From contig JADGJC010000193.1 in assembly GCA_027596075.1 (NCBI GenBank), positions 7,383 to 71,382 on the forward strand: a stretch of DNA of 64,000 nt. Reading direction: 5' to 3'. The translations under genes and the position numbers were made by a program. The notes under the pieces were generated by a model that was not told the origin of the DNA, searched no databases, and saw nothing but the letters and a program-made list of their open reading frames with translations. Shown here piece by piece: positions 1-64,000 of this stretch (its first letter is position 1; the number at the start of each line of letters is the position of its first letter). This DNA comes from Rhizophlyctis rosea. Lineage: Eukaryota > Chytridiomycota > Chytridiomycetes > Rhizophlyctidales > Rhizophlyctidaceae.

Positions 1-100
1 GGCCCCCGCGCGGGGGCCGCGCGCGGGGGGGGGGGGCGCTGCCGGCCGGGCGGGGGGGGGGCCTGGGTTGGGGGGGGGGGGTTTGGGGAGGAGTGTGTTG
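1..100. other. G/C homopolymer-rich sequence edge
   Basis: The first hundred bases are almost pure G and C with long G runs, unlike the rest of the window. No gene is visible. It looks like a poor-quality contig end or low-complexity DNA. A short frame at 138-434 has no recognisable content and probably lies in the 5' flank of the next gene. Confidence 0.5.
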
Positions 101-440
101 GGGGTGTTCATGTATATAATTGTGATCTTAGGAGGTTTTGTATGTAAACAAGACATTTGTCATTTTGAACGGAAAGTTTGCGACGAACTTGAAGGACCCG
201 TGGCTTTGCTACGGCTATCAGGTGCTGGATCATTTGGATGATTCATTGGGCGATACTCAATTTCCCACAGAAACTTGCGGGTTCCGTCCAACCGTCGCAA
301 TTTCAGCTTCAGCGATTTTCAAAAGGCCTAAAAATAAGATCGTGGATATTCCTAAACGACTCCTCCTGCTACCTAATCTCGATTCACTATTCTTCAATTC
401 ACAACGTCCAACACCATTGAAGGAACACACATAACACATA

Positions 441-1439
441 ATGCCACCGCCACCACCTAAAACACCCCACATGATAACCTACCTCTCCACCCTCCCCCGC
501 CGCCTCACCCCACACCTCCGCACCCTCCAAACCCGCTACCTACGCCCACGCCTCACCACCCTCCTCACTCACCCAAAATACAAATCCCTCCTCCGCCGCA
601 TCCCAACCCTCTCCTCCCTCTCCCAAAACCCCATCCTCCGCCGCCTCCAAACAACCCTCACCGATCGCGCCGCTCCCATATACGATAGTCTAGAACGGAA
701 TTGGCCGCATATACAGCATGGGTTGGCGAAGGGAGCGCTGAAGGCTACGAGGAGTGCGGAACGGGGGTTGCGGGCGGGTATTGAGGGGGAGAAGAGGTTA
801 CGGAGGGGGTTTGAGGGGTTTATGGTTAGATGGAGCAATAGGGTTAACCCGACGGGGGAGGAGCCTAGTAGGAGTCCGAGTTGGGGGAAGGAGGGGGAGG
901 AGGCGGTTAATCCTTATATTAGGAAGGTTGAAGAGAGGTTGAAACGAGAGGGGGGAGGGAGGGGTGTGGAGGTGGATTCGATGGGTCGCACGACAGCTTC
1001 GACAGCAGTACAGTCTACACAATCCACACAATCTAAATCCTCGCAATTTCTCACACGCATTCGCACATTCCTCCCAACTCTCTCAATCCCTTTCCTCTCC
1101 TCCTCCTCCTCCGCCTCTTCAACCACTCCCTCCTCCCTCCCCCGCCGCACACTCCGAACTATCCTATCTATAGCTCTTGCCGCGATATTCCTGTACGGCC
1201 TCGGGTCCGCAATACCGCATGCTGTAACGAAATATTTTTTGGGAAGGAGTCGGGATGATTATAATGAGCGGGTTAGGGAGTTGGAGAGGCGGTTGGAGGA
1301 GGAGAGGGAGTTTAGGAGGAGGGGGGATGGGGGGTGGAGGAGGTTTAGTGGGGGTGGGGAGGGGGAGAGTGGGGAGGGGGGGAAGAGTGGGGAGGAGGTT
1401 GTGGATAGGGTTAGTGTAGTTGGTGCGGGGGCCGAGTAG
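441..1439 (+). CDS. hypothetical single-pass membrane protein with C-terminal coiled coil
   Basis: I do not recognise this 332-residue protein. It is one uninterrupted frame. The first 70 residues are rich in Arg, Leu, Thr and Pro, compatible with a mitochondrial-type presequence. A middle region of charged helices follows, then a Ser-rich linker. One hydrophobic segment at about residues 238-262 (ILSIALAAIFLYGLGSAI) looks membrane-spanning. After it comes a short charged helix of Arg/Glu heptads (about 272-292), and the tail is Gly/Glu-rich. Codon choice shifts from C-rich in the first third to G-rich later, giving long open shadow frames on the other strand. An organelle membrane protein is plausible, but this is inference from layout only. 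Confidence 0.55.
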   Translation: MPPPPPKTPHMITYLSTLPRRLTPHLRTLQTRYLRPRLTTLLTHPKYKSLLRRIPTLSSLSQNPILRRLQTTLTDRAAPIYDSLERNWPHIQHGLAKGALKATRSAERGLRAGIEGEKRLRRGFEGFMVRWSNRVNPTGEEPSRSPSWGKEGEEAVNPYIRKVEERLKREGGGRGVEVDSMGRTTASTAVQSTQSTQSKSSQFLTRIRTFLPTLSIPFLSSSSSASSTTPSSLPRRTLRTILSIALAAIFLYGLGSAIPHAVTKYFLGRSRDDYNERVRELERRLEEEREFRRRGDGGWRRFSGGGEGESGEGGKSGEEVVDRVSVVGAGAE

Positions 1440-1775
1440 GTGGGGGGGTGTGGGTGAATGGATGGATGTTGGAGAGTTGTTTGTAGGGTTATAAAATGAT
1501 GTTATCAATATTTCTGCATATAGATTGAGACTGCCAAGTTTTGTACATATATTTGTCGTGTGCTTCTGTACCTTCACATAATGACTATTCTTTGACGTGC
1601 ATCTTCGAGTATATGTTTCTCGGTGTGACATAATAGCGTTCGTCCTATTTGTTTACAATTGGTCCACAGGCCATGATTGATGCGTCGGCAGGCTTTACTG
1701 CCGCGCTACTCAGCGATCGACGTCATTGATTGACAGCCAGGTTGATTTCTATCAAAAGCGAGGTGAAAACTGCGC

Positions 1776-2452
1776 TTTCTCGATTTTCTCCTTCTTCTTT
1801 ATATTTCATCCTCGACAACGACACCGACACCAACACAGCAGACATTTCGACACCGACTTCAGAACCAACTTCATAACTCCCAAGCTTCTACCCCTGGGTC
1901 AAGACCGCGACTTGCGACATCGACAACAGCATTCTACCCCCTGGACCAAGACCATGCCTTTCGACACCGACAACGACTTCCAGCATTCTACCCCTGGCTT
2001 CAAGAACGCAACTTCGACAACACCTTCAGCACTCTACCCCTTCCGCAAGACTCGACTTCGACGACGACTTCAGCACTCTACCCCCGGTCCAAGGCTACTA
2101 ACGCTAACCTCCATTCCAGGTAGGTCAAGACGCCATCGCCAACAACTTCAACACTCTACCCCTCAGTCAAAACGCCTTCGACAACGACAACAGCACTCTA
2201 CCCCTGGGACAAGTACTAACCTACTAACCTTCCTTCTAGGTAGGTCAAGACGCCTTCGACAACGATTTCGACACCAAGACACCGACTTCGCCAACGACTT
2301 TTTAGCACCAAGACACCGACTTCGCCAACGACTTCAGCAGCATTCTTCCCCTACTAACCATACTAACCTACTAACGCTACTAACCACTAACCCTACTAAC
2401 CCTACTAACCCTACTAACCATACTAACGTTCTCTCCTACTAACGTTCTCTCC
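1776..2452 (+). repeat. minisatellite with TACTAAC array
   Basis: About seven imperfect copies of a unit built on CAGCACTCTACCCCTGG lie between about 1925 and 2350, separated by short spacers rich in ACAACGAC and TTCGACA. The end of the block (about 2350-2445) is an array of CTACTAAC words, about nine there and about twelve in the whole block. TACTAAC is the optimal spliceosomal branch-point sequence of yeasts. At about 2095-2125 and 2212-2243 it is followed by a pyrimidine run and AG, then at once by GTAGGTCAAGACGCC. The block is open in one frame (1726-2442), but the translation only reflects the repeat, so I do not call a gene. Confidence 0.75.
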
Positions 2453-3527
2453 CACACGCGTCCTGGGCACGACAGTCAAGTAACTGCATCCTGTGAAGTG
2501 GAAATCAGAGCAAAGCGACGGTAAAACTCCGTGGCCACTTTCGGGTGGACAATATTTGTATATAATATAATATACTGTTATATGCGCAATACTTCTGTGT
2601 GGTCGTCATTGTGATGTGTGTCTGTCAGCCGTGTTCGTCTGGAAACTGTGAGAAGACGATGTTGCTCTGTTGCTGCTGCTGGTTGTGTTGTTCCGTGGGC
2701 CTCCAGTTTGTCACCTGTGTTACAAAGTGTTACCAAGATAACCAGCCTCCCTCCGCACCCTTCCGAAGTGCTGCAGCTGAGGAGGTCTGCTTTACCCTTC
2801 GTGAGGTTGGCAGCTGTGCCCTTCCCATAAAACTCACTTCCCACACTTCGCAAATAGCCTGACCAGACAGGCCAGCTCCCAAGTACTCATTGTATTGGAA
2901 GATATCATCCCGTTACCATCCAGTAAGTCTTCATGTTTGTCATCCATTGACGTCGCACCTGACATATGCGTGGCGGGAAGCTGTCTCATCATATCGCCGC
3001 TAAGTCTGTCCTCTTTGTCTAAGCGTTACGACTCGAAGGTGTAGACCAGTGTTAAAACAATATCCTCCATCTATTGTGCAGAGGTACACTTCCCATCATT
3101 AACATAGGGAACAATCCCTTCCCACCCACGCTGTTTCTGCTATCCACCGTCCCCACTCCAAATCCTATCATCCTCCCCAATCGCCCCGATACCCCGTTGA
3201 TCCGCCCGCAAACCCGCTGCCCTTCTCGCCCTTCCTTCCCTTCCCGCCCTATTACCCGCGCGAACCGGCTAACCCACCCTTTGACCCGCCCGCAAGCCGT
3301 CCATCCGTTGCTGCCCTTCCGTTCGTCGTCCCAATTCCCGCTCGTGTTATCCGCTCCACCCGCTCCAACTCCTCTACCCGACCTATTTTTTGGAACTCCT
3401 GCACACCGCCTGCTCCTCACGCCCATCCTGTCCACGCTGCTCCTCTCCAATCGTCCATTTCGATCGTTCCAACCCTCCCGCCGACCCATCTCCCCGCTGC
3501 CCACCAATACGTCACCACGTGATCGCC
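2453..3527. other. no recognisable gene
   Basis: An AT-rich stretch with TATATAATATAATATA at about 2555-2575 is followed by mixed sequence and then a very C-rich tract at 3120-3520 that leads into the next gene. Short frames exist on both strands without family features. The C-rich part is open into the downstream gene and could be 5' UTR. Confidence 0.4.
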
Positions 3528-5360
3528 ATGTTGGAAGAAGAGACTGCACCCTCCCATCCCACGATTCACACAGACGCAGGTTCCATCTCACTCCTCGGTG
3601 TCCGCATGTCCTACTTCACCTCATTCATTCAGGAATGTGGTGGACGCGAGACACTGGTGGATCTGACCACGAAGGAGGTCTGCGACCAGTTCATCATACC
3701 CCGAACACCGCCCGGAAAGTCGCTTTGTGAACACCTTTCCTCCCGCTCGTCGCCTTCTTCCACCACGTTCTCGGATGATTCTCACGTTGTTGCACAAGCG
3801 AATTGGTTCATCAGTCATTGCTGGCAGTACCAGTTCCTTGACGTTGTTGACGCTGTTACCATTTTCTTTGCGGAGCACAAAACGACAGACGCCATCGTTT
3901 GGTTTGACTTATTCTCTTTGAATCAACACATCCGAGATGTCGTTGCCGCAGACTGGTTACAGCACACGTTCACAACCGCCATATGTTCCATCGGTGCTGT
4001 CCTCATGGTTCTCACCCCATGGGACAATCCTCTTACCCTGACACGCGCCTGGTGCATCTTTGAGTTGTTTGCTTGCGCAGCAACCGAGTCCATCTTCAAC
4101 ATTGCCCTTCCGCCTAATCAGCTTACCGAATTCCGCAATGCAATCTTTGGCAATGGCGACAAGTTTTACAACACCATATCTTCTCTCAAATCGGAGAACA
4201 GCAAAGCAAGCAACGATAGCGACTTGATGGCAATACAAACCGCCATTCGGGCAGCAGTGGGTTTTAGCAAACTTGACCAAATGGTCATTTCCCTCCTCTC
4301 GACGTGGATGGTGGAGACCCTGCAATCACATATTCAACAGACATCAGGAGAAGCTGAAGGATGGGACCATGTGGCATGGCAGATGGATCTGGCAGTCTTG
4401 CTCGCCAACCAGGGGTTAGATAGTGAGGCAGAGGCAGTCTTGGTGGAGTGCCTGGAGAGGAGCAAACAGCTGGGGAACGATCATCCTAACATACTTCAAA
4501 TTATGAACAACTTGGCTGTGTTGTACCGCAGACAGGGGAAGTACGACAAGGCAGAGCCTTTGTTACGGGATTGTGCAGAAATGAAGAAATGGGTGTTTGG
4601 GGAAGACCACCCTGAGACACTGAAATCGATCAACAGCTGGGCAGGGTTATACTTCAGTCAGGGAAAATATAGGGAGGCTGAGGCACTTTGCGTGGATTGT
4701 TTGGAACGGAAGAGACGGGTACTTGGTGACGATCACCCGGACACAATGGATTCAGTGCACGCCTTGGCCCTGATATATGACAGCCAGGGGAAGCACAAGA
4801 AGGCGGAACCACTGTATCTGGAGTCTTTGGAGACAAAAAGCCGACTGCTGGGAAAGGATCATCCTAAAACACTGGATGTGGCGAACAACTTGGCGGAGTT
4901 TTTCGAAAGCCAGGGGAAATACCAGGAGGCAGAGCAGCTATATAAGGCGTGTTTGGAGAGCAGGAGGCGAGCGTTGGGGGAGGATCATCCGGACACTCTC
5001 ATGTCAATGGGTAGCATAGCTGGGTTGTACGCAGGACAGGGGGAGAATGAGAAAGCCGAGGCCCTGTACACGGAATGCTTGACGAAGATGAAACAGGTGT
5101 TGGGGGAGGATCACCCCGACACACTCAAGACAATGTACAATGTGGCATTGCTATACTGTAGTCAGGGGAAGTATGATGATGCGGTGCTGTTATTATCGGA
5201 TTGTTTGGAGAGGGAGAGACAGGTGCTGGGGAAGGATCATCCGAGTACGCTTAAAACGGCAAAAGCCCTGGAGAAGTTAAAGCAACACAGGATTTGGGAT
5301 AACAGGAAAAGGGATAGCAAGTCAGAATTCTCGAAGGAGTTGCCCCGGTACGCCAAATGA
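3528..5360 (+). CDS. TIR-like domain plus kinesin-light-chain TPR protein
   Basis: The N-terminal 240 residues hold a TIR-like signalling fold seen in fungal, amoebozoan and algal proteins: ANWFISHCW, VWFDLFSLNQH and LTRAWCIFELF. From about residue 325 there are seven 42-residue tetratricopeptide repeats of the kinesin-light-chain type, each ending in a [ND/ED/KD]DHP motif (NDHPN, EDHPE, DDHPD, KDHPK and so on). I take Met 3528 as start because upstream sequence is C-rich and featureless; the frame is open back to 3390, and Met 3606 is also possible. There are about 610 residues and no intron. By family this is a receptor or scaffold: the TPR array probably binds a protein partner and the TIR-like part signals or acts on a nucleotide. 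It lacks an NB-ARC ATPase, so it is not a classical NLR. The target is unknown. Confidence 0.85.
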   Translation: MLEEETAPSHPTIHTDAGSISLLGVRMSYFTSFIQECGGRETLVDLTTKEVCDQFIIPRTPPGKSLCEHLSSRSSPSSTTFSDDSHVVAQANWFISHCWQYQFLDVVDAVTIFFAEHKTTDAIVWFDLFSLNQHIRDVVAADWLQHTFTTAICSIGAVLMVLTPWDNPLTLTRAWCIFELFACAATESIFNIALPPNQLTEFRNAIFGNGDKFYNTISSLKSENSKASNDSDLMAIQTAIRAAVGFSKLDQMVISLLSTWMVETLQSHIQQTSGEAEGWDHVAWQMDLAVLLANQGLDSEAEAVLVECLERSKQLGNDHPNILQIMNNLAVLYRRQGKYDKAEPLLRDCAEMKKWVFGEDHPETLKSINSWAGLYFSQGKYREAEALCVDCLERKRRVLGDDHPDTMDSVHALALIYDSQGKHKKAEPLYLESLETKSRLLGKDHPKTLDVANNLAEFFESQGKYQEAEQLYKACLESRRRALGEDHPDTLMSMGSIAGLYAGQGENEKAEALYTECLTKMKQVLGEDHPDTLKTMYNVALLYCSQGKYDDAVLLLSDCLERERQVLGKDHPSTLKTAKALEKLKQHRIWDNRKRDSKSEFSKELPRYAK

Positions 5361-6038
5361 ATCATATCTTCGGAAGATCCAGGAGCGCTCGGTATCGGGC
5401 ATTGTATTCATGCTGTGACCGATTAGACATTTGTTATCTTCATGTATTCTGTGTGATTATCAACATTGTTAAGTCTTTGCATTTCCGCCTTTTGAGTTGT
5501 GAATTGAAATGACCTCTATGAGCAGTGAAAACGGGCAAATGCACACGCAGTTGAAGGCTGCTTTTCTAACCGTCGTGGACATCGTTGGCCACAAGCTGCC
5601 GTCTTAAGCATCTTGATATCACGCGTCCAGCAAGCGCTCCACACCCACGAATCTACCAACGATTCTTTCACACTTTGCGGTGTCGTGTCTTTTTGTGAGT
5701 CTCTCGACGGTGGCCGTCAGAGGATGCGCAAACGGCATTGTTTGTCACTAGCAATTTGGAGGGAATCGAGAAACACCACTTGTACATCACTTACATCCAC
5801 AAGCCAAGATTCATCCCTCATTACATGGGCTTGGCGTGGTTTAGATGAAACTGGAGAGGGCGGTTTAGACTCCAGTGGTTTTGATGCTTGATAGCAACTG
5901 CAAAAGATGAGAGGGAGCAACGGAAAGGTCCGAAAAAAAGCGTTTATAGCGGACAAATCTTGCCAAACATGTAGAACAAATTGATCGTACAAGAAGGAAT
6001 GTATATACAGGCAAGCTCCTTCACTCCCAACAACAAAT
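5361..6038. other. convergent intergenic region
   Basis: This lies between the 3' ends of the TPR gene and the minus-strand glycosyltransferase. It contains short frames only and I see no domain, RNA gene or repeat. It probably holds both 3' UTRs. Confidence 0.5.
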
Positions 6039-7394
6039 CTACACCGCCGGCCGATATCCATACCCCTCCCCAAACGCCAAAACCCCAACCTCCCCCGCAA
6101 TCCTCTCCAACAACCCATTACTCTTATCCCCATTCTGATGCACCACACACCCCTCCCCACCCGTCCTCAAATTCCTCACCCTTCTCCCCCTCATCCGGTC
6201 TTCCCGAAACTCCAAATCCCCAAAATCCGTGCCCTGGATCGTCAAAAAAATATCCTGATAATAATCTAACGACACGGAAGTATGTTCGTTCCCCTGTTGG
6301 AGACGAGAGAGGAAGGTGCGGGTGTACCCGCGTTGATCGTCTTCGCAGTCGGAAGTGTAGGATTCGGCGAGGAAGGGAAGGAGGTCTTTTACGTAGCCTA
6401 TCATTGTGCCGGCGTTGAGGTATCTGTAGTCGCTTTTTTGGAGGGGTGTGTTGGGTTTAGGTGGTGCTTCGGGGTATGAGCTCCAGAGGCCTTTATCTGG
6501 CCAGCAATAGACTTCCGACGAGAACACAATCGGCGACCCCTGCCTCTTAAACGCCGATATAATATCGGACTGCGAGCAAGTCGGTTGGAGGAGTACGTCG
6601 TACGTGTCTGTAATTATTGCAATCGAATCCGGTGGTAGGGTAAGGAGGTAGTTATGGTATGCTCTTATACGTGCTGAGTAGCCTCGCCATGCTTCGCCGT
6701 GTTCTAGGACGGCGAGGGGGAAGCCTGCTTCGTTGACTTGGGTTATGAGGCGGTTGGAGTATTCGTTGCAGAATGTTGCGTAGAAGACCCAGATTACTGG
6801 GCAGTAGGTTGAGGAGTGGCAGTGGCCTGTTAGGTGTGGGGGGCGATCTTGCGGGGAGGGAGCGACGGGTGGGTGGAGTTCGCCTTGGAGGAAGGGACGG
6901 CGAGGGTTGAGGGGTGTGCCGGTTGGGGTGTGGGCGAGGCCGTGTTGGTAGAGGGTTTTAGGAACCTATCAAAGGAGAGACAGCACATGCTCAGCCTTAC
7001 TCCTCACAAGGCATAATAAGGCTTGACATTCAAAACAACGAACCTTATTCCTCTCAAACGCATCCACACAAACCTCCCAATCCTTTCTCGGCCCATCCAA
7101 AATCGCCCTCCACGTCGAAGCTCTGCAGACCTCATTAGTTTCCTCCGAGTATATTGGACTCCTCAATGCCCCAGTGATTAAGTTCTGTGGCTCGGTACCC
7201 GTGAGGTATGCCCACGTCTTCAATGGACACCTGTATCTCCGAAGCAGCAACCAAATGATAGCTGCATAGGTCAGTACGGCCAAAATGCCGCGACGTAGAT
7301 AGACTACATTAGGAAATGAAACGCGCCGGAATCTCCTTCCTTTGAAGAAGTAGCGAGGTTTTGCTGCGTAATAGGAGTATTTTTCGAATCCCAT
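6039..7394 (-). CDS. type II membrane glycosyltransferase, PLOD/GT25-like
   Basis: There are two exons: 7394-7008 and 6965-6039, joined at phase 0 across a 42-nt intron (GTGAGG...GATAG). The protein has about 437 residues. A hydrophobic anchor at about residues 35-52 (ILAVLTYAAIIWLLL) after a basic N-terminus marks a type II ER/Golgi protein. The luminal part matches the glycosyltransferase domain of procollagen lysyl hydroxylases and collagen galactosyltransferases: a DxD-type IITDTYDVLL, then IVFSSEVYCWPD, YLNAGTMIGYV, DDQRGYT and a late HQNGD. These are the donor-binding Asp, the Cys-Trp-Pro loop and the DDQ motif. A hexosyl transfer to a secreted protein is likely; donor and acceptor cannot be read from sequence. 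A start at 7424 is also possible. It is convergent with the TPR gene. Confidence 0.85.
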
Positions 7395-7424
7395 TCTGAC
7401 GTATGACAAGCACAGACAATGCAC

Positions 7425-9107
7425 GATGATCTAACTTCGAAGCGAATGGTATAAGAGGCGACGTGGGAAGTCAGTTGCATCTGAAATTTCGGACGTTGTG
7501 AGAAATATGCTCTCAGCGTTTGATGGTCCTATCCTTTCGCATCTCTATCATATGACCCTTTGCGGCCAAACAAGTATAGTGTAAGGAAAAGCAAACCGAT
7601 CAGGCCCACATGGGGCCGAGATGGTCGAAATCTTGGGGGGATTTTTGATGACAGACGCGGGCTCTAAGCCACATGCTAGGGTCCAACTGAACGAGCATCC
7701 GCCACAGGAAATTACCTAAAAACCATGACAGCTTATGAACTTTCCGAAATGCTTCCAAACGCCTCGACACCGCCCATGAACGCGACGTTGATCTTGAGTT
7801 TATCTTGTTTCGAGTTGCATCTGATCTGAACCACGCAACTTCCACTGTCTATGCCTACATTCCCATCACCCAATTGCAATCCCCAAGACAAAATTACAAC
7901 TCGGACTGGGCAGACTTTTGTAAACTATAACTGGGGAAAGGCATGCCATTAGTACATCTGGGATGCTGAGTGAAGTGTGGACATAGGCTATAAGCTGCCG
8001 ATCAAAACGGTACCAACATTGGACCAAAAGGACTTCTTGGCCCGCCTTACAAATGTCAAGCATATAGACCCTTGCTCAAATCGTGACATGGGATGGTCTC
8101 AATTCTGGGGGGTGATATCAATGCATCATCAAGCACCTATTGTTGTAGGGGGTCTCGAGCTTTCCAAACGCGGTATCATCTCCCGATGTTTTCACACATC
8201 TTCAAACCGGTCCGTCTACATCTTTGCAACATGATGTTCGAATGTAAGTGAGGTGATTAAATTTGTCTTCACAAGCAAAGTTGTGCAATATATCTCATGC
8301 AACGGGAACACATGGTTCTCAAGGACGCGGTCTTATTGGGAGCTTTGGCTGGTGGAGAGCATAACTTTTCGTACCTCGATTGATTGTTCGTACCTCGATT
8401 GATAGGATGATGGAACCCATTCTGGGTCTACGAGATCATATTGAGGCCACATTGGAGCATCTTGCAAATTCGTGACTGACAAAGCTGCTTTTCGGGTCAT
8501 CTCGAACTTCTCAAGGCGAATCGACCTTATCGTCGCAGGTGAGTAAGGCTACCGGTAGGCGGGAGTTCTCATGACTTACGGCACTGTCACCGCATATATT
8601 GCCAAGGGAGCTTATCTTCTTCAAATTTTTCCTTCTGAAAGCTCTGAAGATGATGATAATGCTCATGGGGAAGTTAGAGATCGCAGGAGGAATGGGGCTG
8701 TGAGTGAAGTGTGTGGGGCTCGAAGTGGCAGTGGCGGAAGCTTACCTGATTGAAGGGCACAGTCACAATAATCTACCTCCGAATGTGTAGGACGGGAGTG
8801 ATACAAATATGGCACAAGGGTCTTACGGGCTCCGACTCCGGTCACCTGTCAAAATCCTCCTTGCCAAGTCAACCTCGCCCTCCTTCTCCAATGGCTTCCT
8901 CTCCACCAACAGCAACTTTGCAGTAAATTCCTAAGCTTTCGGCCTCATACGCTCAAAACTTCAAAAGGCCGCGGGTGGAGCGTCCACGAATTGGTTCCTC
9001 ACACACCACGCTTCCTCATCGCCCCTTAGCAGTACTGACACGCTTCAATCAACAACCAATCGCAACCACTTTCCCATTCACCTCCAATTTATTATATTCC
9101 ATACAAA
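7425..9107. other. long intergenic region
   Basis: In 1.7 kb I find only short frames with no family features. A perfect 19-bp tandem duplication (TTCGTACCTCGATTGATTG) sits at about 8368-8405. One CCTGTCAAA word lies at 8845-8853, about 255 bp before the next start codon. The stretch nearest 9108 is C-rich with a short AT-rich run, a plausible promoter. Confidence 0.45.
8368..8405. repeat. 19-bp direct tandem repeat
   Basis: Two adjacent copies of TTCGTACCTCGATTGAT plus two bases, nearly identical. It is local duplication with no visible function. Confidence 0.7.
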
Positions 9108-10640
9108 ATGGGGCCTTGCATATCAAAACCTTCCGAGCAACGCAACTCGACGTTCATGTCATATCAGAACCCACAATCACTGCAAACACTCTACGTAATT
9201 CTCCCATTCTCCAATCCGGCCTCCTTCCGCCGCCGCCAAGAGCTCTTGACGCAAACCCTTCTTCATCTGGACGATGCACGCTTCCACCTCCTCCGTCAAA
9301 AGGGCCCTCAACGCCTCGAAGTAATTGTTTCGGAACTCTCATACACACCAAATGCCAAACCTTCCCATTCAAACAACAACCCCCTCGACCTCCACCTCAC
9401 AACCACGCCACAAAACATCCTGTGGTCAAAAGAGAACCTCATCAACTTAGCGATCGCCAACATCCGTCGTAAGGTCCCGACCGCGAAATACTTCGCATGG
9501 ATAGACGCCGATATTGCTTTCACATCCTCGACATGGGTGCAAGACACACTCCAAGCCCTCTCAACAACCCGCTACCCCTTCCTCCAACTCTTCCAAAGCG
9601 CAACCCTCCTAGACCCGCATAACAAACCCTACCAAACCGTCAAATCCTTTGCCTACCAGAACTCCGTCCTGGGCCCACAAGCCTACAAAAGCCGCGACAA
9701 TAAAGATGAAGAGTATTGGCACCCTGGGTTCGCATGGGCTACGACGGCGGATGTCCTCGATGCTGTTGGTGGGCTGGTGGAACGGACTTTGGGAAGTGCT
9801 GACCGGCATATGGCTATGTGTATCATTGGAAAGGGTGACGTAACCGTACCTGACGGACTCCATCCTTCCTATAAAGCTATGATACTCGCCTGGCAGAACC
9901 GAGCGACGGCACTACCCATCACCCTCTCCTACATCCCAGGGACGATCTCGCACTCTTGGCATGGCGATCTACGAAAGAGAGGGTACATGGAACGGTGGGA
10001 CGTTTTGCGGAAATGGAATGTGGATGTTTCGGAAGAAGGGGATTTGGGACAGCGTCCCGATGGTGTCATTGTGTGGGCGAAGCATGTGGCGGATGGGTTG
10101 AGGGATGATGTGAAGAAGTATTTCGAGAGTCGGGATGAAGATTCTACGGAGTTTTTGAAGGAGGTTGCGGAGAGGCAGAGAGTTGCTGCTGGGGGTGGGA
10201 AGGGTGTGGTTGCAAATCAGAAGAAGGAGAAGAAGGATAAGAAGAAGAAGAAGCAAAGGCCTTACCGCATCGGTATCCTCCCCGAAGACGACTCCTCTTC
10301 CTCCTCCTCCTCTGACAACGACTACGGTCACGACTTCCCCGACTCCAACAACGATCCTTCCTCAGATGACGCACAGAGGAACGGTATCGGAATGATAGGT
10401 GGAGCTATCGGTGGTGCCATTCCCTGGATTCCTGACCATGGGAGCCACCACCACCACCACGATCATCATCATCACCAACCGTACCTCGGAGATCACATCA
10501 CTGCCGGTAACGGAACGGACTGGAAGGATCATAGTCACCATGGTGATCATTCTGGGACATCTAATTGGACAGCAGTGGCGGCTGCAACTGATATGGGGTA
10601 CACGACGAGTTTTCCGAGCTTGTATGCGGGGGGTGCGTAA
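9108..10640 (+). CDS. cytosolic-type DxD glycosyltransferase with His-rich tail
   Basis: A single exon of 510 residues. The N-terminus MGPCISK fits a myristoylation/palmitoylation signal (Gly2, Cys4, Ser6), and there is no signal peptide or membrane segment. Residues 25-300 resemble a GT-A fold transferase: a first strand TLYVILPFSNP, a donor-binding WIDADIAF at about 142, HPGFAWATT at about 212, and DRHMAMCIIGKGD with a late SHSWHGD. This fits a Glyco_transf_2/galactosyltransferase-like N-terminal fold. From about 375 the chain becomes disordered: a Lys-rich run, an acidic poly-Ser stretch, then a His/Asp cluster (HHHHHDHHHH at about 445) that could bind metal. The sugar and acceptor are unknown. 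Membrane tethering by lipid is inference. Confidence 0.75.
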   Translation: MGPCISKPSEQRNSTFMSYQNPQSLQTLYVILPFSNPASFRRRQELLTQTLLHLDDARFHLLRQKGPQRLEVIVSELSYTPNAKPSHSNNNPLDLHLTTTPQNILWSKENLINLAIANIRRKVPTAKYFAWIDADIAFTSSTWVQDTLQALSTTRYPFLQLFQSATLLDPHNKPYQTVKSFAYQNSVLGPQAYKSRDNKDEEYWHPGFAWATTADVLDAVGGLVERTLGSADRHMAMCIIGKGDVTVPDGLHPSYKAMILAWQNRATALPITLSYIPGTISHSWHGDLRKRGYMERWDVLRKWNVDVSEEGDLGQRPDGVIVWAKHVADGLRDDVKKYFESRDEDSTEFLKEVAERQRVAAGGGKGVVANQKKEKKDKKKKKQRPYRIGILPEDDSSSSSSSDNDYGHDFPDSNNDPSSDDAQRNGIGMIGGAIGGAIPWIPDHGSHHHHHDHHHHQPYLGDHITAGNGTDWKDHSHHGDHSGTSNWTAVAAATDMGYTTSFPSLYAGGA

Positions 10641-11349
10641 TTGTAGGACGGCTGATGGAGTTCATTCTAATGGAGTGTGGGACCCTCTGTACAGACCGCT
10701 ATGGTGAAATTGTTTATGTAGGACAATGGCCAGCAAAACTTTCTACATATGTGTATTTTTTTTGCTGTACATAAACAAAAATGAAAACTTGAAGACCCAC
10801 ATTGAAACGTAATCTTTGACTGCACCAAAATGGCATTAGGCAGATTCATTCGATCACTCAGCCGTTCATCATATACTTTTTCATTCCGAGAACGTTACAA
10901 GGTCTCAAAAACGCCATCAAACAATGCAATCCCCCACATCCTCCTCATTTTTTTCGCATCATCCGCCGTTTCCATACTTGGCCTGCTGGAATGTGAGCTC
11001 CTCCCATGACAGGGTGCACGCTTGCGCGCAATGGGAACCAAGGGAACTGACATCTGCATGGACCAGCTTCTATGACAGAGCTGTTGGCGTGCGGCCAAGT
11101 GGACAGACAATCCTGCGTAACGTGAGATTGATGTTTTTGGCATTGTAACGTACTCCGTCATGTATCGGCCTCATAACGGGAGAAACAACCACAGCATGCA
11201 AAATCGAACGTATACATGAAGTTGATCATATGGAACAGAAAGATCATACAAAAGAAATGCTAAACTACCAGTAGTTCTATCATACAAGCCCAAACCTTCT
11301 AACTAGTCCCGCTAGTGTAAGGTTCCACAACCCCCATCAATATGCACAA
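10641..11349. other. intergenic, no gene seen
   Basis: This separates two convergent genes. It contains short frames only, with AT-rich runs near 10740-10790 compatible with 3' processing signals. Confidence 0.4.
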
Positions 11350-11910
11350 TCAGGCAGTGGAACTCGCGCAACGGGGGCAAGAGCAAATTCCGGCGGTGAT
11401 AACCAAGTCCTTAGCCGGGCACTTGCTAACATCCGGGCACACGACATCAGGGCAGATGGGGGTAGGATCAACGATCTTCGTAAAAGTGGCGGTAACCTTG
11501 GTGAACGTTTTGGTCGCAGTAGTGGTAGTGTACTTTGTCCCCGTCGCCACCGTCGTAGTGTCCGGCAAACAAACCGGACAACACTGCCCAGGGGGTGTAT
11601 AACTCCCATTAGGACACCAAACCGCCGCACACATGACTGCAGCACATTGCGGGTAGGTGCAGGTGTAGCAGCAGCTGCCGGCGGGTTTTTCGAGGACGCC
11701 GCCGTCGCAAACGGGCATGGCGCAGCGGACTAGGGAGCAGTCTGGCATGCATTTGTTGCAGCATTCGCCGGGGGGGATGTAGGAGGTTTGGGAGGCGGAG
11801 CAGATTAGTTGAGGGCAGAGGACTGCTTTGCATTTTGGGGGGAGGGTTGTGGCGGCGAGGGTTGGGGTTAGGAGGGGGAGGAGGGTGAAGAGGAGGGTGA
11901 GGCCGCGCAT
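11350..11910 (-). CDS. secreted Cys-rich protein with VWC-like repeats
   Basis: 186 residues in one exon. The first 19 form a clear signal peptide (LTLLFTLLPLLTPTLA, cleavage after Ala). The mature part has repeated Cys modules of the pattern CPxxxC...PPGxCCxxC, seen three times (IPPGECCNKC, EKPAGSCCYTC, TPPGQCCPVC), resembling von Willebrand factor type C or growth-factor-binding folds. A Thr-rich linker (about 118-145) follows, then a last Cys cluster (ICPDVVCPDVSKC ... CSCPRC). It is probably a disulfide-rich wall or extracellular protein with an O-glycosylated linker. A GTAAGT upstream of the Met has no matching acceptor before the start, so I keep this Met. Confidence 0.75.
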   Translation of the reverse strand: MRGLTLLFTLLPLLTPTLAATTLPPKCKAVLCPQLICSASQTSYIPPGECCNKCMPDCSLVRCAMPVCDGGVLEKPAGSCCYTCTYPQCAAVMCAAVWCPNGSYTPPGQCCPVCLPDTTTVATGTKYTTTTATKTFTKVTATFTKIVDPTPICPDVVCPDVSKCPAKDLVITAGICSCPRCASSTA

Positions 11911-12531
11911 GTTTGGAGGTTTGGTTGGGGGGTTGGTGGTGGGGTAGGTGGGTAGGTGGTGGGAGTTGCGACTTACGGAGAGAGGATGACGAGCTCGAAT
12001 GGTTGAGGTTTATATAACTGGGCTGTCTCTGCTGTCTTCCACCAGCCAAGAACGAAAAATCTTGAAACCTTCCTGCGCACGAGAAAGGATCCACACCAAA
12101 CCGTCTGGTGGCCAGGCTTTATCATCCTGCATGAATCATAATCACCATCCCCCATGCAACGACAGATCCATTCACGGAAGGCCATATGGCGTACATGTGC
12201 GAGGGTGGAACGCGTTTGTGCGAGGGTCCCACCTTCAAAAGAGAACAAACATCCTCCGCCTCTCCGAGTTCTCCGAAGATTTGGAAATTAGAGTTGGACA
12301 AGGTGGAGGCTGCCGGACCGGCTCCGGCCGGGTTATTGGTTGACTTCGCATTTTGCAAAACAAACATCGAACGGCACACTGTGACGAATGCTGTGTGCGC
12401 AACAACACCTTGTGTCTGCATAAGTCGCTTTTCATCCATCACAATGCATCAGCAAAGGTCAAATTCCATGGTGTGCTCTGACGTTTCTGGCTAGCAACGT
12501 GCACCGTCACGTCTAGAGAGATATCGCCCTT
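11911..12531. other. intergenic, no gene seen
   Basis: This probably holds the promoter of the Cys-rich gene and the 3' end of the next gene. Several mid-size frames on both strands lack family features. The word TTTGTGCGAGGGT(C/G) occurs twice near 12195-12230. Confidence 0.35.
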
Positions 12532-14222
12532 TCATCTTCCTTCCCACAACCCAACCCGACACCCATACTCCCATACCGCCCGTGCTCGCGAATCTTCCCG
12601 AATAGCAGGAAAAACCCATCTATACCACAGCTTCAAAAACCCCGGATGGGTTGACGGGAGAAATATGTTGTAGCGTCCTTCGGGTAATGCACCCAAATCT
12701 TTTGAAACATATCAGTCGTTGCATTGGGGAAACGAAGTCAGATGGGGACTTACGAACGCCGCTGAATAGCATTGAGTTCTCCCCACCAGCTTTCAACACA
12801 GGTCCACCACTCAAAGTTGGGGAGGAGTAGGTTGCTGCGATCAAGTTGAGGTCGGGATTGGTCTTGGAGTTAGGGATGAGGATTACACGCGAGCTTGGAC
12901 GACTGAGTAGTGCATGCGAAGAATCGTCTTCGATGTTCATTGTCTTACCTCCAATACCTTTCCAGACGATATACAAAGGGATTTATAATTGTTGAAGCAG
13001 TCGATAAAGTATTCGTCGAGGTATCCATCGGTTATGTCATCTGGGGTGTCGCCTTCTGAGTGCGTGTAGCATTGGAGAAGTATCCCCATTTTGTCCTCAC
13101 CTTTCAATGTATTCCTTCTGAAGATGTCCGCAACTGCCTTGATGGTGGGACGTTGAGGTTGGCCAAAGACGTTGACTTTCGTTTCTGGGTGGCCGCGTTT
13201 TTGGGGGGATTTATCGACTGCATGGGAAGGCAAAAAAATGCGGATGTGGACGGCCTTACCTGCGGTCAAAGTCTGGATATCCGGAACAAGGTAGTCTTCG
13301 AAGAGGGGTTTGTCGAGCTTGAGGATGTCAATATCTAATGTGTCCACACCGTTTGGGGCAGCAGGTACCGCTCCGTGATGGACGTCATTCATGTTTACGA
13401 CAGATTCTGCTTGTGCCCGATTCGGATCATTGTTGTTATCATCATCCGCTGAAAGAGGTCCAGCATGAGACCGAAAAGAATCACTGATATGTGGCCCTTC
13501 TCAAACGGAAAACTTGTGGTATATCTTACGCCAAAAAGCCTTTTGCGTTCCTCGTCGCACGGACATTCTTACCAACTCGTACCTTGCATCGTAACGGGTG
13601 ATGGTGGGCTTGGTGTATCGACGAGAAGCTATGACGCTGCATGCAGTGTATAGTGTTTGGGCTTACATTCAAGAGATTGAGACTAATCTGTCTGTTGTTC
13701 CCGAAAAACTTACATATTTGGAGCAACCGCAAGGACCGTCGGCATGAACCATGTATAATAACCCCCCTCGATTGGCTTGTACTCAGATTGGAGTTGACCC
13801 AATGCGGTGTTTGCAACCTACGAGGGGAAGTAAAGAGAATTGATCCTTTATGAGATTTACGTGGGCATTCTCCCATCCGGGGACAGCAAGAAAAGTCTCC
13901 ACCACTCACCGACCTTTGACATCCCCTCGCGCTCCTCCTTCTTCAAACCCCACTCCTCATCTCGGTACCACTCAACATCACCACCATCAACATAGTAGAC
14001 CGGATGCACCAATCGCCCTCGTTCATTCAGTATAATTGCCTCATGATGGTCTGGGGGAGGTATATGCGCGTAATCCTTTGCAGTGCATGTACCTTCTTCC
14101 CAATCGCCGTCGGGATTGTAATCTGGTGGGAGTGTTATGTTGGGAAGATCTCGAAAGGTGCGGATGGTGGTGGGAGGGCATGTCTTGGCAAGTTGGTGTC
14201 CACGATTGAGAAGGCGGAGCAT
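12532..14222 (-). CDS. unrecognised multi-exon protein, tandem paralogue 1
   Basis: I do not know this family. The first exon (14222 to about 13915) starts MLRLLNRGHQLAKT, a possible mitochondrial targeting helix, then has LPPDYNPDGDWEE and WYRDEEWGLKKEE. Later exons, identified by alignment with the neighbour at 14.6-16.3 kb, contain NTALGQLQSEY, ASRRYTKPTITRYD, LDIDILKLDKPLFEDYLVPD (13.3 kb), NVFGQPQRPTI, DDITDGYLDEY, LSGGPVLKAG, LFSGVR and a last exon with GRYNIFLPSTHPGFLKLWYR. That last exon is read to a TGA at 12532. The exon chain is inferred from conservation between the two copies plus splice motifs, and not every border is fixed. There is no obvious lesion, unlike its neighbour. Confidence 0.5.
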
Positions 14223-14652
14223 GTCGTTATTGAATGAGAAAGGAAGAAGGGTGAGCGGATTGCTGGGGGTACCATGGACTTGGAATTACTCGAGGAAGAT
14301 TTGAAGATATGACCCAGTGGAGGGGGCTCATCTGATCACACACATCTGATTGCGGCTCTGATAAACAGTTTGAACCTGCCCATGGGAAATGGCAATCATC
14401 CATTGCAGTCTCACGCCTTTGTAAATAGGCATGCAAAAACCGCGTATCGGAGCAATATTTGCTATGTAAACAGCTCAATGTGCTGATATTTCCATGAAAG
14501 TCACTATGCGATTCATACAACATTCTCGTCTTTCAATGTTTCAAGCTGAGTCTTTTCAAGATGGCGTCATTCACAACCCCCTTTTTACAATCCATCTATG
14601 AACCGAACCCACATCCCCCCCACCTCAACCCCCCCTCAACAAACCCACTCCT

Positions 14653-16280
14653 TCACCCCTTCACCACCTTTGCACGCGGATCGTCCTGAATAATCGGATA
14701 CACCCATCGATGCCAAAGCTTTAGAAACGCGGAATCCAACGAAGGCAGAAACTCGTTGTAGCGTCCTTGGGCTGGCGCGCCTAGGTCTGGCACAATCATT
14801 TCAGCAAATAAAGTAGTCGGTTGGAGTGGTAGAGGGTGGTTGTAATTACGTATACCGCTGAAGAAACCCGACTCCTTCATATCTGCTCTCAAGATTGGTC
14901 CACCACGGAAGCCTTGTAGGGACGAGTAGTGTGCTGCGAAGGGGTATGCGTCTTTGTCGATCTGGGATGAGAGTGTGGGCAGGTCCAGTGTGGTGGGGAG
15001 GGTGGAATGTTTACTGAGTTGGCGAAGAGGGAATGTACTAGAATTGGTATGTCTTTCTGTAACTCTTACCATTCTGACTGGTCCCGTAGAAATACAAAGG
15101 GATCTATAGTCATTGAAGCAGTCTTCCAGATACTCGAGGATGATTCCATCAGTTACATCATCTACAGATCCGACATATTTTTCCTCCTGTCAGTGCAAGT
15201 GTTACATAGGCCATCACAGCATATTCTTTACCTTCCAGCACGTTTTTTTTTGAATATATCTGACATCATGTTGGTGCTTGGACGCTGGCGATGGCCGAAG
15301 ACGTTGACTTGCATGACTGCATGCATGATGTGTCAGCTGAGAGGATAGGACAGGTATAAGGAATGCTCACATGGTAGTAGTGGTCGAGTATCGGGAACGA
15401 GGTAGTGTTGGAAGAGGGGTTGGTCGAGTTGCAGGATGTCGATATCAAGTGTTTCGTCATTGGAGACATTTTCCACTTCGAAGAGGGATGTTGCTTGTAC
15501 CCAGTCTTTGTGGTGATGTTCTATGAAGAGGTTCGGATGTGAGGGAGCCATTTGATCAAAGTAGGACGTTCTGCCTCATTGGAATTCTAAGAACCCTTAC
15601 GCCTGATAGCGGTTCCCGTGCCACGTCTCACTGCCAATCCCTTTAGTTTGTATTTCATGTTATGGCGGGTGATGGTGGGGTTGGTGTATCGGCGAGATGC
15701 TACAACGCTGCATGATTGTTTGGTAACCTTGGAACTGACCCCTGCATCCCGCTGCACCAACTTTATCCACTCACATGTCCAGAGCAACGGCAAAAACCGT
15801 CGGCGAGCCCTTCAGTGTCCGACTACTCTTCGTCCCAATTGGCTCAAACTCAGCGTGGAGTTGACCGATAGCTGTTGCAGCCTGTGGTTGATATCAATAG
15901 GAACTATCAAAGAAAACTCGACAGCACTTCCTAAATTTACGTCGCCATGTCTTACACGACCTTCAAAACCCCCTCCCTCTCACTCTCACCAACATCCCAC
16001 TCCTCCTTCGGATTTCACCCAACCTTTCCATCCCGGATATACCGAACAGGCTGCACCAACCGGAGGTCACGCCTTCCGCCCGTAAAGAGCAGAGCCTCCT
16101 TCTCTTCCGGAGGCGGGATAGAAGCCTAATCCTTAATGGTCCACGTGATGAGTTCCCAGTCGTCGTCTGGGTCGTAGTTCGGTGGGAGTTTAGCAAGACG
16201 AGATGGATGGGATGTGAGGGGCGGATGATTGTATGGGGTTGTTTTATGAAAGGGGATATGAAACGGCTGGAACGGAGCAT
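14653..16280 (-). pseudogene. tandem paralogue 2, N-terminal part broken by stops
   Basis: This copy follows paralogue 1 head to tail and has the same order of blocks: NYDPDDDWE, TAIGQLHAEFEPIG, ASRRYTNPTITRH, LDIDILQLDQPLFQHYLVPD, NVFGHRQRPS, DDVTDGIILEYLEDCF, FRGGPILRAD, FFSGIRNY and GRYNEFLPSLDSAFLKLWHR, ending at 14653. The first coding block carries an in-frame TAG (16126-16128), where paralogue 1 has Tyr (KDY). It also has a TGA (16015-16017), where paralogue 1 has a Trp-containing stretch. Later blocks look open. So either the copy is a pseudogene, or it uses a different start and keeps only the C-terminal part. Function is unknown. Confidence 0.55.
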
Positions 16281-16679
16281 GTTCGAGGATTGATAAGGAC
16301 TGTGCAGTTCTTTGGGTTGGCGATGAGTCTATTTATTTGGATTGCTTTGGGATGGTCAGTGGATGAGCCATCATCATCAGCTTACGTGAGCAGGACCTGG
16401 TCAGGAAAATTGAAAAGTTAACGTTTCGTTGGAGCCCACATATGATCTCCATCATAGGTATCCGTGCAAGACGGAAACTATGTGGAACAACATAGGTAAA
16501 GCATGATGTAAATCTCGGTGCTCAAAGTTCAACATTACTTCGTCATCCTTCAACAAACATCTCAAACATTCGATGTAGCTTCACACTCTCCCACACAATT
16601 TGGCTACACTTCCGGATCTATTACTCCCCCCCACCAAAAATCTATATACAAACCCTTTCCCTCCCATCCCCCTCCCCAC
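16281..16679. other. intergenic
   Basis: No gene seen. It should contain the promoter of the broken paralogue and the 3' UTR of the dehydrogenase-like gene. Confidence 0.4.
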
Positions 16680-18274
16680 CTACAAAATCCTCGTCCGAAT
16701 GGTATTCGCCAACATCGCCAACTGACTCACAATCTCCGTCGCGACATTCTCCGTACTAACATCCGCAATAATATACCCAATCCCCATCGGCCCCGCCGTC
16801 GTGTCCAGCACCTGTTTTTGGACGTTGTAGGGTGCGAGGATGTTGTCGATTTCCTATGGTGCGAAGTGCATGGGTTAGTTAGTTTGAATGACGTTTAGGG
16901 TGGACGAGAATGAAAACAAAGAAATGCAGAAAAGAGACGAGAAACACACCTTCAAAACACCCCTAACATTTCTATGCAGATTCAGAATTCGCCGATTGCC
17001 AGCTTTCAAAGGCCACGCCGCAATACTCGGAAAATCCACCGCCCCATGCGTCGTCCCATCACTAATATAACTCACAATACTCTGCGTAACCTCCCCAGCA
17101 ACGCGCTGCTGAGCTTCATCCGTCTGATCACTTATATTTGGCGAAATAATCACGTTCGGACAATTTTGTAGCGCGGTGGGGAATTGTGCGGTTGGGGCGG
17201 TAGGGGCGGAAGGGAAGACGTCGATAGCTGCGCCGGCCAGGTGTTTAGATTTCAAAGCCTCAGCCAGTGCATCGATATCCACTGCATCCGCAAACGACGC
17301 ATTGATGAGGTAGGAGTTTGGTTTCATTTTGGCTAGTTGTTCGGCCGCGATCATCTTTACATTTTCGGGTGCGGGTGAGACGTTGAGGGCTACGTAGTCG
17401 GATTGGGAGAGGAGTTGGTCTAATGTGTCGACGGGTTGCGCGCGGCCTATGGGCATTAGGGCGATGGAGTCGTAGAAGAGGACGCGGAGGGAGAGGGCTT
17501 CGGCTAGGACTCCGAGTTGGGAACCGACGTGGCCGTAGCCGATTATGCCGAGGGTTTTGCCACGGACTTCGTGGCAGTTTGTGGAGGTCTGTTCAATTGA
17601 CGGGTGGGATGAGTGAGGTGTTTGACTGCAGAGTCATATATTCATCAAAACCTACCTTATTCCATTCCCCGGCATGACACTCCCTTGACCGATCTAGCAG
17701 CTGACGTGCAAGAAGGATGATGGTAGAGATGATCATTTCTGCAACACTGTAATGCCGTTGGTAAGGTGATGTGAAGACGGGAATCTGAGATGTGGCAGGT
17801 GGAGTGGATTATTAATACAAGAAATTGTACATATTCAGTCCTCATCCGACCGCCATTCTTCTCACTTCCTCCAATTCACCAGTTATCACGTATTTCACAA
17901 ATCAGAACTCACCCCCATAGACCGAGCCGTAGCCCAATGAACTTGGCTAGCCTGATTGCTCATCACGCCAATAGCAAGCAACCGATGTGCCGATCGCAGG
18001 ACTTCATCTGTGAGGATTGCTTCACCCTTTGTGCGTTCTATGCAGACGACGTTGTAGTCTCCGATACGGCGTACGAGGTCAGCTTCTGAGAGGTCGCCAA
18101 AACATTCGTCGACCTGGTGGTTGATGGGTGAGTACGAAGTAAAGAACGCAATACAACAATCAAAGATTGTGAACAAACCTCATAATGAGCCGCCTCGAAG
18201 TTTCTTAGCGCGGCGAGAGGGATGGGATCTAAAAGGAGGACACGGATAGCCTTTCCAAAATTTGGGGAGAGCAT
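16680..18274 (-). CDS. D-3-phosphoglycerate-dehydrogenase-like protein, catalytic residues lost
   Basis: Five exons give 412 residues without a break: 18274-18179, 18113-17913, 17784-17656, 17588-16950, 16853-16680. All junctions are in frame. The layout is that of bacterial/fungal SerA-type enzymes: a substrate domain, a Rossmann fold with GYGHVG (about 159-164) and FYD for NAD, a return of the substrate domain, and a C-terminal ACT-like domain starting near 330. Length and register match E. coli SerA. The catalytic Arg-Glu-His triad is missing: where INASRG is expected there is INASFA (Phe241), the Glu in the DVFPxE stretch is Ala270, and SPHI is SPNI (Asn293). The first enzyme of serine synthesis is the family function. 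This copy is probably a pseudoenzyme, perhaps a serine or NAD sensor (inference). Confidence 0.85.
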
Positions 18275-18893
18275 CTTGTGTGTGGTATGGGGTATGGTGT
18301 GGACGCGAAGTTGTATGCAGGAAGACTATAGTTGAAGGAGCACCGACACCTATGCACCCGTATTTAACAATATTTGCAAGTGGGGTTTGAAAAGTTCTTT
18401 GTTGGAGGCAACAGCGGGTTTTCTTACAAATATATGTATTGGGGGAGGAGGAATATTGACCCTTCCAAATCCCAGAGATTAGGCTGACGTGTGTGAGTTG
18501 GCTGGGGTGCCTTCAGCAGCTGCCGCGCCCAGGTCTCCGAGTCTGCCGGTGGTTGTTTGCTGCTGGTTGGGTTGTTCTTTGGAATCAAGTTGCCTAGTTG
18601 CCCCGATTGCTGGGGCCTTGGGGAACACAAAAAAAGGAACTTACGATTATGTAAGTAGACCATGCTAATGATAGCCAGATCTATCTACGGTGGCTAACGT
18701 GGGCCAATCCATATCTGCGACTAATCAGTTTGGCCGTTACCCTCTGCACTGGTCGTCATTATGTCACTCATTCAAATATATTTCGCTATTTGGTATATAA
18801 TCCATTCTTACAGTTATATTCTACCGTTTCTTTCCCAATCAATGTTCAGTTGTGTGACACGGTTTTCTCATATAACCCCACACTGTATTGCCT
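18275..18893. other. intergenic
   Basis: No gene seen. It separates the dehydrogenase-like promoter from the 3' end of the amidase gene and is rich in AT near 18770-18860. Confidence 0.4.
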
Positions 18894-20245
18894 TCAAGGT
18901 GCCTTGGCAATGCCCATTGCGTCGTCCGAGTCAGAATCCCCACCAGCAGCGGCCTTCGTACCACTTGCTTTAGCAGACTCGCTCAAAGTCAACTGAGCAA
19001 GTCTTGACATTGGCATGACAGGCACTTGAGCTCCGCTGGCATCTGTTGGCGAATCCGCATCCCGCGTAAGAAGTTCCGCGGTCTCCTTCGCAGCAGAAGG
19101 GTTGGTCGCCCAGTTTCTGGAACGGAAAGCAACAAATGGATCAGCACCATGCATTACGAAATGACTATTCCCATGAAATGGGAACGCGAGTACTCACTTG
19201 TAAAAATCAAAAGGACACTCTGCCAACCCACCCGGAATCGCCCGATATCCCCTATGCACCAAATTATATAAATGATTCTCAGCCGTCCAATTCCTCCTCG
19301 CACTCCTCACAGCACTAATACTAATCTCCGCATATGTAGCTTCATCCGGCCCCGTCCCACACTCCGCGATCGTCACACCGTCAAATCCAACGACATTACT
19401 GTGCCCAAAGTACGAGTACACTAAATCCCGTCCAGCGAGATTAGCTACAGCAACGTAGGAAAGATTTTCCCATGCCCGGATTTTAGCGACGTTGATTTGT
19501 TGTTCTTTGGAGGGGTACATGTACCCTTGGATGCGGACGACGAGCTCGGCGCCTTTCATGACGGTATCGCGCATGAGTTCGGGGAGGTTGAGGTCGTAGC
19601 AGATTGAGGCGCCAATGATGAGGCCTTTGGGGCCGACTGCTACGGCGGTTTGTGTGCCGGGTGTCCAGGGTTCTTGTGGGACCCAGGGGAAGATCTTGCG
19701 GTAGACAAGGGGCGTCTCGCCGGTTGGGGAAATCATAATGAGAGTGTTGTAAGGTGTGGGGCCATCAGGGTTGTGTTCGCCGGTTAAAGAGAATATACCC
19801 CAGACGTCTATTCGCCGGCGGTGATAGAGGTCAAGGCTCCATTCAATATGGAGTTGATCATACTTGGCGCGAGATAGTACTTACCATTGCGTTTACAAGC
19901 CTCCTTAAACATGGCAACCTCCGGTCCATCCAACGTCGAGGTGAATTCATTCCACTTAGTAGGATGGAATCCCTGCGTCGAGTACTCTACATACGCCATC
20001 ACAGTTAATCAGCCTCGTAAAGCAACACCCACCACATAAAAAACAATAATGAACAAATCAAAACACTCACCAGGAAAAACCACCAAATCCAACCCCGGAT
20101 ACCCCCTCTTCAACCCATCCACATACCCCGCAATCTTCTCGCAATTCTTCATTACATCTTCTTTTGATTCGCAGATGGGCACTTTGTAGTTTACGACGGC
20201 GATGCCGACTGTGTCGGGGGAGGAGGAGATGGAGCCGCAGGGCAT
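18894..20245 (-). CDS. amiE: aliphatic amidase
   Basis: Four exons (20245-20071, 19986-19885, 19807-19198, 19116-18894) give 369 residues, close to bacterial AmiE. The nitrilase-superfamily triad is complete: Glu59 in FPEYS (its codon is split by intron 1), Lys130 in VYRKI and Cys162 in [10 protein letters not shown]. Other hallmarks are [15 protein letters not shown] at the start, [30 protein letters not shown] and [10 protein letters not shown]. It hydrolyses short aliphatic amides to the acid and ammonia, usually for nitrogen supply, in the cytosol. The C-terminal tail ends in an acidic Ser/Asp stretch not typical of bacterial enzymes. Met 20245 is chosen because it matches the family start. 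Introns show it is eukaryotic; an old transfer from bacteria is possible. Confidence 0.92.
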
Positions 20246-22303
20246 TTTTCGCGTTTTGTATATCGGGGTTTGGGTGTGTATCGAATCGACAGAGTGCGAT
20301 GAGGTGTGTGTTGAAAGGTGTTTCGGACTTTTATATGTGTAGGGGTAGGTGGACGTTCCGGCAGTGAGGAAGGCGGTTGGAGTGTCTCCTCTCCTCATCT
20401 CTGCGCAGCTTATCAGGGTCAGTTATGGGAAACGCGTTGGAGTGATAAACAAAGGAGAGTGATTATGCTGATTTGGTGGCACAGAGATGCAAGTCTGCGC
20501 ATGGCGCAGATAAGGGTCGTGGAAGCAAGGGGGACACCATCATTTTGTATATTGAGGGCATTTTGGAAATGCTCTCAATCAGGGTTTAGCAACGCAACTT
20601 CTAGGTAGGTATTCCCTCTCGGCATCCTCGCAATTTTGTAGCAACCGGTATCTGTTCAGAACAAAAGACAAATGCCGTCAAGCAAGCGAATATTGAGGGA
20701 AATACGGATGTCGAGGATAACTCATACACATACAAGTCAATATTTCAGGTATTTCGGACCGAGAAATCATTCATGTCCCGCTGGTTGTAAACCTCCAGTG
20801 GTGGTTGAATATGTTATGCAGGATATCACATCCCTGAGCACTTGTGGGTTGCGCATCGAATAGACTAGGGATTTCAAACACAAGAGCAAATTCACCTTTC
20901 GCCATTGCGATACGCCCTACGGGGTTACGGTGGCTTCCACGATGAATCACACAGACATGAACGTCGTTGCCGGACCAAAAGCAAATTCAATTCAAGGTGG
21001 CTCAGTGCCGACTCCAAGAGCGAATTTGAAGATTGACAAGATTGACGAATTCGGAACTCATAAGCTCTGCGGGATTGCTCCTCTTCGATGCGGTTGAAAA
21101 TATTCGTTACGCATGTAAACTACAAGTCGCCGACAGCTACATCACCCATAGGGTCGACAATATCATTCAGTACAAAATTGATGAATAACAGGCAACAAAT
21201 TGATGTCTTCAGAAGTAATTCTTTGCACTTTGTCAGTTGTCACGGTATGTTTGCAGTCTTACTTCAACAGGACTTTGGTGGTCCGCGTAGGCTATGCGTG
21301 TCAGTCGGTGTGGTGCAGCGATGGTTGGAAGTTCGTGAAGAATGGAAGTTTGGATACCATATGAGGCTCGGACGCGGAAGATGCATTAGAGCAATAAGGG
21401 TTATTCTTGCTGGAGCAAAATGTAACAGCATCGCGGGTGAGTGATCAAGTGATAACATTACGCTCCAGGCGCTACCCACACCATGCCGCAGATACGCCTG
21501 CTAACCTTTTACCAACTGCCCGAAGTGCTCAACTATCTGCCACCCCGCTCTCCATTCTAATCAGCCAAAGTAAAAAATGATGTAGTGGTATTGACGGCAT
21601 TGAACAATGGCTAGACGCGCATCGCACAATGTAAACCCTAAAATCATGAAAAAAACTACCGCACGCAGTATTCCCGTGTGTACTGATTGCGGCCTTACGA
21701 GCTGGTGGGTGATCAGATAGGATCCAGTGTTTTCTGATGTGTAGGGCCGCAGATGATGTTCTCACATGTTACATCATTGCTATGTGATCATTTGCTGGAC
21801 ATGCACTGGCCCCTGTGATAGAGTTTGTCCTATGTGTCAAACTCTTTGTCGTACATCAACCGATACCCGCTTGAATTGCGAATGGGTGACGCATGCCGAG
21901 CTCATATTTTGCGGGACTATCGGTGAAGCTGAGAATTGTCCGTACTCACAAATTGCTCTCTATTGTTTCCCAAGTCTTCAAGGAATGTAGTGATGTGAAT
22001 AATAATTGAGATTGATGTGCAAAAAAAGACGGGAAAGCCCCAGTACACAACAGTAAAATCATGAGAGTTGTTGTTTTTAGCCAATGTTGAAACAGATGAG
22101 CGTCAACACATGTCTGCAGCCGGGGACTGTGTGGTCTGGGGGTGTGACTGTAATCGAACTCCGCAACAAGTTCAAAGGCCATCCACATTCAGTAAACGGA
22201 ACAGAGCAACCACAAAAACTCATCCGCACGAAATCTATTTCCCATTAATAACCAATCCCTCCGTTTCATCGATGACTCCTATAACAACCCTTAACGCCAC
22301 TCG
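20246..22303. other. 2-kb region without a supported gene
   Basis: It contains the amidase promoter and the 3' flank of the zinc-finger gene. The longest frames are about 120 residues and show no domain, signal peptide or repeat. I see no RNA gene or mobile element. Confidence 0.4.
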
Positions 22304-23613
22304 CTACTCCTCCTCGCTCCCACTATCACTCTCACTTTCATAGTTATCCTCATCACTCCCCTCCGTGCTAGGTGACGCCGGTGCACCCGACGACCGATCA
22401 TCATCCACCCAACTCCCACCCGATAGGATGGGCAACGACCCGGCCTCCAAGAAAAAGTTACGTCCGTTTTCGGTGTAGGACATCTTGAGGACGTGTGTTC
22501 TGTAATGCTATTATATATACGTGATGTTACTTTTTTATGTGAGGGTTTGATGGCAAGTGTTGTTGTGCGACAAGTCCTCACCTGCATCATATTATCTTGG
22601 CGTGAAAATCGGGAGTCGCAGCCATCCATAGGGCAAGGGAAGGGCTGTAACAAACTTTTTGTTAGTAAATATATTCTCTTCAATGGCAACATGCACAATT
22701 TCATTCCAACACCACGCCCACACATCCCATCCCTCCAAACAACACACACCTTAATCCCACTATGAATCCTCTTATGCCTCGCCAAATGTCCACTCGTAGT
22801 AAAACTCTTCTCACACTCATCACAGTAGTGCCGTTTCTTTGGTCGTTGGCGGCGGGTTTTACGGACTTTCGGTTCGGTAGGTGTGAGTTTCGCGCGGCGT
22901 TTTCGGGGCTTTTGGGCAGCGGCGTCCTTTTTCGAGCTGGAGCGCTTTTTTGGCAGGGAAGGATGGGGTGAGGGGGAACGTGGGGGAGGTGTGGTTGGGG
23001 GTTGAGGGTGGTGGAGGTGTTTGACAGGTGGTATCGATTGATGTCTAATACTCAATTCGTAGTCATCGTATGCTGATGGATGTTGATGGTGAGGCGGTGG
23101 ATATACGATTGGTGTCGAAACATGCGTGATGAGTCTATCAGGGGACGGTTCGGGCGTCTGGAGGGCCCATTCGGGTCTGAATAAGTGGGAGATTGGCGTG
23201 ACAGGTCTCGCATATGGATGTGGGAGCGGACGGACGACGGCTGTTGGAGCTTCTACGTATGGCCTCGGAGAGCTCTGAGGTGTACGTAGACCCCACTCAC
23301 TCCTCACGGCAAACTCAACAGGTGTTTGCGGCCTCCGGTACGGAAGTGGAGGTGTCAAACACCTCAGCGGAGTCAACTCCTCATGGTCCGACAACACCGA
23401 GAAATACCGCGGTGCAGATGCTGCTGCCGCATATGGAGGTGGAGTGTGAGGAGAGGGACTTACTGGTGAAGAGTATGCGGAAACCGTTGACGAGAGGGAG
23501 GGTGAGGATACTCGGTTTGACGGAGAGAATTCAGAATCATTGTCACAGAGGAGGTTGATAACCTTCCCCCGGGAGCAACGGCCGGTGAGGACTTGTGGGG
23601 TTGCGGGTATCAT
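22304..23613 (-). CDS. C2H2 zinc-finger transcription factor, Nrg1-like
   Basis: Three exons (23613-22750, 22644-22582, 22507-22304) give 376 residues. The first 240 are disordered and rich in Pro, Ser, Tyr and His. A basic, NLS-like run (KKRSSSKKD ... RKRRAKL ... RKTRRQRPKKR) precedes two tandem C2H2 fingers: YCDECEKSFTTSGHLARHKRIH and CPMDGCDSRFSRQDNMMQHYRTH. The second finger's His pair is restored only when exon 3 starts at CATTAC. Finger sequences resemble fungal Nrg1/Nrg2-type repressors (FTTSGHLARH and RFSRQDN). The tail is acidic (DEDNYESESDSGSEEE). It should bind DNA in the nucleus; targets are unknown. Its upstream region holds five CCTGTCAAA words. Confidence 0.88.
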
Positions 23614-23673
23614 TATAGTATGGATGGAAGAGGAAAGGCGGAAATGGTGAAGCAGAGTTTATTTAAAGGTCGA

Positions 23674-24452
23674 CCTGTCAAACTTTTCCCACGGCCCGTC
23701 TCGAGTTGAAAAATGAAGTTTCCTTCCGATCGAAGTGTTCAGTCTGAAACCCAGGGTCTCAGCCATCGAGGTGGGGACGTTGACTACGAACTTTCCTGCG
23801 CACGTTTAGAGGAGTTCCAATAAGTCCCCTTGATATTGCCTCCCACCCAAAGCAAAAGCGCAGAAGTTTATCAAGGGGTGCAAGGAGCTTCACTGTGAAG
23901 ACCTGAGCGAGGGAGGAAAGCCTTTTGTGTGCGCACCACCTCCGCCCAAACTTGTACACCATCGCACACTTTTCTACATGTTATGTAACCCTGATGTTGG
24001 CGACAGACTTCCATAACGGTGCAAAGTGCTCCGTTCACCACCACATGGACCCGCTCAGGGACTATGAAAACAGCCGACCAGCCTCCTATGATGGAGAAAA
24101 AGCCTGAGGCTCTAGAGGCTTCGCCCACTTCCAGCCATTCATGATTGTGAAGGTTGTGGATGGTTACACGGGTGGGACTGTGGGCGGGAAAGTGCAGGCA
24201 CTTCCGAAAGGACCCGTTGGAGTTGCCCCTACCTGTCAAAACGATGTGGCGACGAAGTTGTGGGAGGGAGGTAACAGTCATCAGAAGCAATGCCCGGGTG
24301 GTGCACCAGTGATCTCGTAAAGGTCAGGAATGCCAGGCGCCATTATATATGGATGGTTACATAGGATTGGTGCCCGTCCATTCCGTTCTATGTGGTTCTT
24401 TGACAGGTTGTAGAAGAGAATTCCGCGGGAAGTTTGACAGGACTTTGACAGG
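23674..24452. promoter_or_regulatory. cluster of five CCTGTCAAA motifs upstream of the zinc-finger gene
   Basis: The 9-mer CCTGTCAAA occurs at 23674-23682 and 24232-24240, and as its complement TTTGACAGG at 24399-24407, 24433-24441 and 24444-24452. The first lies about 60 bp before the zinc-finger start codon. The core TGACAG/CTGTCA is the known site of TALE-type homeodomain proteins (TGIF/MEIS). One more copy is at 8845-8853, before the DxD glycosyltransferase. Confidence 0.5.
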
Positions 24453-24644
24453 TCAGTGGGTGGTGGACCGCCATTGGGGGCCAAACGCGTGAGGGTCTGG
24501 AGGCACGGCTGCCCGTGCCACAATTGTCATCACAAAGCCACCTCGGCCCAGAAACTCAGTGGACTTGCATATTCAACAACCGCAACATGGTCATTTAACA
24601 ATTACAGAAGTTCTTCCAACACATTCTCACACCATACAACCCCA

Positions 24645-27600
24645 TCAGCGACGTCCTCTCCCATGACCCTTAGCTACAGTTCCGTCCCGCAACTTCCTAA
24701 GCCGCCTAACTGGTCCAATTCCCGTCAGGGTGTTCGCAGGATTTCCGCTTCCGTCGTCACTGTCGCTACTTACCCCACTTGAACTTCCGAAAGATGGGAT
24801 AGGACCCATCCCGCCCGCAACACGCCTCCCATCCCCTCCACTCATTCCAAGACCTTGCGCTGGAGTCGACTGTCCCTGCATCGGACCTTGTGCCCCTCCA
24901 ACCCCACCACCTCCACTCAACCCCACCATCCCCCCACTCCCATTCCCAATCCCCAACCCCAACTGTGGCACATTGCTACCGCAACTGCCGCCCCATTGCA
25001 GCAGAGGCTTGCGCCAATCCCATCTGCACCCCGTTTTTGAAAGCGAATTCCTCAGTGCTTTGCAACTGCTGTGCAAAGTTGTCTGACGATTGTTGTGCAG
25101 AAGCGGTGGTGGCGGCATGTGCTTGCTGTTCCTAAATAGGTTGAACAAGCAATATCAGTATGGTGGGAAGCGGGCAAATGCATGTACTCCCAACATGCTG
25201 GCACAACATCCTTCAATCCTCCCTCAATAACTCACTTGATTATATGCAACCTGCAAGTTCTGCACCTGCTTCAACAACTGCTTCTTCTCCTCCTCCAACT
25301 TCCTCGCCTTCGCATCCAATTGAATAGTCTGACCTTCCCACCTATCGGACCCGGCCTAATTTCAACCCAAAATCAGAGCAGAATCAGGAGATTTTGAAAA
25401 AATCAAACACATACTTGAACCTCTTGCAAGCATCGATGGACATCCGACGCATCCCGCTCCTTAGCCAAGGACTCTAAAGCGGATTCCAGGCGGTCCTTCG
25501 TTTCGTTCAACTCCGTAAGTAGCCGCTTGTTCTCGGCAGTCAACTTCCGTACTCTTTGATCGGCTTCATCGACCAATTTCTGATGACGGAGGATGTAATC
25601 TAGCACAGTGGCAGCGGGCAAGTCATCATCCTAATTGATGATGGTACGATCAGGACATCTGATCAAACAGGGCAATGACAATCGCGGGCGTGATTACCGG
25701 GTATTTAGAGTTCTTGTTCCGCCGGAAAATATTCTCACAAGAATTCTTGAAAATGATGTTAGCAAAGTCAAGACAAAATCTAACAACAGCTTATTGCATA
25801 CCCAATAAAAAGCCTCATTTTCTGCTACCGACTTTTCGCGAGCTGCATTGGTTTCCGCGACTTTCACTTGCATTTCCGCCGTCTTGATGTCCGCCTGTTA
25901 CGACCATAAATCAGGTTTCGGAGAATGCAAAAAACTTCGGTTCCGAGAACTCACTTCATTCTTAGCAGCAGCAGCGACCGCATCCCGTTCAGCAGATAGC
26001 TTCTTAGCTTCCTGTAAATATCATGAGTTGCATGGAACATCCAAAAAAGATGACAACATTGTATACCTTCTCCCTTGCAAGCAATGTAGGCCTCAACGAA
26101 AGCGGTGTGATATTATACAAAACCGTGAAAGCGCTCTCCGAAGATTCGTTTCGAGCAAATAGAGTAGAGACTCTACCGCCAGCCTCGACTGCAGGGACCA
26201 AGCATCAGTGCCGTGTTCCTGAGCACAAAATGTTTTCGAGTGTGTCATTACCAAGCAACTTGACCCCAAGCTGGTACTCTGATCAATATGTTCAGTTAGC
26301 AAAAGGTTACTTATGAATGATTGGCAGTGGACATACCTCGTACATCCTTCGCTGGTGTGAAGAAGATGATATGCTGCACCAGTTTCAATCTGCAAAATAC
26401 CACATGAATCAGCTGCATACGGCCAGAAACCCGAAGTCTATCTCAGCATACTTCTTGGGCGGCAACACTGTCACAGTTCCCAATCTGTTCAACAAAAGTT
26501 AAGAACTGTCGTCCACCTCCAATGAACAAAGTATTTCACATACGTGACAGTTCGCTTCTTCGTTTCTTCTTTCTCTGCGCTCTTTCCCTTCCCTCCCTTC
26601 CCCTCCCCTTCATCCTTCCTAAACACACCCTCCGCATCAAATGCCCCAACCCGAAAGCCATTTCCCACCAAAAAGGGCATCAACATGTTCGCGGCTTCGG
26701 CATCAGCAAGGATGACAACGGTATGTACGACCGGGTTATCTTGCAGCAATTGGAGGAGCTTGACATCTCGTTCAGGTGCGTCAACGCTCACAACCTGAAA
26801 AGACACCTAAGGAACGGAGCAAACAACAAACATGGTCTCACACTCACGACATGCAAAATCCGGCCTAGTTGTGTCATGTTCTCCTCTTCTTTCTCCATCG
26901 CGCTCCTTCCAAAAACTCCCGCTAGGCCACCCGTCACAGTTTTGGCAAAGTTGCCAATGGTCTTGCTTATGGAGCCACGGCGAGCGGGAGCAGTCTCCTT
27001 CTGTCCAGAATGACTGATGAGGTGGGCATTTTGTGCGGCTTCGATGTCTTCAACTGTGGAACGATATCAGATATGGCAGCACAACAATGTCACATTGCCA
27101 ACTAGACAGTGGACAGTCATGAAAAATGCAAAGTAATGGCAAACTAACGTGTAATGGATGCAGAAGCCCGGCGCGCCATACACTTCGACCTCGTCAACGT
27201 CTTCAATACCGCATTCGGTACACCCTTCAGAACAACAAACCACAACTCCTGATCGGCGGCAGTTTACTGGTACAGATTGTCCGGACCACTTGACACCGCT
27301 CTTCCTCCAACGCCTGCAAAATCTCGGCCAACTTCTCGTCACTAGAATGAAAAACGATTCCATATGCCCACTGCATTGGGTGACAGTTCATATATAAGCC
27401 ATCACATCATCAAACGAAATTCTCATTGATATTCATACCTCATCCTTCACGAACTCAGCCTCCTCCTTTGCCACCCACGGTAAACTGTTATACACATCCA
27501 GCATCTCATCGCTCTTCCCGCCTCCCCTCAGGCGTCCGCACAAGTAAATTGTAGATTCGGGCAAAATATCGTAATCTGCGGAAGATGGTGTGTGACGACG

Positions 27601-27869
27601 AGCTGTCAACGGTGCCATAACTCGCCCAACCTACAAGCTAGGGTGCAATTCCCGGCCAAGATCTTCCCTCCCTTTCTAAGATACATTCCATCATCATCTA
27701 CAGCACACTTCTGCAGCACCTTCCACAGCAATGCAGACACTTTATCCTCAGGTCGAACTTCAACAAGAATCGTTTTGCCGGTAAGAGTCTTGACGAAGAT
27801 TTGCATTGATGCATCTTTGGTCCGGGTTCTCAACATCTCCGCCGCCGCATCCTGAGATTCGTCGTTGCC
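24645..27869 (-). CDS. ubiquitin-like/coiled-coil family protein, copy 1 (block 1)
   Basis: Exon 27869-27635 plus exon 27575-27439 encode a full ubiquitin fold: MQIFVKTLTGKT at the start, TLAYYDILPESTIYL near the end, then GRLRGGG. The GG is followed by KSDEMLDVYNSLPW, so it is a fusion, not a free modifier. Further exons toward 24645 carry the shared modules: ERCQVVRTIC ... FVVLKGVP ... ARRASASIT (27.15-27.3 kb), ARRGSISKTIGNFAK (26.9 kb), RDVKLLQLLQDN (26.75 kb), GVKLLGND (26.25 kb), PAATVLDYILRHQKL (25.6 kb) with coiled coils, and a Gly-rich tail ending VRRLRKLRDG...GHGRGRR. A one-base shift separates the halves of the KGxP module near 27,256. Upstream, phase-0 splicing joins it to an SMC3 piece. 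Function is unknown. Confidence 0.6.
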
Positions 27870-27928
27870 CTGTGGTGGAAGGTAAGACACATGCCTGAAA
27901 CGAAGCCCGGTAGAGGGGCAAGACTCAC

Positions 27929-28534
27929 CCCAACTGTTCTCCTCAACATAAGCAATCGCCCACGGCCAGCCGGGACGAGCCTCTCCCAAACTTCCTCAAA
28001 AAATTGTGCCACCTGCTTGAAAGTCCCCGAAATCACTTCGTCTTTCCGCTGATCCAAATTCTTGATCAGATCTTCAATCGCCTACGATTTCGCGAGTCAG
28101 GGGCCACACAGAGGGTTGTACTTCTGTGATATGCACGACGTGATTTGACTGACCTCAGCGGCATTGTCCAACTCTTCCTTCCTGGCGTCCAGCTCGCCAC
28201 GCTGCTTGGTGAAGTTCTGGTACTGCTCGAAAGCCTGCTTGTTGACATGGCTGTACTTCTTCAAAGCCTCCTTGACATTGTGCAACCTGTTAGAAAGCTG
28301 AAAATGGATGGATGTTCAGCACGGTGTCAAGTTTGATGAACCGAACCCAGCCCATACCTGATGGTATGACGGATTCTGATATTCCCTTAAAGCTTCTTCT
28401 GGCAGCAGTCCCATCTCCCGAATGCTCTTCAGCGCTTCCTCCTTTTGTTGGAGGTATGCCGTCGTCTTCAAATGATATCTCTCCATTGCGCGCTGTTCCG
28501 CTTCCATCTCTTTGTGTTGGTTGATTTGTTCAGT
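27929..28534 (-). pseudogene. SMC3 C-terminal fragment fused to ubiquitin-like copy 1
   Basis: Three collinear exons (28534-28358, 28297-28154, 28081-27929) match the distal coiled coil and start of the C-terminal ATPase lobe of cohesin subunit SMC3: IREMGLLPEEAL, LKKYSHVNKQAFEQYQNFTK, LDQRKDEVISGTFKQV and ERLVPAGRGRL. The ABC signature and Walker B that should follow are absent. Instead the last exon ends TVG and splices (GTGAGT...CCACAG) at phase 0 to GNDESQD and then the ubiquitin fold. The N-terminal two thirds of SMC3 are also absent. The piece is open in frame, so it may be expressed as part of a chimera, but it cannot be a working SMC3. Confidence 0.75.
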
Positions 28535-28540
28535 CTAAAC

Positions 28541-29691
28541 TCAAACATCAGAAACCGTCCTTGAAATTGCCTCCGAAATCGACTTCAAACATACCCGCGC
28601 CCTTTTGAGACGTACGACTTCAAACGCATCATCGACACGGCGACGATGGAACGCAATGTTGTTGCTGATTTGTGTGGTTTTGTCCACTTTTTGGCAGTCG
28701 TGGCCGTGTTGGTCGGTAGCCACTTGGTCCATCAAGAGTTTCAGTTTAGCGGTGCTGAAGATGATGCGGTAGCATTCGCCGGTGGCTAGGAATTTGGAAT
28801 GGCAAGGGGAGGTGGCGAGGAAGTTGCGTTCGAGTCGCATGAGACCTTCGCGGAGGAGATGGAGGTCCGCGTTCAGGGCTGGAGAGCAGAGCGATGATGT
28901 CACCAAGGCGCCAGCTGCCCGTATGATTGCCGGCTTGGAATCTTGGCGCGCACATGCGGAGGGTGATGCGGAGCAAGGTAATGAACATGAAGAGTTCGGC
29001 GTCGTACTGTAGAGTGAACTTTATTAAACAAAGAATAACCTCAATTCAACGTGGCGATAGCTTACCTGATACTTGTGCCTGTGCCTAGTCTGCGGAACTG
29101 CATGAAACCCATACACCCTACGAAGCCTCTTGTTCGCCTCAAGCCACGTGTCCTTCTTGGTGCATCTGTCGAAGGAAGCCCTCGCATTCTCCAAATCATC
29201 CAATTCAAGGTAGTACAATCCCATGCAGAACGCGAATGATCCGTAACGGGACGTTTGGACTTTCAGCTCTTCGCATTCTGAGAGGTAGTGAATGACGTGA
29301 CGCAGCTGATCGGCACGGGTAAGAGTAACGCCTGTAGGCACATGGGGCTGGGTCATGAAGGCGCGGACCACGAGCGCGTTGAAGCAGAATGTGTTGCGAC
29401 AGTTGATTTCTGGGTCGCTAAGGAGTTCGAGACTGGCTGAGGGAGCAGAGGACCGAGTGGCTTCATGACCCTGCCATGCCGGTCTGTGACTGGTGGAAGC
29501 GGGTTGGGTCTGTTCGCCTGTATGCTGAGCAAATCTTCCGTGCTTTGGAATCTTGACCTACGATGACGCCAAAGGTTGTCAGCTTTGCAAGACTGGTCAA
29601 TTATGCACCCCAACCTACCTTTGAGCAGCAGTTCCGAAAACGAGCGAGCTTTTTGCACGTCGAAAGAAGATTTCCCTTGTCTCTGCGTCAC
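28541..29691 (-). pseudogene. helical protein fragment of unknown family upstream of the SMC3 piece
   Basis: Open blocks read in one direction: LRHVIHYLSECEELK and FCMGLYYLELDDLENARASFDRC (TPR-like), then FMFITLLRITLRM after an intron near 29.0 kb. At about 28.89 kb the frame shifts to LNADLHLLREGLMRLERNF and STAKLKLLMDQV. TPR or PCI-type helices are suggested, but I cannot name the parent gene. It lies 5' of the SMC3 piece and could be its first exons in the chimera or a separate broken gene. Confidence 0.35.
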
Positions 29692-29989
29692 AACAGTCTC
29701 CTACTAGACATATGATGTCAAACGGTAACACCGCCATAACGTGAATGTCCCGCTGTGAACAATATGGGAGGTTGGATGGGACACGATCGTGGGAAAGGGT
29801 TTGCGCTCCTTGGGTGGGTTTTGGGGATATGGCAAGCTCAGTTTAACTTGATGGGAATTTCCAATTTAACCAATTACGGTATACTCCGATTCTGTGACTC
29901 ATACCACATCACCGGGTTTGACCAATGTCCCTTGCTGAATGAGCAGCTGCTCATCCCACCAATCCTCTTCCCTTCTTTTTCCTACTCGT

Positions 29990-30640
29990 CGACTTCGCAC
30001 TCCCACTCTTTCTGGCAAGCCAGCATCAACCTCAACTGCAACAACACCTGAAGCGCCAGACGCCGACAAATGCGACTTTGGACTATACGCCGTCGGGAGT
30101 GTCTTGGTGAGTCGGTTCAAACCCCAAACGTGATACTACTAACCCAGCAGAAGACGGGTGGGACCTCATAATGAACACCGCCTTTTTGGCGGCTGGACGC
30201 TATACCGACTGCTACGGCAGGTTCGATAGGTTGCTTCCTCCAGGAAGCCATTATGGAAGAGCTAGTCCCGTCTACTCTGCTGTGTCCGGCGCTGCGGTGG
30301 AGGTGGATGCTCTGACGGATGGTGTGTGGCTCCAGTCGAAATCCCACCTTTTTGTGTGAAGAACTCCAGGCTCCTAGCATGACTGTGTCATGGGGAGGTC
30401 TTATGGAACTGGGCTCAGGCTTTCTGGAAACTCCCGCATATACACCGTCCTGAAGACGCCACCGAAGTTGCAGCTGCCGGGCACGCTTTTTGGGTCGTGA
30501 AAACGACACCATCACTATAGGGTCCATATTCAAGACAATTCGCTTCATGTATCAAGGTCTATGTATAGCTTCTAGTGTTTGTGCTATAAATGTCATGTAT
30601 AGAGTAGTTCGTGCGCTGTATGCGGCGTCGTATTTGTATA
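29990..30640 (+). ncRNA. hairpin cassette A (block 1)
   Basis: A transcribed-looking unit with a pyrimidine-rich start, a short intron (GTGAGT at about 30106 to CAG at about 30150 with TACTACTAAC as branch site) and a second exon that aligns with three other cassettes. Conserved hairpins: CCGCC-TTTTT-GGCGG (30178-30192), a T-run loop at about 30350, CATGAC-TGT-GTCATG (30378-30392), GTCGT-GAAA-ACGAC (30494-30507, a GNRA loop) and CGCTG-TATG-CGGCG (30614-30627). The end is rich in TGTATAG words like a 3' end. Frames inside are not shared among copies, so a structured RNA is more likely than a protein. Confidence 0.5.
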
Positions 30641-30904
30641 GCTAGTCCAAATTAGACTTCGTTTGTAGGGCGCTGTGTTGGGTGGTTGGATTGGTAGTAG
30701 CTTCCGTTGGACCCATTACCACATGTGCATGAAGAGATGGCTTACTTTGCACGAACGAACAGCGTTCGCCATTATCACCTCATCCGTACATACTCATCAT
30801 GCTTCGCTTTGTAAAGTTATACATCATTGTTCACATCCCACTGATTATTGTCCACGGGTCACAATCATTACTACACATCTATGTCAAATCTACTCTCACA
30901 CGTA

Positions 30905-32304
30905 ATGTCCTATCGGGAAGAAAGTAACACCAATGTCTGTCACTCGCAAATTCTCTTCCACGTCCTCTCCAGCTCCTGATCCAGTCCCCGTCCGCAACGC
31001 ACAAGTCCTGGCCAGTTGCTTCTGCTTTCCGAGGCTCGAACTCATCAGCGTCATGTTGGTTATGAGTGGATTCAATCCTTCACATTTGCAGCGTTCGTCT
31101 TCTTGGCAGTCACAGAAAACCAAGCGGAATGTCCACATGCATAATAATCCTGAAACTTCAATTTACAATCTTTCTTCCTACTTTGTAGTGCACCCCGACC
31201 CAGAAATGCATTTGACCTGCTGCTGCTGGATAGGTTGATGGCCATGGTGGTGTGGTCGAGAAGATTGGTGTGGTATTATGTCATATGTTGCTGAACGGTT
31301 GCGGTGCGTACGGAGAATTCGATGGCGCGGACTTGCGGCTTACTACCACAGTCGCAGCATGGAAGCTCGACCTGATCTTTGCCGGGGAGGGCACGTCAGC
31401 ATGTGTAATACGGGACAGTGCACAGCCCTCTGGGAGCGTTCGCGGGGCATTGATTCTGCATTCTGAGCAAACGAAAGCGGGCGCGAGAGGACGCCTTCGG
31501 ACTTTTGACGTGGCAGGTGGGTTCAGTTCTGCTTCGGTTGGGCGACGCTGTACTGGTCGTGGACTTGTTAAACGAGGAAGAGGGGGTCATCCTCTTCGGT
31601 TCTACGTTCGCAATCTTTGTCGCTCGCGCTGCGCTTGGCTGCTGCAGGCGATTGGGTGTAGGAACTCCTGTCATCGATGGGTGTGGAGGGAGGTGACTCC
31701 ATTGACACACAGAGTCGGCGCGATTGCTGTCGTTTAGGGACTTTGGTGGGAATGGCACGCGTGGAGGGAGCTCGGAGGTTGGCGTTAGCAAGGGAGTAGT
31801 CTGTTGATTTGACCATTTTAGTTGGAATATACACTTGCTAGTTACTCGTGCACTGCGACAGGTTACCCGATCACATAGATTTGCAAGGAAACGAACCCAT
31901 TGGCTCGGTTGCACCTTTGGCGTCACCAGAATCCCATTAGTCTTGACCAAATCTGCCAACCAAGAAACAGGCCTTCGCATGCGGGGAGACTTCGGTGCAG
32001 GACCCGAAGCAGGATCATTCATCCACGGCTTGGGAACCTGCATTGACGTGATGGCGACTGAATGGCGCTTTGACGATTCGCGAGAGAGGGATGGCTGAGG
32101 CTGGAACTGAATTGATGCAAATGAGCTCTTTCCTTCCATGCCGGAGTTGACGTGCGTGACATTCTTGCAGGACTTGACTGCCATTCCGGACGGGATGGTG
32201 GTGCCGGGGAGCGAAGCTTTGTCGCGCGGGTATGGGAGTTCGAAGGGGTTTCGGGAGCGAGCAAGTGTACCCATGTTGGTGGTTGACCTTGAAGGCCTTG
32301 TCAA
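30905..32304 (-). CDS. doubtful gene, Ser/Pro-rich and Cys-rich segments
   Basis: A 302-residue frame at 31396-32304 is rich in Ser, Pro, Arg and Lys (RSRNPFELPYPRDKA, RRPVSWLADLVKTNGIL). Near 30905-31140 there is a Cys-containing frame (CDCQEDERCKCEG) that could be a last exon. The two may belong to one spliced gene, but I could not fix the junctions, and open frames exist on the plus strand as well. No family is recognised. It lies between block 1 and block 2, where the other block boundaries have no extra gene. Confidence 0.25.
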
Positions 32305-33326
32305 TGAACGTGTCCGGTCGACTTCAGTGTGGTGAAAATGTCAAACGTATCAATACATGCTTTTGCAACAAAATTAGACATATGCTCCCCAAAGCAACAA
32401 GAACAACGCTTCCCTGGATGTCCATAGGTGCAAACAAGAACGTATAACGTATACAAAGCAATTGCTTACCTCACAACTGCGCAAGATTGTAAGAGAAGAG
32501 GTAGTATCGAGCAGTACAATGGAATATCTCAACGGAGGTTCGAGACTTGAGACTTCGAACTTGGGACAAGACGGAAGACTAGGGAAAAAGTCTCAAGTCA
32601 AAACCGCGATTATATAGCCGTTTTGCTGTGTCGAGTAAGGCTATGTGAAAGAATTCAAAAACTGAAGAAACACACTGCGTCAATATTTTCAAGGATCTCG
32701 CGGAGTAGCAAACGTCGACGGTGGCGACCTCACCCCTAATAGTCGATTCGCCTCGCGAACAATTATCTGCACTTGGCGTTCCAGTTGTGTGTACTTCTCG
32801 TCCAGATTTCGATGAACCTGTCACTGTGTCAACTGTAATTAGTTTATTGCCCGCTTGCGCACACCATCTGAGTTCGTTTCCTGTACCTTCTCATAAATAC
32901 CGATACCCAATACGCAGTCGAGTTTCTTTCAGCGCTGCAGATTTTGTCAGGAAGTTCCGTAAAGACGACATCGTAGGAAGTGCGGGAACAATGTGCGTGT
33001 GATCGCAAAAGCGGCTGGGTGGGGAGCTGAGGAGCCTGAGGAGAGCCTGAGGTGAGCTGCGGCGTGTGGGCCTTCACATGGCAAGGGTCCTACAAGAATT
33101 TAGCTAGAAATTGGACGACGGTGCAGCCACAGCCACGCGGGGCTTAGCAGGAGCTTGCATCTACTGCAGATAGTTGGCCATAGCCCGCCATTATCAAAAA
33201 AACAACTCATGGATAGAACGCCTCCATGCAACCATTACCAACAGATCCTGCACATTTACTGATGATTGCTCTTGCTGTGACATTGACTGCGCGACTAACC
33301 CCCAGCTATACCTGATACTACCCTCC

Positions 33327-36300
33327 TCAACGTCCCCCTCCCCTTCCATGCCCCCTAAGAATCCGCCCATCCCTCCCTTTCCGACTCCGCCTAACTGGTG
33401 CCACAACAACAGAAGGACCCGCAGCTGCTCCCCCACCATCATCACTGTCCGCCCCACCGGAATCTGTCCCGGAGACATATGAGGCAGATGGCGGCATTAT
33501 GCCGCTCGGACCACCATGCTTCACGTTCATTGGTCCTGTCGTTCCCACAAGGCCCCCGGCTGGCAGTGCAGTAGTAGCAGCACCACCACCACCCCCCCTC
33601 CCATCCATCGCCCCACCCCCTCCACCCCAACCCAATCCCATTTTGGAACCCACTCATCTGACCCGCCCCACCAACATCAAACACCCCACTACTACCACTA
33701 CCTCCCCTCCCGACCTCCAACCCTTGCTGGAAAGCATTCGCCTCCACGCCCTTCATCTGTTCCCCAACACCAGATAAAACAGATTTCGCAAACTCCTGCG
33801 CCTGTATGAGAAGCAACAGTGATCAGGAAAGTTCTGTAGTAGGTGGATCTACACCTCTCCCTCACAAGTGACAAAATCTCCACACAATCCATTACGCCCC
33901 ACACCACACAAGTACATCAAACACGAATGGAAACTCACACCAACAAGCTGCGACTGGGCTTGCTGTAACTCCGTCACCAACCTCCGGTTCTCCGCTTGCG
34001 AATCATTCACCTTCGCATTGCTCACATGGATCTCCTGCTGCATTTCAAAGCAAAGTTAGATCAGGGGGATTGGCACTGAACAAAATATGCACTTGCCTGC
34101 TTTTCCGAAAGCAGCTTTCTCAAATCCGATCCGTCGTACTCAGCACTCAACTCCTCATGAGCAACGTCGAGTGAAACCTTCAGTTGTTCTATCTCCTTGA
34201 CGAGGTCGGCGTTGCGGGATTTGAGCGTAAAGTTCTCGCGGCCTAGATATCAAGAATCAATGCCAGAACAAACAAAACGCGGTTGACCATCAATAAACAA
34301 ACCTTTACGTTTGCTCTCCGCTTCCGCATCTTCAACTGCTTTCTCATGCCTTCCTAAGTAGTCGATAATGGCAGTGGCGGGAACTTCCGTACCCTGATTC
34401 GCACGGATGATTGCAATCAGAAAAGATGTATTGAACATGGAACTGCTGCCAAATATATGCCTACCGGATTTGCGGAGAGTTCGTTACGGCGGCAGGAACA
34501 CGTGACGGAGTCCTAAAGAACGCATCAGTACAATCCAAACAGTTTGATGATCTCTTTTCCACCATACCCAGTAGAACTTCTCCTTAGCCTCCAAAGTCTT
34601 CGCCCTCGCCGAATGCGTCTCAGCCGCTCGCATTGCTTCTTGCTCTCCCTTCTCTTCCTTCTAAACAGATCAGCGAATTGAGCATTTGTCTCCAAGATTT
34701 CGGATTCTTCGAAGAGATCACATACCGCTGCTCGGATAGTTGCAGAAAGGTCTGCGCGCTCAGTTGCAAGGCGTTTGGCTTCCTGTAATACTTGTGAGCC
34801 TTTGTAACTCAAATGACAAATCGATTTGATCAACATACGGTTTCCCTAGACATTAAATGCGGGCGGAGACACAGAGGCGTGGTAGCAGCGAGAAGTACGA
34901 AAGCCATTTCCGGAGAATCTTCCGCACAGAAAAAGGTCGAAACTCTTCCCCCACTGCTCCCTGTTGCATTCAGCCAGTCAGCATATTATCTTCATTGGAA
35001 GTCAGCAACCCGAGCAAACATGGCATCATTACCAAGTAGCTTGCCACCCGTCTCATAATCTAAAAGGATGACAAATTAGAGAACTGATGGGCCAGACAAA
35101 AGCGTGAGCGAACTGAACACACCTCGCACGGTCAACGGCGTGGAATAGAAGATGACTTGATCGACACTGCCGAGCCTACGAGAGATATGCAAAATCAGCT
35201 GACAGGATCGTTTAGCCTGATTACCATCGCCTTCTTACTTTTGTGCCGCAAGCGTGCGAATCACTCCTAGCCTATATAAAAATCAATAAGTCTGAAACAC
35301 CACTAAAGAATGAATGTGCAGATGAACTTACATGACAGACAACTTCTTCGGGTCATCGGCTTGCTTCCCCTTCTCACTCTTCTCCCTCTTCTCCCTTCCA
35401 GAAAACTCTCCCTGTTCATCAAAAAGTCCGACTCGGTAACCGTTTTCCAGGAGGAATGGCATCAGTCCCCTTGCAACAGAGACCATGGACCACCACAACA
35501 GAATGTGGCAAAGGATGTTGCTGAAGAAGCTGGAGGAGGGATACGTCCTTTTCCACGGGATTGACTTTCATAACCTGATCACAAACCATAAGAAACAGAA
35601 GGAAGTTCAAGCAGTGTTTGAACGCACATGATGGGAGATAACACCAATCATCGAAACTTCATCGTGGACGGGTTTCTTCACATCGTCCTTTCCGAAAAAT
35701 GCCTGAAGTCCACCCTTAATGGTGCCCGCCAGCTCTTCCAAGGACTTTCCGATCGACCTGCGACGACGTAGAGATGAACCGTTATCTTGTGCGCCGGCCG
35801 ATACATGTGATTCGTATGCTTGCTCAAGATCTTGCACTATTGAATGAAATCAGATATGGATGCACAACAAATGGACCGTGCCAACTGGACATTGGTCAAT
35901 CATCATTAAAGCAACATGGTGAACTAACATGTGATGGTAGGCAATGCCCGCCGTGCTCGACATCCTTGACTCGTAAGAACGGCCATAACATGTTTGGGCT
36001 GTCCTTTTACTATCAGGAACATGATGTAGTGACTCGGTGGTACAGGCATCGAGCAAATCATGTTGGAGATTTGGCAGCGGTTGTCTTGTAAACATCCTTG
36101 AATTGCAACTCCTTGTTCTTCAGAACCGGTCCAAACCACGCCATACACCCACTGATGAATACGTGGGTAAGCAATGGTGGTTCAAATCGAATGGCATGAT
36201 ATTGATCCAACCTCGCCCTTCTCTTCCTCCCTCTCCTTATCACTAATCCACGGAAGAGCCTTGTACATATCCAAGATGGTATCAGCTTTATTTCCTCCTC

Positions 36301-36586
36301 GCAGCCGACCAGTGACATGAAGAGTAGAATGAGCCTCGATGTCGTATTCTGCCAACGGAAGTCTGTGAGAATTGACCAAATCATCCCGTGACCTTACCGA
36401 CATACCAGACAACATAAAACGCTCATCCAAACATCGACCTCTGTACATCAACACCACAAGATGACTCGGACAGTCTCCCCTGTCTTGAATCTGCGTCTTC
36501 ACCTCCCCAATGCACATCGAACTATCTACATCCACTACTAACATCCGACCACCCAATGTTCTAACGAAAATTTGATACGTCCCGAG
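33327..36586 (-). CDS. ubiquitin-like/coiled-coil family protein, copy 2 (block 2)
   Basis: The ubiquitin fold starts at YQIFVRTLGGRM (36.58 kb) and ends STLHVTGRLRGGN, followed by ADTILDMYKALPW. It contains a 43-nt intron-like stretch (about 36.4 kb) whose removal would break the frame, so it is probably translated. Later modules: NRCQISNMICSM ... FLIVKGQP ... ARRALPTIT (35.95-36.1 kb), RRRSIGKSLEELAGTI (35.75 kb), KDVSLLQLLQQH (35.55 kb), DQVIFYSTPL and GGKLLGNDAMF (35.05-35.15 kb), VPATAIIDYLGRHEKAVED (34.35 kb) with coiled coils, and a Gly-rich tail ending VRRSRKGRDG. A one-base shift near 35,484 interrupts the D-x-LL module. The same frame continues upstream into CDK1 sequence. Confidence 0.6.
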
Positions 36587-37620
36587 CTCTTGGGCGTTTG
36601 CCATGTCCACCTGGCCGTCGGCGTTGGCGAATTGCGTGTACACGGGGAATTCATTCATGTTGGCATACGGCTGCTTAACATTGAAGTACGGATGAGCCAA
36701 CGCCCGCCTGGCCGAGATGCGGTTTGCCGGGTCGTAGGCCAGGAGTTTCTAATTCGGATGAAGGGTCTTCGCAACTATGAAAGTCTGAGATTTTGGATCA
36801 TATGCCGCAACTCACGCTCAGCAGATCGATACCCTCCGGTTCGAGGTTCGGCAAGAGCTTCGACAGGTCCTGCGGCGCCCAGTTCGGGAGCTTTGTTTCC
36901 AGTCTGGGAGTTGTTGGATGCCCGGCCACATGTCTTCTGATGGGGTGCTGAGGATTCTGAATGTGACGAGGAGAGGGTCGGAAATGTCAGCTGTCTCTCC
37001 TCTTGTAACTTCGATCGCCCAAACGCGGCAGGGTCGTTTGCCTCACCTGAAGATCCGGAAAATCTCATCAATCTGGGAATCCCCCCCGAAGAACGGACGT
37101 CCCGAGCACAATTCCGCAAAGATGCATCCCACAGTCCACATGTCCACCACCGTCGAGTAGTGCTTTGAGCCCAAAAGAATCTCGGGCGCGCGGTACCACA
37201 GCGTCACGACTTCGTGGGTGTATGTCCGTAGCGGGATGCCGAAGGTGCGGGCAAGACCAAAGTCCGCGAGTTTGAGGTTGCCTTCATGGTCTATGAGCAC
37301 TGTGGTGTTCGTCAGCATCAAAATCAACAGTGGTGTTCGTCAGTATCAAAATCGACGCCCAGCAGTGCCTGGATGGAATTACACTTACAATGCTGTGTTT
37401 TGAGATCCCGATGCAGAATGCGATGGCATTGGCAGAAGTTGATTCCTTTCATGAGTTGCCAGAGGTAGCTCTATATGTGTGTATGGTTCCTATATGAGTA
37501 CCTTACATGCAAAAGACATTCGGGCCATGGCCCCACACATACCCTGATGAGCTGAGGTGCCAATCGGCCCAGTACAGAGTCCATGTTCTCCTTCAAATCG
37601 TGATCCATGCGATGACAATG
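36587..37620 (-). pseudogene. CDK1 (CDC28/cdc2) fragment fused to ubiquitin-like copy 2
   Basis: Blocks read in order: [60 protein letters not shown] with the T-loop [19 protein letters not shown], then [13 protein letters not shown] and DEIFRIF. After a one-base shift near 36,893 come LPNWAPQDL and EGIDLLS, then KLLAYDPANRISARRALAHP. These are catalytic and T-loop parts of CDK1; the Gly-rich loop and PSTAIRE helix are missing. The last exon runs on without a stop (HPYFNVKQPYANMNEF) straight into the ubiquitin fold. A duplicated intron/exon piece and a 27-bp tandem duplication at about 37301-37350 also damage it. Confidence 0.75.
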
Positions 37621-37755
37621 GAAGAAGATGTCTCCCTTCATGAGTTGCCAGAGGTAGCTCTACGTGTGTGTGTTGGTTCCTTTATTAGACCTTGTATGCA
37701 TAAGCATCCCATTCGGGCCATCGCCCTACACGTACCCTGATGAGCTGAGGTGTCT
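37459..37755. repeat. internal duplication inside the CDK1 fragment
   Basis: About 105-115 bp occur twice (about 37459-37565 and 37641-37755): ATGAGTTGCCAGAGGTAGCT through CCCTGATGAGCTGAGGTG. They carry the end of the exon coding APQLIR, an intron, and the start of the next exon. The copies differ at several positions, so the duplication is not an assembly stutter of identical reads. Confidence 0.75.
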
Positions 37756-37799
37756 GATGGGGAGATGCTTCCTTCCCAATTTCTCCTCTCGAGCGAGGA

Positions 37800-38200
37800 C
37801 GGGAGTCATTCAAAGCCCTTTGTTGTTGCTCCAGATCGTCCAAGTCAGCCGTCATCCCAGCCAAGTCGTCGTCCATAGACGTAAGACTCTCCTTGTTTCG
37901 ATCCAATGTTTGGGCACCTGTTTTGGACTGTGATGTCAAACTCTGCTCCATCCCAACCCGCATTGTCCGTAGCCGTTGAGCCGCTTGATGTAGATGCGCC
38001 AGCTGCTGATGTTGCTTTCTCAATTTCTCCACCACAGCATCCCAATCTTTTCCTTCGGAAAGAGATTCTGTCACGAGAGACTGCTCTTCGGTCATTTGTC
38101 GGAGCATCGCAACTTGAGCTTTGAGGAATTCCAACTCCGTCAGGCGGATGTTCATGGTATCCATCAGTTCGTTTTCGAGCACGTCCTGCTGACGAAGTGC
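37800..38200 (-). pseudogene. coiled-coil protein fragment joined to the CDK1 piece
   Basis: An open block of strong heptads: VLENELMDTMNIRLTELEFL, VEKLRKQHQQLAHLHQAAQ and DDLAGMTADLDDLEQQQRA. It then runs into the duplicated CDK1 exon end (TPQLIR) and its donor. A long coiled coil is clear, but I cannot name the parent protein. It is another cargo piece on the minus strand. Confidence 0.45.
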
Positions 38201-38289
38201 CGTTGTCTTTGGGCTCGTCGTTCTGTGATGAGGGTGGTGGTATTGTGGACGCCGATGGACGATTGGCAGTGGGCTGATGATGATTTCCG

Positions 38290-39010
38290 GCTTTTTCTCT
38301 TCCCAACTTTATCCACACCGGAAATCCGCAACCGCTCCATGCTCGACTTCGCTCCACCTCCAACTTCCACGACTTCAACTTCACCCTCGGCTTCGTGGAT
38401 TCAGTGTCGATAGGTGATTTCCGGTTGTGGATTCCTCCAGGTGAGTCTTCCCTCCCCCTCAAACAGACTACTAACGAAAGCGGAAGGCGGTTGGGCCCCC
38501 GGTAATGAACTCAAGCCTTTTTGGCCATCTGGATACTTTGGACTGCCTCTGGCATGTTCCTTGGGTCGCTCTTTGCGGAGCCTTATCCGGAAGTTGCTGG
38601 TCCCGTCTTGCTCCGCTTGTGTGCGGTTGTCGTATGTGGAGGTGAATGTTCCGACGGCGGTGTGCGGCATCAAGTCGAACATCACTCTTTTTGGTGATGA
38701 ACTCCTAGCTCCTAGCATGGCTGTGTCATGAGGATGTCTTTGGAACTTTGTCTATTCAGGCTTTCTTGGTTACTCCGTGTTTGCACCGTCCGAGGACTTC
38801 ACCAAAGCTACGGCAGTTCGTGCACCAAAACTTTTGGGTCGTGAGAACGGCACCAGTATCACAGGTCCATAGCAAGATCAAGAAAACTCGCTTCATGTAT
38901 CAAGGTCCATGTATAGAATCTAGGATTTGTATAGCTTTTAGTGTTTGTATTATAAATTCATGCGCGGATTGTTGCATGCGCTGTATGCAGCGATAACTTT
39001 TGATAGCTAG
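38290..39010 (+). ncRNA. hairpin cassette B (block 2)
   Basis: It has the same plan as cassette A: a pyrimidine-rich first part, an intron from GTGAGT (about 38441) to an AG near 38490 with ACTACTAAC, then a conserved second exon. Hairpins: AGCC-TTTTT-GGCC (38514-38526), ATCAC-loop-GTGAT (38681-38698), CATGGC-TGT-GTCATG (38716-38730, with one G-T pair), GTCGT-GAGA-ACGGC (38838-38851, a GNRA loop) and CGCTG-TATG-CAGCG (38979-38992). Confidence 0.5.
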
Positions 39011-39029
39011 ACCACTAGGATTCATGCAT

Positions 39030-39200
39030 ATCGTGTATATGTATAGCTAGAGTAGTGGGAAGGGTGGAAAGGTGGGGCCGCGGTGGGGACGGTGGGGACG
39101 GTGGGGATGTGGGGATTGTGAGGGTTTGAGACGGCGGGATGTTCGTGGGGGTGGGAACTTGGATGGGCAATAGCATTCGTCATCAAATTACTATTACTGA
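39030..39200 (+). repeat. G-rich minisatellite between convergent units
   Basis: Tandem GGTGGGGAC-like words separate the end of cassette B from the end of copy 3. A homologous stretch is at 48140-48300. Runs of four G could form quadruplexes on the plus strand. Confidence 0.6.
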
Positions 39201-39499
39201 ATGTCGCCGCATCTCCGTTCATGTATTGTTCGAATCGTGTGCATCCATTTGCCTGTTTTCGTGCTTCCCCAAATTTTGAAAGTCTGTTGTCCTGTTAGTC
39301 ATCAAGAGCCGCGTGCTGTCTCGCCATCCGTGCAAACGTCCCATCTATAGTATTCAAGTCTTTTGCTTTCGCTCGTATCAAAATTTCCAACATCATTCAG
39401 CACAATGACCTATCACTCCTTGTGGAATTCAATGCAAACGATTACAAAATCAAATCCTGCACGTGAAACAAATTCCCGTCACATGTCCCCCCTACTACT

Positions 39500-42400
39500 C
39501 TAACCACTACTCCCTCCGCCCCCACCTGATCCTCCAACACCCCCGCTAACCCCCGCCTTGCTCTTCCTCAACCCACTCATAACATTCGCAACCGGCACAG
39601 CCGCAATGAGCGTACCCGCATTCCCACTACCCCCACCAGGACTTGGTCCACCTACACTAGTAGTGATAGGAAGAGATGGAGCAGGATCAACCTCCATCCC
39701 CTCAACCCCCCCATCATCTCCGCCACCAAAACCATCGACGATCATACCGCCTCCTCCACCTCCACCATCACCCAATGCACTCCCACCCATCCCCTCAACC
39801 CCATCCCCTGCCACATTCTGTGCCGCACTCCCAACCCCAACCCCAACACCCAACCCAAATCCAACATCCAACCCAACCCCGATCCCCAATCCACTACCAG
39901 CAGGAACACTCAACCCTACCCCACCTCCTCCCCCCGCGACCAGCATCATGCCCTGTTGCTTCCCCATGCCTCGGCGCGTTCCAGCTGGGCAGGAAGCTTT
40001 GCAAGGGTGGATTGGTATGCAGCTTCTGTGACTGCCCATGATTGACGTTCCTGAGTATTGGGCGACAGATGTGATTAGTGCCGCTCACGTATTTTGCTCA
40101 TGCGGCATCTCAGAAATACCTGCCAAGCATTCCCGTGTTGAGCTGTACACTCCCTCCACCCACAAAGTTACACCTTCTCCTTTATCCCCTTTCAATGTTT
40201 CAACACAGACAGTGGAACTAACCTGAATACGATCGGCATTCAAAGACTCTAACTGCCTCTTCAACTCCTGATTCTCTTTCGCAAGTTCATCTGCACGGAA
40301 CTGAATTCGTGACGGTGTAAATAGAGAGAAAGAACAGATCAACTGACATCAAAATGACATTACCTTTTCTTTTTGATGTTCCTGACGCGCCACTGAACCC
40401 GCACGCTCTTCGCTATTCACTTGATAAAGGGCATCCAGCTCACGGTTCTTATCGGAGAGGTCCTTCTTCAACTGTTCTGTGTCTTTCTCTAGAACAGCAA
40501 GTCAGCAACGACAACTTTTGGGCATTTATACCCATCAAAATACTAACCATACTGCTTCCGAAGCTGTGTCTTCTCCAACTCCACTTTCGACAATGCGTCC
40601 TCGGCACGGGCAACAATATTTATGACTGCGGCAGTGCTCAAGTCCGCACCCTTGAATATCCAAAATTGTGAATGCACAATCTGGGATGATTGATGATCAA
40701 GGTAATACATACCGGTTTTGTGTCGTGAACCGTTCGACGGAATTTAGACTCGACATAGTCCTGAAAAGTTCAATCAGCATAACATACTTCTGATTGTAAA
40801 TGTGATGCAATGACATACGAAGTAGAATCGCTCGTTGTGTTGGAGTGCCACTGCTTTGTCTGCCTCGGTTCGAGCCCTAAGTTTACTCAACTGCAAACAA
40901 CACATCAATTGACGCCAGACGAGAGCTCATGATAAGTAATAACGTACCTTCTGCTTCTCCTCCTCCTTGATCCGCTCAACATCCTCCAACGCTTTCTGCG
41001 AAGTCTATAATTGCTACATGAGCTAACTCGTCGTCAGATCTTGTACAGTAAGACATTTACCTTTTGCATTTTATCGAATGCATTCCTAAGGCATCTTGGC
41101 ATGACCGATTGAACAAGCGTCGAAGTGTTGTCGTCGAGGCGACGCGACGGACAAAAAGACGTCACCTGTCCACCCTTGGGACCTGTGATGCCGGAATATC
41201 AGTACAACTGATATTCACGATTCAGCATGAGTTTGCTGATTACCCAAAAGAGATGTGCACAATTCATAGTCTAGGAAAATAATGTTATTGAAGTCTGTAG
41301 ATCACAAATGGACTTGACACGAATACATACCTGCAACCGTTGAAATCGGATCAAAAATGATGACGTGGCCCGCATCATTACACCTGGAATTGCTCATTGA
41401 ATCAGAAACCGCTCGATAACCCATATAAAATGATTCATCCTGAGGAACATACTCCAACTTCTTCAAAATAGAGCGCATCCCCAAACTGTTGACGAAGTAT
41501 CTGAGAATGATGTCCATCAAAATCAATGCTCATTCACAAGTGACTCACATCACTGTCGCCCCCCTCTTCTTCTTCTTGTTTTTCTTCTCTTTTTCGTTCC
41601 CCTTCTGCGGTTCAGGAATCTCCACCCCGTTCTCATCATACACCGCAACATCAAATTTGTTCTCACGCAAATAAAATGCCAAACCGTGTCCAGTAGGCAT
41701 GTCGGGTACCACGATTAATGAGAGAGGGGTAGATAATTGGTGGAGTTCTTTGAGAAGTCAGACGTCTGGATCCGTGGAGTCGGCATAAACTACCTGTGTA
41801 CTTTGTCAGGACATTGAGGTAAGACGGAGGCATCATCATCAAAACTTGCATTATGGGAAACTTTCCCATCCGTGATCACACCCCCCTCATTTTCATTCCC
41901 GCCCTCCTTCCTACCCATCAGCAAGTCCAGACTACCCCTAACCCCGCATCCAATCAGCCCAGCCAGTCCGCCAGCAGCTGCGGACAAGGATAAGCGCCGT
42001 TTACTCTCCGTTGGAGGATGTTGCGGTTGTTGTGTTTGAGATGGTGGTTTATACTCATTGGCCACCTGCTCGACCCGTTGGCCTATGGAAGAAGATTTAA
42101 CATCCCAAATTTGTGACGCACACAGCCAATTGCTGAGTGGAAAGTCTCAAGCAGGCTTTAACATGAAACACTAACGGGTGGTGTCCGCGGCTGCTCGCCG
42201 GCTTGTGCACTTCATCTGTTCCAGCGATGCCTTGATTTGAGTTGGGATGCCTTTAACGATCAAGAACACCACGCAGTGATTGGATCCAACGGTGTAGCAA
42301 CCAAGATTTTGCAGGACGCGTGCACGTTGATCTTCAATTCCCTGGTATATTTCTGGAACTTTGGAACTATTGCCGTTCCAACAGATTCCATAACAAAACT

Positions 42401-42854
42401 GAATAGGATGGAATTAAGTCAGAGATGACTTCACGGGCACCAAGCAACGATTGTGTGAAACGTTCTTACATCATCCGGGAACAAACCACCATTGCCATTC
42501 AACCATGGCAACCCGTTATACATATCCAGAATCTGTTCCATCCGACTTCCACCTAGTAGCCGACACGTCACATGGACCGTTGAACCTTGTCGGATGTTGC
42601 ATCCTGCACGGAACCGGTTGCCATTAAGTGATGAGAAGTTTATGAGTCTAACATCGGAGCATCATACCCAATACAGTTTCACTATCTGTGAGTTGCTTTC
42701 CTTCAAAAATCAGACATTGCTGGTTAAGAGGAATGCCATCCGTTTCCATGACTCTGATTTTCAGGTCATGCACCAAGCTAGATCTCACGACCTCATGCAT
42801 AATGGTCTGTCCCCGCAGAGTGTGAAGCATGATCTGAGTAGGCAGTTCTGCGCT
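39500..42854 (-). CDS. ubiquitin-like/coiled-coil family protein, copy 3 (block 3)
   Basis: The ubiquitin fold spans two exons: QIMLHTLRGQT, DGIPLNQQCLIFEGKQLTD, then after an intron NIRQGSTVHVTCRLLGGSR and MEQILDMYNGLPWLNG. Further modules: CVVFLIVKGIPTQIKASLEQ ... RRAAADTT (42.2-42.3 kb), KRRLSLSAAAGGLAG (42.0 kb), a D-V-x-LL module at 41.76 kb where a TGA (41758-41760) stands for the Lys of copy 1, HVIIFDP and SLLGNQQ (41.2-41.35 kb), RFYFDYVESKFRR and LSTAAVINIVARAED (40.65-40.85 kb) with coiled coils, and a Gly-rich tail with LRKSKAG. Upstream it splices at phase 0 to the 11-residue-repeat module. Confidence 0.6.
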
Positions 42855-42913
42855 CTGCAGAGTATTGTCAAAAAGCCTGGACACGATAGTATAACAAGCG
42901 AATATGGACAAAC

Positions 42914-43553
42914 CGTGGCACTTGGAACGCCCTCGCGAACTGTATCTTTGACAATCTCGATGGTGTCTTCGACACCCATTTTGAGGCGTTCTTCTTCCGC
43001 TTTGGCGAAGTCTGTCGCAGTGGCCGCCGCTTGTCTTGCGCTTTCGAGTTTTTCCTTCGAGTAGTCTTTGACGCGACCGTATTCTTCCTTTGCTTTTGCG
43101 GGAATGCGACGGAGGTTGTTCATCGTGTCAGATGCCTGCAACTGCGTTAGTCTTGAAATGGGATCCGGAACGATTACGCACAATTCTTCTCACCTTGCCC
43201 TTCACTTGATCAGCATCCTCAATCCCATCTCCCAACTCATGCCCCTCCCCGTCCCAAGCTTCTCCGAGCTTGTCCGCCACATAGTGCCCTTCCCGTTTGA
43301 TGCCATCCTTCCATTCCTCCGCATTGCGCTCGATACCTTCCTTCCATTCTTCTCCCGTACGCTCGATGCCCTCCTTCCACTCATGTCCCTCTCGTTTGAT
43401 GCCATCTTTCCATTCTGCCGCTTTGTCCTTGCCATATCTGTGCATGTTTCTGAAGCCGTTCTGCCCGTTTGGTTGGTCGAGGTAAAGGTGGTCTTTGCCA
43501 TGCCCATCGTCAAAAAGGTGCTTGTGAACGTGTTCGTAAACAGTGCGAACAGT
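42914..43553 (-). CDS. 11-residue-repeat amphipathic module (LEA-like), part of block 3 cargo
   Basis: Two exons joined at phase 0. The first contains four 11-residue repeats of the form WK(D/E)GI(K/E)Rxxxx (WKDGIKREGHE, WKEGIERTGEE, WKEGIERNAEE, WKDGIKREGHY). Eleven-residue amphipathic repeats are typical of LEA and lipid-binding proteins. The second is a charged helix (YGRVKDYSKEKLESARQAA). Upstream the frame is open to an acceptor at 43553 that fits phase 0 after the Clf1-like exon, through VRTVYEHVHKHLF. Downstream it ends VPSAT and splices to the ubiquitin fold of copy 3. It may be a separate captured gene or the tail of the Clf1-like gene. Confidence 0.5.
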
Positions 43554-43635
43554 CTAATGCATGATGCCCAAGATGAGTTGCATTACTCTTACAAAAGAAA
43601 CTCCGGAAACCCATGCACCACCTCAATGAACTCAC

Positions 43636-45294
43636 CTCAGCATGCGCCGTCCTCTCCAACAACCTCTCATACAATTTCCTCACCCTCTTCCACTCCCCCT
43701 CCCCAACCTCAAAATCAATATACCCCCTCCAAAGCACCTCCGGCATATCTAACACCTCCTGTCCAACCGCAATCTCAAACAACCCCCTCGCCCTCTCCGA
43801 ATCCCCAAGCATACTTTCAAGCTCCGCGTACTTAATCCACCCGTACACGCTGCCACTGTAACAAGAAAGATATTTCTGATACAGAACGCGCACACGATCA
43901 AACTCGCGAAGTTGGAGTTCAAGCTCAATGTATCCTTGGAACAGCTTTTCTGTCGGGCAGAGACCGAGGGCTTGGTCGAGGAGTGTGCGGGCTGCGGTGA
44001 GGTCTTTTTGGCGGATGAGGAATTTGGCGTAGAGGAGCCAGAGTTTGTCGAAGGTGAAGGTTTCGTGGGGAATGAGTTTGAGGGCTTGGGCGTAGACTTT
44101 TTTCGTGCGGGTATAGTCCTAATTAACAAAGTTTGTGAATGTCATGCCCAAGTACATTCATAAGAAACCCGTTCCAAACACAAACGGTACATACCTTAGC
44201 CTGCGTCTCCTCCCAAATAGCGTAACGAATCCACAAATAAATATACCGCCGCCAAAACCGCTTCTCATTCACCGGCGGAACCTGCGCAATCGCCTGTTCG
44301 TACAAGTCCCGGATCTTCTCCGTGTTTCCCATCAATCCCTCCAAGCGAGCATAGTCAAACCAAATGTCGTAGTTCTTCGGGTTATTTGCAAGCTCCTAAA
44401 ACCATCATATGTCAGTCTCCGCTGGACGATTCTACGATGCTCTCTTTCCTCGAATACCCACATCCTCATACTTGACCCTCCTCTTCCCCACCACAACATC
44501 CTCAATCCCCTCCTTAGCGCCGTACTGTTTCTCGAACTGTGTGTAGACGTTGTACAGGTTTTCCGCTTGTCCCTTTGGTAGTTTCTCGCGCGCATATTTG
44601 AAGATGAAGCGGGCGCGCTCAAGCTCCTTCTGCCGAGTTTCGAAGCGGGCGAATGACACGTATATGTTTTGATCGATGAACTCGTCGCCTAGCGTTTTTA
44701 TGCATTGCTGGTAGATCTCTCGTGCGTTGTCTGTGTTATGGGTTACATGGCGTCAGGGTGGGAATCTTCCCCCACGCAACTTTGCCTTGCGTCATGGGCA
44801 AACAGAAGTTGTTTTCACATACCAATGCGAGCAACAGATTCCTCAAACTTTGCCCATTCTAACCAGTTCTTCGGCTGTGGATGAACATTGACGAATCTCC
44901 GATAAATCTCTCGCGCGCGGTCCGTCTCGTGATATCTCTTCTCAAACTTGATGTATGCCGCCCACGCCTCCTCGCTTGCTTCCCACTTCATCCATCGTTC
45001 AAACACTTGGCGCGGTCCAGCCGCATTGTCCAGCAACTCTTCCATATAGATGTATTTGAACCAGAACACATCCACGCGCGGCAGGATCGAGACGGCTCGA
45101 TCGAAGATGTTTCGTGCCCGGTTGATGTTTTTGTGTTTCATTTCCATCTCGGCGTAGCGGAGCCAGAGGGCCTGGTTGAAGGGCTCAACAATTATCGACC
45201 TTTCAAACGAAGCTCTGGATAAAGTAAAAGAGATCGAGAAGCTATCAGTCACTTACAAAGCTCGGTACAGGACATATACATCATTGTCATCCAT
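43636..45294 (-). CDS. Clf1/crooked-neck HAT-repeat protein lacking its N-terminal repeats
   Basis: Five exons (45294-45257, 45214-44823, 44730-44462, 44395-44195, 44118-43636) keep frame through 461 codons. The HAT repeats are those of splicing factor Clf1/CRNKL1: [75 protein letters not shown] and [14 protein letters not shown]. The parent joins the Prp19-associated spliceosome complex. Here the first two or so HATs are missing, replaced by a 13-codon exon ([12 protein letters not shown]). The last exon stops being Clf1-like after [13 protein letters not shown] and continues into the 11-residue-repeat module. Intact frame over four introns argues against simple decay. It directly follows the Rpn7-like gene. 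Confidence 0.7.
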
Positions 45295-45377
45295 ATGTGT
45301 TCCCTCTCCCATCTCTAATCAACCTTCCAGATTCCCATAAATGTCATTAATGAATCCGGTTGAAAGTCTCTGGCCAC

Positions 45378-47140
45378 CTACCTCTTTACATGGATATCTG
45401 CCCCAGCTTGCAATAACAACTCCACGATTTCCGGATACCCGGCGATGGACATCTTCACCAGCAGAACCCCTCCAACCCGCGTAGGCGCCGCAGCTGACAG
45501 GTAAGTCACGAATGCATCAAATTGACCATCCGCCAAATACGCCATCAACTCCCTGCGAATATGGTAAATAAGGTATTTTGCCGCCAAGTTTCAGGCGTGT
45601 TTCATTACCGATCAACAACATCCGACGGAAGACGCTTAGACTCAGAAACCCGACTAATCACTTTTGGCCAAAGAGTACGCAAAAGATTCTTGTATACCGT
45701 GACGCGCATCTCGCCGACGTAATAGCGGTAGTGAGCGTTGAGGCGGTGGTCGAGTTTGATTGTTTGTTGGACGGCGGCTGAATTGTGTGCAAAATCAGTC
45801 TTTTGTCTGGCAGGATATGATTGCGTGCATGATCCTCAGTATTTTACCTAGCGATTTGATGAATTGGGCATATTGGCAGTTGTAGTAGGAGTTGGCGAAA
45901 AGCTCCATGTCGGGGATGTCGGAGATTACTTCCAGGATTTCGGGTGCGTTGAGGACCTGCAGGCATTTTGGCGTCCAGCGTCATGATTAACTTCCATAAT
46001 GCCGCATCATGGCAATGAATGACATACCTTAGATTTGAAATCTGGTCGGGACAACGTGAGCGCACCAGTCAAGACGGTGTACTTTACGAAATCCTTGTAC
46101 TCCATGAGCTCCGTTGACGTGAACGTCGCCAGCGTCTCCAGAAGTTGGTTGATGGCTCCCTTGAAGTTTCGGATAGAGATCAGGTAGATGCCCTCGTACA
46201 CTTTTAGCCGATTCCGCCGGTCCCAGTCGCCACCCTCTTCGATCAATCTGCATTCCAACCAATGTCATAAACTCTGCTGTCTAGGCGACCACAATCGAGA
46301 TCAATACGCACGTTTTTGCCTTCTCAATGCTCCTGCTAATCAAATCGTTGTCCCGGAAAAAGAATCCAATCCGAATCGAAGCGAACACCAAGTCGATTCT
46401 GTGTCCGAGCGGTCCCGTCTTGTCAAACGCGACCCGATATGCGCTGACCGCCTTCTGCTGAGTATCCAAACATCAGGATCTATCGTCATCAGCTGCACTG
46501 GTTTCCGTTCACACCTTATCTCCAATTTGACTCAAATACTGCGCTTTAGCGATAAGAGCATCGCTGATATCCGTCTCGCCCAAATTCTTCTGCGCATTCT
46601 CGAGTTTATTCTCCAGTCTCTTCAGCTCCTCCTCGTTTGCCGTCCGCATTTTGTTCACTAGGTCGTTGTCTTGTGGGAAACCGAACTGTTGCGTGATTTG
46701 TTGGTAGTATGGTGTCATGCCTAATGGGTATTGTTGCTTTGAGCATGCCGTCCGACAACTATGACTCCACGAGTTCCTTCAGAATAACGAGGCCTCAGAG
46801 ACTCACTGTGTGCGGCGATTGCTTCAAAAAGCTTCACCTTTGCCTCCTCATGCAGGTGTTCCGGACCTGCCTCGAGAATGAATTGATATCGCGGCAAGGC
46901 CAAGTTGGGCTGGCGAAGTTGTGTGAGGATTGTATGTGAGCGCTCAACAACTAGCCAGCTAATGTAGAACATCCACAAGAGCAACCTATAGACAGTCCTT
47001 ACCATCGTGCAATCGTTATATGAACAAATCTTACGAGAACCTTCACCATCACCCACTTCACTTTGCACCAACCGACGCGCAGTCGCCGCATCGGTGTACC
47101 GAGTTATCCTCCTCAGGATTTCCGGTGGAATCACTGGCAT
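45378..47140 (-). CDS. 26S proteasome Rpn7/PSMD6-like protein with altered ends
   Basis: Eight exons (47140-47003, 46909-46807, 46720-46515, 46454-46312, 46247-46028, 45956-45848, 45777-45609, 45552-45378) give 420 residues with every junction in frame. The core is Rpn7: [97 protein letters not shown] and [10 protein letters not shown]. Known role: a PCI subunit of the proteasome lid. Two oddities: exon 1 ([18 protein letters not shown]) looks like an F-box start, and after [11 protein letters not shown] the usual lid-assembly tail is replaced by an ankyrin-like [20 protein letters not shown]. Whether it replaces or duplicates the true Rpn7 cannot be seen here. Confidence 0.75.
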
Positions 47141-47439
47141 CTTGTAGCAAACATTTTACGTTCGATGTACAAGGGTTGTTGCAGATGCGTTGGGACTGAG
47201 AATTGTACGATGGGCTGACCCTGGGGCTGGCCAAGTTGCTTTGGGTATTTTTGGGGCGTGGGACAGGCCTGGCGTGCTATGCAGACCAGTCTAACCTCTT
47301 TTGGGGCAAATGTTGTGGCTTCCAAAAGAGATTAAATTGCGCTGTTCACGTGTGTGGCTGATGAAGGCTTGAAAGGCTTGGGAATGTTCTTCACCAAATA
47401 TACCTGCCCTCCGCACTTTGTTCTCCCAGTTCTCTCCTT

Positions 47440-48140
47440 TCCTTCGTTCGATCTCGCCATCGACTTCCGACCTCACCATCTGTCCACATGCGAAGTCTCG
47501 ACAACCACATCATCACCAACCACAACTACAACAACAGAAAGGAACATGTGGGCTTCGGCGACTCGATTGATACTTGGATACCTCAGATGAGTGCTTCGTT
47601 TCTGCATTTACATTCTAACTCAAGCGCGGGTGGGGCCCTGATATGAACACTGCCTTTTTGGCACGTGGATACTTTGGAGTGCTTTGGTTTCAACGCCAAA
47701 GCAGTTGCGTCCTTAGGTCGTTCCTTCGGGAGCCATATTGGAATGTCTAATCCCGGCTTCGGTGTGCACAAGGCCCAGCTGTGGGTGAATGTTCGGACGA
47801 GGATAGGCGGCTCCATTATGAACACCACCTTTTTGGTGCAAGTGAGACTCCCGGGTTTCTCGTTTGACTATGTCAAGCGGGAGGGTCCCTTGAAGTTTGT
47901 CTTCGGCCATGTGGATCATCTGTGTACGCCTCTGAAGACTTCGCGATAACTGCAGCTGCGGTCGCTGTGCATGCCACTCTTACTTTCCCTGGGTCGTCAA
48001 CGACGACACCAAACAAACAGATTCGGTCCTTCGATCAAGACCCCTCGCCTCATGTATCAAGGCCCATGTATAGCTTCTAGTGTTGATGTACTATAATTTA
48101 TGTATAGATTAGTCGCGCTGTATGCAGCGTCGTATTGTAT
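47440..48140 (+). ncRNA. hairpin cassette C (block 3)
   Basis: It is divergent from the Rpn7-like gene. An intron ends at TCTAACTCAAG near 47621. Second-exon hairpins: TGCC-TTTTT-GGCA (47651-47663), CACC-TTTTT-GGTG (47826-47838), CGTTTGAC-TAT-GTCAAGCG (47861-47879, same place as CATGAC-TGT-GTCATG of cassette A), GTCGT-CAACG-ACGAC (47993-48007) and CGCTG-TATG-CAGCG (48116-48129). The last 90 bp are nearly identical to cassette D. Confidence 0.5.
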
Positions 48141-48310
48141 AGCTTAGGTGTGGGCAGGTGGAAACGTGGGGATCGGTGGGGACGTGGGGACGGTGGGAAC
48201 TTGGGGATGACGGGATTTTGGAAGGGTGGGATCTTGGCGGCGGGGATGTTAGGGAGGCGGGATCTTTGCCCGTGAGGAACTAGGAGGGGAATAGCATTCG
48301 TCGTCAAAAT
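48140..48310 (+). repeat. G-rich minisatellite, second copy
   Basis: GTGGGGACGTGGGGACGGTGG-type words follow cassette C and precede the end of copy 4. Both this and the 39.0-39.2 kb copy end in AATAGCATTCGTC, showing that the whole junction was duplicated. Confidence 0.6.
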
Positions 48311-48548
48311 ACTATATCCATTGATAATTCTGTCATCATTACCACATCGCTCGTGCGAAGGTCCTCATGGATGGCATCCATCTCTTTCGAGTTCGCTCAC
48401 ATTGTAGTTTGAATTCGCTTCAACACCCCAACACCAGAACATCACCAGTAAATCCATCTCACATCTTTTCCCTGTAGTCCTCCCCTCACACAACCCAATC
48501 GTTCATTATGCAAATTTGCAGTACAGTACACCCATACATAATATCCAC

Positions 48549-51500
48549 CTACCCCTTTTTCAACCCACTACTACCCGAAGCACCCCCGAATGAAGATCCC
48601 GCACCCGACCCAAAGACAAATACATTGTTTGGAGCGGCCCCACTCCCACTGCTGCTACCCCCACCACCACTCCCACCACTCCCTCCACCATCGACACTAC
48701 CCTTCCCCTTACTAACGACCCCAATGGAGCTTGCGGCAGCAGGCGGAGCTTGCGTTACTGCAGGCGGAGGAGCAGGCGCAGCATCAACCTCCATCTCAAC
48801 ACTCTCGCCCCCCGTATCACCCACATCCATCATCGCCATCCCACCACTTCCATCCGACCCTCCACTCCCACTACCCCCACTCAACCCCACCCCAAATCCC
48901 CCCAAATCCGCGATGTCCATCCCCCCACTCCCAACCCCAGCACCCAACCCGACACCCAACCCAACACCCAACCCCCTAAAGTCTACAAATAGCCCAGAAC
49001 CTTCAAACCCCCCGATTGCGCAATAAGCAACAGCCAAGTACTTACGTCACTCAAAGCCTGCGCAAGCTCCTTGATGCGCTGATCCCGTCTCCTAATCTCA
49101 TCCTCCAAATCCGAAATGCGTTGATCCTGCTGTTTCTTCTCCGCCTCCAAATTATCCGCCCGAACCTGTTTTCAATCAGTGTCTTAATACACAATCTTCG
49201 CAACCCTATCTTCTCACAAAGGTTTACCTTTTGTTCCTCGCGATCCTTTCGCTCCTGTGACGCAAAGCTTTCTCTAATGAACTGCGGCTCCAATTGATCC
49301 AGCTCGCGCCCCCGATCTTCATATTTCTGCGTCACACGATCCAAATCTTTCGATAATTGGTGGATCTTCACATCTGAAGTGCACGGGTCAGTGATACCAT
49401 CCGTGATGAATGATTGAACCAATGCCAACCTTTTTCGCGCAGGTTTCGTTCAAACCTGCCCTTCTCTTCCGCTCCGGCCTTCTTTATGCGTCCGATGTAA
49501 CCGATAACGTCGCGGGCGGCAAGCGTTGCTCCCTACAGGGTTGGGCATAAGTGCGAAGGTCAAAAGAGTAAATGACCACACAGGAATGCATACCGGGTTG
49601 GAACTGTTTCCGTTGGTTCTGAAGCAGTTCTCTGTGTGATCCTGATCAAGACAATAAGACAAGAGCTTAAAAAAGGATTGCAGTAAACGATGTAACTTAC
49701 GAAGAACATCTTCTCGCCCGAATCCATCGACTCGCTCAAAGCGGTGCATGTCTTTTCAGCAAGACTTTCCTCCTGCAAAATATGCATCAATAAACTGACG
49801 GAAGTCTGATGCGTTTCTTTCCATTGGAGATTTACCGTCTTCCGCACAGCCTTCACCCTGTCCTCCTCCTCATGCTTCAGCTTCCGCCGTTCCTTCTTAA
49901 CCGCATCAGCATCCTGAGAAGGATAAGTTGAATAGCAGAACCAATCTGTCAAGATCCAGCAACGTTACCTGCTCAAACTTCTCAACAAGAGGTTTCAGAC
50001 ACGGAGGCACGACACTAATCATCAGAGAAGACGCGTAAAGTCCATCAGTCTCCTCACAAAACAATGTCGTGACACTTCCCGAATGGTGATCTACAAAACA
50101 CAACGGCCGTGAGCATGAATCAGCCTCAATCAATACTATGAAACGAAAAAATCATTACCCAGCAACATTGTACATTTCTGGTATGCTGACGAATGCAAAG
50201 AGTGTCAACCAGGCACGTATATAAATCCCAGACGTGGAGCAGTGCCCTTACCGGCCAGAGTTTTTGGCACATGATACAAGACTACATGTGCTACATCCGA
50301 GACCCTTGAAGGAAAGATATATCAGTCAACGAGGACTTTACGCAGCGAGTCGTGTAAGGTGTGGCAAGTTACCGATGCTGCACAGCATTGTCGAAACTCC
50401 CAACACTGCTCAACCAAAATTAGTGTGAGTCTCCAAGGCTGACAGGTTCTTGGTAAACTTACACCACGTGCCTAAGCGCATCCAACACACCCTTCCTCTT
50501 CCCACTCTTACCCTTCCTTCCCTGCGACTCCTTGTTCTCATTGTTGGAATCTTCACCACAAAGGCGGACCACGAAATCATGTTGGAGAAGGAATTGCTGC
50601 AGGGACATGGCTGTGGAGTGGTCCATGGCGATTACGAGCGTTGTTGGAGCAGCAACAGCCTGTAACACTTTCAGGAGGCCAATGTCTCGTTTATTCGCGT
50701 GTACCTCCTCGACCTGCTTCTGTCATCAATCATAGAGCACACCTCATTGGAACATAAGTGCTTACACTGTGAACAATATCCCCAATTCCAACCATCCCAC
50801 CACCGTCCTTTTGGGGATCCTTGTCCTGCATCAACATCCCCAACCCCCCCTTAACTCCACCCAAAAGTGAGTCTTTGATGCTGCCAAAGGCTCGTGTGAT
50901 CGAATTGCGTCGCCCCATGGTGCTTCGATCAGGTGGCGCCAGTACCAATTCAGCAAAATCGACGTCTACGGCGTCGATTTCCATTTCTGAGTGTTGGAGA
51001 TCCATCAGCATTCAACAAACAGCAAGCATGATTCACCAGCTAAGCAGTGGACAATCATAAAACATAAAGTCAAAGGAGACACGAACTTGTAATACTGTTA
51101 GGTCCTCTCCGATGATGATACTTGTGCTTCGTCAATACATAATGTATTCGTCGTGGTACACCTTTGATTTGTACAAAGACAATCTGCAGGTTTGACGGAA
51201 TCTCATAGGTGACAACGATATTCCCGATACGACCGCCCGCTTGTTCTGCGATGCAGCCACATAATGCAGCAATGTTCTCATCGCCAGCCAGGCACACGAC
51301 GCCATAAGTGAACTAGGTTGGGATGTTAGCTTCTGCATTCTGATTGGACAAACAAACCCGCTATAGTGCTCTTACATCCCCGATATCATCAACGCCCGCC
51401 TCGTCCATCCACAGTGCATTGTATTGATCCAGTACTAATTCTTGTCGGCTTTCGGGTGTTCCACCGAGAAGATATGTAGACATGTGGATAGTACCACAAG

Positions 51501-51867
51501 GATGAATCTTGCACTCTAGTCAATAACGTGAGCCGACCTCCAAACATATTTAGTGATGGAAACCTATTTACTTGCCTTCCAATGTGAGGTCCGATTGGAG
51601 GCGTCGGCCAGCGTACGTAAAAAATTGATCATTTGGACGGACACCAGTACGCATATGTATTATCTCCATGATGCTTTGCACCGTTTCAGAACTTCCCGCC
51701 GATATGACTATGGTCTTGCCGTCCAAAGTTTTCACCAAATACTGATGTCGATTTTGAATTTGTGAACAAAGAGCGACAGTTGGTACCTCCGTTCTACGCG
51801 CGTGGGAAGTGCACAATGCTGGAACACCAACCTGACTATCGTGCCTGTGACTTTTTTCATGGCTATT
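48549..51867 (-). CDS. ubiquitin-like/coiled-coil family protein, copy 4 (block 4)
   Basis: The ubiquitin fold starts QYLVKTLDGKTIVI (51.74 kb), with FFTYAGRRLQSDLTLEGK, and after an intron ends CGTIHMSTYLLGGT, then LVLDQYNALWMDE. Modules follow in family order: FVQIKGVPRRIHYVL ... RRGPNSIT (51.1-51.2 kb), MGRRNSITRAFGSIKDS (50.9 kb), KRDIGLLKVLQAV (50.67 kb), TMLLGND (50.15 kb), LAARDVIGYIRRIKK (49.5 kb), coiled coils (DLEDEIRRRDQRIKEL) and a Gly/Ser-rich tail ending GLKKG with stop at 48549. I see no frameshift in the modules checked, so this is the best candidate for an intact copy. The first exon (from about 51867, NSHEKSHRHDSQ) follows a phase-0 intron from the Rpn7/Clf1 chimera. Confidence 0.6.
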
Positions 51868-51950
51868 CTGTTGACGAGTACCAGGTTGCTGTACGATGAC
51901 TGGATCAGAGGATGCGCTTTTGATTCCTTGCTGTCAAAAGGACCACAAAC

Positions 51951-52443
51951 CTTATCACAACTCGTCCTCTCCAACAACCTCTCATACAACTCCCTCCCCC
52001 TCCCCCACTCCCCCTCTCCAACCTCAAAATCAATATACCCCTTCCAAAGCACCTCCGGCATCTGCAATACCTCCTGTCCAACCGCAATCTCAAACACACC
52101 CTTCGCTCTCTCAGTATCCCCAAGCATCCTCTCAAGGTCCGCGTACTTGATCCACACGTAGACGTTTTGCATCGGCGGCCGAAACAAGGATACCACGTAC
52201 GTCTTGGCCTTCTCAATGTTCCTGCTAATCAAATTGTTGTCCCGGAAAAAGAATCCAATCCGAATCGAAGCAAACACCAAATCGATTCTGTGTCCGAGCG
52301 GTCCCGTCTTGTCAAACGCGACCCGATATGCACTGACTGCCTTTTCCTAAAAATCCAAACATCAGCTTCTACCGGTATCAGCTGCACTCGTATCCGTTCA
52401 CACCTTATCCTCAATCTGACTCAAATACTGTGCTTTGGCGATC
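51951..52443 (-). pseudogene. Rpn7/Clf1 chimeric fragment fused to ubiquitin-like copy 4
   Basis: An exon piece [14 protein letters not shown], then an exon starting at 52346: [20 protein letters not shown] through FFRDNNLISRNIEKAKT are Rpn7. The same exon continues without a break into Clf1 HAT sequence: VYVWIKYADLERMLGDTERA, MPEVLWKGYIDFEV and [13 protein letters not shown]. Both parts closely resemble the adjacent Rpn7-like and Clf1-like genes of block 3, so this is a shortened copy of that gene pair with about 2.5 kb deleted between them. It then splices in frame to copy 4. Confidence 0.8.
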
Positions 52444-52799
52444 AGACAACTTAGAGCCTTGGCTGTCAACCGATTGCAACGGTGGACTTCCACCAGAGTT
52501 GCCATAGGTAGCCATCTTGCCAAAATCGGCAACACCTCAACGGGGAAAGGCAGCATCCAGTCCTATGCTACTGCTCGTCAATAGCCAGTTCGTAGATGTG
52601 CCAAATCCAACAGGTTGAGACGCAAGATGACTGCATGGGAATTTGGGAAGGCTCGGTGGACGGAGTCGCCAGGTGGCTGCGCACATATGACCAGAATCGT
52701 GCCCTGGGACTCGGCCCCAGGGTGTATGGTACCGGTCGGACTTGAATGTCCGATTATAGTGGCTTGAAACGCCATGCCAGCCATTTGGGCTGTGCCCCA

Positions 52800-53480
52800 T
52801 TTGTGGGTGGGAAGGCCAGCGCAACTCGCTCCCTCGCCTTCCGTCTCTCCTTCCCTTCTAATTTTCATCTCACCATCGCCTCACGACTACACCATTCGAC
52901 CATCGACTTCGGCCCATGGCGATGCACTCTCGGTAAGACTCTCGATTAATCCATCCATCCATCTAACTCAAAGCACAAGAGCGAGCGGGCCCTGGCGTGA
53001 ACACAACCTTTTTGGTTGTTGAATTGCGGACTGCCTACGGGTAGCTTTCGCCACTTCGCCCATTCCAATGGACCATGCCGGACTATCCGCTTGAGCTCTC
53101 TCTTGCCTGCTTGTGCACGATACTGTAGACTCGGTGAAACAATCTTCTTGCGGTGTGTGGCCCCGGCAGAACACCACCTTTTTGGTGTGTGAAATCCTGG
53201 CTCCTAGCATGGCTGTGTCATGGGGAGGTCTCAAGGAACTTTGCTACCGCGCCTGCCGGACGACCCATGTAATCCGCTTGCAAGACTTCATCGGCTTTTG
53301 CAGTGTTCGTGCACACAACCCCCTCCCACAATTACGGGTCGTCAACAACGACACCAGATTCTAGGTTTCCTTCGGTCAAGCCCCTCGCCTCATGTATCAA
53401 GGCCTATGTGTAGATTCTAGTGTTGATGTACTATAATTTATGTATAGATTAGTCCCGCTGTATGCAGCGTCGTATCTGTA
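52800..53480 (+). ncRNA. hairpin cassette D (block 4)
   Basis: An intron from GTAAGA (about 52933) to TCTAACTCAAAG (about 52975). Hairpins: CAACC-TTTTT-GGTTG (53004-53018), CACC-TTTTT-GGTG (53175-53187), CATGGC-TGT-GTCATG (53208-53222), GTCGT-CAACA-ACGAC (53338-53352) and CGCTG-TATG-CAGCG (53456-53469). The end matches cassette C almost base for base. Confidence 0.5.
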
Positions 53481-53945
53481 TACTTAGTCCTGTATAGTGT
53501 GCCTTTGTATAGCTAGACTCGTGGATATAGCTAGGACGGCAAGAATGATATCGTCCTTCCTCAAATCATTACTTCCATCCATCTTTTTCTCAAGTCCATC
53601 AAATCATGTTTGCCCTTCAGTGTTGGTCACGCTTCATGTAACTCCTTCGCCAGAGAAAGATCATCATGGCACAGCAGGCATCGCATACTTGCCGCGATCC
53701 GCTGCCTCACATGGTCTGCGCACCTCACACCATCCATGCTGTACGCATGCCTCGACACCGCAAATGGTCACCGCTCATTCTCATCCATCCCCTTGAATCA
53801 TAATCATTAATTACCACCCCAAAGTTTGTGTACCATCCCTTGGCACCAACAATGTTCCTTCTCTCCAACACCTCCATTCCACCATGTCATTCTGGACGAT
53901 GGCAAAAGTGCAAAGCACCCTTTGTTAGATCTTTGACGAGATCTT
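53481..53945. other. spacer after block 4
   Basis: No gene or conserved block seen. No fifth ubiquitin-like copy follows. Confidence 0.4.
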
Positions 53946-54117
53946 TCAATAGGAGAGAAGACATACCCCCGTAGACTTCTCAATCATGACCGTCCGCAAT
54001 CCAAACGAGGCATCCGCACAGTCTAAGTTACCGCCTAACAGTGTGAACCGTTTGCGATGGAGTGTGTAAGTAACGGCATGGATAAATCGCTGCCACTTCT
54101 CAAGCGACGTACCGGGG

Positions 54118-54200
54118 GCACAATTACAGTAGTGTCGCCACACGGTGAAGCTGATGTTCTTGTATTCTACCGTCTCGACGTTGAGTCCTGTATCATTGAG
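54118..54200 (-). pseudogene. ARF GTPase fragment with internal deletion
   Basis: LNVETVEYKNISFTVW is the switch I/interswitch of ARF1-type GTPases. The next residues should be DVGGQDKIRPLW; here RHY follows at once, so the catalytic G3 motif is deleted between two Trp codons. Flanking sequence is unrelated, so this is a broken piece only. Confidence 0.65.
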
Positions 54201-54639
54201 AGGAAGTTGTGGTGAGTTACTCATATTAGGGAACACGGACACAACTCCCAACAAAATCCGAAGTCCCAACCCCAACCGCAAACTGCAGCTTTATCCGTGT
54301 TATTGCTCATCATTGCAAGCATTCGTGACGAAAGAGGCATTTGCTCAGGGAATATACAGCAGTCCCCGCCCATCCATAGCGATCAAGTATGGAGATGTTC
54401 CAGTATCAAATTTCTATCGTAACATATGAAACGAATCCGTATCGCGCACGAAAATCACCACATATACCCCACATCCATCTTCGCCCTCCAACTGGCTCTC
54501 ATTCCCCAGCAGTGACAAAGTAGTAATACAACGCTATGTTCAAGCGTTATCAACACTCACCGATGGTATGCCAAATAGTAAAAATCTAGCAGAGTAACCA
54601 AACGATGCGGGGGGACAGAAACGAGCTGTCGATTATGAG

Positions 54640-54860
54640 GAGCTGGATACACATGCAGGCTTTTGTCGCATGATGTTATGATCCCTTGGAATTTGACCTG
54701 GAAGATACATCAGATGAACATCAACTAACCTATTACAACGTCCGCCAAGAACTTACCAGCTTCCAACGGCGGCCACATACATGTTCAACACACCTCACTC
54801 GGCTGTGAAGCATCTTGATTTCGTTTTGCTAACTTGTGAGATCTGCGATCACTGATTTAC
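54640..54860 (-). other. unidentified short coding-like piece
   Basis: An open stretch with VKFQGIITSCDKSLHVYP lies between the ARF and VDAC pieces on the minus strand. It could be part of a beta-propeller protein, but it is too short to name. Confidence 0.2.
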
Positions 54861-54965
54861 CATCGAAATGCGTCATATTAGGAATCATCAGCAATTCCGT
54901 CTGCAACTCGATGCCATATTAGTACTTACATCCCGAACCTTCGCCTGCATCTATGTCCGTCGCAT

Positions 54966-55640
54966 GTGCCACGTGCTCAACCGCCAAAGTAGATGGAGGC
55001 GACGTAACCGACAGCGGCATTGTACCTGGTCACACGGGCATCGGCAACATCGTAGGCGGCCTCACCACCGGCAAGGAAACTCTCGTACTGTTGTTGATCA
55101 GAATCTCAGCACGATGGCAATAGTCATTGGGATAATCCACGAATTCAATGATCAGGCACGTACCCATACAACGGCATCACACCGACAATAGGGCTTTTGA
55201 AAAAGGTCGACACTAGCATGGGTGAAGATGTAGTCCTGCTTGTACTCAACACCGGCACGGGCGTTCTTCGTGCTGTGTGAACGTCCAATCAACAACAGCT
55301 CAACCTTTCGCATAAACCAAACTCCGTAACATACCCCTTGGCGGGGAGGGAAGACCCGTTGATGTCGAGCTTGAGACCGTTGGCGATGGTTTCCTGGAGC
55401 TCGAGCTGACAATCCAAGATGATGCCAGCGGTCCACGACTCGGAAAAGGTAACACCTGCACATCATGGGATTGATCAACGATTCAATCCATCATGAGTTA
55501 CCCACATGATTCACATACCACGGAGCCTGTCAATGTACTTGGTCTTCGATTCACCAGCAATGGCACCGGTCTTGCTGTCCTTGGCACCGAGAACGGTGAA
55601 TTTCTGTTGAGATAAAGTGGCGGTCGCTATTGTGACAGAC
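54966..55640 (-). pseudogene. mitochondrial porin (VDAC) fragment
   Basis: Collinear pieces split by intron-like gaps: TLSQQKFTVLGAKDSKTGAI, ESKTKYIDRLR, then GVTFSESWTAGIILDCQLEL, IANGLKLDINGSSLPAKG, ARAGVEYKQDYIFTHASVDL and SFLAGGEAAYDVADARVTRY, ending YFGG and a stop. This is the middle of the VDAC beta barrel; N- and C-terminal strands are missing. Frame changes occur near 55,200 (after SVDLF). Confidence 0.75.
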
Positions 55641-55719
55641 AAATGAGAACATCCGTCGACATTCAAGATGCAACTCGGACTCCCCATACTTACAATACTG
55701 ATGCGCTAGACGCCATCCC

Positions 55720-55990
55720 AATTCTGCATACTTCATCATCTAATTTGTTTGATCCGACGATGCAGTAGCTAGCATGGTGTTTTCCTCGTTGACGCACATG
55801 TTCAGAATGACAGTTTGCTCCTTCAATAACACTTATCAGTATGCTGTTCAGCTCCTTCTGCCTGACTCGCAGACCAAACAAACCTGGTTCGCATCGAATG
55901 TTTGATGACCTCTGATAGACCGAACCAGCCAGCCAGTTTTGGCACACCAAACTTCCACCGAACTGCCGTTGCCTCCAGTAACAAACACTC
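55720..55990 (-). pseudogene. WD40 protein fragment
   Basis: FVTGGNGSSVEVWCAKTGWL, RSIRGHQ, then in another frame ILNMCVNEENTMLATASSDQ. These are two WD40 blades of the type seen in BRWD/PHIP-like proteins (NEENTMLAxxSSDxT). Stops and a frame change separate them, and the piece abuts the VDAC fragment. Confidence 0.6.
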
Positions 55991-56189
55991 AACCCGTCCG
56001 ATCAAAACACGCATTGTAAACAGAACAAGTGTGACCAAAGGTCCGCTTTTCAAAAGCTTCCGTCAATACGGAAACTTCGGTGAGATTGAAGCGCACATCC
56101 AATCACACACCTTCAAATCTTCTTGCAACGGCGACCCCTCCTCGAAATGCGTCAACCGCACCATCCACCTACACAACCGAACACCATGG

Positions 56190-57345
56190 GCACCTCCCTC
56201 CCGATATGGCGTTCATGTAAACAAAGAGGACACTCACTGATACAAGTTCGTCACCCCACCCCTTCTCCCTCTCCTCAACCATCTGCTGAACTTTCAACAA
56301 AACCCTCAACTCCTTATGCAAAGCCTTCGTAGCACTCGGCGTAGCATACTCTGGCGGCGGAAGCATATCTACATCCTCCATCGCAGGATCCCCCCCTCCG
56401 TCTAGCACCTTTCCCCTTCCCACTCCTCGCCTCACCCTCTGCAGAACGACCCAAACGCTGTATCGCGATTGCTGACCAGCGATTCGGACCAATACTCCGA
56501 ACCTGCAACCGCCTCAGTCGATGTTATCGTGGGCATAAGATGGAAGTATCCAGTTACCATACCCACCATTGGCTACACTTGGTCAAATCAAACTCCGAAT
56601 CACGCTTCAGAATGGCGTCCAGTGTCGTTTGTACCGTCAGGAAGACGACTGCCGAAACCAAGTCCATTGGTATACGCATATTGTGACCCCGATTCCGAAG
56701 CAACACCAACCTCCGCTGGGACATGGATGTCTTGTGACAATATCTGATTGGAGCAATCAGTGGACATTCACATGCCGACAAGCCATCTTAAACTCACCAG
56801 CCGTCCGCTCGAAAACCTGCACATGCGCCCCAACCGAATCCGCGTACTGCAATGGGGTGCATTCAGTACTCTTCTCAATGAAAGGACGCCCTTGTCAACT
56901 CCCACCTGAACCACACCAGCAATCTCATCCCACTCCCTCCTTTTCACCCGTAACTCAAACTGCAAATAACGTGATTGCCCTCGAAGCAAGATCACCCTGC
57001 ACACTCTCCGCATCCACCTTCCTCAACTTTTCAAATGTCGCCCGCAACAACTTCATGGCACTCCACGCATCATCAAGGTGAGTCGAATCAGTTAAGCCGC
57101 TGTCTTCTTGTCTTGACAGTGTGATTTCAGCGACGAGAAGGGCAAAGGCACTGGTATGATCGCCATGAATATTAATTCCCCACTGTGTGAACGACACTTC
57201 CCGGGGACGACTCACCAAATCTTCAAACGCTGCAACGTCTGCACCGACTTCGTCGGAGGTAACTGCAGCAGTTGCGCGGTCAGTGCGCATGAGACGCAGG
57301 GTGCCTCGGTTCGGCGTGGCTGCAGAGATAGCAAGGTTCACGATG
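56190..57345 (-). other. unidentified coding-like pieces
   Basis: Two open stretches on the same strand as the other fragments: PPPEYATPSATKALHKELRV near 56.3 kb, resembling the first helix of UBE2Q-type ubiquitin-conjugating domains, and TSDEVGADVAAFEDLVSRPR with LDDAWSAMKLLRATFEKLRK near 57.0-57.3 kb, which I do not recognise. They are probably further fragments; no gene model is supported. Confidence 0.3.
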
Positions 57346-57814
57346 TTTGAAGGTGCCAGTCGAGCTCAGCGCGGCAGACGGGTTCCTGGGTGTCCCACGA
57401 TGACAACGGATTGCACGCTTGAAGAGGTCATAGTAAGACATCCCGATTATTGATACCGCTACAGCAACGAACTACCTTTTTCGCCATATAAGGCAACTTC
57501 GTCATACATCTCTCCGCTAAACCTGGAGTGAGGCTCCGAATACTTTTGAAATGGGAAGCGCCATCTACTTAGTGCTCGGCCCCCAAGGCTTTCGTCATGC
57601 GTATGAGACATCTGCCCGTACTCTGATGTCAGAACCTGTCCTGTTCGATGACTGAACCTTCATGATCATCACGTACCGTAGAAGGACCAGAATGCTATGC
57701 TTCCTATCCCCGTCCGTCCAATCCACGTCAGACATGACCAATTCTCTGAGGATGCCTTTCAGCACAACCTTTTTGCCTGTCTATGATGAGCGGTCATGGG
57801 TTCCAAGTAGCCGG

Positions 57815-59360
57815 TCACTGCTTAAAAGTATCGGACATGCAACAATACCGTGGATGTCCGATCCGTTGCACACCATTGTTAGTAAAGCTCCCGCCAAGAT
57901 CCTCGGCCGGCAGTGGAACGGAATTGACAAGCGGAGACCTCGCATCGAAGTGCGCCCGATGGTGAAGAGCCGATTTGATCGCAAGTAAGTTTGCCCCAGA
58001 GTAATACACAGCCAACCCATCCGTGAAATAGATATTGGAAGCCCCCACTCCCTTATGACTACGACAGAAACTGAAAATTTGCGAAAATTGTTGTTTGTCC
58101 AACTGTGAAATTACGGAACCCTTTTCATCAATGAGCGTGACTCGTAAAGCATACCAACCAGGCATTTCACCGCTCACCTGATTATGGAACAAAATCAAAC
58201 ACTTAATCGCATCAACCTTGATGATCGGACGGATGGCCTTCTCAGCCGGCAAATCCAAATCCGGCAGCACCTGCTGCTGCAACACCGGCAAGATCGGAAT
58301 GAACTCGTTCGTTCTTGTTGCTCCTGCCTAATCCCATTCCACAATTCAGTAAGATCGTTCTTTCAGCTTCATCACCCCTCCGCCACTCTCCACGACCCTT
58401 CATACCTCAGCAGTGGAGATTTGAGCAAATAAGTACATAATCGAATACAGCGCCGCATCCTTCGCCTTCCAATTCTTGCTCCGTTCCGCCTCGTAGGTTT
58501 CCAAATACTTGTTCACAAACACGTGGCAAACGGTTGTGACCTCCTGTTTGATATTCTCCAGCAGACCCTTGACCAAATCCGACGCCCGTCACCGTGATTC
58601 GGTATCTGTGACATCATATGGTCATTAGCACAACGGTCGAATGCAAAAAGAGACTCCATCTGAGTTATGAGTACTGACCATCACCCTCCAGCTCCATCCG
58701 AATCTACTCGACGAAGTCATCCTCGAACTTCTCCTCATCGAACTCTACATTGATTTGATGAATTCAGACTGTCCGTGAAAACGCTGAACGACAAACATCA
58801 CACCTCTCAACTGCATATTCGGCAACACGATCGTCTCACAAATACTCGTCAACGTCTCCGGCGTCTCAAACATATGGCGATTCCGTCAATGACAGTCAAA
58901 AAGCTGATCGCTTTGCTGATGAGCTGGGACGTACGGAAAACACCCAAGTTTAGACCATGTCCAATCGGGACTCTCTCACCACCTGACATTGCGCAGCTCA
59001 CCTAATCATTCTTCTTCTCAGCCCAATGGTCGTCAACAACTGCCAAATCGTCACCATGGAATTCTGCAAGTTATCGAAATCTACAGCATACTTGCTGGCG
59101 AATATGTGCAACCTCCCGGATGACCGCCTTGACCTTCTCAAGTGGTCCCGCTTACTCGTTATCCTACGAGATCATGAACATCGCGCCTCAGTCAACAGAC
59201 ATAGATCTGCAATCACCCACGTCCGACTAGAGCTGCGGCTGGGTATATTTGAGCTATTTGTGCAACAACAAGAAGAACTCGTTATAGTGGTCTTCAAAGG
59301 ATTCGGCATACTCTTGTGAGGTCAAGCTGTAGAAGATCTTCACGAGAAGAAGTAGCGATT
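57815..59360 (-). pseudogene. exportin-2 (CSE1/CAS) pseudogene
   Basis: Collinear matches to the HEAT-repeat karyopherin CSE1, which recycles importin alpha: LLLLVKIFYSLTSQEY and SFEDHYNEFF (59.25-59.35 kb), VDFDNLQNSMVTIWQLLTT (59.05 kb), ETLTSICETIVLPNMQLR (58.85 kb), EFDEEKFEDDFV (58.7 kb), DLVKGLLENIKQEVTT and NWKAKDAALYSIMYLF (58.45-58.55 kb), and ILPVLQQQVLPDL with KVDAIKCLILFHNQ (58.2 kb). Several frame changes and stops lie between them, for example after LLLHK. Only a middle part of the gene is present. Confidence 0.8.
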
Positions 59361-59431
59361 CGAACATGGGTTTGAGTATTCACGAAGAACTTGGCGTGAT
59401 TGACATTTTTATAAAAAATGCTTCGTACCTT

Positions 59432-60175
59432 GCCGCTTCAATGCGAACAGGATGTCCAATGCTGTCACCGTCTTGGCATTTCGATGTTCTCTGTATGAGA
59501 CAATGTCCCGTTGGGCGTTTCAGAGGATGAATCCGAGGGACGCCTTGGACTTCTATTCATGCCAGATGGACGAAAACATGTCAGATTACTCTTGCGTCAT
59601 CAATACAGACTTCTTTCATCCCGCTGCCATCCATTGGCATAACCGGTTTTTTGACACAAACAGACTGCTTTCACGTTCCATCTCTTGCAAACCCGCAACG
59701 GTCCAATGACCGCCCAACCTATCTTTGAAACCAACAATACCAATTGACGATTGATTAACTGCCTTCCGCTGATAGATCTATGTTCCGCATCATCTTCAAG
59801 ATGCACTCAACAAATTCTTCCCAACTCATCATGCCCCAAACAATCCGTTTCATCATTTCGTCCGTTTCCAACCATGCACCCGCCCACCCACCCTCAGATC
59901 CAAGCAACCTCACACACATTCATCACATCGTCCAAACCAACACCCCAATTACAAACCTACCCAAAAATCATGCTCATCCTCTTGACACCCCCACGACGCG
60001 CCAACCTCCTGATAGCCAGCTTCGTGATCCCGTTGATGTTATTCCTCTGTACCAGTCTGTGGTGCTGTTTCGGTGCGCCCGCACCAATTCCCAGCGCCGC
60101 TGTCCGTTTGCCGCCTTTTCCTTTCCCGCCCGTTCCCATGCCGAGACCTATCCCGCCCTTGCCGCGGCCTGTCAT
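59432..60175 (-). pseudogene. histone H4 pseudogene
   Basis: The N-terminal piece starts MTGRGKGG (Met at 60175) and has [20 protein letters not shown], then a stop soon after SMIFG. The C-terminal piece at about 59432-59545 has [20 protein letters not shown] and ALKRQG, preceded by an in-frame TGA where H4 has Glu. H4 is almost invariant in eukaryotes, so an insertion of Gly-rich sequence in the tail, many substitutions and the stop mark it as dead. It sits directly 5' of the CSE1 pseudogene. Confidence 0.8.
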
Positions 60176-60752
60176 ATTTGTGGTCGGGTTGAATGGTTGA
60201 TAAGAGGGGGTAGAGAGGTTCATGGTTGAGCGGGGTTGTATGGTGCGGAAGTTGGCGGGAGGAGGACGAGAATGAAAAGCGAGGTTATGGAGGTGCTTGC
60301 GACAGTGAGAGAGAGTGGCATTTCGGTGTGTACCGTTTTTTGAGCCTATCAGGAGTGAGTGTTAGCGTTTTGGTCAGTTAGTTGGTTGGTGGTCTCTTCA
60401 TAACTGAGGGTCGGTAGGCTTGGCTGACGCGTTCATCACGGAATACGAAGAGCGTATGGAAACAGTACTGCCACTCACCACTGGTCGTGCGATCGTGTAA
60501 GGCATCCAGCTCGTCGCGTTTAATAACTGTTGCGATGAGGATGGGAAAGAAGACGAGTTCTGTCATGTGGATAAAAATAGCACCAAAGGGCAGCTGGCAA
60601 AAGGGAATGGCGCAGCAATCCAATTTGCTGCGCCATTTCGCGATTTCTCACAATGGTGGGCAGAGATGTTTTTATCACTTTTCGCTTCCCTTTGCACAAT
60701 TGTGGTGGTTTTCGTTGAACGAACTCTCTGTTACTAGTCTGCAACTGAAGTA
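60176..60752. other. intergenic, upstream of Dnmt2
   Basis: No gene seen. It probably contains the Dnmt2 promoter. Confidence 0.4.
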
Positions 60753-62320
60753 ATGGAAGTACCACCGGTGCGAGCTCTCGAGTTCTTCTCGGGAATCGGT
60801 GGTTTGGTAAGTATAAAACTTCAGCGGAGTATTCGTCCCGAGTGTTACAAGTTGACGTTCTGCTCTTGCTAGCACTATGGTTTAGAGTTCGCGCACCCCA
60901 ATGCCTCCGTCATAGCGGCCTACGATATAAACGCCAATGCGAACGTCTGGTAAGCGGACACTGTCACAATTGAGACGCGGGTTTCAACTCACTCGGCCAA
61001 CACAGCTACGCTCATAACTTCGGTATTAAGCCATGTCAAACCGGCATCCAATCCCTCACCGCCGCCTCACTCGATAAACTGAACGCCAATTGCTGGCTCT
61101 TGAGTCCTCCTTGTCAACCGTACACCCAAGGTGAGGCCGCCCAATTCGCCCAAATCGTACCAACTACCCTCATATCGATCTTTTACCAGTCCTTCATTTT
61201 ACATAGGCGGGAAGAGTCTAGATGATAAGGATCCACGCGCCGAGGGACTGTTACACTTGATAAAGCTTTTGGGTGAACTGAAGCAAGCCCCGAGTTATGT
61301 ATTTGTTGAGAATGTACCTAATTTTGAGGTGAGTCGGGCATTGCTAATTGTTACTGCTTTCTCACTGCGTTCGTGGAGACGGCCACTCATCATTTCTATC
61401 CACCAGGTCTCAAATAGTCGAGGACTCCTGGTAGAAAAGTTGGACGACCTAGGATATGAAATAAACGAATTCCTCGTAACACCCCTCCAATTCGGCATTG
61501 CAAACGATAGAAGAAGATACTATCTTACCGTAAGAACATCCCACTGCACCACTTTGCCTTCAGAATACTCATTTTGGATTCCACAAAAGGCACATAAATC
61601 ATCCTCCCCTCCGTCCCCACCAACCCCATCACAACAACGATACATAAACCGCGCAGTAATACACACAACTCCCTGGCCCCCCTCACTATTCCCCACCCAA
61701 CCACCAACAGCATCAGAACCACCCGTCCTCTCCTCATACCTAGAACAAAACCTAGAAGACGATACTCCCTATAGAGTGCCCGATAAATATATATTGAAGA
61801 GACATCAGTTTCGGTTTGGTATGCTGGCAATTTAATGTCATGCTGATGAGAGGACGAATTTATTGACAAGTCAGAGTAGATATCGTCAAACCAACCGAAA
61901 CGCGCTGCTCCTGCTTCACAAAAGCATACGGAAGCCACCACGTAGTAGGAAGCGGATCTTTCCTCCAAACTACTAAATTCGACGTAACGTATCACCCACC
62001 CCATTCCCCCTACCCACCTTGCCGCTCTAACACTCCCTCCCCCGTAGCAACCCTACGACTTCACCAACCCCTCCACACTCCTCTCCCTCGGCCTCCGCTT
62101 CTTCACTCCCACTGAAGTCGCGCGTCTCCACGCGTTCCCTATTGATAACATTGGGAGGGGGGAGTATTTAGGTGATGTGGGACATACGAAACATGGGTTT
62201 TCGTTTCCGGAGGAGCTGACATTGAGTCAACGGTGGAAGCTTTTGGGGAATTCGTTGAATGTTAGGGTTGTGGGTGTGTTGATGAGGGATGTTTTGTTTG
62301 GGTTGAGGAAAGGGGTGTGA
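60753..62320 (+). CDS. tRNA (cytosine-5)-methyltransferase Dnmt2/Trdmt1
   Basis: Seven exons (60753-60806, 60873-60949, 61006-61130, 61207-61328, 61407-61818, 61880-61983, 62048-62320) give 388 residues, all in frame. Motif I is LEFFSGIGGL. Catalytic motif IV is SPPCQPYTQGG with its Cys, motif VI is VFVENV, and the arginine motif is NDRRRYYL. The Dnmt2-specific CFT appears in CSCFTKAYG, and the C-terminal motifs include PSTLLSLGLRFFTP and LLGNSLNVRVV. The family methylates C38 of tRNA-Asp in cytoplasm or nucleus. A Pro/Ser-rich insertion of about 45 residues (about 190-235) sits in the target-recognition region. All catalytic residues look intact. Confidence 0.95.
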
Positions 62321-62874
62321 TTTTTACGGATGGGGGTTATTGTGTGTGTATATATGTGGGGTTTAATTCCAGAATATGGACTTTATTGAGTGTGAAGAGG
62401 ACTGCTGTTCTTGTGAATTGTCAGACCCAAGTTCGAAGAACCCATTGGATTTCTTAGCATTTGACCACCGCCCGAGCATGCTTTTCATCATGATCATGGA
62501 ACAGAAGTAATTCTTAGAGATCGTTATATACATACATGACGGATCCCTCTCCATCAAAACATGTCAAATCCGTCCGAAAACGGTGCGGACAACTCCCCTA
62601 CCATCCGGATCAGAATGAAGTAAGGGTTGCCCTCATAATGCGTTGTTTGGCTATCAACGACCTGATCGAGACGATCGTGCGATTCAATAACGCTTGGTGG
62701 ACAATGAAGAGGAGTAAGAGGGGCCGGATCGGGTACCATCCAAACAGTCTATATGCCATTCTACAATATAATGACACTCCTGCCCCTTTGCTCCATCTCG
62801 ATCTCCTCTTCAAAATTTGATCGTATCCGGCTTTGTATAATCTTGCTTTGCCTACATTCTCACAAAAAATAATC
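62321..62874. other. intergenic
   Basis: No supported gene. Short frames only. It contains the promoter of the wall-protein gene. Confidence 0.4.
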
Positions 62875-63567
62875 ATGCGTCTAACATTACCATTCCTAAT
62901 CTCCTTTCTCGGACTCGTTAATGCCAGTAAGTCCGTCTGAAAAAGAAAAAATCCAACGCACATCCTTTCAAAAAAATCTCCTCAAAAGATGCTCATATAT
63001 TTTTTTTCACTTCTACAGGCTTCATCTGGAACAGACCCGCCGTCGGTGGAACTCAACTGACCTACACCGTCGGTGTATCAAACTATGCCAACTGGACCTA
63101 CAGCACCCAGGGTGAACCCTCGACATTCCAAACGGTCCCAGATCCCAGCGCTCTCGCCAACGTCTATCTCGAGGTAAAAATGCTTAACCCACCTCCCCCT
63201 CATTGATATCACCACCTCTAACCCCCTCCCCCACAAAAAGCAATACACAGACCCCAACAACCCAAACACCGGAACCCAAGCCGCCTCCCTCGGTTCCGCC
63301 TCCCTCGGCTCCGGCAGCATAACCTTCACCATCCCCACCACCGTAGCTGTCAACTCGTCCTACAGCTACGCGTTCCAGTTCATCGTGGGTACCAATAACC
63401 CGATTTACAGCCCTAAGATTCTGTTGGCTACACCGTCGCCTTCACCGAGTCCTACGGGTACGACGGGGACGGGGACGGGTGGTGGGGCGGTGAGTTTGGG
63501 TGTTGAGAGGAGTTTTGTGGCGGTTGTTGTGGTGGCTGTTGTGGGGTTGGTTATGGCGGTGCTTTAG
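62875..63567 (+). CDS. GPI-anchored Kre9/Knh1-like wall protein
   Basis: Three exons (62875-62926, 63019-63173, 63241-63567) give 177 residues. A signal peptide (LTLPFLISFLGLVNA) is followed by a beta-sandwich of the Kre9/Knh1 N-terminal type: FIWNRPAVGGTQLTYTV at the start, SYAFQFIVGTNNPIYSP at the end. A Ser/Pro/Thr/Gly linker leads to a C-terminal hydrophobic tail (FVAVVVVAVVGLVMAVL) with small residues before it, the pattern of GPI attachment. It is expected at the plasma membrane or wall, with a role in beta-glucan assembly suggested for the family but not shown for short members. Confidence 0.85.
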
Positions 63568-64000
63568 GTCAGGTGGGACGGTTCTTTGTATTGGGGCTTG
63601 GAATTTTGGGTGTATGGCGATTGAAATTTAATGATAGTCAACGAGAGCAAAAGTAAATTGGGTTTTGATGGGTAGACGCATCCGCCCGCTTCCTTTTGAT
63701 CTAGATTAAGCAGAGAAGTATAAAGGAGTTCATTCCTGATACCAAAGTGAAGCAGACATACACGCGCTTCCCTCCAATTGTTAGTAGAGCCAAAATGCTG
63801 GCTGCCCTTCCATTCAACGAAGGAGCAACACAGGCTTGGCCTGAGTGGAGTGGTTCCTTTATGTCCAAAATATAATTCAAAGAGACCTCATGATTTCTAA
63901 TTTTTCAATGACCGTACTGTATTTTGATTAACCCCGAAATTCACAAAACATCCAACCCCCTCCCCGCAATCCACCCCCTCTCCCCACCACCAACCCTCCT
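63568..64000. other. 3' flank, window end
   Basis: No gene seen. The last 60 bases are C-rich and may start another gene. Confidence 0.4.

Follow-up and report, generated by a model that had tools for sequence, protein, structure and literature searches.

How could one 35-kb stretch of the genome of the soil fungus Rhizophlyctis rosea (Chytridiomycota) come to hold about six chimeric genes with pieces from 19 traced donors, and what has kept them there? When old genes fuse into new ones, the outcome is mostly studied as an isolated event of the past; here the parents, introns, joints and signals of selection can be compared together, making it directly testable how sense, in-frame fusions come about, what retains them and whether a genome has preferred sites for them. 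The window analyzed is a 64,000-nucleotide stretch of contig JADGJC010000193.1; positions are those of the whole window, and C-numbers (e.g. C620) denote donor contigs of the same genome. The locus is probably an acceptor hub, at which gene fragments have been joined to an old tandem family with ubiquitin-like (UBL), helicase-C, coiled-coil and Gly-rich parts.

A sequence-only reading had proposed four blocks of one order and orientation, and these are indeed present, with all of their genes on the minus strand: block 1 at 24645-30648 (cassette, MYND/TPR piece, SMC3 piece, UBL and tail), block 2 at 33330-38930, block 3 at 39503-48144 and block 4 at 48552-53490. All four were defined by DNA comparison, domains and donors, and the public annotation of the same contig gives two of the chimeras as fused single proteins, block 1 as P0121 and block 4 as P0122, the latter without its ubiquitin exons. 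(Our own gene models were built without RNA and lean towards open frames; the predicted structure of P0121 with P0122 has a mean pLDDT of 40.) Each block runs from a conserved 5' cassette through host-gene fragments to a diverged ubiquitin domain ending in GG and then to a shared tail, made up of a DDX3-like helicase-C remnant, a coiled coil and a Gly-rich end. The same cluster also holds two more patchworks, at 31-33 kb and 54-59 kb.

The cargo differs from block to block just as that reading had stated (SMC3; CDK1 plus a coiled coil; RPN7 plus HAT repeats plus an 11-mer module; an RPN7/HAT chimera), and donors or domains have been matched to each. In block 1, DNA matches identify a MYND/TPR piece at 28617-29549 (donor C5, 86.9%) and an SMC3 piece at 27850-28610 (donor C620, 83.1%), both internal or C-terminal parts of their parent genes. 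Block 2 has a coiled-coil piece at 37752-38278 (donor C621, 93.6%), a CDK1 C-lobe piece at 36679-37752 (donor C246, 78.5%, supported by domain as well as DNA), a tandem duplicate within the latter at 37607-37752, and 87 bp from C85 at 36595-36681 (82.8%). Block 3 carries an RPN7 piece at 45692-46909 (donor C442, 87.6%, again with domain support), CLF1-like HAT repeats at 43600-45252, recognized by domain and with no donor found in the assembly, and an 11-mer coiled-coil piece at 42927-43558 (donor C123, 85.6%). A CLF1 parent gene was sought in the assembly and none was found; perhaps it is missing from it. In block 4 the RPN7 piece, 52195-52446, is 89.7% identical to C442 and 89.3% to block 3, and the CLF1-like piece, 51963-52164, is 88.6% identical to that of block 3.

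Neither patchwork contains the cassette. The sixth, 31017-32831, is assembled from C35 (32745-32831), C90 (32139-32640), C173 (31286-32110) and C431/C624 (31017-31292). The fifth, 53811-59194, has no UBL; its pieces come from C228 (58250-59194), C617 (57970-58070 and 57872-57972), C42 (56444-57865), C127 (56098-56450), C238 (55660-56050), C128 (54989-55617), C511 (54626-54988) and C162 (54138-54218). All of these, on the minus strand like the pieces above, were recognized by DNA matches to donors. The patchworks, together with the 933-bp MYND/TPR piece in block 1 and the C85 piece and internal CDK1 duplication in block 2, had been overlooked earlier.

The 19 donor loci, spread over 19 contigs, are whole or partial genes from other places in this genome; with BLASTN E values of 0.0 for most donor segments, chance is excluded. 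Pieces are about 50-1450 bp long, and at 8 of 11 inspected joints the neighboring pieces are separated, or overlap, by no more than 7 bp, giving the picture of an acceptor hub: a single locus in which copies from several unlinked donors abut. The origin of the pieces bears out that part of the earlier proposal in which an amplified locus links host-gene pieces to a ubiquitin-like tail. Its further claim, that 5' parts of host genes are taken up, is not supported: most pieces are internal or C-terminal (SMC3, CDK1, CSE1, VDAC, MYND, C621 and C123), the 5' parts being RPN7, which begins near residue 10, and C90, whose start codon is included. Introns came along: 16 donor introns were checked across six segments, and all 16 AG and 15 of the GT sites survive in the copies, the remaining GT now being GC; retroposition is therefore ruled out. 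A hybrid subgenome is disfavored as the source, with no second full-length SMC3, RPN7, MYND or C621 found among the best candidates scored. That the mosaic was created by assembly or amplification, through the joining of unrelated reads, is scarcely credible; it is true that everything here was read from one assembled sequence, but the pieces differ from their donors by 6-29% in DNA and thus are not misplaced donor reads, they are ordered in sense, and blocks 3 and 4 have their cargo order in common.

Orientation was examined with a strand-blind DNA search of the parts of the window outside 1-24, 38.5-47 and 48.4-53.5 kb. It gave 16 donors, 12 of which could be assigned an orientation; all 12 are in sense and none is antisense. 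Over seven donor-copy pairs there are 3 frame-breaking indels in 4065 exonic bp versus 42 in 1085 noncoding bp (0.74/kb versus 39/kb; the block 3 RPN7 piece was taken whole, with the exons that yield P0001 exactly), which argues that the copies have been held as code. Substitutions in the same pairs amount to 7.3% in exonic and 23.2% in noncoding DNA. Values of dN/dS lie between 0.05 and 0.35 for RPN7 (two copies, on an older exon model), SMC3, CDK1, MYND and C621; they are 0.11 for CSE1, 0.11 for RPN7 with the exon model of the chimera, and 0.66 for C123, which has a stop at an edge codon. Neutrality of the copy is rejected in 8 of 13 segments (uncorrected P<0.05), most strongly for RPN7 (4e-15), SMC3 (2.5e-8) and CSE1 (5.6e-7). 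Most pieces thus look as if they have long been kept as protein code.

The same data bear on an unlikely reading in which the locus merely attracts duplicated scraps and none of its chimeras functions as a protein, the constraint stemming from the donors or from an earlier existence as intact paralogues. It draws on the five segments for which neutrality is retained (C617b, C621, C123, C128 and C42) and on lesions in three blocks, one or two in each: frame breaks near 28874 (in the MYND/TPR piece) and 27243 in block 1, frame breaks near 36890 (in the CDK1 piece) and 35480 in block 2, along with a 2-bp change at 38177 near the likely start, and a TGA at 41760-41758 in block 3. The lesions and these five segments count against the acceptor hub as well, and so do the 3 of 15 segments whose sense frame does not have the lowest omega (C123, C238 and C128), the 2 of 15 in which it contains stops (C42 and C238), and the ratio and edge stop of C123 given above; the fragments might also have existed for a while as intact paralogues before they were joined. 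Against the scrap reading stand the frame-breaking exonic indels, 3 where about 79 would be predicted had the copies diverged freely over their half, the lack of antisense pieces among the 12 oriented matches, and the failure to find second full-length copies of SMC3, RPN7, MYND or C621 among the best candidates scored.

The 3' module, said earlier to be constant, proves common to the four blocks though much diverged. The ubiquitin family PF00240 matches every block, with E values of 3.3e-9, 9.6e-12, 5.9e-9 and 2.5e-8 for blocks 1-4, and 37/76, 34/76, 34/75 and 27/76 residues identical to the genome's own ubiquitin; the fold, judged from sequence, has a terminal GG throughout. With ends placed by eye, the domains lie at 27516-27806 (two exons, ending RLRGG), 36292-36577 (RLRGG), 42545-42836 (RLLGG) and 51460-51747 (YLLGG, with a proposed GC-AG intron). 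The tails that follow, about 520 aa with a Gly-rich end by eye, align at 27-39% identity and occupy 24645-27515 (also defined by profile), 33330-36291, 39503-42544 and 48552-51459; the 27243, 35480 and TGA lesions fall within the first three, and the exons examined in the fourth have none. A profile of the four tails matches the helicase C-lobe of DDX3X (2jgn, E 9.9e-7). A complete two-lobe DEAD-box helicase was not seen: apart from a weak match to AAA_11, no helicase family came up within E 10 in the two of the four tails that were scanned, and no motif VI was evident by eye. A DNA query of 3 kb taken from the first tail matches nothing but itself. An HDA2/HDA3-like tail, also considered, has no Pfam support, the DDX3-like lobe having turned up instead.

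In blocks 3 and 4, the 5' halves are 87-89% alike in DNA (cassette 87%, cargo 89%) and the tails share 28% identity over 472 aa; young 5' halves on such old tails argue that the 5' halves move. The RPN7 copies side with this lineage against the other R. rosea assembly, an isolate known here through its proteins alone, by 28:0 and 6:0 sites.

The cassettes, recognized by DNA conservation, lie at 30135-30648, 38467-38930, 47626-48144 and 53150-53490, upstream of the start codons in our gene models, in the place of a promoter or 5' UTR. Block 1 is 73.0% identical to block 2 over 477 columns, 82.8% to block 3 over 116 and 71.0% to block 4 over 352, and blocks 3 and 4 are 87.0% identical over 162. 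This conservation stands, but the divergent plus-strand hairpin transcript read into the cassette is not supported: against 60 shuffles each, fold z-scores for blocks 1-4 are -2.1, 0.0, -1.4 and -2.8 on the plus strand and -2.5, -0.4, -1.4 and -0.6 on the minus strand, a weak and uneven signal; an Rfam scan of the window gives no family at its threshold, and one of the block 1 region two weak snoRNA matches (E 0.8 and 4.3). The consensus fold has some compensating pairs, four sequences being too shallow for a decision. Four tandem insertions of a gene-capturing transposon of Helitron or Pack-TIR type, with the cassette as its end, would account for capture at the DNA level, introns included, for the conservation of the cassette and its place at one block end every time, and for the hairpin and CTAG/CTTAG that occur close to the edge of the cassette. 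We nevertheless consider this highly improbable, and the mobile element of the sequence-only reading is not borne out. By eye, homology extends beyond CTAG and the next base varies. A genome search with the cassette (which skips very common words) matches four places only, on this one contig, with no dispersed copies at that sensitivity. Inverted repeats of at least 18 nt, sought in all four block regions, are absent from corresponding block ends; a single weak pair of 21 nt (81%) flanks block 1, with no counterpart in the others. Ten long ORFs scanned include no transposase or reverse transcriptase family. The missing antisense pieces, and the patchworks without a cassette, also speak against it.

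For the favored acceptor hub, a history can be proposed from the DNA. An old tandem gene family, with ubiquitin-like domain, helicase-C remnant, coiled coil and Gly-rich tail, sits at one locus; its 5' halves, like two neighboring genes, have received intron-bearing DNA copies of fragments from unlinked host genes. Such copies, with their introns and clean joints, may have arrived by end joining or template switching. Sense copies that extended a translatable gene would have been kept by selection, with which the sense bias and the exon/intron contrast in indels and substitutions are consistent, and what was kept would be a chimeric protein. The age mismatch in blocks 3 and 4 suggests that 5' halves, cassette and cargo together, were exchanged between old 3' modules. 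The likely product, cargo-UBL-GG-tail, would carry part of an essential protein without a whole catalytic unit, which may dock on the partners of its parent; decoy or targeting fusions are possible, the sequence-only reading having suggested decoy, dominant-negative or self/non-self roles. Tentatively, and with considerable doubt, UBL-GG might serve in proteasome recognition, in cleavage after GG, or in both. It is a decidedly speculative extension that this is a standing cargo-swap locus, where repeated capture of sense essential-gene fragments, a shared cassette and ubiquitin-like tail, and swaps of 5' halves would yield lineage-specific host-mimic fusions that bind or tag essential complexes, whether as decoys, as adaptors for degradation or as killer/self-recognition factors. 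It is unusual for a common ubiquitin-like tail to carry variable cargo, and this points to a concrete biochemical test.

A full-text literature search, at the level of listings, abstracts and outlines, returned nothing on such a locus, though there are clear relatives. The tandem Sdic-type array of Drosophila repeats one gene in which parts of different genes are fused; the R. rosea units are likewise tandem chimeras, but each has different cargo. The integrated decoys of plant immune receptors put variable domains from host genes on a common scaffold, as seen here, where the scaffold is ubiquitin-like/coiled-coil without a receptor domain and the decoy role is putative. Ubiquitin fusion precursors (the ubiquitin-ribosomal proteins) share the GG-ending fold followed by a C-terminal extension; in R. 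rosea the ubiquitin is diverged and cargo lies on its N-terminal side. Helitrons capture gene fragments at the DNA level and generate chimeric coding units; their hallmarks are 5' TC, a 3' hairpin plus CTRR, and insertion between A and T. Similar capture and chimeric coding units are described for Pack-TIR and Pack-MULE elements (PMC8277862). The present single locus differs from the Helitron and Pack-type elements in that no shared terminal inverted repeats, dispersed cassette copies or antisense piece were found. In primate duplication hubs, or core duplicons (e.g. NPIP), abutting copies of unlinked donors around a fast-evolving family give rise to chimeric genes, the pieces usually being far longer. 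The likeness lies in that mosaic of abutting, unlinked donor copies; PMC12790995 treats such hubs. Compared with those hubs, the R. rosea pieces are about 50-1450 bp, none was found antisense, several are in frame in one gene, and the setting is a compact chytrid genome. We classify the locus as a new form of gene-fragment capture hub.

The four blocks of chimeric genes (24645..30648, 33330..38930, 39503..48144 and 48552..53490) lie on contig C105, which is 77,644 bp long and of which the window covers bases 7383-71382, in a 44.1-Mb, 634-contig assembly of the chytrid fungus R. rosea. The common order and orientation that had been proposed for them hold throughout: all are minus-strand genes with, from 5' to 3', a cassette of ~340-520 bp, then cargo, then a ubiquitin-like domain (UBL) encoded by two exons, and finally a tail. 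DNA identity among the cassettes is 71-87%, and the whole-genome count suggested by the sequence-only reading matched this conserved cassette, at the search sensitivity applied, at the four blocks and nowhere else in the assembly. The ubiquitin fold claimed for every block was found by Pfam in 4/4; compared with the native ubiquitin of this genome, the UBLs of blocks 1-4 have 37/76, 34/76, 34/75 and 27/76 identical positions, and their last residues are RLRGG, RLRGG, RLLGG and YLLGG, respectively. The tails are only 27-39% identical pairwise. Because a profile built from all four tails hits the DDX3X C-lobe (2jgn, E 9.9e-7; vasa also matched) but the tails of blocks 1 and 4, each scanned singly, matched no DEAD-box family, the tail carries a degenerate DDX3-like helicase C-lobe, beyond which lie (by eye) a long coiled coil and then a Gly-rich terminus. 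No tail homologues were detected in the protein database at E <=0.01 among 8000 scored candidates; with wider length limits, 2 of 7998 matched, both from this contig only, namely P0121 (block 1) and P0122 (block 4). The public annotation labels P0121 as SMC3 and leaves the UBL exons out of the P0122 model.

Between cassette and UBL lies variable host-gene cargo, as had been suggested, with its SMC3, CDK1 and RPN7 pieces now traced to parents. These were located within this genome by searches at both protein and DNA level, with edges set by blastn, giving 19 donors on 19 contigs (C numbers below), though the exact member is uncertain within the families C431/C624, C127/C242 and C162/C78. Block 1 carries 933 bp of a C5 gene (86.9%), MYND/TPR by our reading of its gene model, and, 6 bp further on, 761 bp of SMC3 (C620, 83.1%). 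Block 2 carries a 527-bp piece from a coiled-coil gene (C621, 93.6%), a CDK1 piece (C246, 78.5%) whose start is tandem-duplicated, and 87 bp of C85 (82.8%), then the UBL; base 37752 is common to the C621 and CDK1 pieces, and the duplicated CDK1 exon region lies at 37418-37752, with 83% identity between partners. Block 3 has RPN7 (C442, a contig of 378,270 bp; 87.6%), CLF1-like HAT repeats and a C123 piece (85.6%); in block 4 the RPN7 and CLF1-like pieces are both shorter. CLF1 is essential in yeast. No intact parent of the CLF1-like piece at 43600-45252 was found in this assembly, reflecting either an assembly gap or that this piece is the sole copy.

Two further rows of abutting gene-fragment copies were identified. 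The fifth patchwork (53811-59194), without a UBL, has at least 8 donor pieces: CSE1 (C228), C617 twice, C42, C127, C238, VDAC (C128), C511 and an ARF-like piece (C162). The sixth (31017-32831), between blocks 1 and 2, comprises C35, C90, C173 and C431/C624; here the C90 gene contributes its 5' end, start codon included, fused in frame to C173.

Introns are present in the copies, and among 16 donor introns tested GT is kept in 15 (the sole exception is now GC) and AG in all 16; the copying template was therefore DNA or unspliced sequence, not mature mRNA. Eight of 11 joints inspected have a gap of 0-6 bp or an overlap of 1-7 bp, with 3 bp of microhomology at two overlapping joints, while at the other three 28, 42 and 47 bp could be assigned to neither side; looser joints exist outside this set, such as the 179 bp separating CSE1 from C617. 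Donors located through protein searches with sense models would, taken alone, be orientation-biased; strand-blind DNA searches yielded 16 donors. Twelve of these are sense, none antisense and four unoriented (C42, C238, C35, C431/C624), as judged from donor models, open frames and omega, and for C162 from the ARF motif; 12/12 under random orientation has a chance of 2.4e-4.

In seven donor-copy pairs, substitutions reach 7.3% in copied exons and 23.2% in copied noncoding DNA, and frame-breaking indels number 3 in 4065 bp and 42 in 1085 bp, respectively; ~79 exonic breaks would be expected had the copy's half of the divergence been unconstrained. The copied pieces thus appear to have been kept as code. 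Values of dN/dS are 0.14 for SMC3, 0.13 and 0.05 for RPN7, 0.25 for CDK1, 0.28 for MYND, 0.35 for C621, 0.66 for C123 and 0.11 for CSE1. A neutral-copy model was rejected in 8 of 13 segments (P<0.05, uncorrected for multiple tests; the 15-segment frame set minus the CDK1 duplicate and C238), with no rejection for C617b, C621, C123, C128 and C42. The model frame is stop-free in 13/15 segments (exceptions C42, C238) and, of the six frames, gives the lowest omega in 12/15 (exceptions C123, C238, C128), a partly circular comparison, as gene models prefer open frames.

Since the DNA of blocks 3 and 4 is 87% identical in the cassette and 89% in the cargo but their tails share 28% protein identity (and a single DNA match, 226 columns at 69%), two old 3' modules bear a young 5' half. 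A second R. rosea RPN7, on another contig and taken as from another isolate, is 89% identical to the C442 RPN7 protein. At informative residues the RPN7 copies side with this lineage over the other R. rosea protein by 28:0 and 6:0, which points to capture after the split from that lineage; two block 3 sites match neither protein.

The present sequence contains lesions. Block 1 has one base more than its donor at ~28874 and a second lesion at ~27243, and the P0121 model splices around a block 1 lesion. Block 2 has one base fewer at ~36890, a second lesion at ~35480 and a 2-bp change at 38177, close to its likely start; block 3 has a TGA at 41760-41758. The block 4 tail showed no such lesion, but cargo-to-UBL continuity in that block depends on an intron (unplaced). 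These are either recent gene failure, sites spliced around or errors.

Elsewhere in the window, a TPR gene (3285-5357) has a minisatellite with TACTAAC-type units (1819-2452) on its upstream side; blastn matches mark two diverged tandem paralogues, family unassigned, on the minus strand at 12575-15714; and 61104-61832 gives a weak C-5 cytosine methylase match (PF00145, E 2.7e-4, under cut-off), DNMT2-like by eye. A weak 21-nt inverted pair (81%) outside block 1, at 24402-24422 and 30949-30969, is probably chance.

The protein product would be cargo-UBL-GG-tail, with putative cleavage after GG possible in principle. Donor alignments show no complete catalytic unit in the cargo: the CDK1 piece is missing its N-lobe and the SMC3 piece its head. 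The cargo would therefore be better suited to binding, competition or tagging than to enzymatic activity. Full-text searches of an open-access library found no comparable locus. Transposon gene capture gives a similar result, but the shared terminal repeats and dispersed copies that would accompany a mobile element, one of the two origins first proposed, were both looked for here and not found; the locus is also unlikely to derive from a Helitron. In structure, the locus is similar to the mosaic duplication hubs of primates.
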